In this document: positions 1-64,000 of the stretch, piece after piece
Numbering within the stretch: the stretch's first letter is position 1
Layout: each line of letters opens with the position of its first letter
From: Akkermansia muciniphila
GTDB lineage: Bacteria; Verrucomicrobiota; Verrucomicrobiia; Limisphaerales; BJHT01
NCBI GenBank assembly: GCA_945861535.1
Contig: CAMAUZ010000024.1
Coordinates: 1 to 64,000 of the forward strand
Reading direction: 5' to 3'
DNA: 64,000 nt
The notes under the pieces: model-generated
The model's input: only the letters and a program-made list of their open reading frames with translations
Database searches by the model: none
Told to the model about the DNA's origin: nothing
Translations under genes and position numbers: made by a program

Positions 1-1001
1 CTGTCCACGCCGTAGCCGACGTAGGCCCGGGTGCCGTCGGCGCGGAGCACGTCGCGGGTGAAATGGTTGTTGCTCGTGCGCGAGCCGCCGCCCTTGTTCC
101 ACCAGCGGAAGCCGCGGTATTGCTGGTCGCTCTCCACCTTGCCGTCGGCACCGACGATTTCGTGGCCCTGGTTCACCGGCCCCTCGAAGTCGGGCGGCGT
201 GATCCAGTTGTTGTGGAAGTTGATGCTCATGCCGTTGTCGAAATCCACGCGCACCTGCACGGCGTCGTAGGCATTGATGCCGTCGCGCACGAGGCGCTTC
301 TTCTGGCCCACGGCGGTGAGCGAGACGGGCTTGGAGTGGTAGTAGGAGTAAATCAAATCCACCCAGTGCGGCCCGACGTAGCTGAACGGGTCGCTCGACT
401 CGACCCACTTGAAGGTGCTGGTGCTGACCTCCAGCGGCTCTTCGAGGAACGCGGTGCCGTAGAGCGGCGCGCCGATGCGCTTCTGGATGTCGTCGCGGAT
501 GCGCAGGTGGTCGGGGTCGTAACGCTTGTGCATGTCCACGGCGACGATGCGGTTCTGCGCGCGCGCGGCCTCGATGATCTGGTCGGCCTCGTGCGTGGTG
601 AGGCACATGGGCTTCTCGGTGAGGACGTGGACGCCCTTCGCGAGCGCGGCGAGGATGGGCTGCGTGTGCAAATGGTCCGGCGTCGCGACGGCGAGCACGT
701 CGAGATCGGGGAAATCGCGGAGAATGTCGTGCCACGGCTCGTCGCCGAAGTAGCACTTCGGCGCATGGCCGGTCCACTCCTTGAAGGCGGCGGCGGATTT
801 CTCGGCGGACTTCTGCGAGCGCGTGGCGACGGCGACGAGGTCGAACTTCACCGGCGCGAGGTCGCGGTTGAATTTGTCCAGCCCGACGCGGGCGAGCTGG
901 CCGGCGATGCCGAAGCGCTGGAGGTCGGCGTAGGCGCGGAGGTGGACATCGCCGCCGAACATGCCGGCGCCGACGAGGGCGATTTTGATGGTGGGTTCCA
1001 T
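1..1001 (-). CDS. Gfo/Idh/MocA family oxidoreductase, 3' end cut by window edge
   Basis: Reads leftward from an ATG at 1001 and stays open to the window edge, so the C-terminus is missing. The N-terminus (IKIALVGAGMFGG) is the Rossmann NAD(P)-binding loop of the Gfo/Idh/MocA family. About residue 130 there is the family signature TEKPMCLT, in which the Lys is the usual catalytic or cofactor-contacting residue, followed by the helix that packs on it. The later part (YDPDHLRIRDDI, then a beta-sheet region rich in W, G and N) matches the C-terminal substrate domain. Members are mostly cytoplasmic sugar or inositol dehydrogenases; here no signal peptide is seen and the substrate cannot be told. 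No Shine-Dalgarno is obvious before the ATG. Confidence 0.9.
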   Translation of the reverse strand, partial: MEPTIKIALVGAGMFGGDVHLRAYADLQRFGIAGQLARVGLDKFNRDLAPVKFDLVAVATRSQKSAEKSAAAFKEWTGHAPKCYFGDEPWHDILRDFPDLDVLAVATPDHLHTQPILAALAKGVHVLTEKPMCLTTHEADQIIEAARAQNRIVAVDMHKRYDPDHLRIRDDIQKRIGAPLYGTAFLEEPLEVSTSTFKWVESSDPFSYVGPHWVDLIYSYYHSKPVSLTAVGQKKRLVRDGINAYDAVQVRVDFDNGMSINFHNNWITPPDFEGPVNQGHEIVGADGKVESDQQYRGFRWWNKGGGSRTSNNHFTRDVLRADGTRAYVGYGVD

Positions 1002-1148
1002 GAGTGATATGTGTGCGTCTAAGGCAGCAAATACTGAACCGGAAAAAGACAGTTGGAACTACTAAAAACACGAAGGGAGCGGTCCTGGGCGCATCTCAGT
1101 TTATTGCACGCCCTCTGGTTCTCATGCCCAGCCCAGCGGGCGAAAGAC

Positions 1149-1178
1149 AATAGCCCAGCACTGAAGTGCTGGGCTATT
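1149..1178. repeat. Perfect 13-bp palindrome with TGAA loop
   Basis: AATAGCCCAGCAC is followed by TGAA and then its exact complement. It resembles REP-type dispersed intergenic palindromes rather than a terminator of the Gfo/Idh/MocA gene, because it lies upstream of that gene. The surrounding stretch 1002-1529 has no supportable gene. Confidence 0.7.
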
Positions 1179-1529
1179 TTCGGTCGTCCCTGTGGGACAT
1201 GCCAACGCGCACCGATCGTTGCAGGAAACTGAGATGCGCCCAGCGGTCCTTGTGGGAACGAGCAGTGGCAGTCGGCGGGAAGAGCAATTGGTCCCCGGCC
1301 TACCTCGGTCGAGCGGTTGGATTACGAGCCGTTCGTGTCGGTCGTGGTTTATCTCAACTGGCTTTCCGGCCTGAAACTCCGGGGGGAACAATCTTTGCGA
1401 AAGTTCGTGTCGTCGGCACCGTGACTGCGGTCGTCCTCTTGGCCCTTCGAAAACGGCGGAACGGGCCGGGGTTAGGGAGAACCCTTTCATTGCTTCAGCA
1501 CGCCGACGCTCCCGCCGGGCACGCCGTAA

Positions 1530-1688
1530 GTGCTGCGACATTCCTTTGCGACGCATCTGCTGGGGAGCGGGACACCATTCCGGAAGTTGCACGAGTTGCT
1601 GGGACATGCGGACGTGAGCACGACGAAGACTTCCACGCATGTGATGAAGAAACGGGGGCTGGGGCTGGGGAGTCCGCTGGATTGTTAG
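1530..1688 (+). pseudogene. Relic of tyrosine recombinase (integron-integrase-like) C-terminus
   Basis: Fifty-two codons read [13 protein letters not shown], then [23 protein letters not shown] and finally SPLDC before TAG. This is the C-terminal catalytic block of tyrosine recombinases: the Arg and His of LRHSFATHL and the His of LLGH are present, while the nucleophile position reads T-S-T-H instead of the usual Y-T-H, so the catalytic Tyr is lost. The ending around SPLD is typical of integron integrases (IntI) and their chromosomal relatives. A TAA lies directly before the first codon (1527-1529), and the preceding residues continue only in another frame, so this is a decayed stub. No attI or attC sites were recognised nearby. 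Confidence 0.75.
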
Positions 1689-1718
1689 CGGCAATGCCTT
1701 TCGGTAGTTCCAACGTAG

Positions 1719-1802
1719 AATCCCAGCGGGATTCCGGCCTCCAGCCCAGGGTAGCTCGCTCCTCGCAACCTCGGGCTGGAGGACACAATCCCGTTGGGGT
1801 TG
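1719..1802. repeat. Dispersed imperfect inverted repeat (CTCCAGCCC family)
   Basis: The left arm runs AATCCCAGCGGGATT then CCTCCAGCCCAGGGTAGC; the right arm carries the complement (AACCTCGGGCTGGAGGA, then AATCCCGTTGGGG). A related but longer copy lies at 34639-34803. It is non-coding and resembles the REP/RAYT-associated intergenic repeats frequent in this phylum. Confidence 0.6.
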
Positions 1803-1853
1803 CCACGCGCTGCGGAACGCGCGCCTGACGGTTCAGCGTTCAGCGGAGCAGAA

Positions 1854-2843
1854 TTACCGAAGGGCATTGGGGGCAGGGGCGGCCAGCCAGGCGAGGACTT
1901 GCTCGGCGGCGGTCAACGGGGCGGAGCAGAGGATGGTGTGGTCGGCGTAGGGGATGACGCGGGTGTCGCGGTGGCCGGGGCAGTGGCGGCGAAGCCAGGT
2001 GCGGACGGGGGGCCAGGGGACGATGGGATCGAACCAGCCGGTGAGTTGATAGACGGGAAGGGTGGCGGCGCGGGCAAGGGGACGCGGGTCGTTGGCGGTG
2101 ATGAGGCGGAGGCGGTGGAGGATGGCGAGGCGGTCGGGTTCGGTGCGGCGGGCGAGGAATTCGTGGAGGCGGGCGAGGGCTTCGGGGGAGGGTTGGCGGA
2201 GGCGGAGCCGTGAGTAGCGGGCGTAGAGGTGGAGGAGGAAGAGAAGGAATTGCCAAGGGAGGAGGCGGATGAGGAGTTCGGCGAGGCGCGGGCCGCAGGG
2301 GATGGGATGTTTGATGAAGCCGCCGGCGAGGATGAGCCCGTCGGGACGAAAGCGCGGGTGGGGCAGGGGAGGGGTTGAAGGGTTTAGGGGTTGAAGGGTT
2401 GAGGCGGCTGGGGATTGCATGGGAATTGAGCGGTGCAGGAGGGGCCAGGCGATTTGGGAGCCGAAGGATTCGGCGAGGATCCAGCCGTGGGTGATGCCAT
2501 GGGTGAGGAGAAGTTGTTCGATGGCGGCGGCGTATTGGTCGAGGGTCCAGGTGAGGGTGCGGGGATAGGTGAGTTCGACGAAGCGGACGCGGTCGGCGAG
2601 GGCAAGGCGGAAGGCGTGGACGAGGGTCCAGTCGCCGTGGAGGCCGGGGAGGTAGATGAGGGTGGGGAGGTGGGCGGGGCCGTGGATGCGGAGTTGGAGA
2701 GTTTCGGGGGAGGGATCGGGAGGAACGGATGGCCGCAAAGAACGCAAAGGGGCGCAAAGAGGAGGGGGATTGCTGGTGGGGGCGGGGTCGGCGCTTGGCG
2801 GTTTGGCTTGGGCGCCGGTTTGAGTTTTTTGCGGCGAGATCAT
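1854..2843 (-). CDS. Alpha/beta hydrolase fold protein
   Basis: A 329-residue protein with the alpha/beta hydrolase layout: TLIYLPGLHGDWT (oxyanion region), the nucleophile elbow AESFGSQ with Ser, an acid in TGWFDPIVP, and the catalytic His in YADHTILC near the C-terminus. There is no signal peptide. Substrate unknown; esterase or lipase is a guess. Two parts look repeat-derived: the N-terminal region reads through a copy of the purine-rich dispersed repeat near 2729-2765, and residues around 155-170 come from a GGTTGAAGGG-type simple repeat at about 2370-2402. The true start may therefore be further downstream than the ATG chosen at 2843. Confidence 0.75.
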   Translation of the reverse strand: MISPQKTQTGAQAKPPSADPAPTSNPPPLCAPLRSLRPSVPPDPSPETLQLRIHGPAHLPTLIYLPGLHGDWTLVHAFRLALADRVRFVELTYPRTLTWTLDQYAAAIEQLLLTHGITHGWILAESFGSQIAWPLLHRSIPMQSPAASTLQPLNPSTPPLPHPRFRPDGLILAGGFIKHPIPCGPRLAELLIRLLPWQFLLFLLHLYARYSRLRLRQPSPEALARLHEFLARRTEPDRLAILHRLRLITANDPRPLARAATLPVYQLTGWFDPIVPWPPVRTWLRRHCPGHRDTRVIPYADHTILCSAPLTAAEQVLAWLAAPAPNALR

Positions 2844-2855
2844 TTGGCGGGGAGT

Positions 2856-2925
2856 GTGGCCGACGACGTGAGGAGGCGGAGGCCCTCGTCCGTCGCCCGA
2901 TCCCCCTCCTCACGTCGGCGGCTAC
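2856..2925. repeat. Dispersed inverted repeat (GACGTGAGGAGGCGG family)
   Basis: GTGGCCGACGACGTGAGGAG at the left end is the near-complement of CTCCTCACGTCGGCGGCTAC at the right end. A second copy sits at 29263-29348. It separates the hydrolase start from the end of the amidohydrolase gene. Confidence 0.7.
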
Positions 2926-2930
2926 GGGAT

Positions 2931-4058
2931 TCAGCGGAAGAGGTCATCGGATTTGCGGAGGACTTCGGTGGGCACGCCAAGGGCTTGTTTGATGGCGAGG
3001 TCGCGGTCCCAGGGATTTCCGAGGGCGGCGATGGTGCGCATCTGGGTGGGAGTAAAATTTTTCGGAAAATACCAAGGGGAGACGAGGGCGGTGTTGATGA
3101 GAGGATAGTCGGAGCCGTAGAGGAGGCGGCCCTGCCATTCGGGGCGGGTGAGGGCTTCGCGGAGGTAGCCGAGTTTATTGACCTGGGTGAGCGAGGAGAT
3201 TTCGGAGTAGAGATTGGTGTATTGGAGCATCATGGGGGCGAGGCGGTCGGTGTCGCGCTGGCCTTCGTTCTTACCGGTGGAGGCGATGTGGGCGACGATG
3301 ACGGTGACGCCGAGTTTGAGGGGGAGGTGGAGGCGCTGGGGGTCGCAGAGTTCATCGCGGGCGTTGGTGAAGGAGCGCTCCTGGCCGGCGTGGGTGAGGA
3401 GGGGGAGGCGGAGTTCGACGAGGCGGCGGTAGAAGGGGATGAGGCGTTCGTCGGCGGGATCAAACTGCATGATGCTGGGGATCCATTTGATGAGTTTCGC
3501 GCCGTGGGCTTTGGCCCAGGTGAGGCGTTCGAGGGCGTCTTTGCGGAGGGGATTGATGCTGGCGCCGAAGAGGAGGTTGGTGGTCTTGGCGGTTTCGCGG
3601 GCGATGAATTCGTTGGGGACGTAGATTTCGGTGCGGGCGCGGTCGAGGTCGCCGTGGTCGTCCACGACGCCGTCCATGGCGAGGAGGATGGCGCGGCCGA
3701 CGTGCTGGCTTTGCGCGAGTTGGCGGGAGATGAGCTGGATGACGTGGGCGTCGCCTTTCTCGAGGAGTTCGTCGCGGGAGGTGCCGAAGCTTTGGAGGTA
3801 GATGCGGAGTTTCCAGCTTGCGGCCATGGCCGGGGATATGAAGCAGCCGCTGTCACCGGCACCGATGCCGGCGGTGTGGCAGTGGAGGTCGAGGAGCTTG
3901 GCGGCGGGGATCGGCTGAGGCGGGCGATAGGGCCCGGAGTGGAAGATTTGGCAGGCGACGCAGCCGCCGAGGAGGACGGTGAGCAGGAGAATGACGAGGA
4001 GACGGAGTCGGCGGCGGCGGGGAGCACGCGGCGCAGGGTCGGTGGCGGAGGGTGGCAC
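2931..4058 (-). CDS. Amidohydrolase-family protein, membrane-anchored or lipoprotein
   Basis: After a basic stretch the N-terminus has a hydrophobic segment ending in VLLGGC, a good lipobox, so the protein is probably exported and lipidated. The mature part is an amidohydrolase-2 (metal-dependent TIM-barrel) domain: the H-x-H pair in LDLHCHTAG, then KLIKWIPS, a His in LLTHAGQE, a His in VIVAHIAS and the metal Asp in YGSDYP. The reading frame stays open through tRNA-Val, but that upstream part is only translated tRNA. I therefore place the start at a GTG (4058), 22 residues before the hydrophobic core; a TTG at 4094 is an alternative. It ends close to a dispersed repeat. The hydrolysed substrate is unknown. 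Confidence 0.75.
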   Translation of the reverse strand: MPPSATDPAPRAPRRRRLRLLVILLLTVLLGGCVACQIFHSGPYRPPQPIPAAKLLDLHCHTAGIGAGDSGCFISPAMAASWKLRIYLQSFGTSRDELLEKGDAHVIQLISRQLAQSQHVGRAILLAMDGVVDDHGDLDRARTEIYVPNEFIARETAKTTNLLFGASINPLRKDALERLTWAKAHGAKLIKWIPSIMQFDPADERLIPFYRRLVELRLPLLTHAGQERSFTNARDELCDPQRLHLPLKLGVTVIVAHIASTGKNEGQRDTDRLAPMMLQYTNLYSEISSLTQVNKLGYLREALTRPEWQGRLLYGSDYPLINTALVSPWYFPKNFTPTQMRTIAALGNPWDRDLAIKQALGVPTEVLRKSDDLFR

Positions 4059-4213
4059 GGGAGGGAGTGGAGCGCGGATGGGGGCGGGGGGCAATCTGGA
4101 AACGGCGGACGGGCAGGGATTGGGATGGGAGGGGGGCAGGGGAGGCAGGGGGTGGGGATGCGGGGAGTTGGCAGGGGAATTTGGGGCAAGGGAATGGGGA
4201 CGGGGCGGGAGGA

Positions 4214-4288
4214 TGGTGCGCACTGCAGGGTTCGAACCTGCGACCCCTTGCGTGTGAAGCAAATGCTCTACCACTGAGCTAAGCGCGC
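4214..4288 (-). tRNA. tRNA-Val (CAC)
   Basis: A full cloverleaf: acceptor GCGCGCT pairs with AGTGCGC with one G-T; the D-arm is GCTC/GAGC; the anticodon loop is TTCACAC with anticodon CAC; the T-arm is GCAGG/CCTGC around TTCGAAC. The discriminator is A and the CCA end is encoded. Confidence 0.95.
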
Positions 4289-4589
4289 GTTTGACTTCCG
4301 AGTTTCTCGCCGACGCCTCCGCGTTGGTCGGGTTCGGAAAACCGGCCGAGAAGCTAGACAGGGGCGATGCGTGAGGCAAGCAGTTTTGCCGAATCGTGTG
4401 GTTTCTCGGGTGCGGGCCGCGGTTGACGGGCTAATCCGGGTGGCATCGAGAGGATTCCGGGGTTGGCCGCAAAAGAACGCATAAGCGGAGCGGGGTGCTG
4501 CGACTGGAAACGGCCGCTGAAATCACGGCATTCGCGCCAGGAAATGGGCGGGAAAAATCGGGGCGGGGCTCGGTTTTCCGGAAGAAAAC
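4289..4589. other. Gene-free spacer between two tRNAs
   Basis: About 300 bases without a supportable gene. It contains a degenerate copy of the purine-rich repeat (GGCCGCAAAAGAACGCA) near 4464 and otherwise no recognisable structure. Confidence 0.5.
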
Positions 4590-4663
4590 TGGCTGGCCGA
4601 CATGGATTCGAACCATGACTAAAGCCTCCAAAGGGCTCTGTGCTACCATTACACCATCGGCCA
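4590..4663 (-). tRNA. tRNA-Gln (TTG)
   Basis: Acceptor TGGCCGA pairs with TCGGCCA; the D-arm is GTGT/GCAC; the anticodon stem GAGCC/GGCTT encloses CTTTGGA, giving anticodon TTG; the T-arm is CATGG/CCATG around TTCGAAT. Discriminator G, CCA encoded. Same strand as the tRNA-Val gene. Confidence 0.95.
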
Positions 4664-5165
4664 AACCGGGCCGAAGCTAGCGTTGTCGGGCGGGGGTGCA
4701 AACTCAATTTTGCGAAGAAGCGGGGGAGACGGGAAAAGTAGTTTGCATTCAGTGGAGGCGGCTAGCGGTAGGACGGTGCCGGGTGGTCGTCGTTTCCCGG
4801 CCGCGCGGCAATCGGCCCGGTGATTCGGCTCGCGGGGCGGGATGTCAGGCGCCGGGTATTCGCAGGTTTTGGCGACGCAGTGGTGTGTGACCACGTCGCC
4901 TGTTCGCCGGGAGCGCCGGGCCGCGGGCGTGGCAAGACGGAGCGAAGAGAGAGAGTTGAAATCCCGGCGCGGCCCGCGCGGGCGGACCGTGCGGCGGCCG
5001 GGGAAGGGCGCACTCCGGGACTGGTGCTGGCCGCGCGCACTTCGCTGCCGCTCGCGCACGGCGGCGGGTGGACTTGCGAATGAGCCGTCCACGTCCGGTA
5101 TTTGCGGCGGTGATATTGTGCTTTCGCGCGCGGGATTGAACCGGTAGCACACAGTCGAACTTTTT
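4664..5165. other. Gene-free GC-rich spacer
   Basis: Open frames here overlap each other on both strands and show no recognisable family, signal peptide or start signal. I see no gene and no clear promoter for the downstream propeller gene. Confidence 0.45.
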
Positions 5166-6401
5166 ATGCGCACAAACTTCATCTCCGCCTTTGCCCTGTT
5201 CAGTTCTTTCACCGCCACCGTCCACGCCGCGGACTGGCCGCAGTGGCGGGGACCGAATCGGGATGATCATTCGCCGGATACGGGGCTGGCGAAGGCATGG
5301 CCGGCGAGCGGACCGAAGCGGGTGTGGTTGTTCAAGGACGCTGGCTTGGGTTATTCGGGCGTGGCGGTCGTCGGCGATACGCTGTTCACGATGGGCTTGC
5401 GCGGGGACACGGAGTTTCTCATCGCGGTGGACGCGGCGGCAGGAAAGGAGAAGTGGGCGACGGCGATGGGGCCGGTGTTGAAGAATGGCTGGGGCGACGG
5501 GCCGCGCGGCACGCCGTGTGTGGCGGGCGGGAAAGTATATGCGCTGAGCGGGACGGGCTTTTTGCTGTGCGCCAGCGCGGCGGATGGCAAGGAGTTGTGG
5601 AAGGCGCGCATGGCGGAGTTTGGCGGAAAGACGCCGGGCTGGGGGTATACGGAATCGGTGTTGGTGGACGGAGACCTGGTGATCTGCACGCCGGGCGGGG
5701 CGAAGGGGACGTTGCTCGCGCTGGACAAGGCTTCGGGCAAGCCAGTGTGGCAGAGCGAAGGGTGGACGGATGGCGCGCAGTATTCGTCACCGGTCGTGGC
5801 GACGATCAATGGGAAGCGGCAATATGTGCAGCTCACGCAGCAGCATGTCGCGGGCATCGAGGCGAGCAGCGGGAAGGTGTTGTGGCAGTCGGCCTGGCAG
5901 GGGAAGACGGCGGTGATTCCCACGCCGATTGTGACGGGGAACAGCGTGTATATCGCGTCGGGCTACGGCGTGGGCTGCAAGCTGGTGACGATCGACGCGG
6001 AGAACAAACCGAGTGACGCGTGGGTGAACACGACCATGGTGAATCATCACGGCGGGGTGATTTTGGTGGGCGAACATCTGTATGGATTTTCGGACAAAGG
6101 CGGCTGGACGTGCCAGAGCCTGAAGACGGGCGAGGCGGTGTGGACGAGCCAGGCGCTGGGCAAAGGCGCGGTGCATTTCGCGGACGGGATGCTGATCTGC
6201 CTCGAGGAGCGGTCGGGCACGGTGGTGTTGGCGGAGGCGGTGACGACGGGATGGAAGGAGCACGGGCGCTTCAAGCTGGAGCCGCAGACGGAGCAGCGGA
6301 ATCCGAAGGGGAAAATCTGGACGCATCCGGTCGTGCTCAACGGGAAGCTGTATCTGCGGGATCAGGAGCTGCTGTCGTGCTACGACGTGGCGGGGAAGTG
6401 A
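5166..6401 (+). CDS. Secreted PQQ-like beta-propeller repeat protein
   Basis: A 411-residue protein with a cleavable signal peptide (MRTNFISAFALFSSFTATVHAA) followed at once by DWPQWRGPNRDDHSP, the hallmark start of the PQQ-repeat family common in Planctomycetes and Verrucomicrobia. Blades carry the usual pattern in which a value is stored, combined with a W, and closed with G-x-x-x-W, as in AAAGKEKWATAM, AADGKELWKARM, KASGKPVWQSEG and ASSGKVLWQSAW. These propellers resemble BamB or quinoprotein dehydrogenases, but no PQQ-binding disulphide or catalytic residues were identified, so a binding or scaffold role in the periplasm is as likely as an enzymatic one. It ends just before a strong intrinsic terminator and appears monocistronic. 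Confidence 0.85.
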   Translation: MRTNFISAFALFSSFTATVHAADWPQWRGPNRDDHSPDTGLAKAWPASGPKRVWLFKDAGLGYSGVAVVGDTLFTMGLRGDTEFLIAVDAAAGKEKWATAMGPVLKNGWGDGPRGTPCVAGGKVYALSGTGFLLCASAADGKELWKARMAEFGGKTPGWGYTESVLVDGDLVICTPGGAKGTLLALDKASGKPVWQSEGWTDGAQYSSPVVATINGKRQYVQLTQQHVAGIEASSGKVLWQSAWQGKTAVIPTPIVTGNSVYIASGYGVGCKLVTIDAENKPSDAWVNTTMVNHHGGVILVGEHLYGFSDKGGWTCQSLKTGEAVWTSQALGKGAVHFADGMLICLEERSGTVVLAEAVTTGWKEHGRFKLEPQTEQRNPKGKIWTHPVVLNGKLYLRDQELLSCYDVAGK

Positions 6402-6428
6402 GCCGCGGGGCGGCCGCGAGAGACGAGA

Positions 6429-6464
6429 GGGGACGAGCGGGGGTTCGTCCCCTTTTTCTTTTTT
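6429..6464 (+). terminator. Intrinsic terminator of the PQQ-propeller gene
   Basis: GGGGACGA (6429-6436) pairs exactly with TCGTCCCC (6445-6452) across an 8-nt loop, followed by TTTTTCTTTTTT. It lies 27 nt after the stop codon. Confidence 0.85.
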
Positions 6465-6482
6465 CCGCAGGGAGCGAGGGAG

Positions 6483-6617
6483 GGATGGCCGCAAAGAACG
6501 CAAGAAGACGCAAAAAGGGGCCGGCGGAAATGCGTGCCGCGGTTCAACTCGGGAACTCCCCAACCACCTCCGCTCACCGTTTTATTTTTGCGTCTCTTTG
6601 CGTTCTTTGCGGCGATT
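6483..6617. repeat. Inverted pair of the purine-rich repeat (GCCGCAAAGAACGCAA)
   Basis: The left arm at about 6485-6515 (ATGGCCGCAAAGAACGCAAG and on) is complemented by the right arm ending about 6616 (TTTGCGTTCTTTGCGGCGAT). Single arms of the same family occur near 2729, 4464 and 29446, twice inside coding sequence. Non-coding here. Confidence 0.65.
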
Positions 6618-6644
6618 CATTCGGCGGGCCAGGCGCGCGGCGGG

Positions 6645-7247
6645 TCAGATTTTTTCCCGGATTAAACGGAGGAGTTCGGGGTAGGCGTGGACGGCGGGAA
6701 ATTGCAGGAAGTCGCGGATGACGTTGGCGGGGGCGTGGAAGAGGAAGCCGTGGTGGGCTTCGCCAAGCATGGTGGTGTCGTTGTAGGAGTCCCCGGCGGC
6801 GATGACCTGGTAATTTAGGCTCTTGAGGGCGGCGACGGATTTTTTCTTCTGATCCGGTTGGCGGAGTTGATAGCCGGTGATGTGATCGCGGTCCACGACG
6901 AGGCGGTGGCACAGGAGCGTGGGCCAGCCGAGTTGGCGCATGAGCGGTTGGGCGAATTGCTCGAAGGTGTCGGAGAGGATGATGACCTGGACGAGAGCGC
7001 GGAGTTCGCTGAGGAATTCCGCGCCGCCGGGCAAGGGGCGCAGGGTGTCGATGACGGACTGGATGTCGGAAAGTTTGAGGCCGTGACGGTCGAGAATCTG
7101 GAGGCGTCCGGTCATCAATTTGTCGTAGTCGGGTTCGTCGCGGGTGGTGCGGCGGAGTTCGGGGATACCGGTTTTGTCGGCGACGGCGATCCAGATTTCC
7201 GGAACGAGGACGCCTTCGAGGTCGAGGGTGACGATGCTTTGTTTCAC
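6645..7247 (-). CDS. thrH: ThrH: phosphoserine phosphatase / homoserine phosphotransferase
   Basis: Two hundred residues, the normal ThrH length. HAD-superfamily motif I is DLEGVLVPE, the ThrH form with Glu in place of the second Asp; motif II is IILSDTFEQF; motif IV is AAGDSYNDTTML. The enzyme dephosphorylates phosphoserine and can pass the phosphate to homoserine, linking serine and threonine synthesis; it is cytoplasmic. It stands alone on the minus strand, flanked by a repeat on its 3' side and a MITE-like element on its 5' side, so its promoter must lie in the roughly 90 bases before the element or within it. Confidence 0.93.
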   Translation of the reverse strand: MKQSIVTLDLEGVLVPEIWIAVADKTGIPELRRTTRDEPDYDKLMTGRLQILDRHGLKLSDIQSVIDTLRPLPGGAEFLSELRALVQVIILSDTFEQFAQPLMRQLGWPTLLCHRLVVDRDHITGYQLRQPDQKKKSVAALKSLNYQVIAAGDSYNDTTMLGEAHHGFLFHAPANVIRDFLQFPAVHAYPELLRLIREKI

Positions 7248-7337
7248 AGGCGGAGAGTGGAGAAATACGGGGGCGGTGGCAAGGAGGCGACGGCAGAAAA
7301 ATGAGGCAAAAACAACGGAGAGGAGATCTGAGCCGCT

Positions 7338-7484
7338 TGCAAAACCCCTGCTTGTTTATCTTTTACCCACCATCTTTTACCATCTGCATCCCGTCCCCTT
7401 GTCCAAAGCCCAAGCATCTGGTAAAAGATGAGGGGTAAAAGATGGAAAGCCGGAACTGTGAAGCCGAGGTTTTGCCAGTGCCTC
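7338..7484 (-). mobile_element. MITE-like palindromic element, copy B
   Basis: About 147 bp with imperfect terminal inverted repeats: TTGCAAAACCCCTGCTT at one end and the complement of CTGGCAAAACCTCGGCTT at the other. Internal subterminal repeats of the type ATCTTTTACC..GGTAAAAGAT make the whole element palindromic. The 12-mer ATCTGAGCCGCT occurs directly on both sides (7326-7337 and 7485-7496), which looks like a target duplication. A near-identical copy lies in opposite orientation at 61197-61347. No transposase is encoded, so it would move only with help in trans. Confidence 0.75.
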
Positions 7485-7573
7485 ATCTGAGCCGCTATTT
7501 TTCGGCTCCGCTTTTTTGGCCGGACTTTTCCGGTCGGTTTTTTTGGTGGTTTTTTGCGGCAGTCCCGGATGTC

Positions 7574-7607
7574 AAAAAAAACGGCGCGGACCGAAGTCCG
7601 CGCCGTT
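7574..7607 (-). terminator. Intrinsic terminator of glnII
   Basis: Read on the minus strand, AACGGCGCGGAC pairs perfectly with GTCCGCGCCGTT across a TTCG tetraloop and is followed by a run of T. It begins 33 nt after the glnII stop. Confidence 0.93.
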
Positions 7608-7639
7608 GTGAGGGGGAATGCTTTCGCGTCGCTCGGCCG

Positions 7640-8719
7640 TTACTTCTTGGCTGCTTTCTTGGCAGCGGGGGCGGCGGGCGCGGGCGCAGCAGGAGCGGCG
7701 ATCGGCACGGTGGCGATGGTCTGCAAGATGCGGCTGGCGATCTTGTAGGGGTCGCCCTGGGAGTTCGGGCGGCGGTCTTCGAGGTAGCCGCGGTAGTTGT
7801 TGTTCACGAAGCTGTGCGGGACGCGGATGGAAGCGCCGCGGTTGGCGATGCCGTAGTTGAATTTGTCGATGGACTGGGTTTCGTGCAGGCCGGTCAGGCG
7901 GAGATGGTTGTCCGGGCCGTACACGGCGATGTGCTCGTTCTTGTATTTGTCGAACGCGGCCATGAGGGTCTCGAAGTATTCCTTGCCACCGACTTCGCGC
8001 ATGTGCGTGGTCGAGAAGTTGGAGTGCATGCCGGAGCCGTTCCAGTCCACGTCCTTGCCGAGCGGCTTGCAGTGCCAGACGACATCCACGCCGTATTTCT
8101 CGCACAAACGCACGAGGAGATAGCGGGCCATCCACACCTGGTCGGCCGCGCTCTTGGAGCCTTTGCCGAAGATCTGGAATTCCCATTGGCCCTTGGCCAC
8201 TTCGGCGTTGATGCCTTCGTGGTTGATGCCGGCGTCGAGGCAGAGGTCCAGATGCGTGTCCACGATTTCGCGGGCGATGTCACCGACGTTTTTGTAGCCG
8301 ACGCCGGTATAGTATTCGCCCTGCGGCGGGGGGAATCCGCCGCCCGTCGGGAAGCCGAGCGGCACGCCATCCTGATAGAGGAAATATTCCTGCTCGAAGC
8401 CGAACCACGCGCCGGGGTCGTCGAGAATGGTCGCGCGCGAGTTGGAGGGATGCGGGGTCTTGCAGTCGGGCATCATCACTTCGCACATCACGAGCACGCC
8501 GTTTTTCTTGGTCGTGTCGGGGAAGACCGCCACGGGCTTGAGCATGCAGTCGGAGGTGCGGCCTTCCGCCTGACGCGTCGAACTGCCGTCGAAACCCCAG
8601 AACGGGAGTTCCTCGAGTTTGGGGAAGCTGGCGAATTCCTTGACTTGGGTTTTGCCGCGGAGGTTTGCGACGGGTTCGTAGCCGTCGAGCCAGATGTATT
8701 CGAGCTTAAATTTGGGCAT
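7640..8719 (-). CDS. glnII: Glutamine synthetase type II (eukaryote-like GSII)
   Basis: A 359-residue protein, the short length of GSII rather than the roughly 470 of GSI. Characteristic blocks: YIWLDGYEP at the start, [13 protein letters not shown], the ATP/metal-binding [40 protein letters not shown], and [12 protein letters not shown]. It makes glutamine from glutamate and ammonia in the cytoplasm. The last 24 residues form a tail of Ala, Pro and Lys ending AAKKAAKK, not part of the enzyme core. A candidate sigma-54 promoter lies about 65 nt upstream and a perfect terminator directly downstream, so the gene is probably a single nitrogen-regulated unit. Confidence 0.95.
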
Positions 8720-8782
8720 GTGGTTTGTCTGAGTTGGGTTGCACTGAGTTCACTATTTTGGAAACACGGTCGGACAAAAATA

Positions 8783-8798
8783 AGCACCCGAAATGCCA
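8783..8798 (-). promoter_or_regulatory. Candidate sigma-54 (-24/-12) promoter for glnII
   Basis: On the minus strand the sequence is TGGCATTTCGGGTGCT. It matches the sigma-54 consensus TGGCAC-N5-TTGCW at the essential GG and GC with exactly 10 bases between them. Transcription would start near 8772, leaving a leader of roughly 50 nt. The placement before a nitrogen-assimilation gene fits the known use of sigma-54. Confidence 0.65.
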
Positions 8799-9038
8799 GA
8801 TTGGAAGAGTTTTTAATCAGCGATTCCAGAAATTCCAGCGATTGGCTTGCGGCGGCGGCGGTTGTCGCCGGCCCCCGCGGTGTGGGCGCGGTGGCGGCGG
8901 CGCGTAGTGAGTGAGCGGAATTGCGCATGGCGCGCTAAGTTGGCCAGCCCGCTGCTCATTTTTAGCCCGCACTCCGGAGTCGGAATTGATCGACCATGGT
9001 TGGACACCGCAGGACGCGCGCTTCCGGGGACTGCCCTT

Positions 9039-9170
9039 GTAGCGCCGACTTTCGAGGCTGCTGTGTCGCGGGTTTCCGAAGCCGCGTGCCGCCCGGTCAC
9101 CAGAGGCGCTCCGCATTGACCCAACCGCCATTCGCAACGTCGGCCCGGCCGATTTCGAAATCGGCGCTAC
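9039..9170. repeat. Dispersed inverted repeat (GTAGCGC..GCGCTAC family), copy 1
   Basis: It begins GTAGCGCCGACTTTCGAGGC and ends CCGATTTCGAAATCGGCGCTAC, with internal repeats such as GTGTCGCGGGTTTCCGAAGC. A second copy is found at 11584-11719. It fills much of the spacer between the glnII promoter and the next gene; the rest of 8799-9238 shows nothing coding. Confidence 0.7.
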
Positions 9171-9238
9171 AGCAGGTCTGGAAACCCGCGCCACGGGCCG
9201 GGCGGATGCCGCGCCCGTCTCGGAAGTAAAATGAAGAG

Positions 9239-11521
9239 GTGCCTGCCGGGCGCACTCTGAGCGAGGTGCCATTGATTCCACAGCGTTTTGATCCTCGCCA
9301 AAGTTGCCTGGGGGAGTGGTCTGCGCAGCTCTTGCTGCTGCTGCTGCTCGCGGGGCCGGTCCTCGCGTCGGAGCCTGGACCGCTGGGCCCGGTGAGCTTC
9401 GTGAATGACGTGGTGCCGGTGCTGACGAAGGCGGGTTGCAACGCGGGCGCCTGCCACGCGAAGGCGGGCATGGGGCAAAATGGTTTCCAGCTTTCGCTGC
9501 TCGGCTTCGAGCCGCAGGAGGACTTCGATCATCTCGTGAAAGAGTCGCGCGGTCGCCGCGTGTTCGCCGCCTCGCCGGAGCGGAGCCTGCTGCTGCTCAA
9601 AGCGTCGGGCCGCCTGCCGCACGGCGGCGGCGTGCGGCTTGAGCCAGGCTCGGAGGGTTACGCGCTGCTGCGGAACTGGATCGCTCAGGGCAACTTGTTC
9701 GATCAGGCGACCGCGCCCAAGGTGATCGCGCTCGCCGTGCAGCCGTCGCGCGTGACGCTCCCGACCGGGGGCAATCAGCAGCTCAAAGTCACCGCCCGTT
9801 ACGCCGACGGTCGCACGCGCGATGTCACCTCGCTTGCGCTCTTCGAGGCCAACGACCGCGCGATGGCGGAGACCACCGAATCCGGGCGCGTGAGAATTTC
9901 CGACATCCCCGGCAACGTGGCGGTGATGGTGCGCTACCAGGCGCTGGCCGCGGTGTGCAACGTCGCGATCCCGCTCGGCGCGCCCGTCGGGCATTTGCCG
10001 CCGGCCCGCAACTTCATCGACCAACACGTTTTTGCGAACCTGAAGCTCCTCGGAATCCCGCCGTCGCCGGTGTGTGACGACGCTACGTTCCTTCGCCGCG
10101 TGTCGCTCGACATCGCGGGCCGTCTCCCCACGGTGAAGGAAGCCGAGGCATTCCTCGCCAGCACCGACCCGACGAAGCGCGACCGGCTCGTGGATGCGCT
10201 GCTCACCAGCCCGGACTACGCGGACTTCTTCGCGAACAAGTGGACTGCGCTGCTCAAGAACAAGCGCGACGCCGCCAGCGACATCACGGCGAACTTCGCC
10301 TTTCACTCGTGGGTGCGCGACAGCCTGCTCGCGAACAAGCCTTACGACCAGCTCGTGCGCCAGCTTCTCGCGGCCACCGGTACCATCGAAGGCAACCCGC
10401 CCGTCGCCTGGTATAAGCGCGTGAAGCAGCCGACCGAGCAACTCGAAGACGTCGCGCAGCTCTTCCTCGGCGTGCGGATGCAGTGCGCGCAATGCCATCA
10501 CCATCCCTTCGAGCGCTGGAGCCAGCATGATTACTACAGCATGTCGGCATTCTTCAGCCAGATTGGCCGCAAGCCCACGGCCACGGCGGGCGAGGATGTC
10601 ATCTTCCACAAGCGCGGCGTGGCGCAGACGGAGAACAAGAAGACCAAACTGCCCGTCAAGCCCGCCGGCCTCGGCGACCCGACGCTCGACATTCCGCCCG
10701 ACGAAGACCCGCGTCTGCGCCTCGCGGACTGGATGGGCGACAAGGCCAATCCGTTCTTCGCGAAGGCGCTCGTGAACCGCTACTGGAAACACTTTTTCAA
10801 GCGCGGCCTCATCGAGCCGGAGGACGACATTCGCGACACGAACCCACCGTCCAACCCCGAGTTGCTTGACGCCTTGGCGAAGCATTTCGTGGACAGCGGC
10901 TTCGACCTGAAGGCCGTCGTGCGCGTCATCACGCAGTCCTCCACGTATCAACTCAGCGCGACGCCCAACCAGCACAACGGCGTGGACCGGCAGAACTTCT
11001 CGCACTTCTACCCGCGCCGGATGCAGGCCGAGGTGCTGCTGGATTCCATCGACCAGTTCACGGGAGCGAAGACGGACTTCGCCGATCTGCCCGCCGGCAC
11101 GCGCGCGATTGCGCTGCCGGACAACAGCTACAACCGCGGCTCGGCGTTTCTGAAAGTCTTCGGCCGGCCCGAGGGCGCGAGCGTGTGCGAGTGCGAGCGC
11201 GCCTCCTCCGCGAGCCTCGCGCAGAGCCTGCACCTGATGAACGCCGCCGACGTGAAGGCCAAGCTCGCCACGAGCGGCGGTCGCGCCGAGCGCTTGGCGA
11301 AGGCGGACCGGCCCGAGGCCGCGAAGCTGCGCGAGTTGTATCTCGCGGCGTTCGCGCGCGAGCCGCAGTCGCACGAGCAGGCCGTGGCGGAAGCGCATCT
11401 CGCCCGGCCCCGCGAAGATGCCGAAGGCAAGCCGCTCGCGCCCGAACAGTCCCGCCGCATTGCCTACGAGGACCTGCTCTGGGCGCTCATCAACACGAAG
11501 GAATTTCTCTACAACCACTAG
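9239..11521 (+). CDS. Secreted DUF1549/DUF1553 protein with cytochrome-like motifs
   Basis: Seven hundred and sixty residues from a GTG start; another GTG about 8 codons later is possible. After a hydrophobic export segment (QLLLLLLLAGPVLAS) comes a cytochrome-like region with CNAGACH, then an Ig-like (Big-2 type) domain around residues 160-240, then DUF1549 with NFIDQHVFANLKLLGI and a true heme site CAQCHHHPFE (C416, C419, H420), then DUF1553 ending at NTKEFLYNH. Such proteins are exported and typical of Planctomycetes and Verrucomicrobia; their biochemical role is not settled. It is followed 2 nt later by the next reading frame and then by a DUF1501 gene, the usual partner, so all three are likely one operon. 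Confidence 0.88.
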   Translation: MPAGRTLSEVPLIPQRFDPRQSCLGEWSAQLLLLLLLAGPVLASEPGPLGPVSFVNDVVPVLTKAGCNAGACHAKAGMGQNGFQLSLLGFEPQEDFDHLVKESRGRRVFAASPERSLLLLKASGRLPHGGGVRLEPGSEGYALLRNWIAQGNLFDQATAPKVIALAVQPSRVTLPTGGNQQLKVTARYADGRTRDVTSLALFEANDRAMAETTESGRVRISDIPGNVAVMVRYQALAAVCNVAIPLGAPVGHLPPARNFIDQHVFANLKLLGIPPSPVCDDATFLRRVSLDIAGRLPTVKEAEAFLASTDPTKRDRLVDALLTSPDYADFFANKWTALLKNKRDAASDITANFAFHSWVRDSLLANKPYDQLVRQLLAATGTIEGNPPVAWYKRVKQPTEQLEDVAQLFLGVRMQCAQCHHHPFERWSQHDYYSMSAFFSQIGRKPTATAGEDVIFHKRGVAQTENKKTKLPVKPAGLGDPTLDIPPDEDPRLRLADWMGDKANPFFAKALVNRYWKHFFKRGLIEPEDDIRDTNPPSNPELLDALAKHFVDSGFDLKAVVRVITQSSTYQLSATPNQHNGVDRQNFSHFYPRRMQAEVLLDSIDQFTGAKTDFADLPAGTRAIALPDNSYNRGSAFLKVFGRPEGASVCECERASSASLAQSLHLMNAADVKAKLATSGGRAERLAKADRPEAAKLRELYLAAFAREPQSHEQAVAEAHLARPREDAEGKPLAPEQSRRIAYEDLLWALINTKEFLYNH

Positions 11522-11523
11522 CC

Positions 11524-13956
11524 ATGTTGCACGACCAGAGCCATGAACCGGAAACCGAAGCGTCCGCGTCGGCACGCCGCCCCGTAGCGCAGATTTCCAA
11601 ATCTGCTGTGTCGCAGGTTTCCAAACCTGCGGGCCGTGCGCAGGCGTTGCGTCCCCGTGTTTCGGACGCGCTGCCGATTTGGAAATCGGCGATACAGCAG
11701 ACTTGGAAGTCTGCGCTACAACGAGCCCTCGTCGCGCTTATTTGCTTCCTCGTCGCTACCTCCGCCTTCGCCCAGTCCGTCATCCTCCCCACGCCGCGCC
11801 TGCTCACCACGATGCCGATGGGCGCGCAGGTGGGCACGACGGTCGAGGTCACCATCACAGGTGAAAGCCTCGAGGAGGCGACCGACCTGGTCTTCTCCAC
11901 GCCCAAGCTCACGGCCAAGCCCAAGTTGGCCGCAGACGGCAAGCCGGAGGCCAACAAGTTCGTCGTCGCCGTCGCGGCGGATGCGCCCGTCGGCGTTCAC
12001 GACGCACGAGTCGTGTCGCGGCTCGGCGTCTCCTCGGCGCGGGCCTTCACCGTCAGCAAGCTCGCGGAGTTGACTCGCACCAGGACAAATACCTCCTTGG
12101 AAACCGCGCTCGCGCTGAAGCCCAACTCCGTTTGCAACGCCACCATGTCCGCGCGGGCCGTGGACTTTTATGCGTTCACCGGCACGAAGGGGCAGCGCGT
12201 CGTCGTCGAGTGCGCGGCGGCGGGAATTGATTCCAAGCTCACGCCCGTGCTCATCGTCGCCGACCGCGAGGGCCGCGATCTCGTCGTCAACCGCACGAGC
12301 GGCTTGCTGGACTTCACGCCGTCGGTGGACGGCAAGTATTTCATCAAGGTCCACAGCCTCACCTTCAAGGGCGGGCCGGAGCACTTCTACCGGCTGGCCG
12401 TGCAGGACGCGGTCGCGGGCGCGCCCATCCCGCGTCAGGCCAGGACCCGCTCGGTGAATTCGTTCTCATGGAATCCGGCTGCCGACTTCGGCGTCCCGCG
12501 CCCGACGGAGGCCGAGCCCAACAACACCCACGCGCAGGCGCAGAAGATCACGTTGCCCTGCGACATCAGCGGAAACTTCTTCCCGGCGGCGGACGTGGAC
12601 ACGTTCGAGTTCAGCGCGAAGAAGGGCGAGGTGTGGTGGATTGAAGTCGCGTCCGAGCGGCTGGGCTTGCCGACCGACCCGTTCGTGCTCGCGCAGCGCG
12701 TCGAGCGGGACGGCGACAAGGAGAAGCTCACCGACGTGGCCGAACTGAACGACATCCCGCCGCCGATGAAACCTTCGAGCAACGGCTACTCCTACGACGG
12801 CCCGCCTTACGACGCCGGCTCCGCCGACGTGCTCGGCAAACTCGAAATCAAGGAGGACGGCCGCTATCGCCTCCAGCTCCGCGACCTCTTCGGCGGCACG
12901 CGCAACGACGCGGCGAATGTTTACCGGCTCGTCATCCGTTCCGCCGCACCGGACTTCGCCCTCGCCGCGTGGGCCATCCATTTCGAGCTGCGCAACGGCG
13001 ACCGCAACGCGCAGTCCAAGCCCATCGCGCTGCGGCCCGGCGGCACGATGGCGTTCGATGTCGTCGTCATCCGCCGCGACGGCTTCGCGGGCGACATCGA
13101 GCTGGGCATGGAAGATTTGCCGACGGGCGTGACGGCGGCCGCGCTGAAGATTCCGGCGGGCCAATCGCAAGGCAAACTGCTCATCACCGCGTCGGAGAAA
13201 GCGCCGCGTTCGGCGGGCGTCGCGAAGATTGTTGGCCGCGCCCAAATCAACGGCGCGACGGTGACGCGCCCCGTGCAGCTCGCCTCGATGACGTGGCCCG
13301 TGCGTGAAGCCACCGTGGAAATTCCCAAGCCGCGCCTGCTCGCCGACGTGCCCGTCTCGGTCACGGACGCCGAGGGCGCGCCCATCACCATCGCGCCGCG
13401 CGAGAACAAGATTTGGGAGGGGAAGCTCGGCGAGAAGCTCACCATCCCGCTCGCGCTCACGTGGCGCGGCGACTTCTCCGGCACGACGCTCAAGCTCCGG
13501 GCCGACGGCGCGGGCTTCACGGCGGCGAAGCCCCCCGAGGTGCCGCTCAAGGCCGGGACGGCCGATTTCATTCTCGATCTCGCGACGCTCAAGCCCGCGC
13601 CCGGCGAGCACACCATCGCGCTCTACAGCGGCTACGTCGCCAAGCACGGACACTATCCCGCGGGCGTGCCCATCGCCGCTGCCGTGCTGAAGAAAGCCGA
13701 TGAAGCCGCCGCCGCCGCTGCGGCCGAGGCGAAGAAGCGCGCCGCCGAAGTCACCGCCGCACCCGCCGAAAAGCGCGCCGCCGCCGAGTCCGCCGCCAAG
13801 TCGGCTGAGGAAAAACTCAAGTCCGCCGAAGCCGCGAAGGCCGAGGCCGCCAAACGCATGAAGGCCGCGACTGATGCCGCCGCACCGAAGGACATCGCCG
13901 ACATCGTCGTGTCCGAACCCATTCGCATTTTGATCAAGCCGGCCGAGAAAAAATGA
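11524..13956 (+). CDS. Secreted pre-peptidase-type beta-sandwich protein
   Basis: An 810-residue product from the ATG at 11524, 2 nt after the preceding stop. Residues about 20-66 are the translation of a dispersed repeat (11584-11719); the export signal (LVALICFLVATSAFA) only follows after it, an odd arrangement. The mature protein has several beta-sandwich segments of the bacterial pre-peptidase C-terminal type (PTEAEPNNTHAQAQKITLPC then a DVDTFEFSAKKGE block) and ends in an Ala/Lys/Glu-rich coiled coil (about residues 720-790) and VSEPIRILIKPAEKK. Such proteins regularly lie between DUF1549/1553 and DUF1501 genes. An ATG at 11543 in another frame would give a basic n-region (MNRKPKRPRRHAAP) but hits a stop inside the repeat. 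Confidence 0.78.
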   Translation: MLHDQSHEPETEASASARRPVAQISKSAVSQVSKPAGRAQALRPRVSDALPIWKSAIQQTWKSALQRALVALICFLVATSAFAQSVILPTPRLLTTMPMGAQVGTTVEVTITGESLEEATDLVFSTPKLTAKPKLAADGKPEANKFVVAVAADAPVGVHDARVVSRLGVSSARAFTVSKLAELTRTRTNTSLETALALKPNSVCNATMSARAVDFYAFTGTKGQRVVVECAAAGIDSKLTPVLIVADREGRDLVVNRTSGLLDFTPSVDGKYFIKVHSLTFKGGPEHFYRLAVQDAVAGAPIPRQARTRSVNSFSWNPAADFGVPRPTEAEPNNTHAQAQKITLPCDISGNFFPAADVDTFEFSAKKGEVWWIEVASERLGLPTDPFVLAQRVERDGDKEKLTDVAELNDIPPPMKPSSNGYSYDGPPYDAGSADVLGKLEIKEDGRYRLQLRDLFGGTRNDAANVYRLVIRSAAPDFALAAWAIHFELRNGDRNAQSKPIALRPGGTMAFDVVVIRRDGFAGDIELGMEDLPTGVTAAALKIPAGQSQGKLLITASEKAPRSAGVAKIVGRAQINGATVTRPVQLASMTWPVREATVEIPKPRLLADVPVSVTDAEGAPITIAPRENKIWEGKLGEKLTIPLALTWRGDFSGTTLKLRADGAGFTAAKPPEVPLKAGTADFILDLATLKPAPGEHTIALYSGYVAKHGHYPAGVPIAAAVLKKADEAAAAAAAEAKKRAAEVTAAPAEKRAAAESAAKSAEEKLKSAEAAKAEAAKRMKAATDAAAPKDIADIVVSEPIRILIKPAEKK
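11584..11719. repeat. Dispersed inverted repeat (GTAGCGC family), copy 2, inside a gene
   Basis: It starts GTAGCGCAGATTTCC and ends GGAAGTCTGCGCTAC, so the ends are near-complementary, with internal pairs such as GATTTGGAAATCGGC. It lies between the start codon and the signal peptide of the surrounding gene. Confidence 0.75.
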
Positions 13957-14013
13957 ATCCCTGCTGCCAACGACCTGGAACGCGCGCAACCCGCCCGCAA
14001 TTACCTTCGGATG

Positions 14014-14232
14014 GTAGGGCGCGTCTGTCCCCAGCGCGCCGCCGGACTGTGCGAGTGTCCCACCGGCGCGCTGGGGACAGACGCGCCCTACCCCCAGCAG
14101 TCCGTAGCCGCCAACGTGCGGTCGCGCAACGGTACCGCAGGCGTCCCGCCTGCGAGTTCTCGGGGCGTCTCGCCCCGAGTCGGTACGCGCGGCGAGACGC
14201 CGCCCGAACTCGCAGGCGGAACGCCTGCGGCA
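14014..14232. repeat. Two back-to-back inverted repeats in a gene-free spacer
   Basis: The first (14014-14091) has arms GTAGGGCGCGTCTGTCCCCA and its complement; the second (14132-14232) has arms GTACCGCAGGCGTCCCGCC and a near-complement ending CGGAACGCCTGCGGCAC. They occupy most of 13957-14288 and no gene is seen there. Transcripts running into DUF1501 would carry two long hairpins. Confidence 0.7.
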
Positions 14233-14288
14233 CCGGCCCGCGCCCGCGCCCACCCTCCGCTTCACGATGATTTAACCTCCCCAACCCC

Positions 14289-15716
14289 ATGACCACCCAA
14301 CCTCAATCCTCCTCCCACCGCCCGTGCACCGGTCCGCTCAACCGCCGCGGCTTCATGAAAATCGGCCTCACGGGTTTCGGCACGCTGAGCCTCCCGGGCC
14401 TGCTGCGCCTCCGCGCGGAGAACGCCACCAAGCCGCCGCAGGAGAAAACCGCCGTCATCATGGTCTGGCTCATCGGCGGCCTTTCGCACGTGGACACCTA
14501 CGATCCGAAGCCCGACATCGGGAGCGAGTATCGCGGCCCGTTCAAAGTCATCCCCACCAACGTTCCCGGCACGCACGTCACCGAGTTGCTGCCGTTGCAG
14601 GCGAAGATTGCCGACAAGTTCACGCTCATCCGCTCGATGACGCACCGCTCCGGCGGCCATCCCGCGGGCCATCTGCGCATGCTCTCGGGCGATCCCGATG
14701 AGCGCGACAAAACCGCGCCGCGCTACCCGGATTGGATGTGCGTCGCCAATTTCCTCCGCTCGAAAAAGGCGGGCCGCACGGGTCCGCTGCCCAACTACGT
14801 TGCCATCAATCCCATCGAAGGCGGTTACGCCGGCCCCGCCTATCTGGGCAACGCCTACTCGCCGTTCGCCATCACCGGCGACCCGAGCCGCCCCAATTTT
14901 GAAGTGCCGAACGTCGGCCTGGCCAGCGCCGCCGAGGCGCGCCGCCTCAGCGACCGCACCGTGTTGCGCCAGAATCTCGACACACTGGAACGCACCTTCG
15001 ACAAAGAGGGCGAACTGGGCGCGCTCGACCAGTTCGAGGCGCAGGCCGTGACGCTCCTCACCAACCCGAAAACCCGCGACGCGTTCGATCTGGCGAAGGA
15101 AGACGACCGCACCCGCGACCGTTACGGACGCAACCGCTGGGGTCAGCAACTCCTCCTCGCGCGCCGGCTCGTCGAGTCGGGCGTCGAGATCATTCACAGC
15201 AATCTGGACGGCCCCCTCTGTGGCACCGCGGGCAACAACTGGGACGACCACGCGGTGAACGCGCATGTCTTCAACGGCCTGCGCTATCGCTGCGGCGCCT
15301 ACGATCAGGCCGTGTCCGCGCTCATCGAGGACATCTACGCGCGCGGCCTCGCCAAGCGGGTGCTCGTTGTCGTCACCGGCGAGTTTGGGCGCACGCCGAA
15401 GATCAGCTTCGACCGCAGCACCGGCGCGCATCCCGCGAGCGGCGCAGCGGGCACCTTGCAGCCGGGGCGCGACCACTGGCCGCGGGCGTTCTCGAATCTC
15501 TGGGCCGGCGGCGGCATCCGCACCGGCGGTGTCATTGGCGCCTCGGACAAACGCGGCGAAGACGTCGCCGAGCGCGCCTGCGGCCCCGGCGATTTTCTGG
15601 CGACGATCTACCAGCACCTCGGCATCGACTGGGAAAACACCACGCTTAACGACCTCACCGGCCGCCCCACCCACATCGTCAACGGCGGCCGGCCCATCGC
15701 GGAACTGTTCGGATAA
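14289..15716 (+). CDS. DUF1501 domain protein, Tat-type export signal
   Basis: A 475-residue protein of the DUF1501 family, distantly related to sulfatases and phosphatases. The N-terminus has a Tat-like motif (NRRGFMKIGLTGFGTLSLPG). Family blocks follow: VIMVWLIGGLSHVDTYDPKP, the DIGSEYRGPFKVIPT stretch, SMTHRSGGHPAGH, GRNRWGQQLLLARRLVESGV, NNWDDHA, and VVTGEFGRTPKI. It is probably exported folded, with a metal. Genes of this kind nearly always accompany DUF1549/1553 proteins, as here. The true function is unknown; a role in breaking down complex polysaccharides has been proposed for such clusters but cannot be read from this sequence. Confidence 0.9.
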   Translation: MTTQPQSSSHRPCTGPLNRRGFMKIGLTGFGTLSLPGLLRLRAENATKPPQEKTAVIMVWLIGGLSHVDTYDPKPDIGSEYRGPFKVIPTNVPGTHVTELLPLQAKIADKFTLIRSMTHRSGGHPAGHLRMLSGDPDERDKTAPRYPDWMCVANFLRSKKAGRTGPLPNYVAINPIEGGYAGPAYLGNAYSPFAITGDPSRPNFEVPNVGLASAAEARRLSDRTVLRQNLDTLERTFDKEGELGALDQFEAQAVTLLTNPKTRDAFDLAKEDDRTRDRYGRNRWGQQLLLARRLVESGVEIIHSNLDGPLCGTAGNNWDDHAVNAHVFNGLRYRCGAYDQAVSALIEDIYARGLAKRVLVVVTGEFGRTPKISFDRSTGAHPASGAAGTLQPGRDHWPRAFSNLWAGGGIRTGGVIGASDKRGEDVAERACGPGDFLATIYQHLGIDWENTTLNDLTGRPTHIVNGGRPIAELFG

Positions 15717-15967
15717 GTCGGAGAAACCGGGGGCGCTGAAAATCACGGATTAAGCCACCGACGACGGTTGCGATGAACCGCGAAGGCCACGAAAGCCCTA
15801 AAACAAAGGGCCGAAGTGGGCTGGCACCGCGTCTTCCGAATCCCGTTGGTCGCGATCCACCGTGGCGATTGCAATCCTGAATCCCGTCGGGATTCACCTG
15901 CCGAACTAACCGGTCACGCAATCGTTCCGCGTTCTCACTCCGGCGCTCGGTGCGATTTCCCGGGCAG

Positions 15968-16777
15968 CTACGGAAACAGCATCTCATTCTGATTGGTGAT
16001 GGTGCCGTAGCTTTTGGCGGCGTTCTCGAATGATTGCCGCAAGACCTCGGCAGTTGCTTGCCGCACGCTGCCGTCGGCAAAGGCGAAGTTACCTGCCAGA
16101 CCGTGCATCGGCGTTCCTTTGACAAAGACGGCCTGGGTGGGACCAGGTTTGTGATTCATCGCCGCACGGGTGCGGTTCAATGCGACGTTGCTGGCATCGC
16201 TGGCTCCGGCGAGGCCGACATTGTTGACGTTGCGATCCATCGCCACGACTCCGATCAGACGGCTCTCATCCGCAGCCACTCCAAAAGCATAACTGACGGC
16301 GTTGTCCTGGTTAGCGGGGTGGCCCAGACTGGCCGTTGTCATAACCCCAGGAGCGCCGGCGAGAGAGTTGAAATCGGTAGTCCGCGAGGAGGTGACACGC
16401 TCGCGGTCACTGGGACAGAGCAGTAGCTCTGGTGTCTGAAGTTCATTCCACATGGCTTGCGCGACCTGCCAGGCCGCTGCGTCAGCCGAATTCACCTGGG
16501 ACCCGGTGGCACCGCTCGGGACGATGTAAGCATTCGTTCGGGGCGGGCTCGCGGTCGCGGTCAGCGGATAGAGATTCCCATTGTCCGAGGCAAAGACACG
16601 AAATGCCGTGCCGATGCATTTCAACCGGCTTACACATTTGATGCGTTGAGACTTGAATTTTGCCTCTTTCGCCTGCCCCCATAACATGATCACGGCTAAG
16701 ACGCAGATGACGGCAACCACCACCAACAAGTCTGTCTTGGTGAAAGCCCCGATACTCAGGCGGGCGCTGCTTTTCAT
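15968..16777 (-). CDS. Type II secretion / pseudopilin-like protein
   Basis: A 269-residue protein with a prepilin-type N-terminus: after a short basic leader comes GAFTKTDLLVVVAVICVLAV, where Gly-Ala would be the processing site and Asp stands at the position usually held by Glu5. The single hydrophobic helix is followed by QRIKCVSRLKCIGTAFRVFA and a soluble part with DGNLYP-type turns, LLLCPSDRER and a C-terminal GNFAFADGSVRQ, which is the typical end of the verrucomicrobial and planctomycetal H-x9-DG pseudopilin group. Probably inserted in the inner membrane and cut by a prepilin peptidase. No secretion genes are adjacent. Confidence 0.82.
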   Translation of the reverse strand: MKSSARLSIGAFTKTDLLVVVAVICVLAVIMLWGQAKEAKFKSQRIKCVSRLKCIGTAFRVFASDNGNLYPLTATASPPRTNAYIVPSGATGSQVNSADAAAWQVAQAMWNELQTPELLLCPSDRERVTSSRTTDFNSLAGAPGVMTTASLGHPANQDNAVSYAFGVAADESRLIGVVAMDRNVNNVGLAGASDASNVALNRTRAAMNHKPGPTQAVFVKGTPMHGLAGNFAFADGSVRQATAEVLRQSFENAAKSYGTITNQNEMLFP

Positions 16778-16818
16778 AACATCTTAGCCGTAACTATTCA
16801 GTCGAGCCGATTCAAATG

Positions 16819-16948
16819 AACCACAGAGACACGATGCACACAGAGAAGAACAGGAAATCGTCGGCCAGGATTGGTTCACTGATTGGTGACATCCTATCCC
16901 CCCAACGCCGTCTCTGGTTTTCTCTGTGTTCATCGTGTCTCTGTGGTT
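16819..16948. repeat. Inverted repeat (AACCACAGAGACACGATG family)
   Basis: The left arm at 16819-16846 and the right arm at 16921-16948 are complementary over 28 bases with one mismatch. The spacer 16778-17035 holds nothing else that I can recognise. Confidence 0.75.
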
Positions 16949-17035
16949 TTCTGTCCCGTTCCAACTGAATAGAAACGCCTTAGTGGCTCGCGAGTCTCGG
17001 GAGCACCAGACGCCCCAGCAGGATTAGGATCAGGA

Positions 17036-17278
17036 TCAGGAAAAAAGGTCGAGCGCCCTGGATAGCCAGCGAATGGTTTGCTCGGGTCGTCCTTGTTTCC
17101 TGCTTTCCATCGCGGCGATCAAAAGTGTGCCGATCCCGACCACGCTGAGTTGCCACCAGTGTTTCGCGAAAACGGGCTCGACCAATCCGACAACGATCGT
17201 GGCCCAGCCGATCACGGATATCAGGACGATGCCGACCGGGGAGACACCGCGCGGCTTGGTTTCTGGCGACTCGTTCAT
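17036..17278 (-). CDS. Small membrane protein, possibly truncated by frameshift
   Basis: Eighty residues with two hydrophobic segments (GIVLISVIGWATIVVGLVE and LSVVGIGTLLIAAM) separated by HWWQ, then a basic part ending RALDLFS. No family recognised. The stop lies right after a run of six T on the coding strand. One additional T would join the frame to FFLILILILLGRLVLP and create a third membrane helix, so the present end may result from a slip in this run or from a sequencing error. The alternative frame (to about 16980) is otherwise not gene-like. Confidence 0.5.
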   Translation of the reverse strand: MNESPETKPRGVSPVGIVLISVIGWATIVVGLVEPVFAKHWWQLSVVGIGTLLIAAMESRKQGRPEQTIRWLSRALDLFS

Positions 17279-17341
17279 CAGACAAGGTGGATAATCCTGT
17301 TCAAGCCAGGAAGAAACTAGTCGCGATCGTTTTCAGTTTGA

Positions 17342-18994
17342 TCACCCGACTGCCTCATCCTCCATCCCCATATACCCCGCCAGATTCTCCACGTCCGCGG
17401 CGGCGGGGCCGACGTCCGCCATTAGCGGGGCCTCGGGGTTTTTGAAGTCGATGCCGGCCAGCGCGGTGTAGTGACGGAACACGTCGGTGTTCTGGATGAA
17501 GCCGCGGAAGAGTTCCGCGCCGGGGCCGAGCGAGAGCACCTGCACGTAGTCCGCCGTGTGCGCGTTGGAGGTCCAGCCGATGCCGATGTGGTTGCCGAGC
17601 AACTGGCCGAGCTGCGCGACGGGATTGTTCATCGCGCCGTACATCGCCTTGCCCTTGCTCATGAGGAAGGGCATCAGCATTTCCGCTTTGTCTGTCGGGA
17701 CTTTGTAGCCGGTCAGGTCGCCGATGATCTGGATCACTTCCTTGGTGGAGGCGGTTTTGATGGGGATTTTCGGCGGCTCGGGCACGGCTCCGGGCGTGGC
17801 GACCGGGACGGGCTCGGGCTTGGTGGCGGGCGCGGGCTTCGCGCCGGTGGCGGGTGGCGGCGCCTCGGGTTCGTTGGCGTTTTCGCCCAGCTTGAAGGGG
17901 GTCTTGATCAGCAGCTTCATCATCTCGGTGATCGAGCTGCGGATCTGTTTCAGGTTGGCGAAGAGCGGGGAGCTGAATCCGTAGGCGGTGCCCATGCCGT
18001 TCAAGCCGAGATTGCCGTTGCCGTGGTCGGTGGTGATGACGATGAGCGTGTCGGGATTGCGCTTCTGGAAATTCACGCAGACGTCGATGGCATCATCGAA
18101 CGCGATCTGGTCGTGCAACGCGGCCGCGGCATCGCAGGTGTGGCACGCGTGATCGACGCGCCCGCCCTCGACTTGCAGGATGAAATGCTCCTCGTTCTCA
18201 AGCTTCTCCAGCGCACGACGGGTCATGACGGCGAGCGTGGGCACGGTGGCCTTGAGCTTGGCGTCGATGCGTTGATCGAGAGTAAAGGGGAGATGACTCG
18301 GCGCGAAAATGCCGAGCCAGGGTTTGTCTTTCGGGGCCTTGGCGAGGTCTTCGGCGAGGGCCATCACCTCGTAACCGGCCTTCACATAATCGCCGCGCAC
18401 GTCGCGCTTGTCCTTGCGTTTGGTGGCATCGAAATACTTCTGTCCGCCGCCGAGCAGCACCTCGACGCGGCGGTCCAGATATTGCGCGGCGATGGGTTCC
18501 GCCGCCTCGCGTTTCAAGCCGCTGGCGGCAAAGCCCGCGGGCGTGGCGTGCGTGATTTCGGTGGTCGTCACCAGCCCGCGTTTCCAGCCTTTTTGCGCGA
18601 ACAACTCATAGAGCGTGGTGAGCACCTTGCTGTCGGGGAGGATGTTCACCGTGCCGTTCACGATGCGCGAGCCGCTGCCCCAGCTCGAAGACGCCGCGGA
18701 GGAGTCGGTGACGAGGGAGTTGAGCGAGCGCATGTTCATCAGGCCCGGCTGCGCGCCGGGATGATTGTAGAGCTGCATCCAGGTGAGGCCGCGCTTGCGC
18801 AGGATTTGCGAGAAATGATCCGCGCAGGTCAGCGTCCCGGCGCTCATGCCGTCGGCGACCATATGGATGATGTGACGCGGCTTCTGGCCCGCGCGCGCGG
18901 GGGCTTCCGCCGAGCGCCCGATAAAGGGAAAGGCGAGCGAGCCGGCCGCAACCAAGCCCGAGCGCCCGAGGAAACCACGTCGTGAAAAAGCCAT
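17342..18994 (-). CDS. Alkaline phosphatase (PhoA superfamily), Tat signal
   Basis: Five hundred and fifty residues. The N-terminus SRRGFLGRSGLVAAGSLAF is a Tat-type signal. The alkaline-phosphatase core is clear: VADGM with metal ligand D48, VTDSSAAS with the nucleophile Ser98 in the position of E. coli Ser102, EGGRVDHACH with metal ligands, TTDHGNG, and TSNAHTADYV with the last metal His. The enzyme would release phosphate from monoesters in the periplasm. Between the third and last motifs there is a Pro/Ala-rich insert (about residues 365-405) with many APATKPEP-like steps. No Pho box was recognised upstream. It reads away from leuB and stands alone. Confidence 0.9.
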   Translation of the reverse strand: MAFSRRGFLGRSGLVAAGSLAFPFIGRSAEAPARAGQKPRHIIHMVADGMSAGTLTCADHFSQILRKRGLTWMQLYNHPGAQPGLMNMRSLNSLVTDSSAASSSWGSGSRIVNGTVNILPDSKVLTTLYELFAQKGWKRGLVTTTEITHATPAGFAASGLKREAAEPIAAQYLDRRVEVLLGGGQKYFDATKRKDKRDVRGDYVKAGYEVMALAEDLAKAPKDKPWLGIFAPSHLPFTLDQRIDAKLKATVPTLAVMTRRALEKLENEEHFILQVEGGRVDHACHTCDAAAALHDQIAFDDAIDVCVNFQKRNPDTLIVITTDHGNGNLGLNGMGTAYGFSSPLFANLKQIRSSITEMMKLLIKTPFKLGENANEPEAPPPATGAKPAPATKPEPVPVATPGAVPEPPKIPIKTASTKEVIQIIGDLTGYKVPTDKAEMLMPFLMSKGKAMYGAMNNPVAQLGQLLGNHIGIGWTSNAHTADYVQVLSLGPGAELFRGFIQNTDVFRHYTALAGIDFKNPEAPLMADVGPAAADVENLAGYMGMEDEAVG

Positions 18995-19387
18995 GCGCGG
19001 ACGCTACCCGCGCGCGTCGGGCAATTCCAAGGGAAGATTGGGCGCACCCGCGGCCCGCACGCAGCGAACCGCTGACAGGGAACCAAGACGGTTGTTCCCG
19101 CCGTCGGGAGGAGAACTCTGGCGCGCAAAAAGGCAGCATCGGGACGGCATCCGCAGTTGTGAACGACTTCCAGCGGCTTTCTCGTTTTCTCGCGCTCACG
19201 AGTGGCAAGCAGCGTTTACCTCTTCACCGCTGGCTTTGAACACTGATAAATAATCACCGATTACTAATCACTTCTCCCCTCCAATCCGACCTCGCCGGAC
19301 TTTGAACTTTGAGCTTTGAGCTTTGAACTTTGCCCCCCCGTTTCCCTGTTGAATCGCCCCGGTGATGTTCGTACTGTCGCGGCCCTT
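18995..19387. other. Divergent intergenic region, phosphatase and leuB
   Basis: About 390 bases between two divergent genes and no gene of its own. It contains direct repeats of GAACTTTGAGCTTT (about 19300-19335) just before leuB and an ATTACTAATCACT motif near 19260 that recurs in variant form near 61357. No convincing -35/-10 pair was found. Confidence 0.5.
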
Positions 19388-20536
19388 ATGAAACCTGAGT
19401 TGCTCAAAATTGCGGCGTTGGCGGGTGATGGCATCGGACCGGAGGTCATGCGCGAGGCGCTCAAAGTCCTCGGCGCAGTCGAAAAGAAATTCCATCTGCA
19501 CCTCTCGATCACCGAAGCGCCGGTGGGCTGGGCGGGCATCGACGCCGCGGGCCAGGCGCTGCCGGACGCCACGCTGGCGCTGTGCAAATTGTCCGATGCG
19601 ATTTTGTTCGGCTCCGTCGGCCTGCCGGACCGCGATCCGACAATTCCGAAAGAGCAACGTCCCGAACGCGCGGCCCTGCTGCGGATTCGCAAGGAGTTCG
19701 GCCTGTTCGCCAATCTGCGCCCCGTGCAACTGCCCAAGGCCCTCGCCCACGCCTGCCCGCTGCGCCCCGAGCGCCAGGGTGACGGCATCGACATCCTCGT
19801 GGTGCGCGAACTGACCGGCGGCATGTATTTCGGCCAGCCGAAAAAAACCGAGGTCATCGCGGTGCCCGACGCGCAGGACGGCAATCTGCATCCGGCCATG
19901 CGCGCCATCGACACGATGGTTTACACCACGCCCGAGATTGAACGCATCGCGCACGTCGCGTTTCAGACCGCGCGCCTGCGCCGCAAGAAAGTTACCAGCA
20001 TCGACAAGGCCAACGTGCTCGAAAACGGCGTGCTCTGGCGCGACGTCGTCACCCGCGTGGGCAAGGCCTATCCCGACGTGGCGCTCGAACACATGTTCGT
20101 GGACAACGGCGCGATGCAGCTCGTGCTCCGGCCCACGCAGTTCGATGTGCTGCTCTGCGAAAACATGTTCGGCGACATCCTCAGCGACGAAGCGGCGGCG
20201 CTGGCCGGTTCGCTCGGCATGTTGCCCAGCGCGAGCCTCGGCGCGACGAGCGGCGACCGGACGTTTGGATTTTTCGAGCCGGCCGGCGGCACCGCGCCGG
20301 ACATCGCCGGCAAGGACCTGGCCAATCCCATCGCGCAGATTCTCTCGGTCGCTCTCATGTTCCGGTACAGCTTCGGCCGCAACGACGTCGCCCTGGCGAT
20401 CGAAGCCGCCGTCGGCAAAGCCATTGCCGCCGGCCTGCGTACCGGCGACATCTTCAGCGCCTCCGAAGCCGGCGCCCGCAAAGTCGGCACCCGCGAAATG
20501 GGCGACGCCATCACCGCCGCGGTGGCCGCGGGCTGA
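19388..20536 (+). CDS. leuB: 3-isopropylmalate dehydrogenase
   Basis: A 382-residue enzyme of the isocitrate/isopropylmalate dehydrogenase family. It starts KIAALAGDGIGPEVMREA; then come AILFGSVGLP, LRIRKEFGLFANLRPVQL, the substrate-binding VVRELTGGMYFG, the Lys and Asn of SIDKANVLENGVLWRD, the metal-binding Asp in LLCENMFGDILSDEAAALAG, and EPAGGTAPDIAGKDLANP. The loop pattern is that of LeuB rather than Icd. It oxidises 3-isopropylmalate to 2-ketoisocaproate in leucine synthesis with NAD. The ATG at 19388 gives the usual length; an upstream ATG in frame would only add repeat-derived residues. No other leu genes are adjacent. Confidence 0.96.
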   Translation: MKPELLKIAALAGDGIGPEVMREALKVLGAVEKKFHLHLSITEAPVGWAGIDAAGQALPDATLALCKLSDAILFGSVGLPDRDPTIPKEQRPERAALLRIRKEFGLFANLRPVQLPKALAHACPLRPERQGDGIDILVVRELTGGMYFGQPKKTEVIAVPDAQDGNLHPAMRAIDTMVYTTPEIERIAHVAFQTARLRRKKVTSIDKANVLENGVLWRDVVTRVGKAYPDVALEHMFVDNGAMQLVLRPTQFDVLLCENMFGDILSDEAAALAGSLGMLPSASLGATSGDRTFGFFEPAGGTAPDIAGKDLANPIAQILSVALMFRYSFGRNDVALAIEAAVGKAIAAGLRTGDIFSASEAGARKVGTREMGDAITAAVAAG

Positions 20537-21582
20537 TCGCCTCCTGGTAGGGACGCGTTGCGCGCGGCCGTAACCTTTCCTCCCCGCCGCTCACGACCTC
20601 GCCACACCCGGTCGTAATCCTCCCGCGCTCGGGAAATTGGGGAAGGTGGGCCGTAACCGTGCAGTCGAACTGAATTGTTTGATCACAGAGACGCGAGCAA
20701 CACAGGACGGCGCAGCCGCAACCCAAGGGGCGCGGCGTTTACGCCGCTTCACCGTTCAAACGGCGTCGCGTGCCCGAGCATTCCCGCACCCCTCACGCTG
20801 AAGCGGCATAAATGCCGCGCTCCGGATTCTTCGCGCCACACGAGTATCTTGCAGGCTTGTAGTACAGGGCGGCGGAGCCGCAACCAGAGGAGCGCGGCTG
20901 TATCCGCCGAGGACCAGCCGCAGCGACCCCGAAACGTCGCGGGCGCCCGTTGAAATCAGACGCTTCCCGTGCGGTCAACCTGCCGCGGTTGGTGCTCCGC
21001 GCACAGCCGCGCTCCGCGAGAAATCCTAGCGGCGCGCGAGGGTTTCGGCGCGCGGGCTGTCCCCGCTCGCAGCAACCCCGCACCCGCGACAACGCCAGAA
21101 ATGCTCAGCACCCCGGCTCCGGTGTTGCTGCTGCGGCCGGGACGGCCGCGCGCCTTTCGTTGCGGCTCCGCCGCTCCGTGTTCGTCGTGTCTCTGTGGTT
21201 CTCACCTCGGTTCTCAGTGCATAGATTCGGGGTAGGCCAATTCGAGACTGACGCTTTCACAAAAGCACCGGCCCAGCGAAAGCTTGGGTATTCGGCGAGG
21301 CACGGTTCCCGGCGCGCGCGGACGACGCTGACTTTTCCCCCGGCGTGATCGAGGTCCGTGAGCCGCTCGGTCAAATCGGCGACCCAGCTCCATCCGGGCG
21401 CGAAACCCATGCGCACCGGATTGTCGATCACGGGCTGAAAACCGTTCTTCATGCGGCGATGCGTGGAAGGCAGGAGCCGGAACGAAGCCATGGCGAACGC
21501 GTTCTGTCCGCCCCGCATCCGCAGTTCTCGCGCCTTGAGCAGACCGCCGAGGTCGGGCAGCGTGGGGAGTGACACTTCTGAA
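20537..21582. repeat. Kilobase of dispersed repeats, no gene
   Basis: It contains an inverted pair (CGCGGCGTTTACGCCGCTTC near 20729 and its near-complement ending about 20822), further GGCGGAGCCGCAACC units near 20868, and a similar GC-rich family up to about 21190, then ATTCGTCGTGTCTCTGTGG-like sequence near 21182. The remaining 21200-21560 gives a minus-strand frame with no recognisable family. I see nothing else I can support as a gene. Confidence 0.55.
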
Positions 21583-24138
21583 ATGCGACACGTTCTGGCC
21601 ATCTTCATGCTCCTGTTTTCGCGCGCCATTCTCGGTGCCGCGGAACCCGCGTCGTCGCTCGTCGCGGCCCCGGCCGCCGCGGCGGTGATTCAGCCGTTTC
21701 TGGCAAAGCACTGCCTCAAGTGTCACGGACCGGAGAAGCAAAAGGGAAAGCTGCGGCTTGACGGGCCGTGGCCGGATTTCCGCGCCTTGTCGGACGTGCT
21801 CCGGTGGGAGCAGGTCCGCAAACAAATCGCTGGTGGCGCGATGCCGCCGGAGGAGGAGCCCGCGCCGTCAGCAGACGAATTGGCCGCGGTGCTCGATGCC
21901 ATCGGCGGCGAACTCGGGCGGGCCGCCTTGGTCACGCGTGGCGGCGGCGGGCGGCGGACGTTGCGGCGGCTGACCCGCAACGAATACAGCCACTCGTTGC
22001 AGGATTTGCTGGGCCTGCGGTTTGCGGAATTCGAGGTGAAGCTCGGCGACCGGCTGCCGCCCGACGGCCTCGGCCGAAGTTTTCAGAATGACGCGGACAC
22101 GCTCGCGATTCAGCCGCTGCATCTCTGGCGTTTCGTGCAGACCGCCGAAGCAGCGCTCGACGCCACGATTGTCGCGGGTCCGAAGCCCGCCGTGTTCCGC
22201 TACGCACTGGACCTGGCGGGCCTCCGGGCCGTCGGCGATGCGAAGAAGAAGGATGCGCCCGTCATTTACCACGACGGCGAGATGCGCGATCCCGGCAGCA
22301 AAACGACGCTCACGGCTCGCGCGGTCGGAGTTACGAAGCTCGCCGGACAGGGCATCCAGCTCCAACCCAACTACCAACGGACCGTGCCGACGTTGGGCGG
22401 GCGCCAGGGCTATCAGCACCTGCTGCTGACACTGCCGATCGTCGTTCCGCAGGCGGGTGTGTTGCGGGTGCGGGTGCGCGCTTCGGGCAGCATCCCGCCG
22501 GGCGAGGGTGCGCCGCGATTGCAGCTTGGGATGTATTTCCACGGCACCAATCATGTGGACATTCCGCTTGCCGCGCTGGCGGTCACGAACGCGCCGGGCG
22601 CGCCTACGGACTACGTTTTCGAGATTCCGATCCATTTTTTAGATGCGCCGTGGGATCTCGTGCGCGCCCACCGGCAGCTTCAGCTCAAGCTCGACAACGC
22701 CTACGTGCCCCTCCGCGACCGCGTGCGCAGGCCGGGCGTGAAAAGCAACGTCTTCCCGTGGCCCGAGCCGCAACTGCTCCTGCACGCCGTGGAAATTGAG
22801 ACGCCGTGGTTCACCTCGTGGCCCACGCCAGTGCAGCGCGCCCTGCTGGCGGCTTCAGACGGCGTGACCGATGAATCGGAACGCGCCCGCGTGGTGCTCC
22901 AGCGGTTCATGGATCGCGCCTTCCGTCGTCCAGCCACCGTGGAGGAGGTCGGGCAAATGGTGTCGCTGTTCGAGCGGACCCGGCGCGACGCCGCCGACTT
23001 TGCCACGGCGATAAAAACCCCGCTGGCCGCGGTGCTTTGCTCGCCGCATTTCCTGACGATGGTGGAGAAAAAGAGCGCGCACAAAGCCCCGCTCAGCCCG
23101 CACGAACTGGCCACCCGGCTCGCGTATTTTCTCTGGGACACCACGCCGGACGACGAACTGCTCGGCCTGGCCGGCACGGAAAAACTCAACGACGACGCGG
23201 TGCTGGCGGGGCAAATCGAGCGGCTGTTGAAAAGTCCGCGCGCCGAGGAATTCTGCCGTTCATTTGTCACGCAATGGCTGGGGCTGGGGGTTATCGATCA
23301 CATCCAGGTGCCGTTCTGCGAGGTGACGAACACGATGGACAGCCGGTGGGTGGCGGAGCATCGCGACCGCGCCATCAAGCGGAGTCTCGCGGAAGAGCCA
23401 GTGCGTTTCTTTCAGCATCTCGTCGCGCAGGATTTGCCGGTGCGCGCGCTGATTGAGGCGGATTTTCTCGTGGTGAACGATCGGCTCGCCGAGTTCTACG
23501 GCGCGCGGACGGCTGCGGATTCTGCGTTCCGCGCCTGGCCGGATGCGCCGGCGAATCGGCGCGGCGGGTTGCTCACGATGGCCGGGGTCATCGCCGCCGC
23601 GTCGGAAGGAAACCCCCAGGCGGTCGTGAAACGCGGCACCTATGTGCTGACCCATCTCCTCGCCCACGAGGTCGGCACGCCGCCGGCGAATGTCGTGCCG
23701 CTCGCGCAACAGGCCAAGGCGAACCCCGGCTTTGCGAAGCTCACCGTCCGCGAGCAGCTCCAGCAGCATCTCCAGATCGCGACCTGCGCCGTGTGCCACA
23801 ATCGCATCGACCCGCTCGGTTATGTCTGGGACGGCTACGATTTGTCCGGCCGCCCGGGATTCTTCGGCCAGCCGCCGACGCAGCCTGTGAATCTGAGCGG
23901 GCGGTTTCCTGATCGGACGACGTTCACCGATTTCACCGACTTCCGCGCCAAGCTGGCCGACCGGCGTTTCACACCGGCGTTTCTGCGCCAACTGCTGGCA
24001 TATGCGGTGGGGCGGCGGCTGGATTACAGTGATGAGGCCGTCGTGAAACAACTGGCGGAAAAAGCGGACTCGGAAAAACTGGGGCTGCGTGGCGTCATCC
24101 GCGAAGTCGTGTTTTGCGAGGCCTTTCGCACCAAATAA
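21583..24138 (+). CDS. Secreted DUF1587/1592/1595/1588/1585 cytochrome-type protein
   Basis: A 851-residue product. The ATG at 21583 starts a signal peptide (MRHVLAIFMLLFSRAILGAA); upstream in-frame residues are repeat-derived. The mature protein begins with a PSCyt1-like heme site (HCLKCHGPEKQKGKL), then the DUF1587 part with RRLTRNEYSHSLQDLLG, DUF1592/1595 helical domains (FMDRAFRRPAT, LATRLAYFLWDTTPDDEL), the second heme site of DUF1588 (CAVCHNRIDPLGY), and DUF1585 at the end (LLAYAVGRRLDYSDE). Exported. It is followed 12 nt later by a DUF1552 gene, its standard partner, so the two form an operon. Confidence 0.9.
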   Translation: MRHVLAIFMLLFSRAILGAAEPASSLVAAPAAAAVIQPFLAKHCLKCHGPEKQKGKLRLDGPWPDFRALSDVLRWEQVRKQIAGGAMPPEEEPAPSADELAAVLDAIGGELGRAALVTRGGGGRRTLRRLTRNEYSHSLQDLLGLRFAEFEVKLGDRLPPDGLGRSFQNDADTLAIQPLHLWRFVQTAEAALDATIVAGPKPAVFRYALDLAGLRAVGDAKKKDAPVIYHDGEMRDPGSKTTLTARAVGVTKLAGQGIQLQPNYQRTVPTLGGRQGYQHLLLTLPIVVPQAGVLRVRVRASGSIPPGEGAPRLQLGMYFHGTNHVDIPLAALAVTNAPGAPTDYVFEIPIHFLDAPWDLVRAHRQLQLKLDNAYVPLRDRVRRPGVKSNVFPWPEPQLLLHAVEIETPWFTSWPTPVQRALLAASDGVTDESERARVVLQRFMDRAFRRPATVEEVGQMVSLFERTRRDAADFATAIKTPLAAVLCSPHFLTMVEKKSAHKAPLSPHELATRLAYFLWDTTPDDELLGLAGTEKLNDDAVLAGQIERLLKSPRAEEFCRSFVTQWLGLGVIDHIQVPFCEVTNTMDSRWVAEHRDRAIKRSLAEEPVRFFQHLVAQDLPVRALIEADFLVVNDRLAEFYGARTAADSAFRAWPDAPANRRGGLLTMAGVIAAASEGNPQAVVKRGTYVLTHLLAHEVGTPPANVVPLAQQAKANPGFAKLTVREQLQQHLQIATCAVCHNRIDPLGYVWDGYDLSGRPGFFGQPPTQPVNLSGRFPDRTTFTDFTDFRAKLADRRFTPAFLRQLLAYAVGRRLDYSDEAVVKQLAEKADSEKLGLRGVIREVVFCEAFRTK

Positions 24139-24150
24139 CCGGCCACCACC

Positions 24151-25491
24151 ATGAACCCCAAACCCGGCGTCACCCGCCGTCACTTTCTCCGCGCTGCAGG
24201 CGTGAGTCTCGCGTTGCCTTGGTTCGAGTCGCAGGCGGGTGCCGCGCCCGCCGGAGCCCGGCCGGCGCGGTCGGTGTTCTTCTTCGTCCCCAACGGCGTT
24301 AACATGTGGGAATGGCATCCGAAGGAATTCGGCAGCGATTTCCGGCTCACTCCGCCACTCACGCCGCTCGCGCCGTTTCGCCGCGACCTGACAGTCTTCT
24401 CCGGCCTGCAGCACTTCAACACGCCCGCCGGACACGCGGAGGCCGCCGTGTGGCTCACGGGCAACGAGCGTTACTCGAACGACTCTTTTTCCGCGGTCGC
24501 GCCGAACACCATTTCGGTGGACCAGCACATCGCGCGGGCGATCGGTTCCCGCACGCGCATTCCGAACCTCGTCGTCGGTTCGATGGGTGGCGGCAATACG
24601 ATTTCCTTCAACGCCGCGGGGAGGGCGGTGGCCGCTGAATCCAACCTGAAGCGCCTGTTTCACGACCTGCTCGGTACCGGTGTCTCGGCCCAGCGGCTCG
24701 GCCAGCGGGGCAGCATTCTCGACGCACTGCGCGCGCAGGCCAGGGCGTTGCAAAAGGATTTGGGCCACCACGATCAGCAGAAGCTCGACGAGTACCTTGA
24801 GTCGGTCCGCGCGGTCGAACAACGCGTGCGGCGTGACCTGCGCTTCGCGCTCACCGACCGCCCGACGGTGGATGAAAAATCCTTCGCGCTCGACGCCGAC
24901 CCGTTCGATCTGAACACGCAGGGCGAATACATCCGCACGATGAGCGAGCTGCTCATTCTCGCGTTGCAGACCGACAGCACGCGGATCGTCGCCTTCCAGA
25001 CCTGCGCGTCGGACGCCTCCGGCGCTTTCAAGTTTTACTCCCAGTTCGGCACGTTCAACTGGCACCAGTGCGGGCACGAATCGGGCGACCTGCCCATGGA
25101 CCAGAAGCCCCGGGAATTCGCCTTTCTCAGCGCCGTGGACAAGTGGTGGGCCGAACACTTCGCCCACTTCCTCAAACGGCTGCGCGACGTGCCGGATGGC
25201 GATGGCAACTTGCTCGAACAGACCATGGTGCTGTACGGCAGCGGCATGTCATGGCCGGCGATGCATCGCAGCACCAACCTCCCGATCATCCTCGCCGGCG
25301 GTAGCCGCCTCGGCCTGCGCCACGGCCGCCATCTCCAGGTCAGCGCCAATCTCAAAAGCCCGACGGCCACCCGTTTTGAACCCGGCGCCACCTCCGTCTC
25401 CGATCTCCTCCGCACCATCTCTGAGCGCATGGGCGTGCCCGCCGCCGGCTTTGGACAAAGCACACGCACGGTCGATGAGCTCCTCGCTTGA
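24151..25491 (+). CDS. DUF1552 domain protein, Tat-type export signal
   Basis: A 446-residue protein starting with VTRRHFLRAAGVSLALPW, a Tat-like signal, followed by FFFVPNGVNMWEWHPKE, which is a good DUF1552 start. Other blocks: VFSGLQHFNTPAGHAE, VDQHIARAIG, QQKLDEYLESVRAVEQR, a long helical part, FNWHQCGHESGDL and LPIILAGGSRLGLRHGRH. The family is an alkaline-phosphatase-like relative of DUF1501 and always occurs with DUF1592-type cytochromes. Its catalytic role is unknown. It starts 12 nt after its partner gene; no terminator was seen behind it. Confidence 0.9.
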   Translation: MNPKPGVTRRHFLRAAGVSLALPWFESQAGAAPAGARPARSVFFFVPNGVNMWEWHPKEFGSDFRLTPPLTPLAPFRRDLTVFSGLQHFNTPAGHAEAAVWLTGNERYSNDSFSAVAPNTISVDQHIARAIGSRTRIPNLVVGSMGGGNTISFNAAGRAVAAESNLKRLFHDLLGTGVSAQRLGQRGSILDALRAQARALQKDLGHHDQQKLDEYLESVRAVEQRVRRDLRFALTDRPTVDEKSFALDADPFDLNTQGEYIRTMSELLILALQTDSTRIVAFQTCASDASGAFKFYSQFGTFNWHQCGHESGDLPMDQKPREFAFLSAVDKWWAEHFAHFLKRLRDVPDGDGNLLEQTMVLYGSGMSWPAMHRSTNLPIILAGGSRLGLRHGRHLQVSANLKSPTATRFEPGATSVSDLLRTISERMGVPAAGFGQSTRTVDELLA

Positions 25492-25651
25492 GCCGGTGCT
25501 TCTGATTCGATTGCGCGTTCGCGATGGAGCCGAGGCATCCGAGAAATTAAGCCGGTGGTGCAAGGAGGGCGGCTTCATGACGAGGCCCTTGAGCCGCGCC
25601 TGTTCCTACGCCAGCAACGGCTCGCCCAAACATACAGGAGGGTCTCGTCGA

Positions 25652-25840
25652 TCAAGCGGGGCGGGATTTCTCAAGCAGGGCAGGGGACCAGGACGACATA
25701 TCGGGCGCGGTGCATCCCGAGAGTGGCAGTGAGCGCCACGCTTCGGTTTCCTCGTCGCTCACGGCCGTTTCAAACACGGCGTCGTGCCAGAGGTGATAGA
25801 CATCCCACGGCTCGCCGCAAGTGGAACATTGAACATCCAT
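25652..25840 (-). CDS. Small Cys-motif protein, probably truncated
   Basis: Sixty-two residues beginning MDVQCSTCGEPWDVYHLWHD, with a C-x-x-C motif and a His that could form half of a zinc site, then an acidic part EEETEAW-like (SDEETEAWRSLP). From about residue 40 the sequence turns to low-complexity S/P/A and ends early. A strong Shine-Dalgarno precedes it at the right spacing, which is rare in this window and supports real translation. The family is not one I can name. Its neighbours are mobile-element remains, so phage or integrative-element origin is likely. The 3' half may have been lost by deletion. Confidence 0.55.
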   Translation of the reverse strand: MDVQCSTCGEPWDVYHLWHDAVFETAVSDEETEAWRSLPLSGCTAPDMSSWSPALLEKSRPA

Positions 25841-25847
25841 TCAGGTT

Positions 25848-25854
25848 CTCCTTT
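25848..25854 (-). promoter_or_regulatory. Strong ribosome-binding site AAAGGAG
   Basis: On the minus strand AAAGGAG is followed by 7 nt and then the ATG at 25840. Most genes here lack such a site, so this decides the start and hints at a foreign gene. Confidence 0.7.
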
Positions 25855-25916
25855 CTGGGGATTTGCGCTTGGGGCGCGGGTTACGGTTGAGGACTTCGGT
25901 TTCCGCATGGGCTGAG

Positions 25917-26164
25917 ATGCGGAACGACCGCCGCTGGTTCATCACACCGCAAAGCGTCGAGTCCGCGATTGCGGAAGAAAAGGCCAAGGCGGCGAAGGTG
26001 GAAAAAATTCATTCCGAACCGGAGGCCACGATCCCACCGCATTCCGAAACCGAAAACGGCAAGACGCGCCTCCGGTCAAAGCCCGAACCGGACTCCGCCC
26101 AAGTCGGCAGCATGGAAAAGGAACTCACCGATCTGCGCATCCTGAACCGCGGCAACGACTCAGA
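25917..26164 (+). pseudogene. Fragment of an unrecognised element-borne protein
   Basis: The frame reads EMRNDRRWFITPQSVESAIAE, a winged-helix or excisionase-like end (W-F-I-T-P followed by a helix), then a charged linker and MEKELTDLRILNRGNDSD, which looks like the start of a coiled coil. Upstream there is no start with a plausible N-terminus, and downstream the frame runs straight into the antisense of a transposase relic near 26160. I take it as the middle of a longer gene cut at both ends. The assignment is tentative. Confidence 0.35.
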
Positions 26165-26540
26165 CATCCTGACCTCTGGGGAAAGTCGATGCCCTCAAAG
26201 TCGTAAAATACCGGCGCAGGGTGGTGCCGGGATAGCAGGTTTCCGTGCTGTTCAGTTCGGTGCAAAGATGCTCGATGAGCGCGTCGTGTGCGGGGTTGGC
26301 CTGGCCGTGCAGTTCGATGCGCAGTTCGGTGCCGGTGGCGTCGGGCCGCAGGTTGACAGGGGTGGCAAAGAGCGTGCGCACGAGGCTGCGGGCGTCGTCG
26401 TGGCGGCTCATTTTCTCCCGCAGGATGGCCACCAGGGCGCTTTCGGCCCGGTAAGCGATGAGTTTGATAGTGTCGAGGAACTGTTTCCGTCCGGCCCGCA
26501 GTTGCGCCACGCGTTGTTCGGGCGGGAGGTCTTTCAACTG
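26160..26540 (-). pseudogene. C-terminal relic of a transposase, abutting tRNA-Leu
   Basis: Translated from just after the tRNA, the frame reads LPPEQRVAQLRAGRKQFLDT, IKLIAYRAESALVAIL, DDARSLVRTLFATPVNLRPD and IEHLCTELNSTETCYPGT. This matches the C-terminal part of a group of large transposase-like proteins as I remember them (RKxFxDTIKMxAYRAE and LCxELNxTExxFPGT). The N-terminal catalytic part is missing: the frame continues upstream only as translated tRNA. The relic starts within a few bases of the tRNA 3' end, which suggests the tRNA was the insertion boundary. Confidence 0.6.
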
Positions 26541-26543
26541 CGG

Positions 26544-26624
26544 TGCGCGAGAGAGGACTTGAACCTCCACCCCTTGCGGGACCAGATCCTAAGTCTGGCG
26601 TGTCTGCCATTTCACCACTCGCGC
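26544..26624 (-). tRNA. tRNA-Leu (TAG)
   Basis: Acceptor GCGCGAG pairs with CTCGCGC; the anticodon stem CCAGA/TCTGG encloses CTTAGGA, giving anticodon TAG; a long variable arm (TCCCGCAAGGGGT) marks a class II tRNA; the T-loop is TTCAAGT. Discriminator A; the genome continues CCG, so the CCA end is not encoded, unlike the other two tRNAs here. Confidence 0.92.
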
Positions 26625-27120
26625 GTCCGCAATCTGCGCCTGCTCCTCCGACTATCCCACCTGCCTCTCGGCATTTAGCCAGCGGCACCGGGTCAGGAAA
26701 CCCGGCCGCCGCCAGCACCCCGGCGCCGGGGCGATCACAATCGCCGGCATCGTTTACACCCCCGCGCCGGCCCGGTGCAAGCCGCTGCTATGGTCGCGCA
26801 GGTATTCCGCAAGGCGCTTGGCTTCCGCCGGTGGCAGTTACCGCCGCATTTTTTGGGGGCGCGGCTGGGTCGGCCAGCCCCGGCCGGCGGTGTTCCGCAG
26901 GGCCTTCGGGAACGGCCGGCGTTTCGGCGCCGGGATGCCCGCCCCGCGCGGCATCCGTCGCGGAGAGACGATTGAAACCGCTGTGGTCGGATAGGTTCGT
27001 TCGGCTGCCCCCGCCGCGGCTTTGGCGGTTCGTGCGCTCACCCAGAGATCACGACATGGGCCGCTTTCTGACGCCGCTTGGCGGCTATTCTGAAGAAAGG
27101 TCCCAGGCAGTGCGCTTGCC
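26625..27120. other. Gene-free spacer with GC-rich inverted segments
   Basis: About 500 bases between tRNA-Leu and the beta-helix gene. There are short GC-rich complementary stretches near 26870-26930 (GGCCAGCCCCGGCCGGCGG and relatives) but no frame with a recognisable product. Confidence 0.45.
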
Positions 27121-29172
27121 TCACTTGGGTTTGCTCTCGCCACCGAAGAGCGGAATCCGCCCATCCACACCCACGCCCCAGGCCACCGCGCCAAGCGGCA
27201 GCGCGCCGATGTCGGGCGCGCCCTCGTCCGCGGCGCGCAGCGGGTCGTGCCATTCGGGCGGGACGGGTTGGCCGGTGTTCACGGCGGGGCTGCCGGGCTG
27301 GAGGCGCAGGTCGGCCGCGGCGGCGAGGTCGGCAGACAGGCTGATGAACTTCGGATCGGCGACACGGTCGTGGGTGGTCAGGCCGGGCGCGAAATGTTTG
27401 CGGCTGGCTGGGAAGCGTGGTGAGGCGCGGAATTTCGCAAAGGGGTCGCCAGTGAGCGCGGGACCGTCCAGCACGCCCCAGAGCAGGTTGCCGCCGGCGC
27501 GGACGTTGCCCGGTTCCTTGATGCCCGCGAAGCCGGTGCCGGGGACTTTTTCGATTTGCACGAAGAGGTTGTTGAACACGTCGCGCTCGGTGTTCCGCAG
27601 GCCGGTCGCGCCGAGGCCGAAGAGGAAATAGTCGCGATAGGACGGCGTGCGACGGAGGAAGTTGTTCTGATAAACGCGCATCACCGGCCAGATGGGGCTG
27701 CCATGGTCGCTGGCAAGATGGCCCTCGTAATGAAGGAACGCGCCGCTGGGATCGGGCTGCGCCGGCACGCCGTAGTAAACCCCGGCGCGGGTGTCGAACA
27801 CGTTGCGGAAGATGAACACGCCTGCTTTCGCGTCGTGATCGAGCGGCGACTCGTCCTTTTCCATCTCGTGCTGCTGGAAGACGCCGAGGCACGCGCCAAT
27901 GCGGTTTTGATGGATGTACAGCGTGTGGCTGCGGAGCTTCGGGCCGCATTCGAGGCCGTCGTCGTTGAAGTTGTCCACGAAGTTGTGGTGGAACTGGAGG
28001 TTCTTCACGAAGCGCAGGAAGGCGAAGTCGTGGTCGTCGGTGAACTCGCAGAACGCGAACTCAAGGTGCTCGTTCAGCGGCTGGTGGTTTTGGAGGATGA
28101 GCTGATACGAGGCGGTGCCGCGATATTTCATGTGCGCGCGGCCCGTCCACGGGGAGGCGTTGCCGCGAAACGCCGAGTGCGTCACGCGGATGTTTTGCGA
28201 GGCATTCACCAGCAGCGCCGGGAAGCCGCCGAAAACGGTGAGATGGTCCAGTTCGACGTGCTGCGAGCCGTAGAGATGAATCATCGGACTGCCCGTCGCG
28301 CCGCGCAGAACGAGGCCGTGCAGGCGCACATGCTGCACGCCGCTCGCGCGCAGCACGTCGTCGCCGAAGCCGGCGGCGATGACGAGCGGGAGCTTGCGCG
28401 GGTCGGACTCGCCGCGATACGCGCGGTCGCCGAGACCCGCGAGCCGCGTGGGCGCGAGGCGGATGTGAAGGCGGCCGGTCGCGCGGTTGAACCAGAGTCC
28501 GGGGCCGCAATACACGGGGTTCTCGCGCATGTTTTTCTTCCCGCCGATCCAGAGTTCGTTCGTCGCGCGCAGGTCCTCGACGATGCGGTAGCCGTGCAGC
28601 GGCACCATTGAATCCGCGAAGTGCCCGAGCGCGAGCGGGCGCTCGTCTTCGAGGCCCCACATCGGTTCCCACGACGCGGGGAGAAACTGGTGCGGCACCT
28701 TGCGGTCGTCCGCGCCGAGGTAGGTCTTGGTGGAAACGAACTCGCCCTCCGCGCCGCCCGCGAACGGCTCCCAGCTCGTCGCCGGCGTCTCGAGAAACTC
28801 GCGCAGGCCGCCGTCGATCACCGCCAGTTCGCCGGGGAAGGAAGCGATGGTGATGGGCGCGTTCGACGTGCCGGAGCGGGTGAGCGAGACCTTTTCGTGA
28901 AACGCGCCGCCGCGCAGATACAGCGTGTCGCCGGGCTGCAACCGGCGGGTCGCGTGGGCGAGCGTCCGCCACGGTGCGCGTTCGGAGCCGGCGCTGGCGT
29001 CGTTGCCGCGCGTCGCGTCCACGAAGTGCTTCGGGCCGGCGGCGAGCGGGGGTTGCACGGGCTGGGGGAGCGGCCGCATCGGCGGATGCGAGGCGGGGGT
29101 TGGCGCGGCGAACGCGCCGCACGTCACGGCGACGACGAGCACGGCGATGACAATGGTGAGGCAAGGTTTCAT
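27121..29172 (-). CDS. Secreted right-handed parallel beta-helix protein
   Basis: A 683-residue protein from the ATG at 29172, which opens a signal peptide ([20 protein letters not shown]). Next is a Pro-rich linker and then [20 protein letters not shown] with [20 protein letters not shown], the standard DUF1565-type entry into a pectate-lyase-like beta-helix. Helix turns follow with [26 protein letters not shown] and [12 protein letters not shown], and conserved D/H pairs ([10 protein letters not shown]). The end, PDIGALPLG, is the usual C-terminal cap. Such proteins bind or cleave polysaccharides in the periplasm or outside; no catalytic triad could be fixed. Frame upstream of 29172 is repeat-derived. 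Confidence 0.85.
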
Positions 29173-29262
29173 CAGCGGTTCAGGGGTTGATTGTGCGATG
29201 GTTTGGGACCGTAGCGGCCCGCCTGCGCGCCAACCAGCAATCTCGACGCGTCTTCCGACATC

Positions 29263-29348
29263 GTAGCCACCGACGTGAGGAGGCGGACCGAATGCCAACG
29301 GCTGCCAATGGTTGCCGGAGCAGTCCGCCTCCTCACGGCGGCGGCTAC
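29263..29348. repeat. Dispersed inverted repeat (GACGTGAGGAGGCGG family), copy 2
   Basis: GTAGCCACCGACGTGAGGAG at the left is complemented by CCTCCTCACGGCGGCGGCTAC at the right. It is the same family as 2856-2925 and fills the divergent spacer before the beta-helix gene. Confidence 0.75.
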
Positions 29349-29411
29349 GACGCGCGGCCTCTGCTCGCGAAACACTTTGCAGCGAGCCGCGCTTCCAGCC
29401 TGAATTCACCC

Positions 29412-29705
29412 ATGCACCTGCGCGTTTCAAAACTCATTCCTCTCCTTTTTGCGTCTCTCTGCGCTCTTTGCGGCCATCCCATTTCCGCCGCCGACTGGGC
29501 CGCCCACGCGCTCGCCGACGCTAAGCACGACCGCACCAGCATTCCCTACGACGGCAAGACACCGGACAAAATGGTCTGCGACACGACGCTGCGCGAACTG
29601 CCCGACGGCTTCGTGAGCAAGGACCGGCAGTGGCTCCACTTCGCCTCCGACGACCACCGCCATCGCGCCGTCCACTACAGCGCGAAATTGCCGGCGTTGC
29701 CGTAA
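29412..29705 (+). CDS. Small secreted protein, likely fragment
   Basis: Ninety-seven residues. The ATG at 29412 gives a signal peptide ([20 protein letters not shown]) whose core is encoded by a copy of the dispersed TTTGCGTC..CTTTGCGGCC repeat, then [22 protein letters not shown] and a charged rest ending KLPALP. The residues AADWAAHAL.. and the acidic/His-rich end ([18 protein letters not shown]) are not a family I know. The protein is short and ends without an obvious domain boundary, so it may be the 5' part of a larger gene cut off by the repeat cluster that starts at 29761. Confidence 0.45.
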
Positions 29706-29760
29706 GCTGAGATAAGCTGGAATGGCGCGAGGATAATTTGGTCGCCGTGATTGGTTTCTC

Positions 29761-30092
29761 GTCCCGGAGGGACACCAAAGGAAATTAGCCGGGGGCAAGG
29801 CCGCGTCAGCGGATGCAGCCCCCGACTGATGGGGTATGGAACTCATGCCCCAACGGGGCATCGAAGAAACTACCTTTGGTGTCCCGGAACCGGCATATCG
29901 CGGTGAGTTCGTCACTGCGCCGCACTGGCGTTTCGGAAGCGAACCGGCAACTGACATTTCACACCGAGAGCCTCTCCGCCTTTTTCTCCGATGCCCCGCT
30001 GGGGCAGGGCGCATTTCCGTCGGGCGACCGGGGGCCGCGCCCGCTGTCGCGGTCTTGCCCCCGGCTAATTTCCTACGGTGTCCCTCCGGGAC
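29761..30092. repeat. Long inverted repeat with 39-bp arms
   Basis: Arms at 29761-29799 and 30054-30092 are complementary at 37 of 39 positions; they begin GTCCCGGAGGGACACC and include AGGAAATTAGCCGGGGGCAAG. The interior has further GATGCCCCGCTGGGGC-type palindromes. No gene is visible between 29706 and 30222. Confidence 0.85.
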
Positions 30093-30222
30093 ATAGGCAG
30101 GGATGTCACTTCAACCCGCCATGACTTCCGCTCCAGTTCCGCAATGATCTGGCGGGCTTTTGTCGGCAGACCCTCCACTTTTGCGGTGGCCCAATCGCAG
30201 CGTCGGAACCTAGCCTTGCGTC

Positions 30223-30504
30223 ATGAAGCGCTCAGTTTCGGCCTCGTTGCTCGCGGATAAAATGCTGGCCCTCGCGGCGGATTGTTTCGCCGCGCCGACG
30301 CTGGAGGCGTTGGCCAAGCTGCGCCTGAACCCCAGGCTGGCCGCACGGGTGGACCGCCTTGCCGGGCGCGCCAACGAGGGCTGCCTGACCCCGCGCGAAC
30401 GCGAGGAATACCAGTCCTACATCCAGACTTCCGAGGTGCTCGCGCTCATCCAGCTTCGCGCCCGCGCCAAGCTGGGCCTTCCGCGCCGCATCCCGTTCCC
30501 ATGA
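30223..30504 (+). CDS. Conserved small hypothetical protein
   Basis: Ninety-three residues, mainly helical. The core RVDRLAGRANEGCLTPREREE followed by YQSYIQTSEVLALIQLRARAK resembles a widespread family of small proteins that, to my recollection, often precede an HNH endonuclease gene. No such gene follows here; the next 260 bases contain only short repeats (GATTCTGCC motifs). Cytoplasmic, function unknown. The ATG at 30223 gives a basic start, MKRSVSAS. Confidence 0.6.
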   Translation: MKRSVSASLLADKMLALAADCFAAPTLEALAKLRLNPRLAARVDRLAGRANEGCLTPREREEYQSYIQTSEVLALIQLRARAKLGLPRRIPFP

Positions 30505-30767
30505 TTCTGCCTCCACCGATTCGGTTCCAATCCCCGTGCTGCGACCCAGCAGGGGGAAGGCTCAGAATCATTAGCGGCAGAATCATGGGGCGCGGGAAGC
30601 GCGGAGACGACCCGCCGCCTGGGGCTGCTGCGGCTGAGCCCCGGCACGGCGCGCTCCGCGGATGCTCTCCGGGGGGCGGGCTTGCATGGGGAGCGCGGGT
30701 TGGTTCAGGGTTTCAGAAATCGCCGCCGGTTCATGTGCGGCTCCGTTTGTCTCCAACTGAATTGCTT

Positions 30768-33539
30768 ATGAAAATCTTCTCGTTGGTCCCGGCCATGACC
30801 GCGCTGCTGCTGGCGGCGCTCGCGGATTGGAATGTGCGCGCGGCGGTGCTGGAGCTGCAGCCAGGCGATCATGTCGCGCTCATCGGCAATGCGCTGGCGG
30901 AGCGGATGCAGCATGACGGGCATTGGGAGACGCTGTTGCATCAGCGCTTCCCGCAGCACCGGCTGGTGGTGCGGAATCTCGGCTGGTCGGCGGACGAGGT
31001 GGATGTGAAGACGGAGCTGGCGATCACGGAGCCGTCGTATTCGGCGGGGGACAAGTTGCTGCGGTCGCGGCCGCGGTCGCGAAATTTCGGGACGCCGGAT
31101 GCGCATCTCACGCACAGCCAGGCGACGGTGGTGCTGGCGTTTTTCGGCTTCAACGAATCGTTCGCCGGGCCGGCGGGGGGCGTGGCGAAATTCAAGGCGG
31201 ACGTCGAGGGCTTCCTCACGCACACGGCGAAGCAAAACTACAGCGGCAAGGGAGCGCCGAAGGTGGTGCTCGTCTCGCCGATCGCGCACGAAAACCTGCG
31301 CGATCCCAACTTCCCCGATGGCGCGGCGAACAATGCGAATCTGAAATTGTACACGGCGGCGCTGGCCGAGGTGGCGGCGGCGCGGAAGGTGGCGTTCGTG
31401 GATTTGTTTACGCCGACGCTGAAGCTGTTCGCGGCGGGCGGCGCGGTGAAATTCACGATCAACGGGGTGCATCTGAATGCCGAGGGGCAGCGCGCGGTGG
31501 GGCGGCTGTTGGACGAGGGGTTGTTCGGCGTGGCGGGGACGGCGGCCGAGTTTTCCAAGGCGCTGCGTGAGGAGATCAATGAAAAGAACGCGCAATGGTT
31601 TCAGCGGTATCGCGCAGTGAACGGGTTTTACACGTACGGCGGGCGGTCGAAGCTGAAGTTCGCGGATGGCGAGCAGACCAATGCGGACGTGCTCGAACGC
31701 GAGCGGCAGATGCTCGACGCCATGACGGCGAACCGCGACGTGCGCGTGTGGAAGGTGGCGCAGGGCGGAACGGTGCCGGCGGAAATTGATGATTCCAATG
31801 CGCCGGCGGCGCTGCCGGTGAAGACGTTCTTCGGCGCGAACCGCGTGAACAAGTCAACGGCCAAGGGCGTGGCCGCGCAGGGCTTGACGAGCAAAAGCGC
31901 GGAGGCGGGCGAACTCAAGTATCTGACCAGCGCGGAGGCGGTGAAGGGCTTCAAGCTCGCGCCGGGTTATGCGGCGAATTGTTTCGCGTCAGAGGAGCAG
32001 TTTCCCGAGATCGCCAACGCGGTGCAGATGGCGTTCGACCCGCGCGGGCGGCTGTGGGTGGTGACGATGGCGAGCTATCCGCAATACCAGCCGCTGCGGG
32101 ATCGCAATGCGGCCGGGCGCTCGGGGCCGGATGACAAGGTGGTGATCCTCGAGGACACGGACGGCGACGGGCGCGCGGACAAGGCGACGATCTTCGCGCG
32201 CGGGCTGCATGTGCCGACGGGCCTGGAGTTTTTCAAGGACGGCGTGCTGGTGGCGGGGCAGCCGGATTTGTTGTTTCTCAAGGACACGGATGGCGATGAT
32301 CGCGCGGATGTGTTCGAGCGCGTGCTGCACGGGTTTGACTCGGCGGATTCGCATCATGCGATCAGCGCGTTCACGCTGGGGCCGGGCGGGGATTTGTATT
32401 TCCAGGAGGGGACGTTTTTTTACACGCAGGTCGAGACGCCATACGGGCCGGTGCGGAATCACAACGCGGGCGTGTATCGCTTCGAGCCGTTCACCTGGAA
32501 GTTCGACACCTTCATCAGCTACGGGTTTGCGAATCCGTGGGGCATCGCGTTTGACCGCTGGGGGCAGACGTTCATCTCGGATGCGTCGCCGGGCGGGAAT
32601 TTCTTCGGCACGGCGTTTTCCGGGCGGACGATTTATCCGGCGAAGCATCCGAAGATGGAGGAGTGGATCAAGATGCGCGTGCGGCCGACGTCGGGATGCG
32701 AGTTTGTGGCGAGCCGGCATTTCCCGGCAGCGGCGCAGGGAAATTACCTGCTGAACAATGTCATCGGCGTGCAGGGCGTGCTGCAGCACAAGGTGACGGA
32801 CAAGGACTCGGGTTTCGTCGGCACGGAGATCGAGCCGTTGCTGTTGTCGGAGGATCGGAATTTCCGGCCGGTCGATATGGAATTCGGGCCGGATGGCGCG
32901 CTGTATCTCGTCGATTGGCACGAGCCGCTGATCGGGCACATGCAGTATTCCATCCGCGATCCGCAGCGGGACAAAACACACGGACGCATCTATCGCATCA
33001 CCTATCCGGCGCTGCCGCTGCTGAAGCCGGCGAAGATCGCGGGCGAACCGGTGGCGCGGCTGCTGGAGCTGCTGAAGGAACCGGAAGATCGCACGCGCCA
33101 ACGCGTGAAAATCGAGCTGTCCGCACGGCCGGCGGCGGAGGTGATCGCGGCGCTGACGAAGTGGACGGCGGCGCTGAACGCGGCGGATGCGGAGGTCGAG
33201 CATCACCGTCTGGAGGCGCTGTGGGTGCATCAATTGATGAACGTGCCGAACGAGGCGCTGCTGCGGGAATTGCTGCGGTCGCAGGATTATCGGGCGCGCG
33301 CGGCGGCGACGCGGGTGCTGTGCTACTGGCGCGACCGCGTGAAAGATCCGCTGGGTCTGCTGGCGGTGCTGGTGGCGGACAAACATCCCCGCGTGCGGCT
33401 CGAGGCGGTGCGCGCGTGCAGCTTTTTCGATTCGCGGAAGGCGGCGGAGATCGCGCTGGAGAGCGTGAATCTGCCGCAGGATTATTATCTGAAATACGCG
33501 TTGGATGAGACGCTCACGACGCTGGAGAAGGTGAAGTAG
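30768..33539 (+). CDS. SGNH hydrolase fused to dehydrogenase-type propeller and HEAT-like tail
   Basis: A 923-residue exported protein (signal MKIFSLVPAMTALLLAALAD). Residues about 25-240 are an SGNH/GDSL-like domain (LQPGDHVALIGNALAERMQH, FFGFNESFAG, ending INGVHLNAEGQRAVGRLL). From about residue 400 a membrane-bound-dehydrogenase type propeller follows (FDPRGRLWVVTMASYPQY, VVILEDTDGDGRADKATIF, VPTGLEFFKDGVLV, and FRPVDMEFGPDGALYLVDW). The last 170 residues are helical, HEAT-like. Relatives in Verrucomicrobia usually continue into a CxxCH heme domain; none is present here. A paralogue lies at 61588-63966 and a decayed copy of its 3' end at 39431-39657. The ATG at 30768 is chosen because the frame above it is not protein-like. 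Confidence 0.85.
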   Translation: MKIFSLVPAMTALLLAALADWNVRAAVLELQPGDHVALIGNALAERMQHDGHWETLLHQRFPQHRLVVRNLGWSADEVDVKTELAITEPSYSAGDKLLRSRPRSRNFGTPDAHLTHSQATVVLAFFGFNESFAGPAGGVAKFKADVEGFLTHTAKQNYSGKGAPKVVLVSPIAHENLRDPNFPDGAANNANLKLYTAALAEVAAARKVAFVDLFTPTLKLFAAGGAVKFTINGVHLNAEGQRAVGRLLDEGLFGVAGTAAEFSKALREEINEKNAQWFQRYRAVNGFYTYGGRSKLKFADGEQTNADVLERERQMLDAMTANRDVRVWKVAQGGTVPAEIDDSNAPAALPVKTFFGANRVNKSTAKGVAAQGLTSKSAEAGELKYLTSAEAVKGFKLAPGYAANCFASEEQFPEIANAVQMAFDPRGRLWVVTMASYPQYQPLRDRNAAGRSGPDDKVVILEDTDGDGRADKATIFARGLHVPTGLEFFKDGVLVAGQPDLLFLKDTDGDDRADVFERVLHGFDSADSHHAISAFTLGPGGDLYFQEGTFFYTQVETPYGPVRNHNAGVYRFEPFTWKFDTFISYGFANPWGIAFDRWGQTFISDASPGGNFFGTAFSGRTIYPAKHPKMEEWIKMRVRPTSGCEFVASRHFPAAAQGNYLLNNVIGVQGVLQHKVTDKDSGFVGTEIEPLLLSEDRNFRPVDMEFGPDGALYLVDWHEPLIGHMQYSIRDPQRDKTHGRIYRITYPALPLLKPAKIAGEPVARLLELLKEPEDRTRQRVKIELSARPAAEVIAALTKWTAALNAADAEVEHHRLEALWVHQLMNVPNEALLRELLRSQDYRARAAATRVLCYWRDRVKDPLGLLAVLVADKHPRVRLEAVRACSFFDSRKAAEIALESVNLPQDYYLKYALDETLTTLEKVK

Positions 33540-33728
33540 ATGGCGACGGTCAGGGCAGGGGGCTGCCCTCCGGAAAAGCCGCGGCAGAGATTGCGGGCGT
33601 GGATTCGGAATCGTTGGTTTGAACTGGCGGGCGGGCAGGTCGGAAAGTTTGAGATGCGCGCGTCGTATGCCAGCCAAGGTTTTGGCGCGGCATGTGTGGT
33701 CGGGCCCTGCTGCCTTCCCTCCCGCGAC

Positions 33729-34118
33729 CTATGGAGTCGGCGGCGGGGGCGGCGCGCCACCACCTTGCGGAGTCGGCCCAGTGATTTGCGCGAGGAGCGC
33801 CTGTTGCGCGTCCGTCGTCAGCAGGCCGGACAACGTCTTCAACGCGCCGATATTCTTGTCGTGCAGCGGGCGGGACTTCGCGTCCATGGCGATGAGCAGC
33901 ACGCGGATTTCGTTCAGCTTCACGTTGACGGCCGTCGCGTCGGTCTCCAGAGCGTTGACCTCCGTCTCGTAGGCGGCCATCGCGTAGCCGGGCAGTGTCT
34001 GATACGCGACGCCCAGTTGCTGCATCACGTTGACTGTCGCTGTGCCGCGCGCGACGTCGGCCTCGATGTCTGAGTCCGTGTGTTGCCGGTTGTAGGGGAT
34101 TTCGATTCTTGTGCTCAT
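33729..34118 (-). CDS. Hypothetical helical protein with Gly/Pro tail
   Basis: A 129-residue product from the ATG at 34118 (MSTRIEIPYNRQH); an upstream in-frame ATG at 34178 would add 20 residues. It is largely helical and acidic (AYETEVNALETDATAVNVKL, then a K/L-rich helix) and ends in PQGGGAPPPPPTP. There is no signal peptide and no family I recognise. It stands alone beside a tandem-repeat block. Confidence 0.5.
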   Translation of the reverse strand: MSTRIEIPYNRQHTDSDIEADVARGTATVNVMQQLGVAYQTLPGYAMAAYETEVNALETDATAVNVKLNEIRVLLIAMDAKSRPLHDKNIGALKTLSGLLTTDAQQALLAQITGPTPQGGGAPPPPPTP

Positions 34119-34198
34119 AGGTTTTGCTTTCTTTCTGCCCTGAGTTATTTGGGTCTCATAGACATTAGGAATATGCACTAAGAAAACAGTTTACGCTA

Positions 34199-34580
34199 AT
34201 GCCAAAGTGCTTTGCCGCTGGACGAATCCACTTCGCCCCAGCACCAGTCAGATTCTCGCTGGAGCCAGCGACTCTGCGCAGCCCTCAGCCGGAGAGCCGC
34301 TGGAGCGAACACACCGGTTCTGGAGCGAAGCACTTTGTCGCTGGAGAAAAGCACCTTGCCGCTGGAGTAAACCACTTTGACCCAGCGCCAGCTCGATTCC
34401 CGCTGGAGCCAGCGACTCTGCACAGTCGCCAGCCGGTTTCCCGCTGGAGGAAACGGCCTGGCGCTGGAGAAAAGCAATTTGGCGCTGGGGGAAAGCACTT
34501 TCCAGCTGGAGCAATTCGGCTGGCGCTGGAGAAATGTGGTTTCCGACTGGAGAAAATGGCTTTTCCCCAGCGTCTAGGCG
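34199..34580. repeat. Degenerate tandem repeat, about 21-nt unit, with 144-nt higher-order period
   Basis: The block is built from variants of CGCTGGAGAAAAGCACTTTG and its near relatives (GCTGGAG occurs about a dozen times). A longer piece, CGCTGGAGCCAGCGACTCTG with flanks, occurs twice, 144 bases apart (about 34251 and 34395). Both strands give open frames, but their residues only mirror the repeat; no start or ribosome site supports a gene. Confidence 0.75.
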
Positions 34581-34638
34581 GATAACTGCTGGATTACTGA
34601 GCAAATCCGCAGATTCAAACCATGGAGCGCTCTGGGCC

Positions 34639-34803
34639 AGCCCCAAAGGGGCTGTGGCCTCCAGCCCAAGGTTGCGGCCCCGTCGCTACCTTGGGTGGAC
34701 GCGCATTTTGGGGCGCAACCCCGATGGGGTTGTGGCCGATTCCGACCGGAGATCCAAGGTAGCTGCGCAACCTTGGGCTGGAGGACGGAATTTCGTTGGG
34801 ATT
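34639..34803. repeat. Dispersed inverted repeat (CTCCAGCCC family), long copy
   Basis: AGCCCCAAAGGGGCT and CCTCCAGCCCAAGGTTGC at the left are mirrored by GCAACCTTGGGCTGGAGGA at the right, with internal copies of CTACCTTGGGTGG and its complement. Related to 1719-1802. No gene between 34119 and 34955. Confidence 0.65.
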
Positions 34804-34955
34804 CGCAAGGACAACTTTACTGCGCTGGCACCAGGGCGCGGGTTTATCTGGCTCCGGGCTGGGCGGCGGGCTTCTTCGCGGCCTCGACCTGCTCGAACGC
34901 GGCGAGCGCTTGTTTCCACTCGGCGGCTCGGTGTCCGTGGAATTGCTGTGCAGTT

Positions 34956-37900
34956 TCAACGTGATATTTCCTGACGGGGCGTGGCGTCCCACACCTTCAC
35001 CGTTCCGTCGTGGCTGGTCGATGCCAGCCGTTTCCCATCCGCGCTAAACGCCACGCTATTGACCGCGGCGGTGTGCCCTTGCAACGTGAGCGTCTCCTGA
35101 CCGTTCGTGGCGTCCCACACCTTCACCGTCTGATCCCAGCTTGCCGACGCCAGCCGTTTCCCATCCGCGCTAAACGCCACGCTCCTGACGAGATGGGTGT
35201 GCCCTTTCAACGTGAGCGTCTCCTGACCGCTCGTGGTGTCCCACACCTTCAGCGTCCGGTCCCAGCTCGCCGAAACCAGCCGTTTTCCATCCGCGCTAAA
35301 CGCCACGCCAAGGACCTGGTTGAGGTGCCCATTCAACGTAAGCGTCGCCTGACCGCTCGTGGTGTCCCACACCTTCGCCGTCTTGTCCGCGCTGGCCGAG
35401 GCCAGCCGTTTCCCGTCCGCGCTAAACGCCACGCTATAGACCGCGCCGGTGTGCCCATTCAACGTGAGCGTCGCCTGACCGCTCGTGGCGTCCCACACCT
35501 TCACCGTCCCATCCTCGCTTGCCGACGCCAGCCGTTTCCCATCCACGCTAAACGCCACGCTAAAGACCGGTCCGGTATGCCCATTCAACATGAGTGTCTC
35601 CTGACCGCTCGTGGCGTCCCACACCTTCACCGTCCGATCCCAACTTGCCGACGCCAGCCGTTTCCCGTCCGCGCTAAAGGCCACGCTCATGACCTCGCGG
35701 GTGTGCCCTTTCAACGTGAGCGTCTCCTTGCCGCTCGTGGCGTCGCACACCTTCACCGTCCCATCCTGCCTGGCCGACGCCAGCCATTTCCCGTCGCCGC
35801 TAAACGCCACGCCATTGCCCCCGCTAGCGTGCCCTTTCAAGGTAAGCGTCTCCTGACTGCTGGTAGCGTCCCACACCTTCACGGTCCTATCCCAGCTTGC
35901 CGACGCCAGTCGTTTCCCATCCGCGCTAAACGCCACGCTCCTGCACGCATCGCTGTGCCCTTTTAACGTGAGCGTCTCTTGCCCGCTCGTGGCGTCCCAC
36001 ACCTTTACCGTCCCATCCTCGTTGGCCGACGCCAGCTGTTTCCCATCCGCGCTAAACGCCACGCCCCAGACCCCGCGCCCGCGGGTGTGCCCTTTCAGCG
36101 TGAGCATCTCCTGACCATTCGTGGCGTCCCACACCTTCACCGTCCCATCGGCGCTGGCCGACGCCAGCCGTTTCCCATCCGCACTAAACGCCACGCTCCT
36201 GACCCAGTGGGCGTGCCCTTTCAACGTGAGCGTCGCCTGCCCGCTCGTGGTGTCCCACACCTTCACCGTCTGATCGTCGCTGGCCGAGGCCAGCCATTTC
36301 CCATCGGCGCTAAACGCCACGCTATAGACCGGCCCGGTGTGCCCTTTCAACGTGAGCGTCGCCTGACCGCTCGTGGCGTCCCACACCTTCACCGTCTGAT
36401 CGTCGCTGGCCGAGGCCAGCCGTTTCCCATCGGCGCTAAACGCCACGCTCCTGACCACGTCCGTGTGCATTTTCCATGTGAGCATCGCCTGACCGCTCGT
36501 GGCGTCCCACACCTTCACCGTCTGATCCGCGCCTGCCGACGCCAGCCGTTTCCCATCTGTGCTAAACGCCACGCTCGTGACCTCGCGGGTGTGCCCTTTC
36601 AACGTGAACGTCGCCCGACCGGTCGCGGCGTCCCACACCTTCACCGTCTGATCCGTGCTTGCCGACGCCAGCCGTTTCCCATCCGCGCTAAACGCCACGC
36701 TCGTGACCCCGCTGGGGTGCCCTTTCAACGTGAGTAAATCAAGGTGACAGAGCCGTTGTAAGTAATACCACTCGAAGCCGCGCAAGTCGGGCCGGTTCGC
36801 TTGCGGGCGGTGCAGGTCGAGCAGCTCAACCACCCGGCTCACGTGCGCTTCGTCCCAAGCCCGTTTCGCCAGGTTCATGTGCGCGATATAGAGCTGGCGT
36901 CCGGCACGGTCCGCTTCGGCATCGGCCCGGTCGCGCTCGGCCACCGCGGTGGTCCGCTGCTGCTTCGCTTCGCCCAGCGCCTGTTGAGTCTGTGTCTTCG
37001 CTTCCACGGCTTGTTCACGCGCGGCCTTCTCCTTGAAGAAGAGCCAGGTCGAGACGCTCAGGCCGATGACCAGCGACGCGGCCACCGCCGCGCCCGCCGC
37101 GAAGGCCAGCCGGTGTCGGCGCACGAGTTTCTGGAGCAGGTAGGCCGCGCTGGGCGGACAGGCCAGCACCGCCTCGTGGCCGAGGTAGCGCTTGATGTCC
37201 TGCGCGAAGGCGCTCGCGCTCTCATAGCGGCGCGTGCGGTCTTTCTCCAGCGCCTTCATCACAATCCAATCCAGGTCGCCGCGCAGGAGGGTGGTCAGGT
37301 GCGCCGCCTCGGTCGCACGCTGTTTGGCGATGGCAGTCCGGTCGGCCGAGGTCAGGGTTGTCAGGCGCGCGGAGGGCTTCGGTGGTTCGACCTCGCGGAG
37401 CATCCGGCGCATCGCCTCCAAGCCAGCCTCGACCAATGCCTTCGGGTCGAAAGGGAGCCGGCCCGTGAGCAATTCGTAAAGCACCACGCCGAGGGAGTAG
37501 ATGTCCGCCCGGGTGTCCACATCCACGCCGCTCGCCTCCGCTTGTTCAGGACTTGCGTAGGCGGGAGTGCCGATGAACTGATGCAGTTCGGTGAACTGCG
37601 TGCTGTCGTTGAGCCGTCCCTCGGTGGCCTTGGCGATGCCGAAGTCAATGACCTTGGGCACGGGGACGCCGTCGTGCAAGGTGACGAGGATGTTGGAGGG
37701 CTTGATGTCGCGGTGGATGATGCCCTTCTGGTGCGCGTGCTGGATGGCGGAACAGACGGCGGTGAAGAGGTCGAGGCGGTCCTTCGTGGAGAGATTGGCC
37801 TGGTCGCAGTAGTCGGTGATGCGGATGCCGTGGACCAGTTCCATGACGAAGAAGGGCCGGCCGGCGTTGGTCGCGCCGGCGTCGAGGACCTTGGCGATGT

Positions 37901-38348
37901 TCGGGTGGTCCATCATCGCCAGCGCCTGCCGCTCGGCCTCGAAGCGGGCGATGACGGACTTGGTGTCCATGCCCAGCTTGATGACCTTCAGGGCGACCTG
38001 GCGGCGGATGGGCTTCTCCTGCTCGGCCACATACACGGTGCCACAGCCGCCCTCGCCAATTTGCTCGCGGAGTTTGTAGGGGCCGACGAGGTCGCCGGGT
38101 TTCTCGGTGGGGGTCATGCTCTCTGTGCCGGAGCGCACCAGGGCGCGGGTGGTCTCGGCGTCGGACTCCGGTCCGGCAGGGTCGAACAGCGCTTCCGCGC
38201 TGGACTGCACGGCCAGGAGCGCCTCGACGCGGATGCGCAGCGCGGCGTCGCCGAGGCAGGCATGGGCAAGATAGGCGGCGCGTTCGGCGGGCGGGAGCCC
38301 GAGGGCGGCATGGAAGAGTTCCGATTCGCTGGGGGGGGCTGGTTTCAT
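34956..38348 (-). CDS. Transmembrane Ser/Thr kinase with 14 WD40 repeats
   Basis: A 1130-residue protein. Residues about 91-370 are a Hanks-type kinase: glycine loop IGEGGCGTVYVA, VALKVIK with the ATP Lys, IIHRDIKPSN, VIDFGIAKA with normal DFG, and GTPAYASPEQA. After a membrane helix near residues 425-450 there is a coiled segment and then, from about 537, fourteen consecutive WD40 units of 42 residues, each like SVAFSADGKRLASAS and TVKVWDATSGQ, enough for two seven-bladed propellers. The kinase would be cytoplasmic and the propellers outside. An N-terminal 80-residue helical part precedes the kinase. Repeats are nearly identical, see separate entry. It reads away from the tandem kinase array. 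Confidence 0.93.
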   Translation of the reverse strand: MKPAPPSESELFHAALGLPPAERAAYLAHACLGDAALRIRVEALLAVQSSAEALFDPAGPESDAETTRALVRSGTESMTPTEKPGDLVGPYKLREQIGEGGCGTVYVAEQEKPIRRQVALKVIKLGMDTKSVIARFEAERQALAMMDHPNIAKVLDAGATNAGRPFFVMELVHGIRITDYCDQANLSTKDRLDLFTAVCSAIQHAHQKGIIHRDIKPSNILVTLHDGVPVPKVIDFGIAKATEGRLNDSTQFTELHQFIGTPAYASPEQAEASGVDVDTRADIYSLGVVLYELLTGRLPFDPKALVEAGLEAMRRMLREVEPPKPSARLTTLTSADRTAIAKQRATEAAHLTTLLRGDLDWIVMKALEKDRTRRYESASAFAQDIKRYLGHEAVLACPPSAAYLLQKLVRRHRLAFAAGAAVAASLVIGLSVSTWLFFKEKAAREQAVEAKTQTQQALGEAKQQRTTAVAERDRADAEADRAGRQLYIAHMNLAKRAWDEAHVSRVVELLDLHRPQANRPDLRGFEWYYLQRLCHLDLLTLKGHPSGVTSVAFSADGKRLASASTDQTVKVWDAATGRATFTLKGHTREVTSVAFSTDGKRLASAGADQTVKVWDATSGQAMLTWKMHTDVVRSVAFSADGKRLASASDDQTVKVWDATSGQATLTLKGHTGPVYSVAFSADGKWLASASDDQTVKVWDTTSGQATLTLKGHAHWVRSVAFSADGKRLASASADGTVKVWDATNGQEMLTLKGHTRGRGVWGVAFSADGKQLASANEDGTVKVWDATSGQETLTLKGHSDACRSVAFSADGKRLASASWDRTVKVWDATSSQETLTLKGHASGGNGVAFSGDGKWLASARQDGTVKVCDATSGKETLTLKGHTREVMSVAFSADGKRLASASWDRTVKVWDATSGQETLMLNGHTGPVFSVAFSVDGKRLASASEDGTVKVWDATSGQATLTLNGHTGAVYSVAFSADGKRLASASADKTAKVWDTTSGQATLTLNGHLNQVLGVAFSADGKRLVSASWDRTLKVWDTTSGQETLTLKGHTHLVRSVAFSADGKRLASASWDQTVKVWDATNGQETLTLQGHTAAVNSVAFSADGKRLASTSHDGTVKVWDATPRQEISR
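34968..36737 (-). repeat. Fourteen 126-nt tandem repeats encoding WD40 blades
   Basis: The unit GTCTGATC..GACGCCAGCCGTTTCCC returns every 126 nt (plus strand view), fourteen times. Conservation is high at the DNA level, including wobble positions in AAACGCCACGCT, which implies recent expansion or gene conversion. Confidence 0.88.
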
Positions 38349-38437
38349 GCGGTGGCCGGGTGTCTTACCCTGTCATGCGAAATTTCTCGATGATAAAGTT
38401 CCTTCATTTTCCAGCGCTTTGTCGCGCGGGGATAATT

Positions 38438-39166
38438 TCACCGTCGGCCGTCATACCAGATGGGGCAGGCGTCGCGGCGGTTCAAGGACCGGCCCAGCGT
38501 GAGGACAGCCTTCACCATGACGCGCAGGTGTTCCCACGGCGTGTAGAGGTGCGCCTTGCGGCCGGACGTGACGAGCGGGTGGCGCGTGAGGATGCGCAGG
38601 GGCCGGAGTTTGCGCTGCCGGGCGAGCCGATTCAGCCGCTGGCTCATGTCAATGTCCTCAGCGGCGTAGAGCGCCTGGTCGAAGCCGGCGACGGCTCGAA
38701 ACGCCCCCGCCTCCACGAAGCTGAACGACCCGGCGGCCCAGTGGGCTCAGCGAGTGAGGGTCGTCAAGCCAAGCATGAAGAACCCCGTCCACCACGGTGC
38801 GTGGTCGAGCCGCAGGGTGCAGCCACCTGCGAGGTGCTGGCCGGCGCGGATGACCTCGGCGACGTCGGCGAGCAGGTCGCGGTTCACGTGCGAGTCCGCG
38901 TCCACGAAGATGAGCCAGTCGCCGCTGGCCGCCGCTGCGCCGGAGTTGCGGGCGCGGGCGATTTGGTTCACTGGCTCGAAGACGACCGTTGCGCCCGCCG
39001 CGCGCGCGAGTTCCCCGGTGCGGTCCGTCGAGTTGTTGTCGCAGACGATGATTTCGCTGTCCCAGCCGATCGACGTGAACGCCTCGCGCGCGGCATGCAC
39101 CGCCTGCAACGTCGCGCCGATGAGCTTCTCCTCGTTGAAGGCGGGCAGGACGATGGAGATGCGCAT
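38438..39166 (-). pseudogene. Glycosyltransferase family 2, interrupted by one in-frame TGA
   Basis: Two halves in the same frame. Residues 1-139 start MRISIVLPAFNEEKLIGATL and include DNNSTDRTGELA, RARNSGAAAASGDW and the DxD-type FVDADSHVN, so they are a GT-A nucleotide-sugar domain. After TGA (38747-38749) the frame goes on with AHWAAGSFSFVEAGAFRAVA, AEDIDMSQRLNRLARQRKL and a C-terminal region typical of the same family, for 243 codons in total. The stop probably replaces TGG. The 5' half alone could still be made but would lack the acceptor part. It lies between two kinase genes, on the same strand. Confidence 0.8.
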
Positions 39167-39221
39167 GGCGGAGGATAGCGGAAACAGTCGCTCCTGCCAG
39201 CCGGGAACTTCCGTCAGCGCG

Positions 39222-39368
39222 ATGTTTCAGAAGGGCGTCGTGTTGCCCCGCGTTGCGAGGGCCGGCGGCGCGGAGTTGACCGTCGAGGACACGAGCATCA
39301 GCCCGTTCCCCGGCGTCACGCTGGTTGGGGTGAAGCTCCAGGTGCCGGGCGGCGAGCCGGACCTGGTT
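39222..39368 (+). pseudogene. Possible N-terminal fragment of an AsmA-like protein
   Basis: About 49 codons read MFQKGVVLPRVARAGGAEL, TVEDTSISPFPGVTLVGVK and LQVPGGEPDLV. The pattern LP-x-V followed by an L-x-V-x-D-x-S-x-SPF-x-x-V-x-L stretch is that of the first strands of AsmA-type membrane proteins of this phylum, as I recall them. The membrane helix before it and everything after it are missing. Low confidence. Confidence 0.3.
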
Positions 39369-39430
39369 GAGCACCCGCACCTTGCGCAGCGTCTCTGCGG
39401 CCATCGCGTCGCTGAATGCCTCGGCGAGGA

Positions 39431-39657
39431 AAGGCTGTGCTATGGGCGCGATCGCGTAAAGGACCCGCTGGATTTGCTGGCGGTGCTGCTGGCGGACAAG
39501 CATCCGCGCGTGCGGCTGGAGGCAGGTGCGGGCGTGCATTTTTTTCGTTTCGCGGAAGGCGGCGGAGATCGCGCTGGAAAGCGTGAATCTGCCGCAGTAC
39601 GACTATCTGAAATACGCGTTGGACGAGACGTTGAAGACGCTGGAGAAGGTGAAGTAG
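39431..39657 (+). pseudogene. Decayed copy of the 3' end of the SGNH-propeller gene at 30768
   Basis: From GTGCTATGGGCGCGATCGCG onward the DNA follows the last 220 bases of the 30768-33539 gene up to the same stop (GGAGAAGGTGAAGTAG), with scattered substitutions and one extra base near 39510 that shifts the frame after RVRLEAG. No start or domain context remains. Confidence 0.8.
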
Positions 39658-39963
39658 GGAAGCGCGGCGGGAAGGGCAGAGGCCGCCGTACGAGAAAGTC
39701 GCTCCAAATTGTACGGCGTGGTTCGGCGCGCGTTGGTTTGAACTGGTGGGCGCGAAGATCGGAAAGACTGAGGTGGGCACGACGCGTGCCGGACCGGGAT
39801 TTGGCGGGGTGGGGACGGCGGCGGCCGTCGAATTCGGACGTAGGGTGGGCGGCTGGATCAAATCACCGGGGTCGCCGAAGAATCGCCGCCAGCGGGAGAA
39901 GCGTGAAGGGAAGGAGAGGAAGGAACAATACGGTCAAAGTGGGAAGCGTGAAGAGTGTCAGAC
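39658..39963. other. Gene-free spacer
   Basis: About 300 bases following the decayed copy, before the stop of the minus-strand kinase. The first third still resembles the sequence behind the parent gene (33540-33660: GTTTGAACTGG, CGGAAAG), so the duplication may extend past the stop codon. Nothing else recognised. Confidence 0.45.
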
Positions 39964-42714
39964 CTACCGGGACGACATCCCAACCAACACACAACGAAAC
40001 CCGTTGTTTTCGTTGCGAGTGTCGGCCGGGGTGCCTTGGCGATACGAGGACAACAGATAGCCAAAACCGGCGATGCGCCACGAACCACCGCGCGACACGC
40101 GGACGCCGCTCACACCATCGGAAAAATCCTCGCACCACTGCCACACATTCCCGCCCATGTCATAGATTCCAAAGCGATTCGCGGCAAAACTCCCCACGGG
40201 CGACGTGTATTCGTAATCATCCACGTTCAAGGTTTGGCCAAGGTTCGCCGCACCGCGTGGCGGCGGCCATTGCACACCCCACGGATACATGCCCTTGATT
40301 TTTACATGCTTGTCGTTCGGAGATCCCTCACGCGCTTCGTTCAAGCCCGCCGCCACGCTCCACTCCCAATCCTTGGGCAGCCGATAACTCTGCGTCGCGG
40401 TCAATTTGCCGTCCTTCCGTTCCTTCTCCGTCAGCCATTTCGTGAACGCCTGCGCATCGTCCCAGCTCACACTCACCACCGGATGCGTCGGTTCTTGCTT
40501 GAAAGGTGGTTTGTCCACCGAACGGCTCGTCGCAGCCGCAAACGCCGCGTAGTCCTGCACCCGCGTGTCCCAGATGCAGAATTGCACCTCCGTCCCCGGC
40601 ACGGGCACGAAGACTTGGCCGAGCGTATTGGTCCAGCGGCTCGTCGTCGTCGGGGGCGCGCTCGCCGGGTTGGGCACTCCGGCAGCGACGGGCGGGGCGG
40701 CGGGTTTCCCCACGCTGGGAGAGGGCACGGCTGCTGCCGGCGCACCGCCAAAACCCGTCAACACCAGTCGAAAACCGCCGCTGCCAAATTTTCGGTCGGG
40801 GGGAAAGCGAACCCAGCGGTGGGAGGATAAGAGGACCTCCGGGATGGCATCATGCCACGATCCGCCACGGAGCACTCGATGCGTCTTGTTGTCGTCGTAC
40901 CAGTCTTCGCACCACTGCCACACATTCCCGGCCATGTCATAGAGGCCGAACGAATTGGTCATAAAATTCCCCACCGGTGATGTGAACGCATGCCCGTCTT
41001 GGTAACCGTCAATACAGGTAGCACCGCCGGAGTTGTAGTTAGCCATTGGCCATCCTGTCTTCGAGGTCTGGTCCGCGAAGTTGCCAGCACCGGGTGGTGG
41101 AGGCCATTGCCTGCCCCACGGATACACATTGGCGATCTTGCCGCTCTTGGCGACAGGGGTGCCGTCGCGCGGCTCATTCAACCCCACCGCCACGCTCCAC
41201 TCCCAATCCATTGGCAATCGATAACTTTGCCCCGCGCTGAGCTTTCCTTCCTGGCGTTCTTTCTCCGTCAGCCACTTGGCAAACGCCTGCGCATCGTCCC
41301 AGTTCACATGCACCACAGGATGCGTTGGCCCCTGCTCAAAGCTCGGCTTTTGCGCAGCGCGGCCCGTCGCGCTCGCAAACGCCGCGTAATCTTGCACCCG
41401 CGTCTCCCACACGCAGAACAACACCTCCGTCCCCGGCACGGGCACGAACACCTGGCCGAGCGAATTGGTCCAGCGGCTCGCCGTCGTCGTGGGCGCGCTT
41501 GTGGGCTTGGCCACGACGGCAGCGACGGACGGTACAGCGGGCTTGGCGACACCGGACGCTGGCGCAGCGGCCGTTGGCGGCGGGTCCTCCGCAGGTTTCC
41601 GCGGTCGGAACACCACTGCCAGGCCGATGAGCAGAAGCACCGCCACGCCGCCGATGATGCCGTAGAGTTTTCCCTTCCCGGAACCTGCCGGCGCAAACGG
41701 AGCCGACGGAGCGGTGAATTCGAGCTCGGTCGGCGCGCTGGAATCCTGCGTGGGCCGTGGCCTGCTATCGGATTGCGAACTCTTCGCGCTCCCCGCGGAC
41801 GCATCCGACGGAGCGGCTCCGCTGACGCTGGCGTGACTGGCGCGTCGGGCCGGAGCCTTCGTGATTCCCATCCGCTCGGCGACCTCACCCGCGGTTTGCG
41901 GTCGTACGGCCGCGTCCTTGTTGAGACAGGCCATGATGGTGGCGGCGACCGCTTCCGGAATCTCGTTCTTGAGGTCAAGTTCCTTCAGTCGCTCCGCCAG
42001 CGTGGGTGGATTGCCCTCGCGAATCTGATGGAGCACGTCCCCTTTGTAGAACGGCGGCTTGCTGGTGAGCAGCTCGAACAGGGTTGCGCCCAGCGAGTAG
42101 ATGTCGTCCGTCGCCTTGGAAGGTTTGCCCGCCAGTTGCTGCGGGCTCATGTAGGACGGCGTGCCGCTGACGCCCATGTCCTTGGTCACCTTGAGCATGG
42201 ATTCGCTGAGCGTGGCGGCCAGCCCGAAGTCCGCCAGTTTCAAACGCCCCTTGGCGTCCAGCAGCATGTTGGCGGGCTTGAGGTCGCGGTGAACGATCTT
42301 CTCCTCGTGCGCGTAGTCGAGGGCATCACAGAGCTGGGCCACGATCGGCACCAGAGTGGGCCAAGGGAAAAGCCGGTTCGGCTGGCCGGCCTTGAGGGCG
42401 CTCAGGGACTGGCCCTCAATGTACTCCATGGTGATGAAGGGCGCCTCACCGGGGAGCTGATAAAAGTCGTGAATCCGGATGATGTTGCGATGCGACAGTT
42501 GCCGGCATTTGCGCGTCTCCCGCCGCATGTCGTCCATCGCTTCGTGGTCGTGGCTCAACTGGGGCGAGAGGAACTTCACCGCCACGTTTTCATGGAGCGT
42601 TGCGTCCTCGGCCAGACAGACGATCCCCATGCCGCCTTCGCCGAGCTTCTTGACGATCTTGAAGCGCCCGCCGCCGAACTCGACACCCGGTTGATAGTGG
42701 TCGCCACCAATCAT
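39964..42714 (-). CDS. Transmembrane Ser/Thr kinase with two formylglycine-enzyme-like domains
   Basis: A 916-residue protein. Kinase about 18-285: LGEGGMGIVCLAED, VAVKFLSP, IVHRDLKPAN, LADFGLAAT, GTPSYMSPQQ. An S/P/A-rich linker leads to one membrane helix (LYGIIGGVAVLLLIGLAVVF). Outside are two FGE-sulfatase (SUMF1-like) domains, about 425-655 and 690-912, each with TNxLGQVFVPVPGTEV, PVVxVxWDDAQAFxKWLTEK, SYRLPxDWEWSVA, the LYDMAGNVWQWCEDW or IYDMGGNVWQWCEDF block and RGGSW. The Cys pair of true FGE was not confirmed, so these may only bind ligands. The two domains are close duplicates. A divergent pair with the FHA-cyclase gene that starts 156 bases away. Confidence 0.92.
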   Translation of the reverse strand: MIGGDHYQPGVEFGGGRFKIVKKLGEGGMGIVCLAEDATLHENVAVKFLSPQLSHDHEAMDDMRRETRKCRQLSHRNIIRIHDFYQLPGEAPFITMEYIEGQSLSALKAGQPNRLFPWPTLVPIVAQLCDALDYAHEEKIVHRDLKPANMLLDAKGRLKLADFGLAATLSESMLKVTKDMGVSGTPSYMSPQQLAGKPSKATDDIYSLGATLFELLTSKPPFYKGDVLHQIREGNPPTLAERLKELDLKNEIPEAVAATIMACLNKDAAVRPQTAGEVAERMGITKAPARRASHASVSGAAPSDASAGSAKSSQSDSRPRPTQDSSAPTELEFTAPSAPFAPAGSGKGKLYGIIGGVAVLLLIGLAVVFRPRKPAEDPPPTAAAPASGVAKPAVPSVAAVVAKPTSAPTTTASRWTNSLGQVFVPVPGTEVLFCVWETRVQDYAAFASATGRAAQKPSFEQGPTHPVVHVNWDDAQAFAKWLTEKERQEGKLSAGQSYRLPMDWEWSVAVGLNEPRDGTPVAKSGKIANVYPWGRQWPPPPGAGNFADQTSKTGWPMANYNSGGATCIDGYQDGHAFTSPVGNFMTNSFGLYDMAGNVWQWCEDWYDDNKTHRVLRGGSWHDAIPEVLLSSHRWVRFPPDRKFGSGGFRLVLTGFGGAPAAAVPSPSVGKPAAPPVAAGVPNPASAPPTTTSRWTNTLGQVFVPVPGTEVQFCIWDTRVQDYAAFAAATSRSVDKPPFKQEPTHPVVSVSWDDAQAFTKWLTEKERKDGKLTATQSYRLPKDWEWSVAAGLNEAREGSPNDKHVKIKGMYPWGVQWPPPRGAANLGQTLNVDDYEYTSPVGSFAANRFGIYDMGGNVWQWCEDFSDGVSGVRVSRGGSWRIAGFGYLLSSYRQGTPADTRNENNGFRCVLVGMSSR

Positions 42715-42870
42715 GGCGGGGAGTTTCTGGCCGGTGGGCTGGGGATTACGAGCGAAATATCCCGCGTCTGTTTGCGGGTTGGTTTTCTTGCGACGGCGGG
42801 ATTTTCGGGCAGTTGAAGATCGACAAACGGTCCCCGTTTACCAGAATGACAACACAACCACTACGACCTC

Positions 42871-44451
42871 ATGTTTTTAATTGTCGCTGATTTTCGCGGG
42901 AAGAAGCTCCGGTTTGATCTGGATTCCGACAATCTCGTGATCGGCCGGACGGCGGATGGCGTAGTGCCGAATGTGGCCTTGAACGACGACCCGGCGGTGG
43001 CTCCGCGGCACGCCCAAGTCTGGGTCGCTGCGGGAACCGTCTGGATCAGGGATTTGGACAGCCCGTCGGGTGTGCTCGTCAACGGCCTGCGAATTGCGCA
43101 GCCGCAGCAGATCGGCCCCGGGGATGAGATCATCGTGGGCAGCACCACCTTGACCGTGACCTCCAGACCGGCGGGTGGGGCGGCGGGCCAGCCAGCCCAA
43201 CCCCCGGCCAAGCCGCAAGCGGAAGCCGACGAGGCGACAGTCACCTTAAAAAGCGAAATGGATGCACGGCGCACGGCAGCGCCGGAATTCAACAGCACCT
43301 CCCAGAAGCAACTGGCCATGCTGTATGAATTGCCCATCCAATTCGCCGCGGAACGGGATCTCCGGAAACTGTTCGGACTGGTACTCAAATCGGTTATCGA
43401 GATCATCCCCGGCGCGAAACGGGGTGCCTTGCTGGTGTTGGATCGGGCCAGCGGGAAGCTGGCTCTGCGGGCGGCAGTGCCGGAGGAAAATCCGCCCATC
43501 AGCCGGACGCTCATCCGTCGCGCGGTGGCCCAGGGCAAAGGCTTCATCTGGTCCAAGGATGCGGAAATGGATGTATCGCAGAGCATGAAGGCGCTGTCCA
43601 TTGCCACCGGGATGTATTGTCCGCTCATGTGGCAGGGTGAGGTCCAGGGCGTCATCTGCGTGGACACGCCCGACCCCAAGCGTTCCTTCGCTGACTCGGA
43701 CCTGCGCTTTCTCATTGCCGTGGCGCATTACGCGGCGGCGGCCTTGTCCAACTCCGCGCTGCAGGCGGACATTGAGTTCAAGAACAAGGTCCAGGACCGG
43801 TTGCTGACCAATTTCTCCCCCAGGCTACGCCAGCGTTTGGTGGACCAAGCGCGGGCAGGGGCACTGGTCCCCGGTGGCGAACGCTCGAAAGTGACGCTGC
43901 TGATGTCGGACATTCGCGGCTTCACGACCACCACGGCGACGATGGACGTGCAACTGGTCGTGGACATGCTCAACGAGTATTTCACCGAGCTGGTGCAGGT
44001 GATTTTTGACCACGACGGCACCATCGATAAGTTCATCGGCGACGCCATTTTGGTCGTGTTCGGCAGTCCGGACGCGGATGCGGACCAGCACGCGAAGGCG
44101 GTGAAGGCGGCCATCGCGATGCAGGCGGCGAATCAGCGCGTCAACGCGCGGCGCAAGGCGCGCGGCGAGGTGTGCTGCGACCTGGGCATCGGGCTGCACT
44201 ACGGCGAGGTGTTGCATGGTTTCATCGGCGCGGAGGATCGGCTCGAATTCACCGTGATCGGCGACACCGTCAACCGCACCGCACGCTATTGCGATGGTGC
44301 CGGCAAGGGCATGATCGTGGTCAGTCCGGAGTTGCATCAGTTTGTGAAGGACCAGTTTGAATTCAAGGCGCTTGCATTTCCCACCAAGCACGAGGGCGAG
44401 TTCAAGGCATTCGAGGTGGTGTTGGGAGAAGGGGCCGGAGTGGTGGTCTAG
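42871..44451 (+). CDS. FHA-GAF-class III adenylate/guanylate cyclase
   Basis: A 526-residue, probably cytoplasmic protein. Residues 1-95 form an FHA domain (DNLVIGRTADG, then PRHAQVWV and SGVLVNGLRI); the Ser normally in SRRH is Ala here (VAPRHA), which may weaken phospho-Thr binding. A linker leads to a GAF domain (about 155-300) and a class III cyclase domain (about 320-500). Catalytic positions look intact: metal Asp347 in MSDIRGFT, Lys387 and Asp391 in DKFIGD, and Asn468/Arg472 in GDTVNRTAR. Lys387 favours ATP, so cAMP is the likely product. It lies between kinases, with a cNMP-binding membrane protein 12 kb on, which fits a shared pathway. Confidence 0.93.
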   Translation: MFLIVADFRGKKLRFDLDSDNLVIGRTADGVVPNVALNDDPAVAPRHAQVWVAAGTVWIRDLDSPSGVLVNGLRIAQPQQIGPGDEIIVGSTTLTVTSRPAGGAAGQPAQPPAKPQAEADEATVTLKSEMDARRTAAPEFNSTSQKQLAMLYELPIQFAAERDLRKLFGLVLKSVIEIIPGAKRGALLVLDRASGKLALRAAVPEENPPISRTLIRRAVAQGKGFIWSKDAEMDVSQSMKALSIATGMYCPLMWQGEVQGVICVDTPDPKRSFADSDLRFLIAVAHYAAAALSNSALQADIEFKNKVQDRLLTNFSPRLRQRLVDQARAGALVPGGERSKVTLLMSDIRGFTTTTATMDVQLVVDMLNEYFTELVQVIFDHDGTIDKFIGDAILVVFGSPDADADQHAKAVKAAIAMQAANQRVNARRKARGEVCCDLGIGLHYGEVLHGFIGAEDRLEFTVIGDTVNRTARYCDGAGKGMIVVSPELHQFVKDQFEFKALAFPTKHEGEFKAFEVVLGEGAGVVV

Positions 44452-44609
44452 CCGGTTTGGCGGGGGCGCTTGGTGGAGCAGACTTGGCCGAGGAACGCGC
44501 ACGGATTCTCGACAGGGCAAGACCCGCCCACGGGCACTGGCAGGTAGTTTGAGCTGAACGGGAACCGGCTGGACGGGAACCGAGATTTCGCTAGCCTGCA
44601 GGCAATCGC

Positions 44610-47600
44610 ATGACTTCCACCTCCCCCTACCGCACCGGTCGTGAGATTGCCCGTGGCGGCATGGGCGCGGTGCTGGACGCGCCGGGACCAGAAGCTCGGG
44701 CGCAGCGTGGCGATGAAGGTGATGCTCCAACGCGACGCCAGCGAGGAGGAGCAGCAGCGGTTCTTGCAGGAGGCGCGGGTGCTCGGTCAGCTCGCGCATC
44801 CCAACATTGTCCCGGTTCACGACGTGGGCACTGATGAAACCGGACGGCTCTTTTACACGATGAAGCTCGTGCTGGGCGGCACGCTGCACGACGTGATCGG
44901 AAAGCTGAAGTCCGGGGACAAGGGCACGCTCGCGAAGTATCCGCTCAACGCGTTGCTCACCGTGTTTCAGAAAGTCTGCGACGCCGTGGCCTTCGCGCAC
45001 TCGCGCGGGATCATCCACCGGGATCTGAAGCCGCAGAACATCATGGTGGGCGAGTTCGGCGAGGTGCTGGTGATGGACTGGGGGCTGGCGAAGATTTTGC
45101 CCGGCAGTGCGGCCGCCGAGGAAGCGGCCAGGACTTTACCTTGGTTGGGACCGGTGACGGCCGGAGCCACAGGCAGCGGAGGACCGGTGCGGCTGGCCGG
45201 AGCAGCTCCGGCGGGCGGATCTGCGGCGAGCGAGATGGTGACGTTGCCGTTGAGCGGCAAGGAAGCGAAAGCGGAGGCCGTGACGCTGCCGCCGGTCGCG
45301 CCACCGCCGTTGCCGGCGATGGCCTTGGAGATCACGCTGCCCGGCCGGGAGAACGGGGCGGGAAGTGCGCCCCCGAACGCCGCCGCGACGGCTCCGAGTA
45401 TGGCGGACGAACCGCCGGGGGCGAATCACAGCCCTCGGGCGACGGCCGCGGTCGGGTCCGGGGCGGGCACCGAAGTGACGTTGCCGTTGGACAATCAGAT
45501 GGCCCAACCGGCCGCCCCCGTGTTCGCCGGAACTCCACCGCCGGAACCGGAGCCGCAGACGAGGCAGCCGGACCCTGGCAGCGGTTCGGCGCCTGCGCCC
45601 AGCGGCGTGTATGCGACCTTGGAAGGCGCGGTGATGGGCACGCCGCACTTCATGTCGCCCGAGCAGGCCGAGGGCAAGATCGCCGAGTTGGACGGGCGCT
45701 CGGACATTTTCTCATTGGGCGGCATTCTCTACGCGCTGCTGACGCTGCGCCCGCCGGTGGAGGGGGATTCACTGGAAGAGATTTTGTCCAAGGTGCGCAG
45801 CGGGACCATTGCGCCGCCCACGGCCTTCGACGCGCCCAGCTCCACCACCCAGGCAAAGCCCAACGCGACCGGCGCGGTGACGGAGCCGCGCAAGATTCAT
45901 CCGCTGCCGCACTGTCCGGCCGGCAAGGTGCCCGCCGCGCTCTCCGCCGTGACGATGAAGGCGCTGACGCGGGACAAGCTGCGGCGGTATCAGACGGTGG
46001 CGGAGTTCACGCGCGACATTGAGGCGTATCAGGGCGGCTTCGCCACGAGCGCGGAGAACGCCAACGCGCTGACGCTGGTGCGCCTGTTCATCCACCGGCA
46101 CAAAACGCTGACCGCCGCCGCCGCGCTCTTCGTCCTGCTGACCATTGGGTTCGTGACCAAAGTCATTGCCAGCGAGCAGAAGGCCAGGACCAACGCCGAA
46201 CAAGCCGCGGCCCATGCGAAGACGGCGGAAGAACACGCCGCGCGAGCCAAAGTTTCCGAAGCCGCCGCCGTCGCGGAAAAGGAAGCGGCCCGCCTGTCCT
46301 CGACCAGGGCGAATCTCGCCCTCGCGGACGCCGCGCTGCGCGAGGGCAATGGCCCCGCGATGCAAGCCGCGCTCGCCGAGGTGCCGGAGGACTTGCGCGA
46401 CTCCACCTGGCGCTACCTGCTTGGCGAGTCAGACTCCTCCATCGCACGCATCAGAACCGGAGCCAGTGTGGTCACCGGCGTGGCGGCGCATCCCCGGCGC
46501 CCGGGTGTGTTCGCGGTGGCGGACGGCAATAGAAAGGTCTTCCTCATCGAGCTGCGCACCGGTGCCAGGCTGCTGGAGTTCACGCCTGAATTCCCACCGA
46601 AATCCAGAGGTGAACTCTCCGCACTCGCTTTTTCCCCCGATGGCCAGCGCATCGCGGTGGGACGAAGTGCCGATGGCGGCATCGTCATCCACAGCGCGCG
46701 GGATGGAAAAAAGCTCCTTGGATGGGACGCACCGCGGACTCAGGAATTGGAGTTCAGCGCGGATGGCCTGCGCCTGTTCCAGAGCACGGAAGTATACAAG
46801 GCCCACAAGTCCCTCCGAATGTGGGAAGCGGCCAGCGGCCTGCCTGCCTGGGAGTATGGGTCGTCGAAAGGAACCAGTCATCCTCACGGTGCCTTCACCC
46901 CGGACGGGCAGCAGGTGCTCACCTTCGGCTACGGTGACGACTTTCGCCTCGTGGATGCGCGGGATGGCGCGGCCATCCGCAGTTTCAAAAGAGAGGGCGC
47001 CCCCATCACTGCATTGGCCATGGCGGGCAACGGTCTGGCGGCGGCGGCGGACCAGCAGGGCTTTGTCAGCGTCCTCGACCTGAAGACCGGAAGCGTTCGG
47101 CTGCGGTTCCGCGTCCATGACACGTCCGTTCATTTCCTCGCGTTCACCCCGGCGGGCGACCAGCTCGCGACCGGCGTTGCGCTGCCCGATGGACAGCAGG
47201 CCATCCACCTCTGGCTGGCGGCGACCGGCGAGCGCCGTCAAGCACTGCTGGGCGGCAGTGGTGAGATTCGGGACATCAGCGTGCATCCGGTTTCGGGTGA
47301 ACTGCTCGTGAGCGGGCCGAACGCGGCTGCGTGGGACCCCACCGGTCAGCCGCCGAGGTGGTATGCCGGCGTAACTCCACTTCAGCCCGCCCGCCCCGTG
47401 TTTTGGGGTTCGGATGAGGTGCTCTTTGCATCTGGGAATCGCGAGGACCTTTTGCTGCACAAACTCCAGCCCGGCGCTCCCGCCATACTCTGGAAGTCCG
47501 TCGGCATAGTCATGCCGCAGAGCGACGTGAGCGCGGATGGGAAGCTCGCGGTGTTCGCCGGGGTGACATACGGCGCCGACTTGTTGTTCCTGCGCAACCC

Positions 47601-48867
47601 CGGCCCCCAGCGCGAGGAAGGCCGCACCATCAAGCTGCAGGGTGGCAAGGACTTCATCCGCCTCAGCGCGGGGGGCGAGCGCGTGGTGGTGGTCGGGAAT
47701 CGGAACAGCAAGGTTGACCTGTTTGACACCACCACCGGCCTGCCGCTGGCCCCGTTTGAACGGGCTGACATGAAACGATTCTGGAGCTTCGCCTGGCTCG
47801 GCAGCAACGGTCAGCACCTCGTGGGACTGGTGACGGCCAAAGCCGAGCGCGGCCTGGCCGGCTCCGAGGAATGGGTCGTCCTCTGGGACGCCGCCAGCGG
47901 CAAAATCGTGCAGCGCGTGACGAACCGCAGCGCGCTGGGCGTGCTCGTCGTCGCACCCGATGGCAGCCGCCTGGCCGAGGCCGGGGCCGACAAAATGGTG
48001 CGCATCCGCGATGCCGCCACGCTCGCCGTGCAGCAGGAGTTTCGCGCCCACGACGGCCCCATCACCGCGCTCGCGTGGCATCCCGTGAAGCCCATCCTCG
48101 CCACCACCTCCACCGACCTCACCATCCGGCTCTGGAACCTCGAAACCGGCCGGCGGCTGGAGGAGCTGCGCGGCCCGCTGACCACGCCGATGGGCCTCGG
48201 CTTCAGCCCCAGTGGCCAGCGCCTCGCGTGTGCCAGCCCGAGTGACAACACGCGCATCTGGGAGCCGGAATCGCTGAACGAAAAACCGGTGCCCACCCAA
48301 CCCAAGGACGGCGCTTGGGAAGACCTCCTCGCCCCGCTTACGCCGGCCATCGTCGACCAGACCGGCAATGGTTGGCGCATGGACAACGGCGCGCTCTTCA
48401 GCCCGAACAAGACCTTCACGACGCTGCCGCTGCCGGGCAACCTGAGCGGCACCAGCTACCAAGTGCGGGTGAAGCTGCGGCAGCTCATGGCGAAGAACGG
48501 ATTCAGTCTCGAACTCCCCGTGGGCAATCACATGGTGGGTTTCGATCTCGATGGCGATCTCGGAAAGTGGACCAGCCTGGCCCTCGCGAACGGCAAGTGG
48601 GGCAAAGGCCTGCCCGGTGCCTTGGCAGGCAAGCAGGTGAAAGACTCCGACCAGCACGACTTGGAAGTGACCGTCCGCCTCAACGGTGCGAACGCCACCA
48701 TCACCGTCACGCTCGACGACCAGCCGCTCTACGAATGGACCGGCCCCATCGCCGCCCTAAGCCAGCATTCATTGTGGAAGACCGCCCCCGGCAGCCTCGC
48801 CCTCGGCACCATGGCCGCCGACTGGGTGGTGTATGAGGTGAAGGTGAAGCGGCTGGACGGCAAGTGA
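44610..48867 (+). CDS. DWG-type Ser/Thr kinase with propeller and lectin-like C-terminus; frameshifted
   Basis: By comparison with the next two genes the start is the ATG at 44610 (MTSTSPYRTGREIARGGMGA), but one extra C at about 44682 breaks the frame between the glycine loop and the rest; the remainder is open from 44641. Corrected length is about 1418 residues. Features: VAMKVML with ATP Lys, IIHRDLKPQN, VMDWGLAKIL (DWG for DFG), then a 187-residue Ala/Pro/Thr insert with four (V/I)TLP steps, then GTPHFMSPEQAEG. A membrane helix near 46110-46160, a helical Ala/Glu segment, WD-like propeller blades and a jelly-roll-like C-terminal part (YQVRVKLRQL, ATITVTLDDQPLYEWTG) follow. First of the tandem array; 26 bases from the next gene. 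Confidence 0.88.
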
Positions 48868-48893
48868 GTTTCCGCTAGCTTCCGCAGCATCGC

Positions 48894-51764
48894 ATGACGC
48901 CCGCCTCCCCCTATCGCACCGGCCGTGAGATTGCCCGGGGCGGCATGGGCGCGGTGCTGGATGCGCGGGATCAGAAGCTCGGCCGCAGCGTGGCGATGAA
49001 GGTCATGCTCCGCCGCAATGCCAGCGAGGAGGAGCAGCAGCGCTTTCTCCAAGAAGCCCGCGTGCTGGGGCAGCTCGCGCATCCCAACATCGTGCCCGTC
49101 CACGACGTGGGCATGAATGAGCAGGGCCGCCTCTTCTACACCATGAAGCTGGTGGTGGGCGTCACGCTGCACGACGTCATCGGCAAGCTGAAGGCCGGGG
49201 ACAAGGACACACTCGCCAAGTATCCGCTCAACGCGCTGCTCACCGCCTTCCAGAAAGTCTGCGACGCCGTCGCCTTCGCGCACTCGCGCGGCATCATCCA
49301 TCGCGACCTCAAGCCGCAGAACATCATGGTCGGCGAGTTCGGCGAGGTGCTGGTGATGGACTGGGGGTTGGCGAAGATTCTGCCGGGCAGTCCAGCTGCG
49401 GCCGAAGCGGCCAGAACTGGACCATTGCGAATACAGGCAGGCACTTCCGCTCCCCAAAGCGCTCCACCGTCAGGGAGTACCACAGGCCTGCGGTCGTCGG
49501 TCGGGATCGATCCGACCGAGGCTGCGACGTTGCCCTTGGTCCCCAAGCCGACCGACGACGCCACGCTCGTCTATGCCCCAGCCCCGGCTCCATCGGGCCC
49601 ATCTGGGATTGCCAGCGAAGCCGCGACTTCGGGTAGCAGCTACGCGACGCTGGAAGGCGCGGTGATGGGGACGCCGCACTACATGCCGCCGGAACAGGCG
49701 GACGGTCGGGTCGCCGAGCTTGATGAACGCTCGGATGTGTATTCCTTGGGCGGCGTGCTCCATGCGCTCCTCACTTTGCGACCGCCCGTGGAAGGAAAGG
49801 ATACCAGCGAAGTGTTGAACAAGGTGCTCCATGGCGACATCACCGCGCCCGCGCTGGCGACCCGGGGCAACAAGCTCCCCCACCTGCCCAACGGCCTCGT
49901 GCCCCATGCGTTGTCGGTCGTGTGCATGAAAGCCTTGCAGGTCGCGCGCCGGGATCGTTACCAGACCGTGACTGAGTTTGAGCAGGATATCGCGGCGTAT
50001 CAGGGCGGTTTTGCCACCAGCGCAGAGGACGCGAACCCGCTCGCCCGGTTTCGCCTCTTCATCCTCCGCCACAAAGTTCTCTCCGCGGTGACTTCGCTGA
50101 CCGTGCTGCTGACCATCTTCTTCGTGGGAACGCTCATCAAAAGCGAAGAATTGGCCAAAGCCCACGCGGAGCGAGCAGACCAGAGCGCCAAGCACGCCAT
50201 GGGCGAGTCGCAAAAGGCGAAAGCCGAGGCGGAGAAGGCGATAGCGATGGCGCAGTTCCTGAGCGGCCTCTTCGATGACGCCGATCCCGTGGCCCGCCAT
50301 GGCCGGGCGATGGGCGCAAGTCCCCGCCGGGGGCCGAGCGTGACAGCGCGCGACATGCTGGATCGAGGTGCGGCCACCTTGCGGACTTCGCTCAAGGACG
50401 ATCCCGCGATCCGGGCCGTGCTGCTGGACAAGGTGGGCAACGTTTACATCAGCATGGGCCTTTATTCGCAAGCCGCACCGCTGGTGGACGAAGCGCTGGA
50501 ACTGCGAACGAAACTCTTCGGTCCGGACCATGTGGAGACGGCGGCCAGCTTGCACACCAAGGGCTTGTTGGACGGCTATCAGGGCCAATACGAGTCGGGG
50601 CTCAAACGAATGAACGCCGCCCTGGACATTTATCGCAAAGGCCATGCTCAGGGGCATCCGCTGGTTTCGGATGTCGCCCTCGATCTCGCCGTGCTGGAAG
50701 TGGCCAACAACAACCTCACGAAGGCCAGCCAGCTCTTGCTGACAGCCTTGGAAATCCGCCGGCGGGCCTTTGGTGAGAACAGTCGCGAAGCATTGGCCCC
50801 GTTGATGTTTCTGGCGGTGTTTGAAAACTCCTCCGGGCGGAGAAACCCGGAGCGCATCATGGAAGTGGCCAAGGTCTGGGACGGGGCCGGGCGGACCGAG
50901 GAATTCGGAGCCTTCGTCAATCTCGGGCTGAACGCCGTGGTTACGGCCCAGCTCGACCCGGCCAAAGCGGCTGATCTCTTTCAGGAAGCCGAACGGCGGG
51001 GCACAGCCCTGTTGGGATCGAACCATCTATACCTAAACATTGTTCGCAATGAGCACGCTGCCTTCCTCAGCAAGACCGGACAACTGCCCGAGGCACGGGA
51101 AAAATACCAGGCCGTCATTTCCAGCGTCCAAAGCGCGCTCGGGACCAACTGCGTGTTTCTCATCGCCCCACTGGAAGGCCTGGCCCGGCTCGAATACGGC
51201 GCGAGAAATTACGCCGTCCTGGCGGGTATCTACCGACAGTTGATCAGCCTGATGGATGCGCAGGCGCAGCGTGAGAGCGCCCAAGTGGAGTCGCGGAAGT
51301 ATAACCGTCATCTGGGCCGGTGGATCGACGCGCTCAACTCCCTGAAGCGGCACGGCGAAGCGGAACAGGAAATTCGCCGCATCCTGCTTTCCATCAGAGA
51401 TGGCGGCATCTATTCGGAACTCAAGCCGGCAGCTTTCGTCGATCGCCTCGGTGTGGCCGTGCTCGGCCAGGCGGGGATCAACTTAGCCCCGGCAGACCTT
51501 GCCGCAGACAACTCCTCGGGTCAGCAAGCGCTATCGGCCGCCAAGCTCTGCGCCAAGGCGGCGGCCGCGCTGGCCAAGCGCACGCCTAATCCCACCGAAG
51601 CGGACCGCCTCGTCATCGGCCTGCTCATGGATCAGGCCGTGATGATCCTCAAAAATGCATTGGCAAGGGGTGCGCCCAAACCACCAGATCTGCGAACCGA
51701 TCCCGACTGGTCGGTTCTCAGGTTGCACAAGGACTTCGCCCCGCTGGTGGAGCCGGGCAAGTAG
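48894..51764 (+). CDS. DWG-type Ser/Thr kinase with TPR region
   Basis: A 956-residue protein, second of the array. Kinase: REIARGGMGAVLDARDQKLG, VAMKVMLRR, IIHRDLKPQNIMV, VMDWGLAKIL, a 103-residue insert (with ATLPLVPKPTDDATLVY) and GTPHYMPPEQADG, with Pro where the sister genes have Ser. Then a membrane helix (VLSAVTSLTVLLTIFFVG) and, instead of a propeller, tetratricopeptide repeats from about residue 500 (VLLDKVGNVYISMGLYSQAA, LHTKGLLDGYQGQYESGLKR), with further helical repeats to the end. So the kinase half was duplicated and joined to a different sensor half. Likely inner-membrane receptor kinase. 26 bases after the first array gene and 129 before the third. Confidence 0.92.
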   Translation: MTPASPYRTGREIARGGMGAVLDARDQKLGRSVAMKVMLRRNASEEEQQRFLQEARVLGQLAHPNIVPVHDVGMNEQGRLFYTMKLVVGVTLHDVIGKLKAGDKDTLAKYPLNALLTAFQKVCDAVAFAHSRGIIHRDLKPQNIMVGEFGEVLVMDWGLAKILPGSPAAAEAARTGPLRIQAGTSAPQSAPPSGSTTGLRSSVGIDPTEAATLPLVPKPTDDATLVYAPAPAPSGPSGIASEAATSGSSYATLEGAVMGTPHYMPPEQADGRVAELDERSDVYSLGGVLHALLTLRPPVEGKDTSEVLNKVLHGDITAPALATRGNKLPHLPNGLVPHALSVVCMKALQVARRDRYQTVTEFEQDIAAYQGGFATSAEDANPLARFRLFILRHKVLSAVTSLTVLLTIFFVGTLIKSEELAKAHAERADQSAKHAMGESQKAKAEAEKAIAMAQFLSGLFDDADPVARHGRAMGASPRRGPSVTARDMLDRGAATLRTSLKDDPAIRAVLLDKVGNVYISMGLYSQAAPLVDEALELRTKLFGPDHVETAASLHTKGLLDGYQGQYESGLKRMNAALDIYRKGHAQGHPLVSDVALDLAVLEVANNNLTKASQLLLTALEIRRRAFGENSREALAPLMFLAVFENSSGRRNPERIMEVAKVWDGAGRTEEFGAFVNLGLNAVVTAQLDPAKAADLFQEAERRGTALLGSNHLYLNIVRNEHAAFLSKTGQLPEAREKYQAVISSVQSALGTNCVFLIAPLEGLARLEYGARNYAVLAGIYRQLISLMDAQAQRESAQVESRKYNRHLGRWIDALNSLKRHGEAEQEIRRILLSIRDGGIYSELKPAAFVDRLGVAVLGQAGINLAPADLAADNSSGQQALSAAKLCAKAAAALAKRTPNPTEADRLVIGLLMDQAVMILKNALARGAPKPPDLRTDPDWSVLRLHKDFAPLVEPGK

Positions 51765-51893
51765 CGCATACTGGCCTTTCGCTCGCGCCACCCAGCGCGA
51801 TGACCTAGGAATGGGAAGTGCGGCGTCCAGGCTGCCGCATGGCGGGCGTTAGTGGTATGATTCAGCTTGTGGCTTGGCTAGAGTCTTATACGC

Positions 51894-54800
51894 ATGGCCA
51901 ATCTGGCTTCTTATCTTCGCGGTCGTGAGATCGCCCGCGGCGGCATGGGCGCGGTGCTGGACGCGCGGGACCAGAAGCTGGGGCGCAGCGTGGCCATGAA
52001 GGTCATGCTCCGCCGGCAGGCCAGCGAGGAGGAGGAACAGCGCTTTCTCCAGGAGGCCCGGGTGCTTGGTCAGTTGGCGCATCCCAACATTGTGCCCGTG
52101 CATGACGTGGGCAAGGACGAGCAGGGACGGCTCTTCTACACGATGAAGCTGGTGCAGGGCGTCACCCTTCACGACGTCATCAGCAAGCTGAAGTCCGCGG
52201 ACAAGGACACGCTGGCCAAGTATCCGCTCACCGCGCTACTGACCATCTTCCAGAAGGTGTGCGACGCCGTGGCGTTCGCGCATTCGCGCGGGATCATCCA
52301 CCGGGACTTGAAGCCGCAGAACGTCATGGTCGGCGAATTCGGCGAAGTGCTGGTGATGGACTGGGGCCTCGCGAAGATACTGCCTGGCAGTGCGGCTGCC
52401 GAGGAAGCGGCCCGGACGGGACCATGGCGGATACCGTCCGGCGCTTCTGCTCCCCAGAGTGCGCCACCGCCGGTGAGTTCGGCCGGCGTGCCGCCAGCGG
52501 CCGGGATTGATCCGGCCGAGGCAGCAACGTTGCCCTTGCTTCCCAAGCCGGCCGACGATGCCGCCACTCTCGCCTATTCCCCGATCCCGGCTCCTTGGGA
52601 CGCACTTGGGATCGCCAGCCAAGCTGCCACCCCCGGCAGCAACTTCGTGACGCTGGACGGCGCGGTGATGGGGACGCCGCACTTCATGTCGCCGGAGCAG
52701 GCGGAGGGCAAGAGCGCCGAGCTGGACGCTCGCTCCGACATCTTCTCGCTGGGCGGCATTCTCTACGCGCTGCTCACGCTGCGCCCGCCGGTGGAGGGCA
52801 ATTCGCTGGAAGAGATCTTGTCGAAGGTGCGTAGCGGGACCATCGCGCCGCCCACGGTCTTTAACGCCCCGAGTTCCACCACGCAGGCCAAGGCGGGCAC
52901 GACTGGTGCGGTGACGGAGCCGCGCAAGATTCATCCCCTGCCGCATTGTCCGGACGGGAAGGTGCCGTCGGCGCTCTCGGCTGTGACGATGAAGGCGCTG
53001 ACGCGGGACAAGGCACGCCGGTATCAGACCGTTGCGGAGTTCACGCAGGACATCGTGGCCTATCAGGGCGGGTTTGCGACGAGTGCGGAGAACGCCAACG
53101 CGCTGACGCTGGCACTACTTTTCTTCCGACGGAACAAGGTGCTGGCCTCAGCGGCGGCGCTTGTGTTGCTGGTCATTCTCATCGCGCTGCCACTGGTGAT
53201 TGCCAGCGAGCAGAAGGCCAAGGCGAACGCGACGCTCGCCGGTCAGAATGAGCTGAAGGCAAATCAGAACGCCGCCACCGCGCGGGCAAACGAGCTGAAG
53301 GCCGAGGCCAATGCCAAGCAGGCAAAGGCGGCCGAGCAGGCCGCGCGCGCCGAGAAGGAACTGACGCGTCGCGCCTTCGCCAGGGCGCAGACCGCGCTCG
53401 CCGATGCGGCCCTGCGCGAGCTGGACACCGTGGCGGCGCGCACCGCGCTGAATGCGGTGCCGGAGGATTTGCGCGATACGAGCTGGGAATACTTGCTGGC
53501 CCGCTCGGACACCTCGCTCGCCACCCTGCGCTCATTGAACAGCGCGGTGATTCGCGCCGTCGCGGCGCATCCAAAGCGGGCCGGGGTGTTCGCCATCATC
53601 GGTGGGGATCACGTCATTTCGCTGGTGGAAGCAGCCACGGGGGTGCGGCTGTTGGATTTTAGCAGCGGCCTTGGCCCCACCCCCGGCGAAGGGTATTCAC
53701 TCGCGTTTTCTCCAGATGGCGAGGAACTGGCCGTCGGCCACACTGCGGTCGCAAAGATCGTCTTTCACAGCGCGCGCGACGGTCGCAAGCTCCGCGAATG
53801 GAAGGCACTCGCGCCGGAAGCCCTCGCGTTCAGTCCGGTTGGTGGCCGCTTGCTCGTCAATGCGAGCCAACAGAAAGAGCGAGGAAGATTGGCCATGTGT
53901 GACGCACAAACCGGCGCGGCGAGGTGGAGTTTGGATGAGCCATCCCACTGGACCCACGCCGCCTTCCACCCCTCTGGCCAGTCGGTGGTGGTCGCGTCCG
54001 GCAAATTCAGCGTGGCGTTGCTCGATGCCGATGATGGCCAAAAAATCCGCGCGCTGCCGGACAGCGGACCCTATGTCAATGCGCTCGCCGTGAGTCATGA
54101 TGGCGAATACGCGGCTTACGGGGACGAACAGGGCGGCATCCGGAGTGTGCGTCTGAAGGACGGCCAGCTCATGCTGAACTTCCGCGCGGCGAATTGCGCC
54201 ATCCGCGCGCTGCACTTCACGCCGGACAACCGCCGCCTCGTCACGCTCACGTATCCGAGAAACCACTCCTACCATCACGTCCGCGTGTGGGACGCGCTCA
54301 CCGGCTACCCTTTGCAGGCGCTGTCCGGCGCGGATGCGCTGTCCACCGGCGCCAGCATCCATCCGGTTTCAGGCGAACTCGTCGTGATGGGCAAACAGGC
54401 GGCCAAGTTCTGGAACCTCAAGCAAATCGAACCCGGGTGGAATGTTCCCGCTTCCGTGAACCTGCCGTGGGCGGGGTTCTGGGGCGGAGACGACACGTTG
54501 CTCCACTTCGACCCGCGCGGACTGCCCTGCGTCTCGCAACTCACCTCCAGCGGCGGCGGAAATGTTCTCTGGCGTGCTGGAACCAATTGCCTGTTCCCCA
54601 TCGCCAGCATCAGTGCGGATGGTCGCTTTGCCCTGGGCGGCGGGCTGTCCGCGCAGTCTGACTTTTTCCTGCTGCAACACGACGGCACGTCCGTGCGGGA
54701 GGTCGCGCATTGGAAACCGCCCTCCAACCCGCAGGTGCTGCGCTTGAGCCCGGCCGGTGACCGCGTCTGGACTGAGTCACAGATGTTCGATGCCACCACG

Positions 54801-55907
54801 GGGAAGCCGCTGTCCACCCAGACCGTCAAAGCGCGTGGCAACTGGGTGGACGGCCACTGGATTTCCTCGAACCGCCTGGTCACCCTCGCGCATGAAAAGG
54901 AGTCGTCCCTCGTGGCCGTTGTTGACGCCAGCACTGGACAGACCCTCAGCTCTGCCACCAACGCCGCGCGCATCCTCGCGCTCGCGGTCGCCCCCGGCGG
55001 GCGGCTCATCGGTGAGGGCGGGCAGGACAAGCTCGTCCGCCTGCGCGACCCGAAGACGCTCGCCGTGCGCCACGAGTTCCGCGCGCACGATGGTGGCGTC
55101 ACCGCGCTGGCCTTCCACCCACGCGAACCCATCATCGCCACGGCATCGGAGGATCTCACGATGCGGGTGTGGAACTACGAAGCCGGCGCGCTGCTGGAGG
55201 AGCTTCGCGGGCCCCAAGTGATTCCGCTCAGCCTGGCGTGGAGTCCCGGTGGCAAGCGCCTGGCGAGCGCCGGAATTGACCGGCTCGTGCACGTCTGGGA
55301 GCCACGCTCGCTCAACACCCGCGCACCGTCCGCACCCGCTGGCACCCGCAACGAATGGGAGTCTCTCCTCGCGCAGATCAAGTCCGACGACGTCGCCACG
55401 AAGGGTCAAGGCTGGGTCTTCGACAACGGCAGCTTGCGCAGTCCCGACCGCAAGTATGCGACCGTGCCGCTGCCCGGCAACTTTGCCCACACCAGTTATC
55501 ACCTCGAGCTCAAAGTGCGCCGTCTCACTCCTGCGGATTCGCTCACTGTTTTTCTCCCGGTTGCGGACCGGCAGACCGGTTTCATGCTCGATGGCTATCC
55601 CCAGGCCGGACATGTGTCAGGCCTCCACTACGTGGATGGCAAAGGCGACACACAACAGGCCAATGCCGTGCGGGGCTTGCAGGTGAAGGATTCGGAGTCT
55701 CACCAGCTTGATCTCATCGTGCGCGTCGGTCCCGTGACCTCAAGCATCGAAGTGCAGTTCGACGAACGCCCGCTCTACCGGTGGACTGGATTGCCAACGG
55801 CACTGAGCATGAACGGCCGCTTCATCGGACTGGCTTCCCACCAGCTCGGTCTCAGCGCGCACAAGCCTGACTGGGTTATCGAAGCCGCGCGCGTGAAACG
55901 GTTTTGA
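51894..55907 (+). CDS. DWG-type Ser/Thr kinase with propeller and lectin-like C-terminus
   Basis: A 1337-residue protein, third of the array and the intact counterpart of the frameshifted first one. Kinase with GREIARGGMGAVLDARDQKL, VAMKVMLRRQ, IIHRDLKPQNVMV, VMDWGLAKIL, a 104-residue insert holding ATLPLLPKPADDAATLAY, and GTPHFMSPEQAEG. A membrane helix (VLLVILIALPLVIA) is followed by a long Ala/Glu/Lys coiled coil, a propeller (SVAFSPxG-like blades, for instance AFHPREPIIATASEDLTMRV and SPGGKRLASAGIDRLVHVWE) and the same jelly-roll-like end as the first gene (YHLELKVRRLTPADSL, SSIEVQFDERPLYRWTG). The extracellular part would sense a ligand. Confidence 0.92.
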   Translation: MANLASYLRGREIARGGMGAVLDARDQKLGRSVAMKVMLRRQASEEEEQRFLQEARVLGQLAHPNIVPVHDVGKDEQGRLFYTMKLVQGVTLHDVISKLKSADKDTLAKYPLTALLTIFQKVCDAVAFAHSRGIIHRDLKPQNVMVGEFGEVLVMDWGLAKILPGSAAAEEAARTGPWRIPSGASAPQSAPPPVSSAGVPPAAGIDPAEAATLPLLPKPADDAATLAYSPIPAPWDALGIASQAATPGSNFVTLDGAVMGTPHFMSPEQAEGKSAELDARSDIFSLGGILYALLTLRPPVEGNSLEEILSKVRSGTIAPPTVFNAPSSTTQAKAGTTGAVTEPRKIHPLPHCPDGKVPSALSAVTMKALTRDKARRYQTVAEFTQDIVAYQGGFATSAENANALTLALLFFRRNKVLASAAALVLLVILIALPLVIASEQKAKANATLAGQNELKANQNAATARANELKAEANAKQAKAAEQAARAEKELTRRAFARAQTALADAALRELDTVAARTALNAVPEDLRDTSWEYLLARSDTSLATLRSLNSAVIRAVAAHPKRAGVFAIIGGDHVISLVEAATGVRLLDFSSGLGPTPGEGYSLAFSPDGEELAVGHTAVAKIVFHSARDGRKLREWKALAPEALAFSPVGGRLLVNASQQKERGRLAMCDAQTGAARWSLDEPSHWTHAAFHPSGQSVVVASGKFSVALLDADDGQKIRALPDSGPYVNALAVSHDGEYAAYGDEQGGIRSVRLKDGQLMLNFRAANCAIRALHFTPDNRRLVTLTYPRNHSYHHVRVWDALTGYPLQALSGADALSTGASIHPVSGELVVMGKQAAKFWNLKQIEPGWNVPASVNLPWAGFWGGDDTLLHFDPRGLPCVSQLTSSGGGNVLWRAGTNCLFPIASISADGRFALGGGLSAQSDFFLLQHDGTSVREVAHWKPPSNPQVLRLSPAGDRVWTESQMFDATTGKPLSTQTVKARGNWVDGHWISSNRLVTLAHEKESSLVAVVDASTGQTLSSATNAARILALAVAPGGRLIGEGGQDKLVRLRDPKTLAVRHEFRAHDGGVTALAFHPREPIIATASEDLTMRVWNYEAGALLEELRGPQVIPLSLAWSPGGKRLASAGIDRLVHVWEPRSLNTRAPSAPAGTRNEWESLLAQIKSDDVATKGQGWVFDNGSLRSPDRKYATVPLPGNFAHTSYHLELKVRRLTPADSLTVFLPVADRQTGFMLDGYPQAGHVSGLHYVDGKGDTQQANAVRGLQVKDSESHQLDLIVRVGPVTSSIEVQFDERPLYRWTGLPTALSMNGRFIGLASHQLGLSAHKPDWVIEAARVKRF

Positions 55908-55916
55908 TCAGCGCGC

Positions 55917-55991
55917 CGCCAGGGTGGTGTATGAAGTCGAGGTGAAGCGGCTGGACGGGAAGTGAGATTTCGCTAATCTCCGGCCCATCGC
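55917..55991 (+). repeat. Duplicated gene-junction segment of the kinase array
   Basis: The 75 bases (GTGGTGTATGAAGTCGAGGT, AAGCGGCTGGACGGGAAGTG, then ATTTCGCTAATCTCC and ATCGCATGA) match the 3' end of the first array gene plus the spacer before the second (48825-48896), and the leader before the first (44560-44610). A recombination footprint. Confidence 0.8.
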
Positions 55992-56087
55992 ATGAACCCC
56001 GGCTCTGCTTACACCCCCGGCCGCGAGCTCGCCCGCGGCGGCATGCGGGCCATCCTCTCGGCCACGGACCAATCCTTCGACCGCTAG
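55992..56087 (+). pseudogene. Stub of a fourth array kinase
   Basis: Thirty-one codons, MNPGSAYTPGRELARGGMRA then ILSATDQSFDR and a TAG. The start equals that of the three array kinases (S-P-Y-R-T-G-R-E-I-A-R-G-G-M-G-A), with the glycine loop altered to GGMRA. Nothing kinase-like follows. Confidence 0.85.
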
Positions 56088-56524
56088 CGCCAAATTCCCC
56101 GACCGAACTCGGCCATGTTCCCGAGCGGTTCCCTCCAGCGCCGCCAACCCAATCATGTGTCTCCACCGGGCACCCGCCGCGCGTACTCCGGGCGTCAGTC
56201 GCTGGCAGCTGTCGCCGTGCCCTTCCCCTTCCTCCCGCTGCGACCGGGACCGTCGCAAGCCGCCTGGGTTGCAGCTTCGCCGCCAATGTACATCGTGTTG
56301 CTTTGGTCTCCTCCCCCGTTTTTCCGTGGGAATCGAAACGGCCAGGGCGGGGAGCGACCTGTCGGATTCGGGTCCCGAGGGTTCGTCGTGATGATTTCGA
56401 AATCACCCGGCACCGGCGAACGACGCTGTGAGGGTTGGCTTCCACGCTGCCGGATTCTCGCTTGACCGTCGGCGCTGCCGGCCGCCACTTTCCGCCATCC
56501 CGTTAGCCTTTCTCCGCGTATCAA
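56088..56524. other. Gene-free spacer after the kinase stub
   Basis: About 440 bases. The frames here are not protein-like and no kinase homology continues from the stub. No repeat copy recognised. Confidence 0.5.
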
Positions 56525-58453
56525 ATGGATCCATTCAACGAAAAAAAATTCCGACTTTCCGCCGCGGTGGAGTTTGCGGACCTCCCCGATGGCGTGCGGG
56601 TGCTGAAACAGCGGGTGCGCGGAGAGTATCTGGTCCTGACTCCGGAGCAGCAGCGGGTGCTGGCGTTGTTCGACGGACGGCAAACCGTGCATGAGGTGCT
56701 GCAAGGACTGCTCCAGGGGGAAAGTCATCCAAAGCTCCGCGCCTTTTACGACGTGGTGCTCGCCGCCCAGGCGAAGGGCTTTCTGTATGAAGGCGACTCG
56801 GAACCGCCCAGCGCTGCGGCCACGGGCCGTCGCTGGAATGTCCGTTGCACCCCGACCAGCGCGGTGGCGCTGGCCTTGGGCCTCATCGGTGCCGGAGCTT
56901 TCGCGGTGGGGGTTTCGGCGGTGCCGATGCTTCCCGGCAATCCGATCGGTTGGTGCGTCGCGCTGGCGGCGATCTCGCTGGGACTGAGTCTCGCGTCGCT
57001 GTTGGCGGGTGCGGTACTGAGCGGTCTGGGGCGGGAGATCTACCGCCCGGAGCTGCGCATGGACATGGTGCTGCCGTTTTTCTCCGTGGATACGCGGGAC
57101 GCCTTGATGGGCGGTCGCACGGTGGAGGCGCTGACCGCGGTGCAGATGCTCGCCGCGCCGTTCGCGGTCGCGCTGGTCGGGTGGGCGCTGGATTCCAATG
57201 CGATCCTGCTCGCCGGCTGGATCACGGCGCTGGTGTTGAGTTCCCCCTTCGGCAACTCGCCGGCGCACGCGCTGCTGCACGCGCTCTTTCGCAAGCAACA
57301 TGAGCTGCCGCGTTGTGCGGATACGTTTCTGAACCAGAAGCTTCTCGTGCAACTGCTCAACTTTCGGGAGTCGCTGACCGAGGAGCGCTACTTCCTCATC
57401 CACTCGACGTGGGCGGTGTTGTGGCTCGGCGCGGTGTTCCGGTTTGCCTCCGAGCAGATGGCCCGGCAGGCAAACTTCATCTTCGAGCCGGGGGCGCCAA
57501 CGGTGATCTTCCTGTTGGCCTTGGTGCTGGCGGCACCGCTCGCCTATGGACTCTGGCTCATCGGCAAGGCCGGCCACCGGCTGTTCGCGCCCAAATTCTC
57601 CCCCGCCGAGACGAAGCTGAAACCGGGCGGCGACGGGGTGCGGCGGCCCGGTCCCGACGCGACGGTCAAATTCCTGTCCGACACGCTCTTGTTCTCGCAG
57701 TTGGCCGCGGCGGAAATCCGCGCCGTGGCCGAGGCGATGGACTTCTTAACCGTGAAACCCGGCACGCTCATCATCCGCGAGCGCGACCGGGGCGACCTGA
57801 TGTTTGTCATCCATGACGGCCGGGTGGAGGTGCGGAAGGAGGACGAAGCCGGGGTGAGTCGTCCGGTGGCGCAGCTTGCCCGCGGTGATGTTTTCGGCGA
57901 GATCGCGCTGCTGCGGCAGGTGCCACGCAACAGCTCCGTCGTCGCGCTGGAAGGAACGGAACTCTTTTCGCTCAAGAAGGCGGATTTCGACCGGTTGCTG
58001 CTCTCCACGCTGGGCGCGCAGAAAATTCAGGAGGTCGTGCAGGTGTGCGCCTTCCTGCGACGCCATGCCATCTTCTCGGACTGGCCGCCCTATGCACTCA
58101 TGAAGGTTGCCGGGCAGTTCACTTTTCAAGACTCGGCCGCCGGGGCGACCGTGATCGCCGAACGGCAGCCGAACGAGTTTTTTTACTTGGTGTATGAGGG
58201 TGAATTCGAAGTGCGCAAGGCCGGGGCGCGGGTGGCGACCCTCGGTCCGGGCGACTTCTTCGGCGAAGTCAGCTTGCTCCAAGGAACCGTTGCTTCGGCG
58301 GATGTGGTCGCCGTGCGGAACAGTCGCTGCCTAAAACTGGGCCGGGACAGTTTCCTCCAACTGGTCAGCCGCGACTTCACCACCGGCATGGCCATTGAGC
58401 GCGCCTCGGAGCGACGCGTGTCGGCACTGAAGAAAAAGGGGGCTGCCAGATGA
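56525..58453 (+). CDS. PqqD-like, multi-spanning membrane protein with two cNMP-binding domains
   Basis: A 642-residue protein. Residues about 10-85 resemble PqqD or peptide-binding winged domains (YLVLTPEQQRVLALFDGRQT then VHEVLQGLL). Residues about 110-345 hold several membrane helices in the arrangement of site-2-protease-like proteins; the place of HExxH reads HALLH (H248, H252), so proteolysis is doubtful. Two cyclic-nucleotide-binding domains follow (about 380-495 and 505-620). In the first, the phosphate cassette GDVFGEIALLRQVPRNSSV keeps Glu459 and Arg468; in the second (GDFFGEVSLLQGTVASADV) the Arg is Ala590, so only the first is likely to bind cAMP. It overlaps the next gene by 4 nt, thus translational coupling. 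Confidence 0.85.
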   Translation: MDPFNEKKFRLSAAVEFADLPDGVRVLKQRVRGEYLVLTPEQQRVLALFDGRQTVHEVLQGLLQGESHPKLRAFYDVVLAAQAKGFLYEGDSEPPSAAATGRRWNVRCTPTSAVALALGLIGAGAFAVGVSAVPMLPGNPIGWCVALAAISLGLSLASLLAGAVLSGLGREIYRPELRMDMVLPFFSVDTRDALMGGRTVEALTAVQMLAAPFAVALVGWALDSNAILLAGWITALVLSSPFGNSPAHALLHALFRKQHELPRCADTFLNQKLLVQLLNFRESLTEERYFLIHSTWAVLWLGAVFRFASEQMARQANFIFEPGAPTVIFLLALVLAAPLAYGLWLIGKAGHRLFAPKFSPAETKLKPGGDGVRRPGPDATVKFLSDTLLFSQLAAAEIRAVAEAMDFLTVKPGTLIIRERDRGDLMFVIHDGRVEVRKEDEAGVSRPVAQLARGDVFGEIALLRQVPRNSSVVALEGTELFSLKKADFDRLLLSTLGAQKIQEVVQVCAFLRRHAIFSDWPPYALMKVAGQFTFQDSAAGATVIAERQPNEFFYLVYEGEFEVRKAGARVATLGPGDFFGEVSLLQGTVASADVVAVRNSRCLKLGRDSFLQLVSRDFTTGMAIERASERRVSALKKKGAAR

Positions 58454-59208
58454 GCGCGTTCTTCAGAGTTCTGCCGGTGGTGGCGGTGGTCGGTGTCGTC
58501 GTGATGAACTCGGGATCACTCAAGAAAACCCTCAACATCGTCGGCAAGGTGCAGGTCGCCGCGACCTCGAGCACGGAGCTCTCGGGCATTGCCAGCGCCC
58601 TGGCGAATCATTTTGCGGAGACGCAGGATTTGCCGGTGGAAAGTCTCGACACCTTCCTCCGGGAAAACCTGCGCGCGAAGAACAGCCGGTCAGCCCGCGA
58701 CCAGTCCAAGGATCCCTGGGGCACCGGCTACCGCCTCAACGTGGATGCCACCCGCAACGGGTTTACCATCCTTTCCGCAGGCCCGGACAAGAACTGGACG
58801 ACCGAGGATGACCTGAATTATTTCTACGATCTCACCGGTGTCGCGGGCAAAAGCGCCATCAGCAGCACGCTCGCCGCCCGCGCCCGCACGCAGGCCGTCA
58901 AGGAGGGTGCGAGCAGCCCCGCCGCGGCAAGTGCGGTAGCCTTCCAACCCACCTCCGTCCCGTCGGCAGCTCCGCGGACACAATCCGCCGAGGAGACGAA
59001 GCGAAAGGTGATCGAGTTCCAGATGCGCCGGGCGGCAGAAGGTTCACCACAAGCGCAGTATGACATGGGCATGCGCTATCTCGAAGGCGACGGCGTCGAA
59101 CGCGACCCCGTCCAGGGCCGCGAGTTGCTGGAGAAGTCCGCGCAGGGCGGGCACGGCGACGCGGTGAAAAAGCTGCAGATGTTTCCGGTGAAGCCCAAGC
59201 CCGAGTGA
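58450..59208 (+). CDS. GspG-like membrane protein with Sel1 repeat
   Basis: A 252-residue protein whose ATG overlaps the previous stop (ATGA). One N-terminal hydrophobic helix (FFRVLPVVAVVGVVVMNSG), then a helical part and the GspG-type signature KDPWGTGYRLNVD followed by FTILSAGPDKNWTTEDD, which in major pseudopilins binds calcium. There is no prepilin cleavage motif, so it is a derived, non-pilin form. After an Ala/Ser linker comes a Sel1-type repeat pair (AEGSPQAQYDMGMRYLEGDG, then KSAQGGHGDAVKKL). Likely in the inner membrane with its domains outside or in the periplasm, as a partner of the cNMP-binding protein. Confidence 0.82.
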   Translation: MSAFFRVLPVVAVVGVVVMNSGSLKKTLNIVGKVQVAATSSTELSGIASALANHFAETQDLPVESLDTFLRENLRAKNSRSARDQSKDPWGTGYRLNVDATRNGFTILSAGPDKNWTTEDDLNYFYDLTGVAGKSAISSTLAARARTQAVKEGASSPAAASAVAFQPTSVPSAAPRTQSAEETKRKVIEFQMRRAAEGSPQAQYDMGMRYLEGDGVERDPVQGRELLEKSAQGGHGDAVKKLQMFPVKPKPE

Positions 59209-59449
59209 CAGCGGACGGTGGCGCCGCCGCTTTCCGATTCGTTCGCCCCCGATGGGCTTGTTTCATCGCAGCGGTAGAAAGAGACCGCTCTTTGCGCCCC
59301 AGCGCGCCAGCGTCGCCGGCGCGGGCGGTCACTTGGTCGTCGGGCGGGAGATCGCCAGGGACGTCGTTGGGGCGCTCCGGAAAGGCAGGGATCAGGCATT
59401 CGCTTGCGACGAGGCGGGAGCGAGGTTGTGGATGCACTCCGGCGCGCAC

Positions 59450-61138
59450 CTACCGGGATTTTGAAGGGGGTGCTTCGTAGAGACGGCGGAGTTCGGCGGG
59501 GGAACGCCCCAGGTAATAGAGGAGCGTCACCCGGGCCATGCGCGCGTAGGTGCGCAGGACGCCGAGTTGCCGAAAACGCCGCGCAGAGGTGCTGACGACG
59601 GTGTCGGCGAGGGCGAGCCGGCCGGCGGGGCGGAGCTGGCGGCACAGCTCGAACTCTTCCATCAAGGGCACGGCGGGAATGCCGCCGGTCGCGGTCAGCA
59701 CGGAGCGCCGGACGAAGATGGCCTGGTCCGCCATGACGCGGCGGCCGAGGTAAAGGCGCAGGGCGCACTTGAGGCGCGAGCCGCGGAGGAGCAGGGGAGC
59801 GTCGCGAAATATTTTCCAGCAACCACCGCCGACCACGGTGGCGTCGTGCAGCGAATCTAGAATCGCGCGACCCGCATCGGGCGCGAGCCAGGTGTCGGCG
59901 TGGACCATGAGGATGATGTCGCCGGTGGCGTGGGCGGCGCCGTGGCGGAGTTGGTGTCCGCGGCCGGGTTCGGTGGTGAGGACGCGGCAGCGGGCCGCGG
60001 TGGCGAGCGCGCAGGTGCGGTCGGTGCTGCGGGCATCGACGACGATGATCTCGGAGATTTCCGGGATCGCTTGGAGGCGGCGCAGCGTGGCGGGGAGTTC
60101 GGCCTCCTCGTTCAACGTGGGGATGATGACGGAGATGGTTTTGAGCAAGGTCCAGACATTTTCCTGCGCCCGGGCCTGGTCGAACCGGCGTTCTTCGCGG
60201 GCGAGAATGGCCGCGCCGATGACGACCCAGGTGACGTTGGTTGCCAGCGTGAGGAGCGATCCGGCGACGGCGTCCGCGGCGGGAATGTGATACAGCGCGA
60301 GGATTCCGAGCGCGGCGGCTTCGCGCACACCGAGGCCGCCGAACGAAGGCACGGCGACCATCGCCGCGATGACCGGGAAGGTCCACAGCAGCTCGAACCA
60401 CGGGCAATCGACCGAGACCACCGCGCGCAGGCACAGCGCCATCAGCGTGCAGGAGATGGCCTGCACGACGAAGCCGAGCAGCAGGCCGTACGCGGCGAGA
60501 CGCGGCGTGAGGATGAGCTGCCGGGCGGCGATGGCGAAGGAATTGAAGGTGCGCGCGAGGAGGTGTTCGGAGCGCGGTCGCCAGCGGAAAATCAGCACCA
60601 GGCCGACGAGGCCGCCCGCCATCCCGGCGAGCAGCAGCGGCAACGGCAGCCTTGCGCCGAAGGCGGTGGCGGTGCCGAGCGCGCCCTTGGCGGCGGCGAG
60701 CGCGAAAGCCAGGAGAATGAAAATGAACATGCCGCCGAGGCCGAGGAAGCGCGCGAGCGGCGCGGAGGCGACGACGTTGGGCAGCGGTTGCCGAAACCAG
60801 CGCGAATACAGGCCGGCCTTGGCCAGATCACCGACCGCGGGCGTGAGCAGGAAAAAACTGAGCGCGTGGCCGATGGCGTAGAGGCGTGTGGTGGCGCCGG
60901 GATGCACGGCGGCATTGGTGAGCCGGAGCATCAGGTGCCAGCGCCACGCGCCCGCCAGCAGCATGAGACCGAAGATGCCTTCCGCGGCGAGGAACCAGCC
61001 GAGCTTCATGCGGCGGAAGACGCCCGCCAGTTCGGCGACGTCGATTTTCCAAAAGATGATCCCCAGCGCGGCGACGGTGATGACGACGGCGAGCAGGCGT
61101 TTCCAGGGGAAGGAGGATTTGGGCGATGGCGGGGTCAC
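59450..61138 (-). CDS. Fusion of LPG-synthase-type membrane domain and TIGR04283-like glycosyltransferase
   Basis: A 562-residue protein in two parts. Residues about 10-325 form a YbhN/LPG-synthase-TM (UPF0104) flippase-like domain with 7-8 helices, with FFLLTPAVGDLAKAGLYSRW and VPSFGGLGVREAAALGILAL. From residue 334 a GT2 domain follows: TISVIIPTLNEEAELPATLR, IIVVDARSTDRTCALA, GRGHQLRHGAAHATGD and the DxD-like MVHADTWL, then VMADQAIFVRR and MEEFELCRQLR. This pattern is that of TIGR04283, first described near arsenosugar genes. Usually the two are separate proteins. Probably a membrane enzyme that transfers a sugar to a lipid and helps translocate it. No arsenic genes are seen nearby. Confidence 0.9.
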   Translation of the reverse strand: MTPPSPKSSFPWKRLLAVVITVAALGIIFWKIDVAELAGVFRRMKLGWFLAAEGIFGLMLLAGAWRWHLMLRLTNAAVHPGATTRLYAIGHALSFFLLTPAVGDLAKAGLYSRWFRQPLPNVVASAPLARFLGLGGMFIFILLAFALAAAKGALGTATAFGARLPLPLLLAGMAGGLVGLVLIFRWRPRSEHLLARTFNSFAIAARQLILTPRLAAYGLLLGFVVQAISCTLMALCLRAVVSVDCPWFELLWTFPVIAAMVAVPSFGGLGVREAAALGILALYHIPAADAVAGSLLTLATNVTWVVIGAAILAREERRFDQARAQENVWTLLKTISVIIPTLNEEAELPATLRRLQAIPEISEIIVVDARSTDRTCALATAARCRVLTTEPGRGHQLRHGAAHATGDIILMVHADTWLAPDAGRAILDSLHDATVVGGGCWKIFRDAPLLLRGSRLKCALRLYLGRRVMADQAIFVRRSVLTATGGIPAVPLMEEFELCRQLRPAGRLALADTVVSTSARRFRQLGVLRTYARMARVTLLYYLGRSPAELRRLYEAPPSKSR

Positions 61139-61196
61139 GCGAAGGTCGGGCGGTTGTGCGGGAAAGGGCGGGGGAATGCAATGCGGGACTGGGGAG

Positions 61197-61347
61197 GGAC
61201 TTGCAAAACCTCGGCTTCACGGTTCCGGCTTTCCATCTTTTACCCCGCATCTTTTACCAAATGCTTGGGCCGTGGACGAAGGGACGGGATGCCGATGGTA
61301 AAAGATGGTGGGTAAAAGATAGACAAGCAGGGGTTTTGCCAGTGGCT
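61197..61347 (+). mobile_element. MITE-like palindromic element, copy A
   Basis: About 150 bp, in opposite orientation to the copy at 7338-7484 and near-identical to it (TTGCAAAACCTCGGCTTCAC through CAGGGGTTTTGCCAGTGG). Terminal and subterminal inverted repeats as in the other copy. The 8-mer CTGGGGAG lies directly on both sides (61189-61196 and 61348-61355), possible target duplication. It sits in the divergent spacer between two genes. Confidence 0.75.
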
Positions 61348-61587
61348 CTGGGGAGAGTGATTAGTGGTTAGTCGGTTCAGGGGCGGTGTTGCCCGCAGGG
61401 GCTGATGTACTGTCGCGGATACCGGGCTGCACTGGAGCGTGGCGATGGGCGGAGCACTAGGCGCGGTACGGGGACGAATCCGGGCAACCTCGAAATGCTT
61501 GCGCCGACTTCGCCTGCGGGCGCGAAAACGACGCACGCGCACTTCGGACTTCCCTTTCGCTTCGCGGTGGCGACAGTTCGCGCCGCT

Positions 61588-63966
61588 ATGCCCAAAACGT
61601 CTTTTGCCCTCCTGATCGCTTGCGTTGCCATGTTGCTGCCGGTGCGTGCCGCCGCGCCGTTCGAGTTGAAGGACGGTGACCGCGTGGTCTTCCTCGGCGA
61701 CACGCTGATCGAGCGCGAGCAGCATTACGGGTGGATCGAGCTGATGCTCACCACGCGCTTCCCGGACCGCAACGTCACCTTCCGCAATCTCGGCTGGAGC
61801 GCGGACCTGCCGAATGGCGAGTCGCGTCTCGGCCTGAGCCTCCGCCAGGCCGGGCACGAACCCGAGGGCGAAGCGTGGGAGCTGCTCCAGAAGCAGATCA
61901 CCGAGACCAAGCCGACGGTGGCGTTCATCGGCTACGGCATGGCGGCGTCCTTCGCGGGCGAGGCGGGGCTGCCGAAGTTCAAGGAGGATTACAACCGGCT
62001 GCTGGAGACGATTGATAAGCTGTCGCCGGGGTGCCGGTTGGTGCTGCTGACGCCGATCAAGCACGAGAAGCTGCCGGCCCCCCTGCCTGACCCGACGAAG
62101 CACAACGAGCAAATTGGGCTCTATGCCAAGGCGACGAAGGAAATGGCGGAGCAACGCAAAGCGCACTTTGTTTCCCTCTTCGAGCCTGACCTCTTCGATC
62201 GGTTCGCCCCCGGCTCCAATGGAATCGCACAGCCCATAACAGAGGCTGGGATTCATCTGACCAGCTATGGCTATTTCAAGGCGGCGAGCCGCATTGGTAC
62301 GAGCTTGGGGTTGCCGTTGAACGAAGGCGAATTTCGCGGCAAGGACAAGGATACTCTCCGCGCCGTCATCCTCCGCAAAAACGAGTTCTACTTCCACCGC
62401 TCGCGCCCCGCGAACATGGCTTACATCTTCGGCTTCCGAAAACGCGAGCAGGGCAAAAACGCCGTCGAGATGCCGCAGTTCGATCCGCTCATCGCGAAGG
62501 AGGAGCAGAAGATTCGCGAACTGTGCAAGCACCTCAACGACGCGAGCTTCAAGCCCGGTCCAGAACTCCAGCCCGCCGCGCTGCTTGGCAAGGCCGCCGC
62601 CGCCAAACACACGCCGCAGCCCACGCCCGAGTTCACCGTGGCCGATGGTTTCGAGATCACGCTTTGGGCCGAGAATCCGCATCTCGCCAAGCCCATTCAC
62701 ATCAACTTCGATCCGCAGGGCCGCCTGTGGGTCGCCAGCAGCGAGGTCTATCCGCAGATCGAACCCGGCCAGGCCGCGCACGACAAAATCATCGTGCTTG
62801 AGGACACCACCGGCGCGGGCAAGGCCGACAAGGCCACCGTCTTCGCCGACAACATGCTCATCCCCACCGGCCTCGCTCCTGGCGATGGCGGCGTCTATGT
62901 CGCACAAAGCACGGAGTTGCTGCATCTGAAGGACACCAACGGCGACGGCAAAGCCGATGTGCGCCGCGTCGTCCTCTCCAGCTTCGGCACCGAGGATACG
63001 CACCACAATCTCCACACGCTCCGCTGGGGGCACGACGGCCGTCTCTGGATGAGCCAGTCCATTTACACCCGCAGCGAAGTTGAGACGCCCCACGGCGTCG
63101 TGCGCCTCCGCAGCGGCGGCGTGTTCCGCTTCGAACCGAGCACGATGAAACTCGAGGTTGTCTTCAAAGGCTGGGTGAACGCGTGGGGCCACCAGTTCGA
63201 TGATTACGGACAATCCTTCGTCACCGATGGCGCGGGCGGCGGCGGCATCAACTGGGGCCTGCCCGGCGCGATGTATCAGACCTACGCCCGTGCGCGGCGC
63301 ATCCTCGGCAGCGTGAGTCCCGGCGGTTATCCGAAGTTCGCGAGCATCGAGATCATCCGCAGCGAGCAGTTTCCGGCCGACTGGCAGGGCCGCGTCATCA
63401 CCTGCGACTTCCGCGCGAACCGCGTCACCAGCTTCAGCATCACCGAGCAGGGCGCGGCCTACGTGACCAAGCAGGAGACCGATGTCTGCCGCACCAAGAA
63501 CAACACCTTCCGCCCCATCGACGTGAAGCTCGGCCCTGACGGCGCGCTCTACATCGCCGACTGGAGCAACCCGATCATCAACCACGGCGAGGTCGATTTC
63601 CGTGACCCGCGCCGCGACCGCGAGCACGGCCGCATCTGGCGCGTGAGCGCGACGACCAAGCCGGCATTTAAAAAACCCGCGCTGGCCGCAGCGAGCACCA
63701 GCGCCCTGCTGAACGAACTGCTCTCGCCCAATCACTTCAACTCCTCGCAAGCCACGCGTCTGCTGGTTGAAAAAGGTGCCGCCGCCGTCACGCCGGAACT
63801 GAAAACCTGGACCGCGAATCTGAAGGACGAGAAGCAACTCCTCTGCGCGCTGTGGATTCACCAGGCCCTGAACCAGCCCGCGCCCGAACTGCTCGACCGT
63901 CTCCTCGGCGCGCAGGATGGCCGCATCCGTGCGGCGGCGGTGCGGGTGCTGGCGGGGGAGTTGTGA
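61588..63966 (+). CDS. SGNH hydrolase fused to dehydrogenase-type propeller (second copy)
   Basis: A 792-residue exported protein; the ATG at 61588 opens a signal peptide (MPKTSFALLIACVAMLLPVR). Residues about 25-240: SGNH-like (LKDGDRVVFLGDTLIEREQH, VAFIGYGMAASFAGEAG, GIHLTSYGYFKAASRIG). From about 340 a dehydrogenase-type propeller (INFDPQGRLWVASSEVYPQI, IIVLEDTTGAGKADKATVF, LKDTNGDGKADVRRVVL, FRPIDVKLGPDGALYIADW). It ends in a short helical part (RIRAAAVRVLAGEL). Like its relative at 30768-33539 it lacks the CxxCH domain usual in the family; here the helical part is also shorter. Exported to the periplasm. Upstream in-frame codons are not protein-like. Confidence 0.85.
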   Translation: MPKTSFALLIACVAMLLPVRAAAPFELKDGDRVVFLGDTLIEREQHYGWIELMLTTRFPDRNVTFRNLGWSADLPNGESRLGLSLRQAGHEPEGEAWELLQKQITETKPTVAFIGYGMAASFAGEAGLPKFKEDYNRLLETIDKLSPGCRLVLLTPIKHEKLPAPLPDPTKHNEQIGLYAKATKEMAEQRKAHFVSLFEPDLFDRFAPGSNGIAQPITEAGIHLTSYGYFKAASRIGTSLGLPLNEGEFRGKDKDTLRAVILRKNEFYFHRSRPANMAYIFGFRKREQGKNAVEMPQFDPLIAKEEQKIRELCKHLNDASFKPGPELQPAALLGKAAAAKHTPQPTPEFTVADGFEITLWAENPHLAKPIHINFDPQGRLWVASSEVYPQIEPGQAAHDKIIVLEDTTGAGKADKATVFADNMLIPTGLAPGDGGVYVAQSTELLHLKDTNGDGKADVRRVVLSSFGTEDTHHNLHTLRWGHDGRLWMSQSIYTRSEVETPHGVVRLRSGGVFRFEPSTMKLEVVFKGWVNAWGHQFDDYGQSFVTDGAGGGGINWGLPGAMYQTYARARRILGSVSPGGYPKFASIEIIRSEQFPADWQGRVITCDFRANRVTSFSITEQGAAYVTKQETDVCRTKNNTFRPIDVKLGPDGALYIADWSNPIINHGEVDFRDPRRDREHGRIWRVSATTKPAFKKPALAAASTSALLNELLSPNHFNSSQATRLLVEKGAAAVTPELKTWTANLKDEKQLLCALWIHQALNQPAPELLDRLLGAQDGRIRAAAVRVLAGEL

Positions 63967-64000
63967 ACCGTTGGCAAAGCGAATTGTCGGAACTCAATTG

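Follow-up and report, generated by a model that had tools for sequence, protein, structure and literature searches.

The signaling genes at positions 34956-59208 of the DNA analyzed here (the window, a stretch of 64,000 nucleotides from a 7.94-Mb genome whose named relatives are Verrucomicrobiota) probably form three units: a pair consisting of a receptor Ser/Thr kinase (K2) and an FHA-GAF-class III cyclase (AC), an array of DWG-type kinases (K3 to K5), and an independent operon encoding a cNMP-binding membrane protein (CN) and its partner GS. To our knowledge, little is understood about how bacterial receptor Ser/Thr kinases pass on their signals in those phyla that have the largest numbers of them. 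The recurring kinase/FHA-GAF-cyclase pair offers a concrete candidate target, i.e., cAMP synthesis, in a testable two-gene system. The initial annotation had tentatively joined all of these genes into one phospho-to-cAMP relay; the kinase-to-cyclase half of that proposal held up, while neither the cNMP half nor the DWG array could be tied to it.

Receptor Ser/Thr kinases in the window

As had been annotated, the region carries two DFG kinases (K1 and K2), three DWG kinases (K3 to K5), and a kinase stub. K1 (34956-38348, minus strand) has a DFG motif, one membrane span, and 14 WD40 repeats, and K2 (39964-42714, minus strand) has a DFG motif, SPQQ replacing the APE motif, and two FGE-sulfatase domains. 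Each kinase of the window has a single membrane span after the kinase domain, followed by a C-terminal region, which is WD40 in K1, K3, and K5, TPR in K4, and the double FGE-sulfatase in K2. The features of a receptor Ser/Thr kinase (catalytic Lys, HRD, DFG-type Asp, and one span) were all found in K1, K2, K4, and K5, with K4 and K5 carrying DWG in place of DFG and keeping the Asp. Receptor Ser/Thr kinases with WD40, TPR, or FGE-sulfatase regions are common in the PVC group (PMC11032199). Between K1 and K2 lies a broken family-2 glycosyltransferase-like gene with an internal in-frame stop (38438-39166, minus strand), and DUF7133/GDSL-lipase proteins flank the signaling region on both sides (30282-33539 and 61405-63966).

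K3 (44610-48867, WD40), K4 (48894-51764, TPR), and K5 (51894-55907, WD40) all lie on the plus strand. Their kinase regions are 69-79% identical to one another and 34-39% identical to those of K1 and K2; K3 to K5 are therefore one tandem family, and the island counts as three independent kinases, not five. K5 is followed, on the same strand, by the C-terminus remnant of a further K3-like gene (55913-55962) and by a 31-codon stub of a fourth DWG-type kinase (MNPGSAYTPGRELARGGMRAILSATDQSFDR*; 55992-56084), which is the residue expected of tandem duplication and decay. The reading frame of K3 is broken between the ATG at 44610 and the catalytic lysine, with a shift near 44680 relative to K4. As sequenced, the open reading frame is called from 44641, the glycine loop falls out of the open frame, and the start (44610-44700) is not in frame with the remainder of the kinase, reflecting either gene decay or a sequencing error. 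DWG kinases also form arrays elsewhere, as a separate tandem family.

In the DWG kinases, long Thr/Pro/Ala-rich inserts interrupt the activation segments (45100-45650, 49390-49690, and 52420-52710). Acidic-x-x-Thr-Leu motifs were enriched in such inserts (11 compared to 1.2 in shuffles for eight kinases, mostly in close paralogues), and we considered them as docking sites for the FHA domain. This idea was not adopted, since the enrichment rests on three close paralogues, distant DWG kinases carry at most one such motif, and the motif in the linker of AC is not kept in the sister AC.

Across the whole genome, there are approximately 21 Ser/Thr kinase loci, 12 PF00211 cyclases plus one degenerate copy, and approximately 8 CNB proteins. 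Having 5 of the ~21 kinases within 21 kb is far above their density, the number becoming three after merging the tandem family. For cyclase-CNB pairs within 15 kb, 0.39 per genome are expected by chance, and the proximity of AC and CN is therefore uninformative by itself.

AC is an FHA-GAF-class III cyclase with a complete catalytic set

AC (42871-44451, plus strand) is divergent to K2, with 157 bp between the two genes, and contains FHA (PF00498), GAF (PF13185), and Guanylate_cyc (PF00211, 80 bits) domains. The catalytic residues, which the initial annotation had called intact, are complete (D347, K387, D391, T461, N468, and R472). These include the two metal Asp (D347 and D391) and the transition-state Asn and Arg (N468 and R472) of class III adenylyl cyclases, as well as K387 and T461 at the base-selecting positions, where Lys and Thr/Asp are typical of enzymes that use ATP. 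The guanylyl cyclase Cya2 has a Glu at the site of K387. K387 fits ATP as the substrate, and cAMP would be the product predicted from these residues. In a structure model of AC, the best fold matches were to the expected cyclase fold only, and the FHA domain was confidently predicted, in blocks of pLDDT 80-89, while the overall pTM of 0.38 was too weak for the domain arrangement.

Phosphothreonine-binding FHA domains are defined by GR, SxxH, and NG motifs, and genes for FHA proteins cluster with Ser/Thr kinase genes, e.g., in Mycobacterium tuberculosis (PMC1262709). The FHA domain of AC keeps Arg26, His47, and the VNG turn, while an Ala replaces the phosphate-contacting Ser, so that GR, His, and NG are present and the motif set is incomplete. 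Doubt about this domain, already voiced from the missing Ser, was well founded: the Ser is present in 87/89 FHA-GAF-cyclases, and Ala is found only in AC and its sister in genome G110. Given this conservation, the FHA-GAF-cyclase family at large probably reads phosphothreonine, whereas the FHA domain of AC itself lacks a defining feature.

Kinase genes recur beside FHA-GAF-cyclases

We surveyed 89 loci at which a single open frame encodes FHA, GAF, and cyclase (L061 and L081 match at the same positions, as do L067 and L089), with 80 further loci from a scan of named genomes. The controls were 41 class III cyclases lacking FHA and GAF, most of them of the same phylum and some from the window genome. 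With sets that differ somewhat in phylum, a kinase was the next gene for 16/89 FHA-GAF-cyclases compared to 0/41 other class III cyclases (Fisher p 0.0015) and lay within two genes for 21/89, in several phyla, compared to 1/41 controls (Fisher p 0.0013). That single control shares its kinase with an FHA-GAF-cyclase. In the closest-relative group, 12/36 had a kinase (p 0.0003). Kinase neighbors are thus commoner for FHA-GAF-cyclases than for other class III cyclases, and 68/89 FHA-GAF-cyclases have none within two genes.

Since the rows of this survey are not independent, a tree was needed to judge recurrence. It gave 11 changes of kinase adjacency, at least 9 of them forced by well-supported branches. 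Four gene arrangements occur (divergent, convergent, and both co-directional). The pair is divergent in the window, in G110, in G001 (the only other genome of the same genus compared), and in the paralogue within the window genome; convergent in G036, a Pyrinomonadaceae, and a Spartobacteria genome; and co-directional in Myxococcota and in the isolate Lujinxingia vulgaris. It is mainly from this repeated juxtaposition in differing arrangements that we infer a functional link. Using tblastn with the window genes on the loci of relatives, a K2-type kinase was found beside an FHA-GAF-cyclase in several other genomes. Furthermore, both FHA-GAF-(pseudo)cyclases of the window genome share a contig with a kinase, compared to 0/11 of its other cyclases; one of its contigs (C134) carries an FHA-cyclase without a matching GAF stretch and has no kinase. 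The step from kinases to the FHA-cyclase proposed in the initial annotation is accordingly backed by a neighborhood that recurs across phyla relative to controls, although for one kinase, K2, and not for the whole island. Most K2-type kinases do not adjoin an FHA-GAF-cyclase, and SPQQ was rejected as a marker of cyclase-partner kinases, being common to the whole K2-type subfamily.

Between the window and G110, which belongs to another family of the order, AC is 71% and the K2 kinase domain 79% identical, compared to 64% for ArgRS and 50% for CN. The higher identity of the pair suggests that the two genes were transferred, or are maintained, as one unit; an alternative is binning contamination of G110 (7%). 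While the partner kinases keep the kinase domain, the rest changes (FGE-sulfatase, RCC1, bacterial PH, WD40, AAA, or a second kinase). The partner has RCC1 and an N-terminal FHA in G008, a bacterial PH domain in G036, and an AAA ATPase in an acidobacterium, and the partner of the own-genome paralogue, like others, is a WD40 kinase. Such differing C-terminal regions would fit a single relay whose sensors can be exchanged.

The cyclase end of the pair also varies. The own-genome paralogue (L077:9478-11187, contig C4) combines FHA-GAF with a cyclase-derived domain without catalytic residues and is divergent to a WD40 receptor kinase; its counterpart in G001 likewise lacks the catalytic residues. 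Since the cyclase of this second pair is dead, pairing with a kinase can occur without cAMP synthesis. FHA-GAF proteins without any cyclase lie beside K2-type kinases in G041, G110, and G111. In G110, a K2-type kinase, CHASE2, and a class III cyclase share one open frame (L259:948-4010, contig C54); the start of this fusion is cut by the contig end, and Gln apparently replaces the base-selecting Lys. Four FHA-GAF-cyclase relatives (L050, L069, L070, and L073) have degenerate catalytic residues, a 159-codon neighbor each, and no kinase nearby.

CN and GS are kept without K2 and AC in the same genus

CN (56525-58453, plus strand) is a membrane protein with two cNMP-binding domains (CNB, PF00027, E 2.5e-39). 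It overlaps by 4 nt with GS (58450-59208, plus strand), which has one N-terminal membrane span, a T2SSG-like region, and a Sel1 repeat; both genes agree in this with the initial description. The "PqqD" label given to CN fell away, as there was no Pfam match for it, only the predicted N-terminal secondary structure being compatible. All 11 orthologues keep Glu459 and Arg468 of the phosphate-binding cassette in the first CNB, and all 11 lack the cassette Arg in the second. The cassette Glu and Arg of cAMP-binding CNB domains are thus found together in the first domain only, and, judging from these residues, CN may retain the ability to bind a cyclic nucleotide. The CN model (pTM 0.46, too weak for the domain arrangement) gave the expected CNB folds as best matches, and a fold search with its membrane domain gave no match. 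CN was found in 12/116 genomes, with GS adjoining it in 11/12; the twelfth is cut by a contig end.

In G001, CN and GS are 91% and 79% identical to those of the window, and CN is under purifying selection between the two genomes (dN/dS 0.12). An orthologue of AC was not found in G001, where the best match was 30%. In the alignment, window positions 39964-40281 (the end of K2) and 56434-59215 (CN-GS) are collinear in G001 and only 11 bp apart, and the 16.15 kb in between (40282-56433), with most of K2, AC, K3 to K5, and the stub, is missing. The junction lies mid-contig and contains no N. As the tail of K2 is present in G001, the simplest explanation of the difference is that G001 lost the segment, and not that the window lineage gained it by insertion. 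Palindromic intergenic repeats of the window (11584-11719, 16819-16948, and 20864-21179) match the G001 contig that carries CN.

In other relatives, too, CN and this type of cyclase are mostly apart. Within the order, G104, G077, G027, G048, and G085 encode CN but no cyclase of this type, and G008, G065, G036, and G084 encode such a cyclase but no CN. Both CN and a full-length FHA-GAF-cyclase of this type are encoded by the window genome, G110, and G031, on different contigs in the relatives. G077 is the one case of partial linkage: there, a related FHA-GAF-cyclase, itself degenerate, lies at a distance of 15 kb from CN. The co-occurrence of cyclase and cNMP gene that had been suggested as a check was therefore mostly absent in the order, and G001 retained CN-GS after the deletion. 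Such independent occurrence is what the initial annotation had named as refuting its relay, and the proposed step from the cyclase to the cNMP gene was not upheld.

Discussion

In the reading we favor, K2 would most likely sense something outside via its FGE-sulfatase-like region and would control cAMP synthesis by AC through phosphorylation. In the family at large, the FHA domain would dock on phosphothreonine. For AC, without the phosphate-contacting Ser, this is the least certain step, and we assume that AC is either phosphorylated directly or docks in a weaker or changed manner. K3 to K5 and the stub would be a tandem DWG array growing and decaying by duplication and unrelated to AC. CN-GS would be a separate conserved operon, in which binding of a cyclic nucleotide to the first cNMP domain probably gates CN; CN may read the general cAMP pool of the cell and would not be dedicated to AC.

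A single dedicated relay, in which the kinases phosphorylate, AC makes cAMP, and CN reads it, would agree with the gene order of the window, the intact AC residues, the retained Glu459 and Arg468, and the three genomes encoding both proteins. However, the same-genus deletion separates the K2-AC pair from the cNMP-binding operon, CN-GS staying under purifying selection without K2, AC, and K3 to K5. CN also occurs without AC in five genomes and AC without CN in four, the genes lie on separate contigs elsewhere, and their proximity in the window is expected by chance; we regard such a relay as very unlikely. It is also unlikely that K2 and AC are neighbors simply through shared residence in a signaling-rich region, without functional coupling. 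These genomes are rich in kinases and cyclases, K1 and K3 to K5 lie here too, and most family members (68/89) have no kinase close by, yet none of the 41 other cyclases, mostly of the same phylum, adjoins a kinase, the adjacency recurs in several phyla and arrangements, and the pair is more alike between families (71/79%) than ArgRS (64%) or CN (50%).

The AC of this lineage could, in addition, have lost regulation through its FHA domain, leaving a vestigial FHA, the GAF domain as sole input, and the kinase pairing as a relic. The change from Ser to Ala in only AC and its sister, the conserved GAF domain, and the existence of FHA-less GAF-cyclases in G050, G087, and G111 speak for this, whereas Arg26, His47, and the VNG turn are kept, the FHA domain is modeled in blocks of pLDDT 80-89, and the pairing with K2 persists in the sister. 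On balance, we find it rather unlikely and retain control of AC by K2 as the working model. More broadly, and tentatively, receptor kinases with exchangeable sensors might control FHA-GAF-cyclases in a phospho-to-cAMP relay across Verrucomicrobiota, Acidobacteriota, and Myxococcota, of which nothing but the FHA-GAF adaptor or a dead cyclase would remain in some lineages, while one relative has a kinase and a cyclase fused in one protein. A literature text search, with most subscription journals outside its scope, returned no published description of a Ser/Thr kinase/FHA-GAF-cyclase module.

Several parts of the region resemble known systems. The kinases share with the receptor Ser/Thr kinases of the PVC group (PMC11032199) a cytoplasmic kinase, one span, a WD40, TPR, or sulfatase-modifying region outside, and tandem duplication, with no essential difference; K1 and K3 to K5 are ordinary members, K3 to K5 with long activation-segment inserts. 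As in M. tuberculosis-type clusters, an FHA protein expected to read phosphothreonine is encoded beside a Ser/Thr kinase, but here that protein is a class III cyclase with a GAF domain, and the copy in the window is without the FHA Ser. The catalytic domain of AC is approximately 30-36% identical to, and has the same fold as, those of Cya2 (2w01), CyaC (1wc0), and CyaB (3r5g), from which AC differs by its FHA-GAF input and, relative to Cya2, by the Lys in place of Glu at the base-selecting site. Finally, CN resembles the regulatory subunit of PKA in having a pair of CNB folds, the first with the binding Glu and Arg, whereas in CN a multi-span membrane domain is joined to the CNB domains, the second of these has no Arg, and the partner is a GspG/Sel1 protein.

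What the first reader, a model, noticed from the sequence alone, without database searches (positions are those of the whole stretch)
44610..56087. Kinase array with DWG and very long activation-segment inserts carrying a shared TLP(L) motif
In three adjacent kinases DFG is DWG and the stretch between it and GTPHxM(S/P)PE is about 187, 103 and 104 codons, while typical kinases have some 20-30. Inserts are Ala/Pro/Thr-rich and vary, yet each contains a TLP(L) step: four in the first gene (Thr codons at 45241, 45283, 45334, 45478), and one at 49527 and 52527 in the others. Kinase HRD and APE-type motifs remain, so activity is plausible. The conserved Thr within a variable loop could be an autophosphorylation or docking site.
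Basis: partly seen in the sequence, partly recalled or inferred. Interest (0 to 1): 0.7.

Follow-up and report, generated by a model that had tools for sequence, protein, structure and literature searches.

The report
Bacterial kinases with threonine-rich activation inserts
Three neighbouring membrane kinases of a Verrucomicrobiota bacterium carry a long floppy insert in the loop that normally switches a kinase on, and across relatives that insert is studded with threonines set in the sequence context that bacterial kinases are known to phosphorylate, so the loop looks like a multi-site phosphorylation tail.

Summary
Three tandem PknB-type kinases have DWG instead of DFG and activation-segment inserts of 184, 100 and 101 residues; the first has five TLP steps, not four. 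All three belong to one clade of 25 sampled kinases in this bacterial order (tree support 98/92), all with inserts of 76-184 residues; DWG kinases outside it have 30-85. The literal TLP(L) motif is only one form (TLP in 15 of 25, TLPL in 10). The shared element is wider: acidic at -3, small at -1, Thr, Leu/Val/Ile at +1, often Pro or Val at +2 and Leu/Val at +3. Every member has at least one T[LVI]. It is Thr-specific (44 of 137 Thr but 3 of 115 Ser are followed by Leu/Val/Ile), about twice as conserved as other insert residues, and absent from other inserts and, nearly, from other A/P/T-rich linkers. It resembles the reported substrate motif of Mycobacterium PknA. Best reading: a disordered multi-site phospho-Thr array, filled by self- or cross-phosphorylation and perhaps read by FHA domains, which are fused to relatives of these kinases. 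Phosphorylation and reader are inferred. Architecture otherwise known (kinase-TM-WD40/TPR). A new variant of a known kind.

The parts
44610..48867 (+). Kinase 1: PknB-type kinase, TM helix, WD40 propeller. Uninterrupted ORF only from 44641; frame break at about 44681
45085..45636 (+). Activation-segment insert of kinase 1, 184 aa, five TLP (Thr codons 45133, 45241, 45283, 45334, 45478); ends at the canonical activation-loop Thr codon 45616 (YATLEGAVM)
48894..51764 (+). Kinase 2: PknB-type kinase, TM helix, TPR
49368..49667 (+). Activation-segment insert of kinase 2, 100 aa; T-L sites at Thr codons 49527 (EAATLPL) and 49563 (DDATLVY); canonical loop Thr codon 49647
51894..55907 (+). Kinase 3: PknB-type kinase, TM helix, WD40 propeller; K36, E54, HRD, D156 conserved
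52368..52670 (+). Activation-segment insert of kinase 3, 101 aa, predicted disordered; T-L sites at Thr codons 52527 (EAATLPL) and 52566 (DAATLAY); invariant loop Thr253 codon 52650
42871..44451 (+). FHA-GAF-adenylate cyclase next to the array; its FHA domain lacks two of the usual phosphopeptide-contact residues
   Evidence: PMC5549992

Best explanation
These are membrane-anchored PknB-type Ser/Thr kinases with conserved catalytic residues (cytosolic kinase domain, TM helix, C-terminal WD40 or TPR sensor) of one Verrucomicrobiota clade. Their activation segment has been extended by a disordered 76-184-residue insert that works as a multi-site threonine phospho-acceptor array. The sites ([DE]-x-[AG]-T-[LVI]-[PVA]-[LVS]) are phosphorylated by the kinase itself or its tandem paralogues. 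The resulting phosphothreonines serve as docking points, most plausibly for FHA-domain proteins acting in trans. DWG in place of DFG may keep the kinase in the active conformation, as in CK2-alpha, so the loop is freer to take on docking. Shown: the inserts, their clade, predicted disorder, the Thr-specific conserved motif and its match to a reported bacterial kinase motif. Inferred: phosphorylation, FHA reading, and the effect of DWG.
For: Kinase fold: best matches are M. tuberculosis PknB by sequence and by structure (1o6y). AF2: core pLDDT mostly above 90, residues about 180-255 below 50. HRDLKP, N143, D156 and G158 invariant, K36 and E54 at least 90% conserved. Clade: 25 kinases, support 98/92, all with inserts of 76-184 aa. 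Motif excess in 15 divergent inserts: TL 26 against 7.6 expected, TLP 12 against 1.1, TLPL 9 against 0.06, SL 0 against 7.2. T->[LVI] 44 of 137 against S->[LVI] 3 of 115, Fisher p 2e-10; acidic at -4 to -2 at 29 of 44 T[LVI] against 23 of 90 other Thr. Controls: 111 other A/P/S/T/G-rich stretches have TL 41 against 30.7 and TLP 5 against 3.9; DFG inserts, short DWG inserts and DWG kinases outside the order show none. Literature motif: sites losing phosphorylation on PknA depletion have acidic -3 (among others), Pro +2, Leu/Val +3 (PMC7164672); at every insert Thr these are enriched (29 vs 12.8, 27 vs 18.3, 29 vs 16.4) and at Ser none is. Conservation 0.79 against about 0.4. No DNA tandem repeat. 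FHA domains are fused N-terminally to relatives, and 12 FHA matches are in this genome, several with intact binding residues. Bacterial precedent for FHA contact with activation-loop residues: PknB-GarA (title cited in PMC6213207), PknQ-MupFHA (PMC4238996). CK2-alpha DWG disfavours DFG-out (PMC9608649).
Against: No phosphoproteomic or biochemical data. The FHA domain next to the array has Ser to Ala (VAPRH) and Asn to Ser (DSPSG) at positions that contact phosphopeptide in Rad53, so it may not bind pThr (PMC5549992). An FHA gene near a long-insert kinase was seen only here and in one other genome's contig. Relatives with a fused FHA lie outside the long-insert clade and mostly lack T-L sites in their own inserts. 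Without the window's genes the Pro+2 part of the literature motif is no longer significant (18 vs 15.5). Sequences in the tests are still related; a shuffle ignores that.
Confidence: 0.5

Rival explanations
1. The T-L sites are short docking motifs for a partner (phosphatase, substrate or adaptor) that binds the unphosphorylated peptide; phosphorylation is not needed.
For: Short, degenerate, turning-over motif in disordered sequence is typical of docking motifs. Precedent: an activation-loop insertion in plant D-group MAP kinases docks PP1 (PMC12817480).
Against: Strict Thr over Ser choice and the fit to a bacterial kinase substrate motif around Thr only are not expected of a plain docking motif.
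Confidence: 0.22
2. The insert is an autoinhibitory pseudosubstrate: T-L segments fold back into the kinase's own cleft until phosphorylated or displaced.
For: Sites resemble both a bacterial kinase substrate motif (PMC7164672) and the loop's own ATLEG Thr.
Against: AF2 leaves the insert unplaced; number and position of sites vary widely, whereas one well-placed segment would do.
Confidence: 0.13
3. Low-complexity drift: the insert is a neutral Ala/Pro/Thr-rich linker and TLP is a chance or replication product.
For: Composition is A/P/S/G/T-rich and length varies; other such linkers show a slight TL excess (41 against 30.7).
Against: 3.4-fold TL excess with no SL, no DNA tandem repeat, and Thr of T[LVI] twice as conserved as neighbours.
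Confidence: 0.1

Closest known systems
Planctomycetota membrane Ser/Thr kinases with C-terminal WD40 or TPR arrays (PMC11032199)
   Same: Kinase domain, TM helix, WD40 or TPR repeats predicted periplasmic; lineage-specific expansion
   Different: That paper's main text does not mention DWG, activation loops or inserts (term search)
Mycobacterium PknB / GarA and M. ulcerans PknQ / MupFHA
   Same: PknB is the nearest solved kinase; activation-loop residues reported to mediate recruitment of an FHA protein (PMC6213207 ref. 32, PMC4238996)
   Different: Those are reported for ordinary-length activation loops with few sites (established knowledge); here up to five T-L sites in a 76-184-residue insert, and no reader is shown
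Protein kinase CK2-alpha
   Same: DWG instead of DFG (PMC9608649)
   Different: Eukaryotic, no long activation-segment insert (established knowledge); DWG is independent
Plant D-group MAP kinases
   Same: Activation-loop insertion used as docking site (PP1, PMC12817480)
   Different: Different insertion, partner and kingdom

Membership tests
Active Hanks-type (PknB-like) Ser/Thr kinase | Catalytic Lys, Glu, HRD, metal-binding Asp, APE-type motif | tested here: met
   (kinases 2 and 3; kinase 1 has a frame break between Gly loop and catalytic Lys)
Active Hanks-type (PknB-like) Ser/Thr kinase | Measured kinase activity | not testable with these tools
   Sequence only
Planctomycetota-type kinase-TM-WD40/TPR receptor kinases | Kinase domain followed by TM helix and WD40 or TPR repeats | tested here: met
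   (Pkinase, WD40, TPR); hydrophobic segment read by eye, no TM predictor run
pThr array read by FHA (PknB/GarA-like recruitment) | Thr-specific, conserved sites fitting a bacterial kinase motif in the activation segment | tested here: met
pThr array read by FHA (PknB/GarA-like recruitment) | A competent FHA reader encoded beside the kinase | tested here: not met
   Neighbouring FHA lacks the Ser and Asn contacts; intact FHA domains exist elsewhere in the genome
pThr array read by FHA (PknB/GarA-like recruitment) | Sites phosphorylated and bound by FHA | not testable with these tools
   Needs biochemistry

The most novel reading that the evidence does not exclude
A bacterial counterpart of a receptor-kinase phospho-tail, placed inside the activation segment: a CK2-like always-active DWG kinase whose loop has become a tunable multivalent phospho-Thr scaffold that recruits FHA proteins in proportion to the number of sites, perhaps replacing a lost fused FHA domain.
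Probability: 0.25. Interest if true: 0.75.

Novelty: new variant of a known kind. Interest (0 to 1): 0.5.

Why it matters
Few inputs or outputs are known for the many Ser/Thr kinases of Planctomycetota and Verrucomicrobiota. A phospho-site array encoded in the kinase itself gives named residues to test and a candidate output (FHA proteins), and would show that an activation segment can serve as a multivalent scaffold.

Tried and rejected
TLP(L) as the exact conserved unit: rejected, it is one form of a wider motif. DNA repeat expansion: no tandem repeat in the inserts, and the five TLP of kinase 1 use different codons. GC-driven composition: other A/P/S/T/G-rich stretches of the same loci lack the excess and SL is absent. 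The neighbouring FHA-GAF-cyclase as obvious reader: weakened by its degenerate binding residues. General trait of DWG kinases: rejected, absent outside the clade. Literature searches for long activation-loop inserts in bacterial kinases found no description; the library lacks most subscription papers.

Full report
Observation. The window holds three tandem kinase genes (44610/44641-48867, 48894-51764, 51894-55907). Each has HRDLKPQN, VMDWG and GTPH[FY]M[SP]PE, with 184, 100 and 101 codons between DWG and GTP. A fifth TLP in kinase 1 (Thr codon 45133) and a second T-L site in kinases 2 and 3 were missed. Kinase 1 has a frame break at about 44681, between the Gly-rich loop and the catalytic Lys, so it is either a recent pseudogene-type lesion or an assembly error; the rest of its frame is open.

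What they are. Pfam gives Pkinase plus WD40 (kinases 1 and 3) or TPR (kinase 2). The nearest solved relative is M. tuberculosis PknB by sequence and by fold. AlphaFold2 with 38 aligned kinases gives a confident kinase core (mostly above 90) and a disordered insert at residues about 180-255 (below 50). In the 38-row alignment HRDLKP, N143, D156, W157, G158, the loop Thr253 and the GTP/PE residues are invariant. The architecture is that described for Planctomycetota kinases, with repeats predicted periplasmic (PMC11032199), so the insert should be cytosolic.

Where the insert occurs. Homologues came from the whole-genome searches and the regions taken from them. A tree of 74 DWG kinase domains without the inserts puts the window's three in a clade of 25 (98/92) in which every member has a 76-184-residue insert. 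The 49 others have 30-85, median 46. Only 15 of 320 genomes of the order had a match at E <= 1e-60. So DWG is common and long inserts are a clade trait.

What is conserved in it. From 71 distinct T[LVIM] sites the profile is D/E at -3 (37 of 71), A/G at -1, L/V/I at +1, P/V/A at +2, S/L/V at +3. In 15 inserts under half identical to each other, TL is 26 against 7.6 expected by shuffling, TLP 12 against 1.1, TLPL 9 against 0.06, SL 0 against 7.2 (that set includes three long inserts outside the clade). In 15 representatives of the clade alone (under 55% identical), 44 of 137 Thr but 3 of 115 Ser are followed by L/V/I (p 2e-10), and acidic residues at -4 to -2 mark 29 of 44 such Thr against 23 of 90 others. 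All 25 members have at least one T[LVI], 21 at least two, 22 with an acidic residue, 15 TLP, 10 TLPL. Within two subclades the Thr of T[LVI] is identical at 0.79, against 0.39-0.46 for other Thr and 0.39-0.44 for other residues; the aligner may favour such matches somewhat. Other A/P/S/T/G-rich stretches in the same loci, DFG inserts, shorter DWG inserts and DWG kinases elsewhere in the phylum do not show it. There is no DNA tandem repeat.

A test with a motif from outside. In M. tuberculosis, phosphosites lost on PknA depletion are enriched for acidic residues at several upstream positions including -3, Pro at +2 and Leu/Val at +3 (PMC7164672). Applied to every Thr in the 15 clade inserts, without using the +1 residue: acidic -3 29 against 12.8, Pro +2 27 against 18.3 (P 0.019), Leu/Val +3 29 against 16.4 (P 0.001). 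Around Ser none is enriched, nor around Thr outside the clade. Leaving out the window's genes, acidic -3 and Leu/Val +3 hold (24 vs 11.6, 25 vs 14.7) but Pro +2 does not (18 vs 15.5).

FHA. Thr over Ser is what FHA domains typically demand (established knowledge). FHA domains are fused N-terminally to DWG kinases in related clades but were not found in long-insert members. This genome has 12 FHA matches, several with intact contact residues; the one beside the array has lost two of three (residues after PMC5549992). Recruitment of FHA proteins through activation-loop residues is reported for PknB/GarA (title in PMC6213207) and PknQ/MupFHA (PMC4238996).

DWG. In CK2-alpha the same replacement adds a hydrogen bond and disfavours the inactive DFG-out state (PMC9608649). 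Whether it does so here is inference.

Verdict. A real, clade-specific, Thr-specific conserved feature in the activation segment. Phospho-acceptor array is the best reading (0.5 for the whole statement; the FHA step alone is less certain). Known kinase kind, new variant.

Noticed in passing
window 44660-44700: One extra C relative to kinases 2 and 3 breaks the frame of kinase 1 between Gly-rich loop and catalytic Lys.
   Followed up: partly
window 42871-44451 and 56525-58453: An FHA-GAF-adenylate cyclase and a protein with cyclic-nucleotide-binding domains flank the kinase array, a possible cyclic-nucleotide module.
   Followed up: no
G000:C4:24548-27132 (L239 in part) and window 39964-44451: A kinase on the minus strand next to a divergent FHA-GAF-cyclase-like gene occurs at both places in this genome.
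   Followed up: no
window 51894-55907, residues about 321-352, and kinase 1: Kinases 1 and 3 have a second, shorter insert in the C-lobe that kinase 2 lacks; AF2 confidence dips there.
   Followed up: no
inserts of L036-L039, L113, L164, L165: A second short conserved block, hydrophobic-x-F-[SGT] (APKLAFGS, PLVFSA), lies near the end of many inserts.
   Followed up: no
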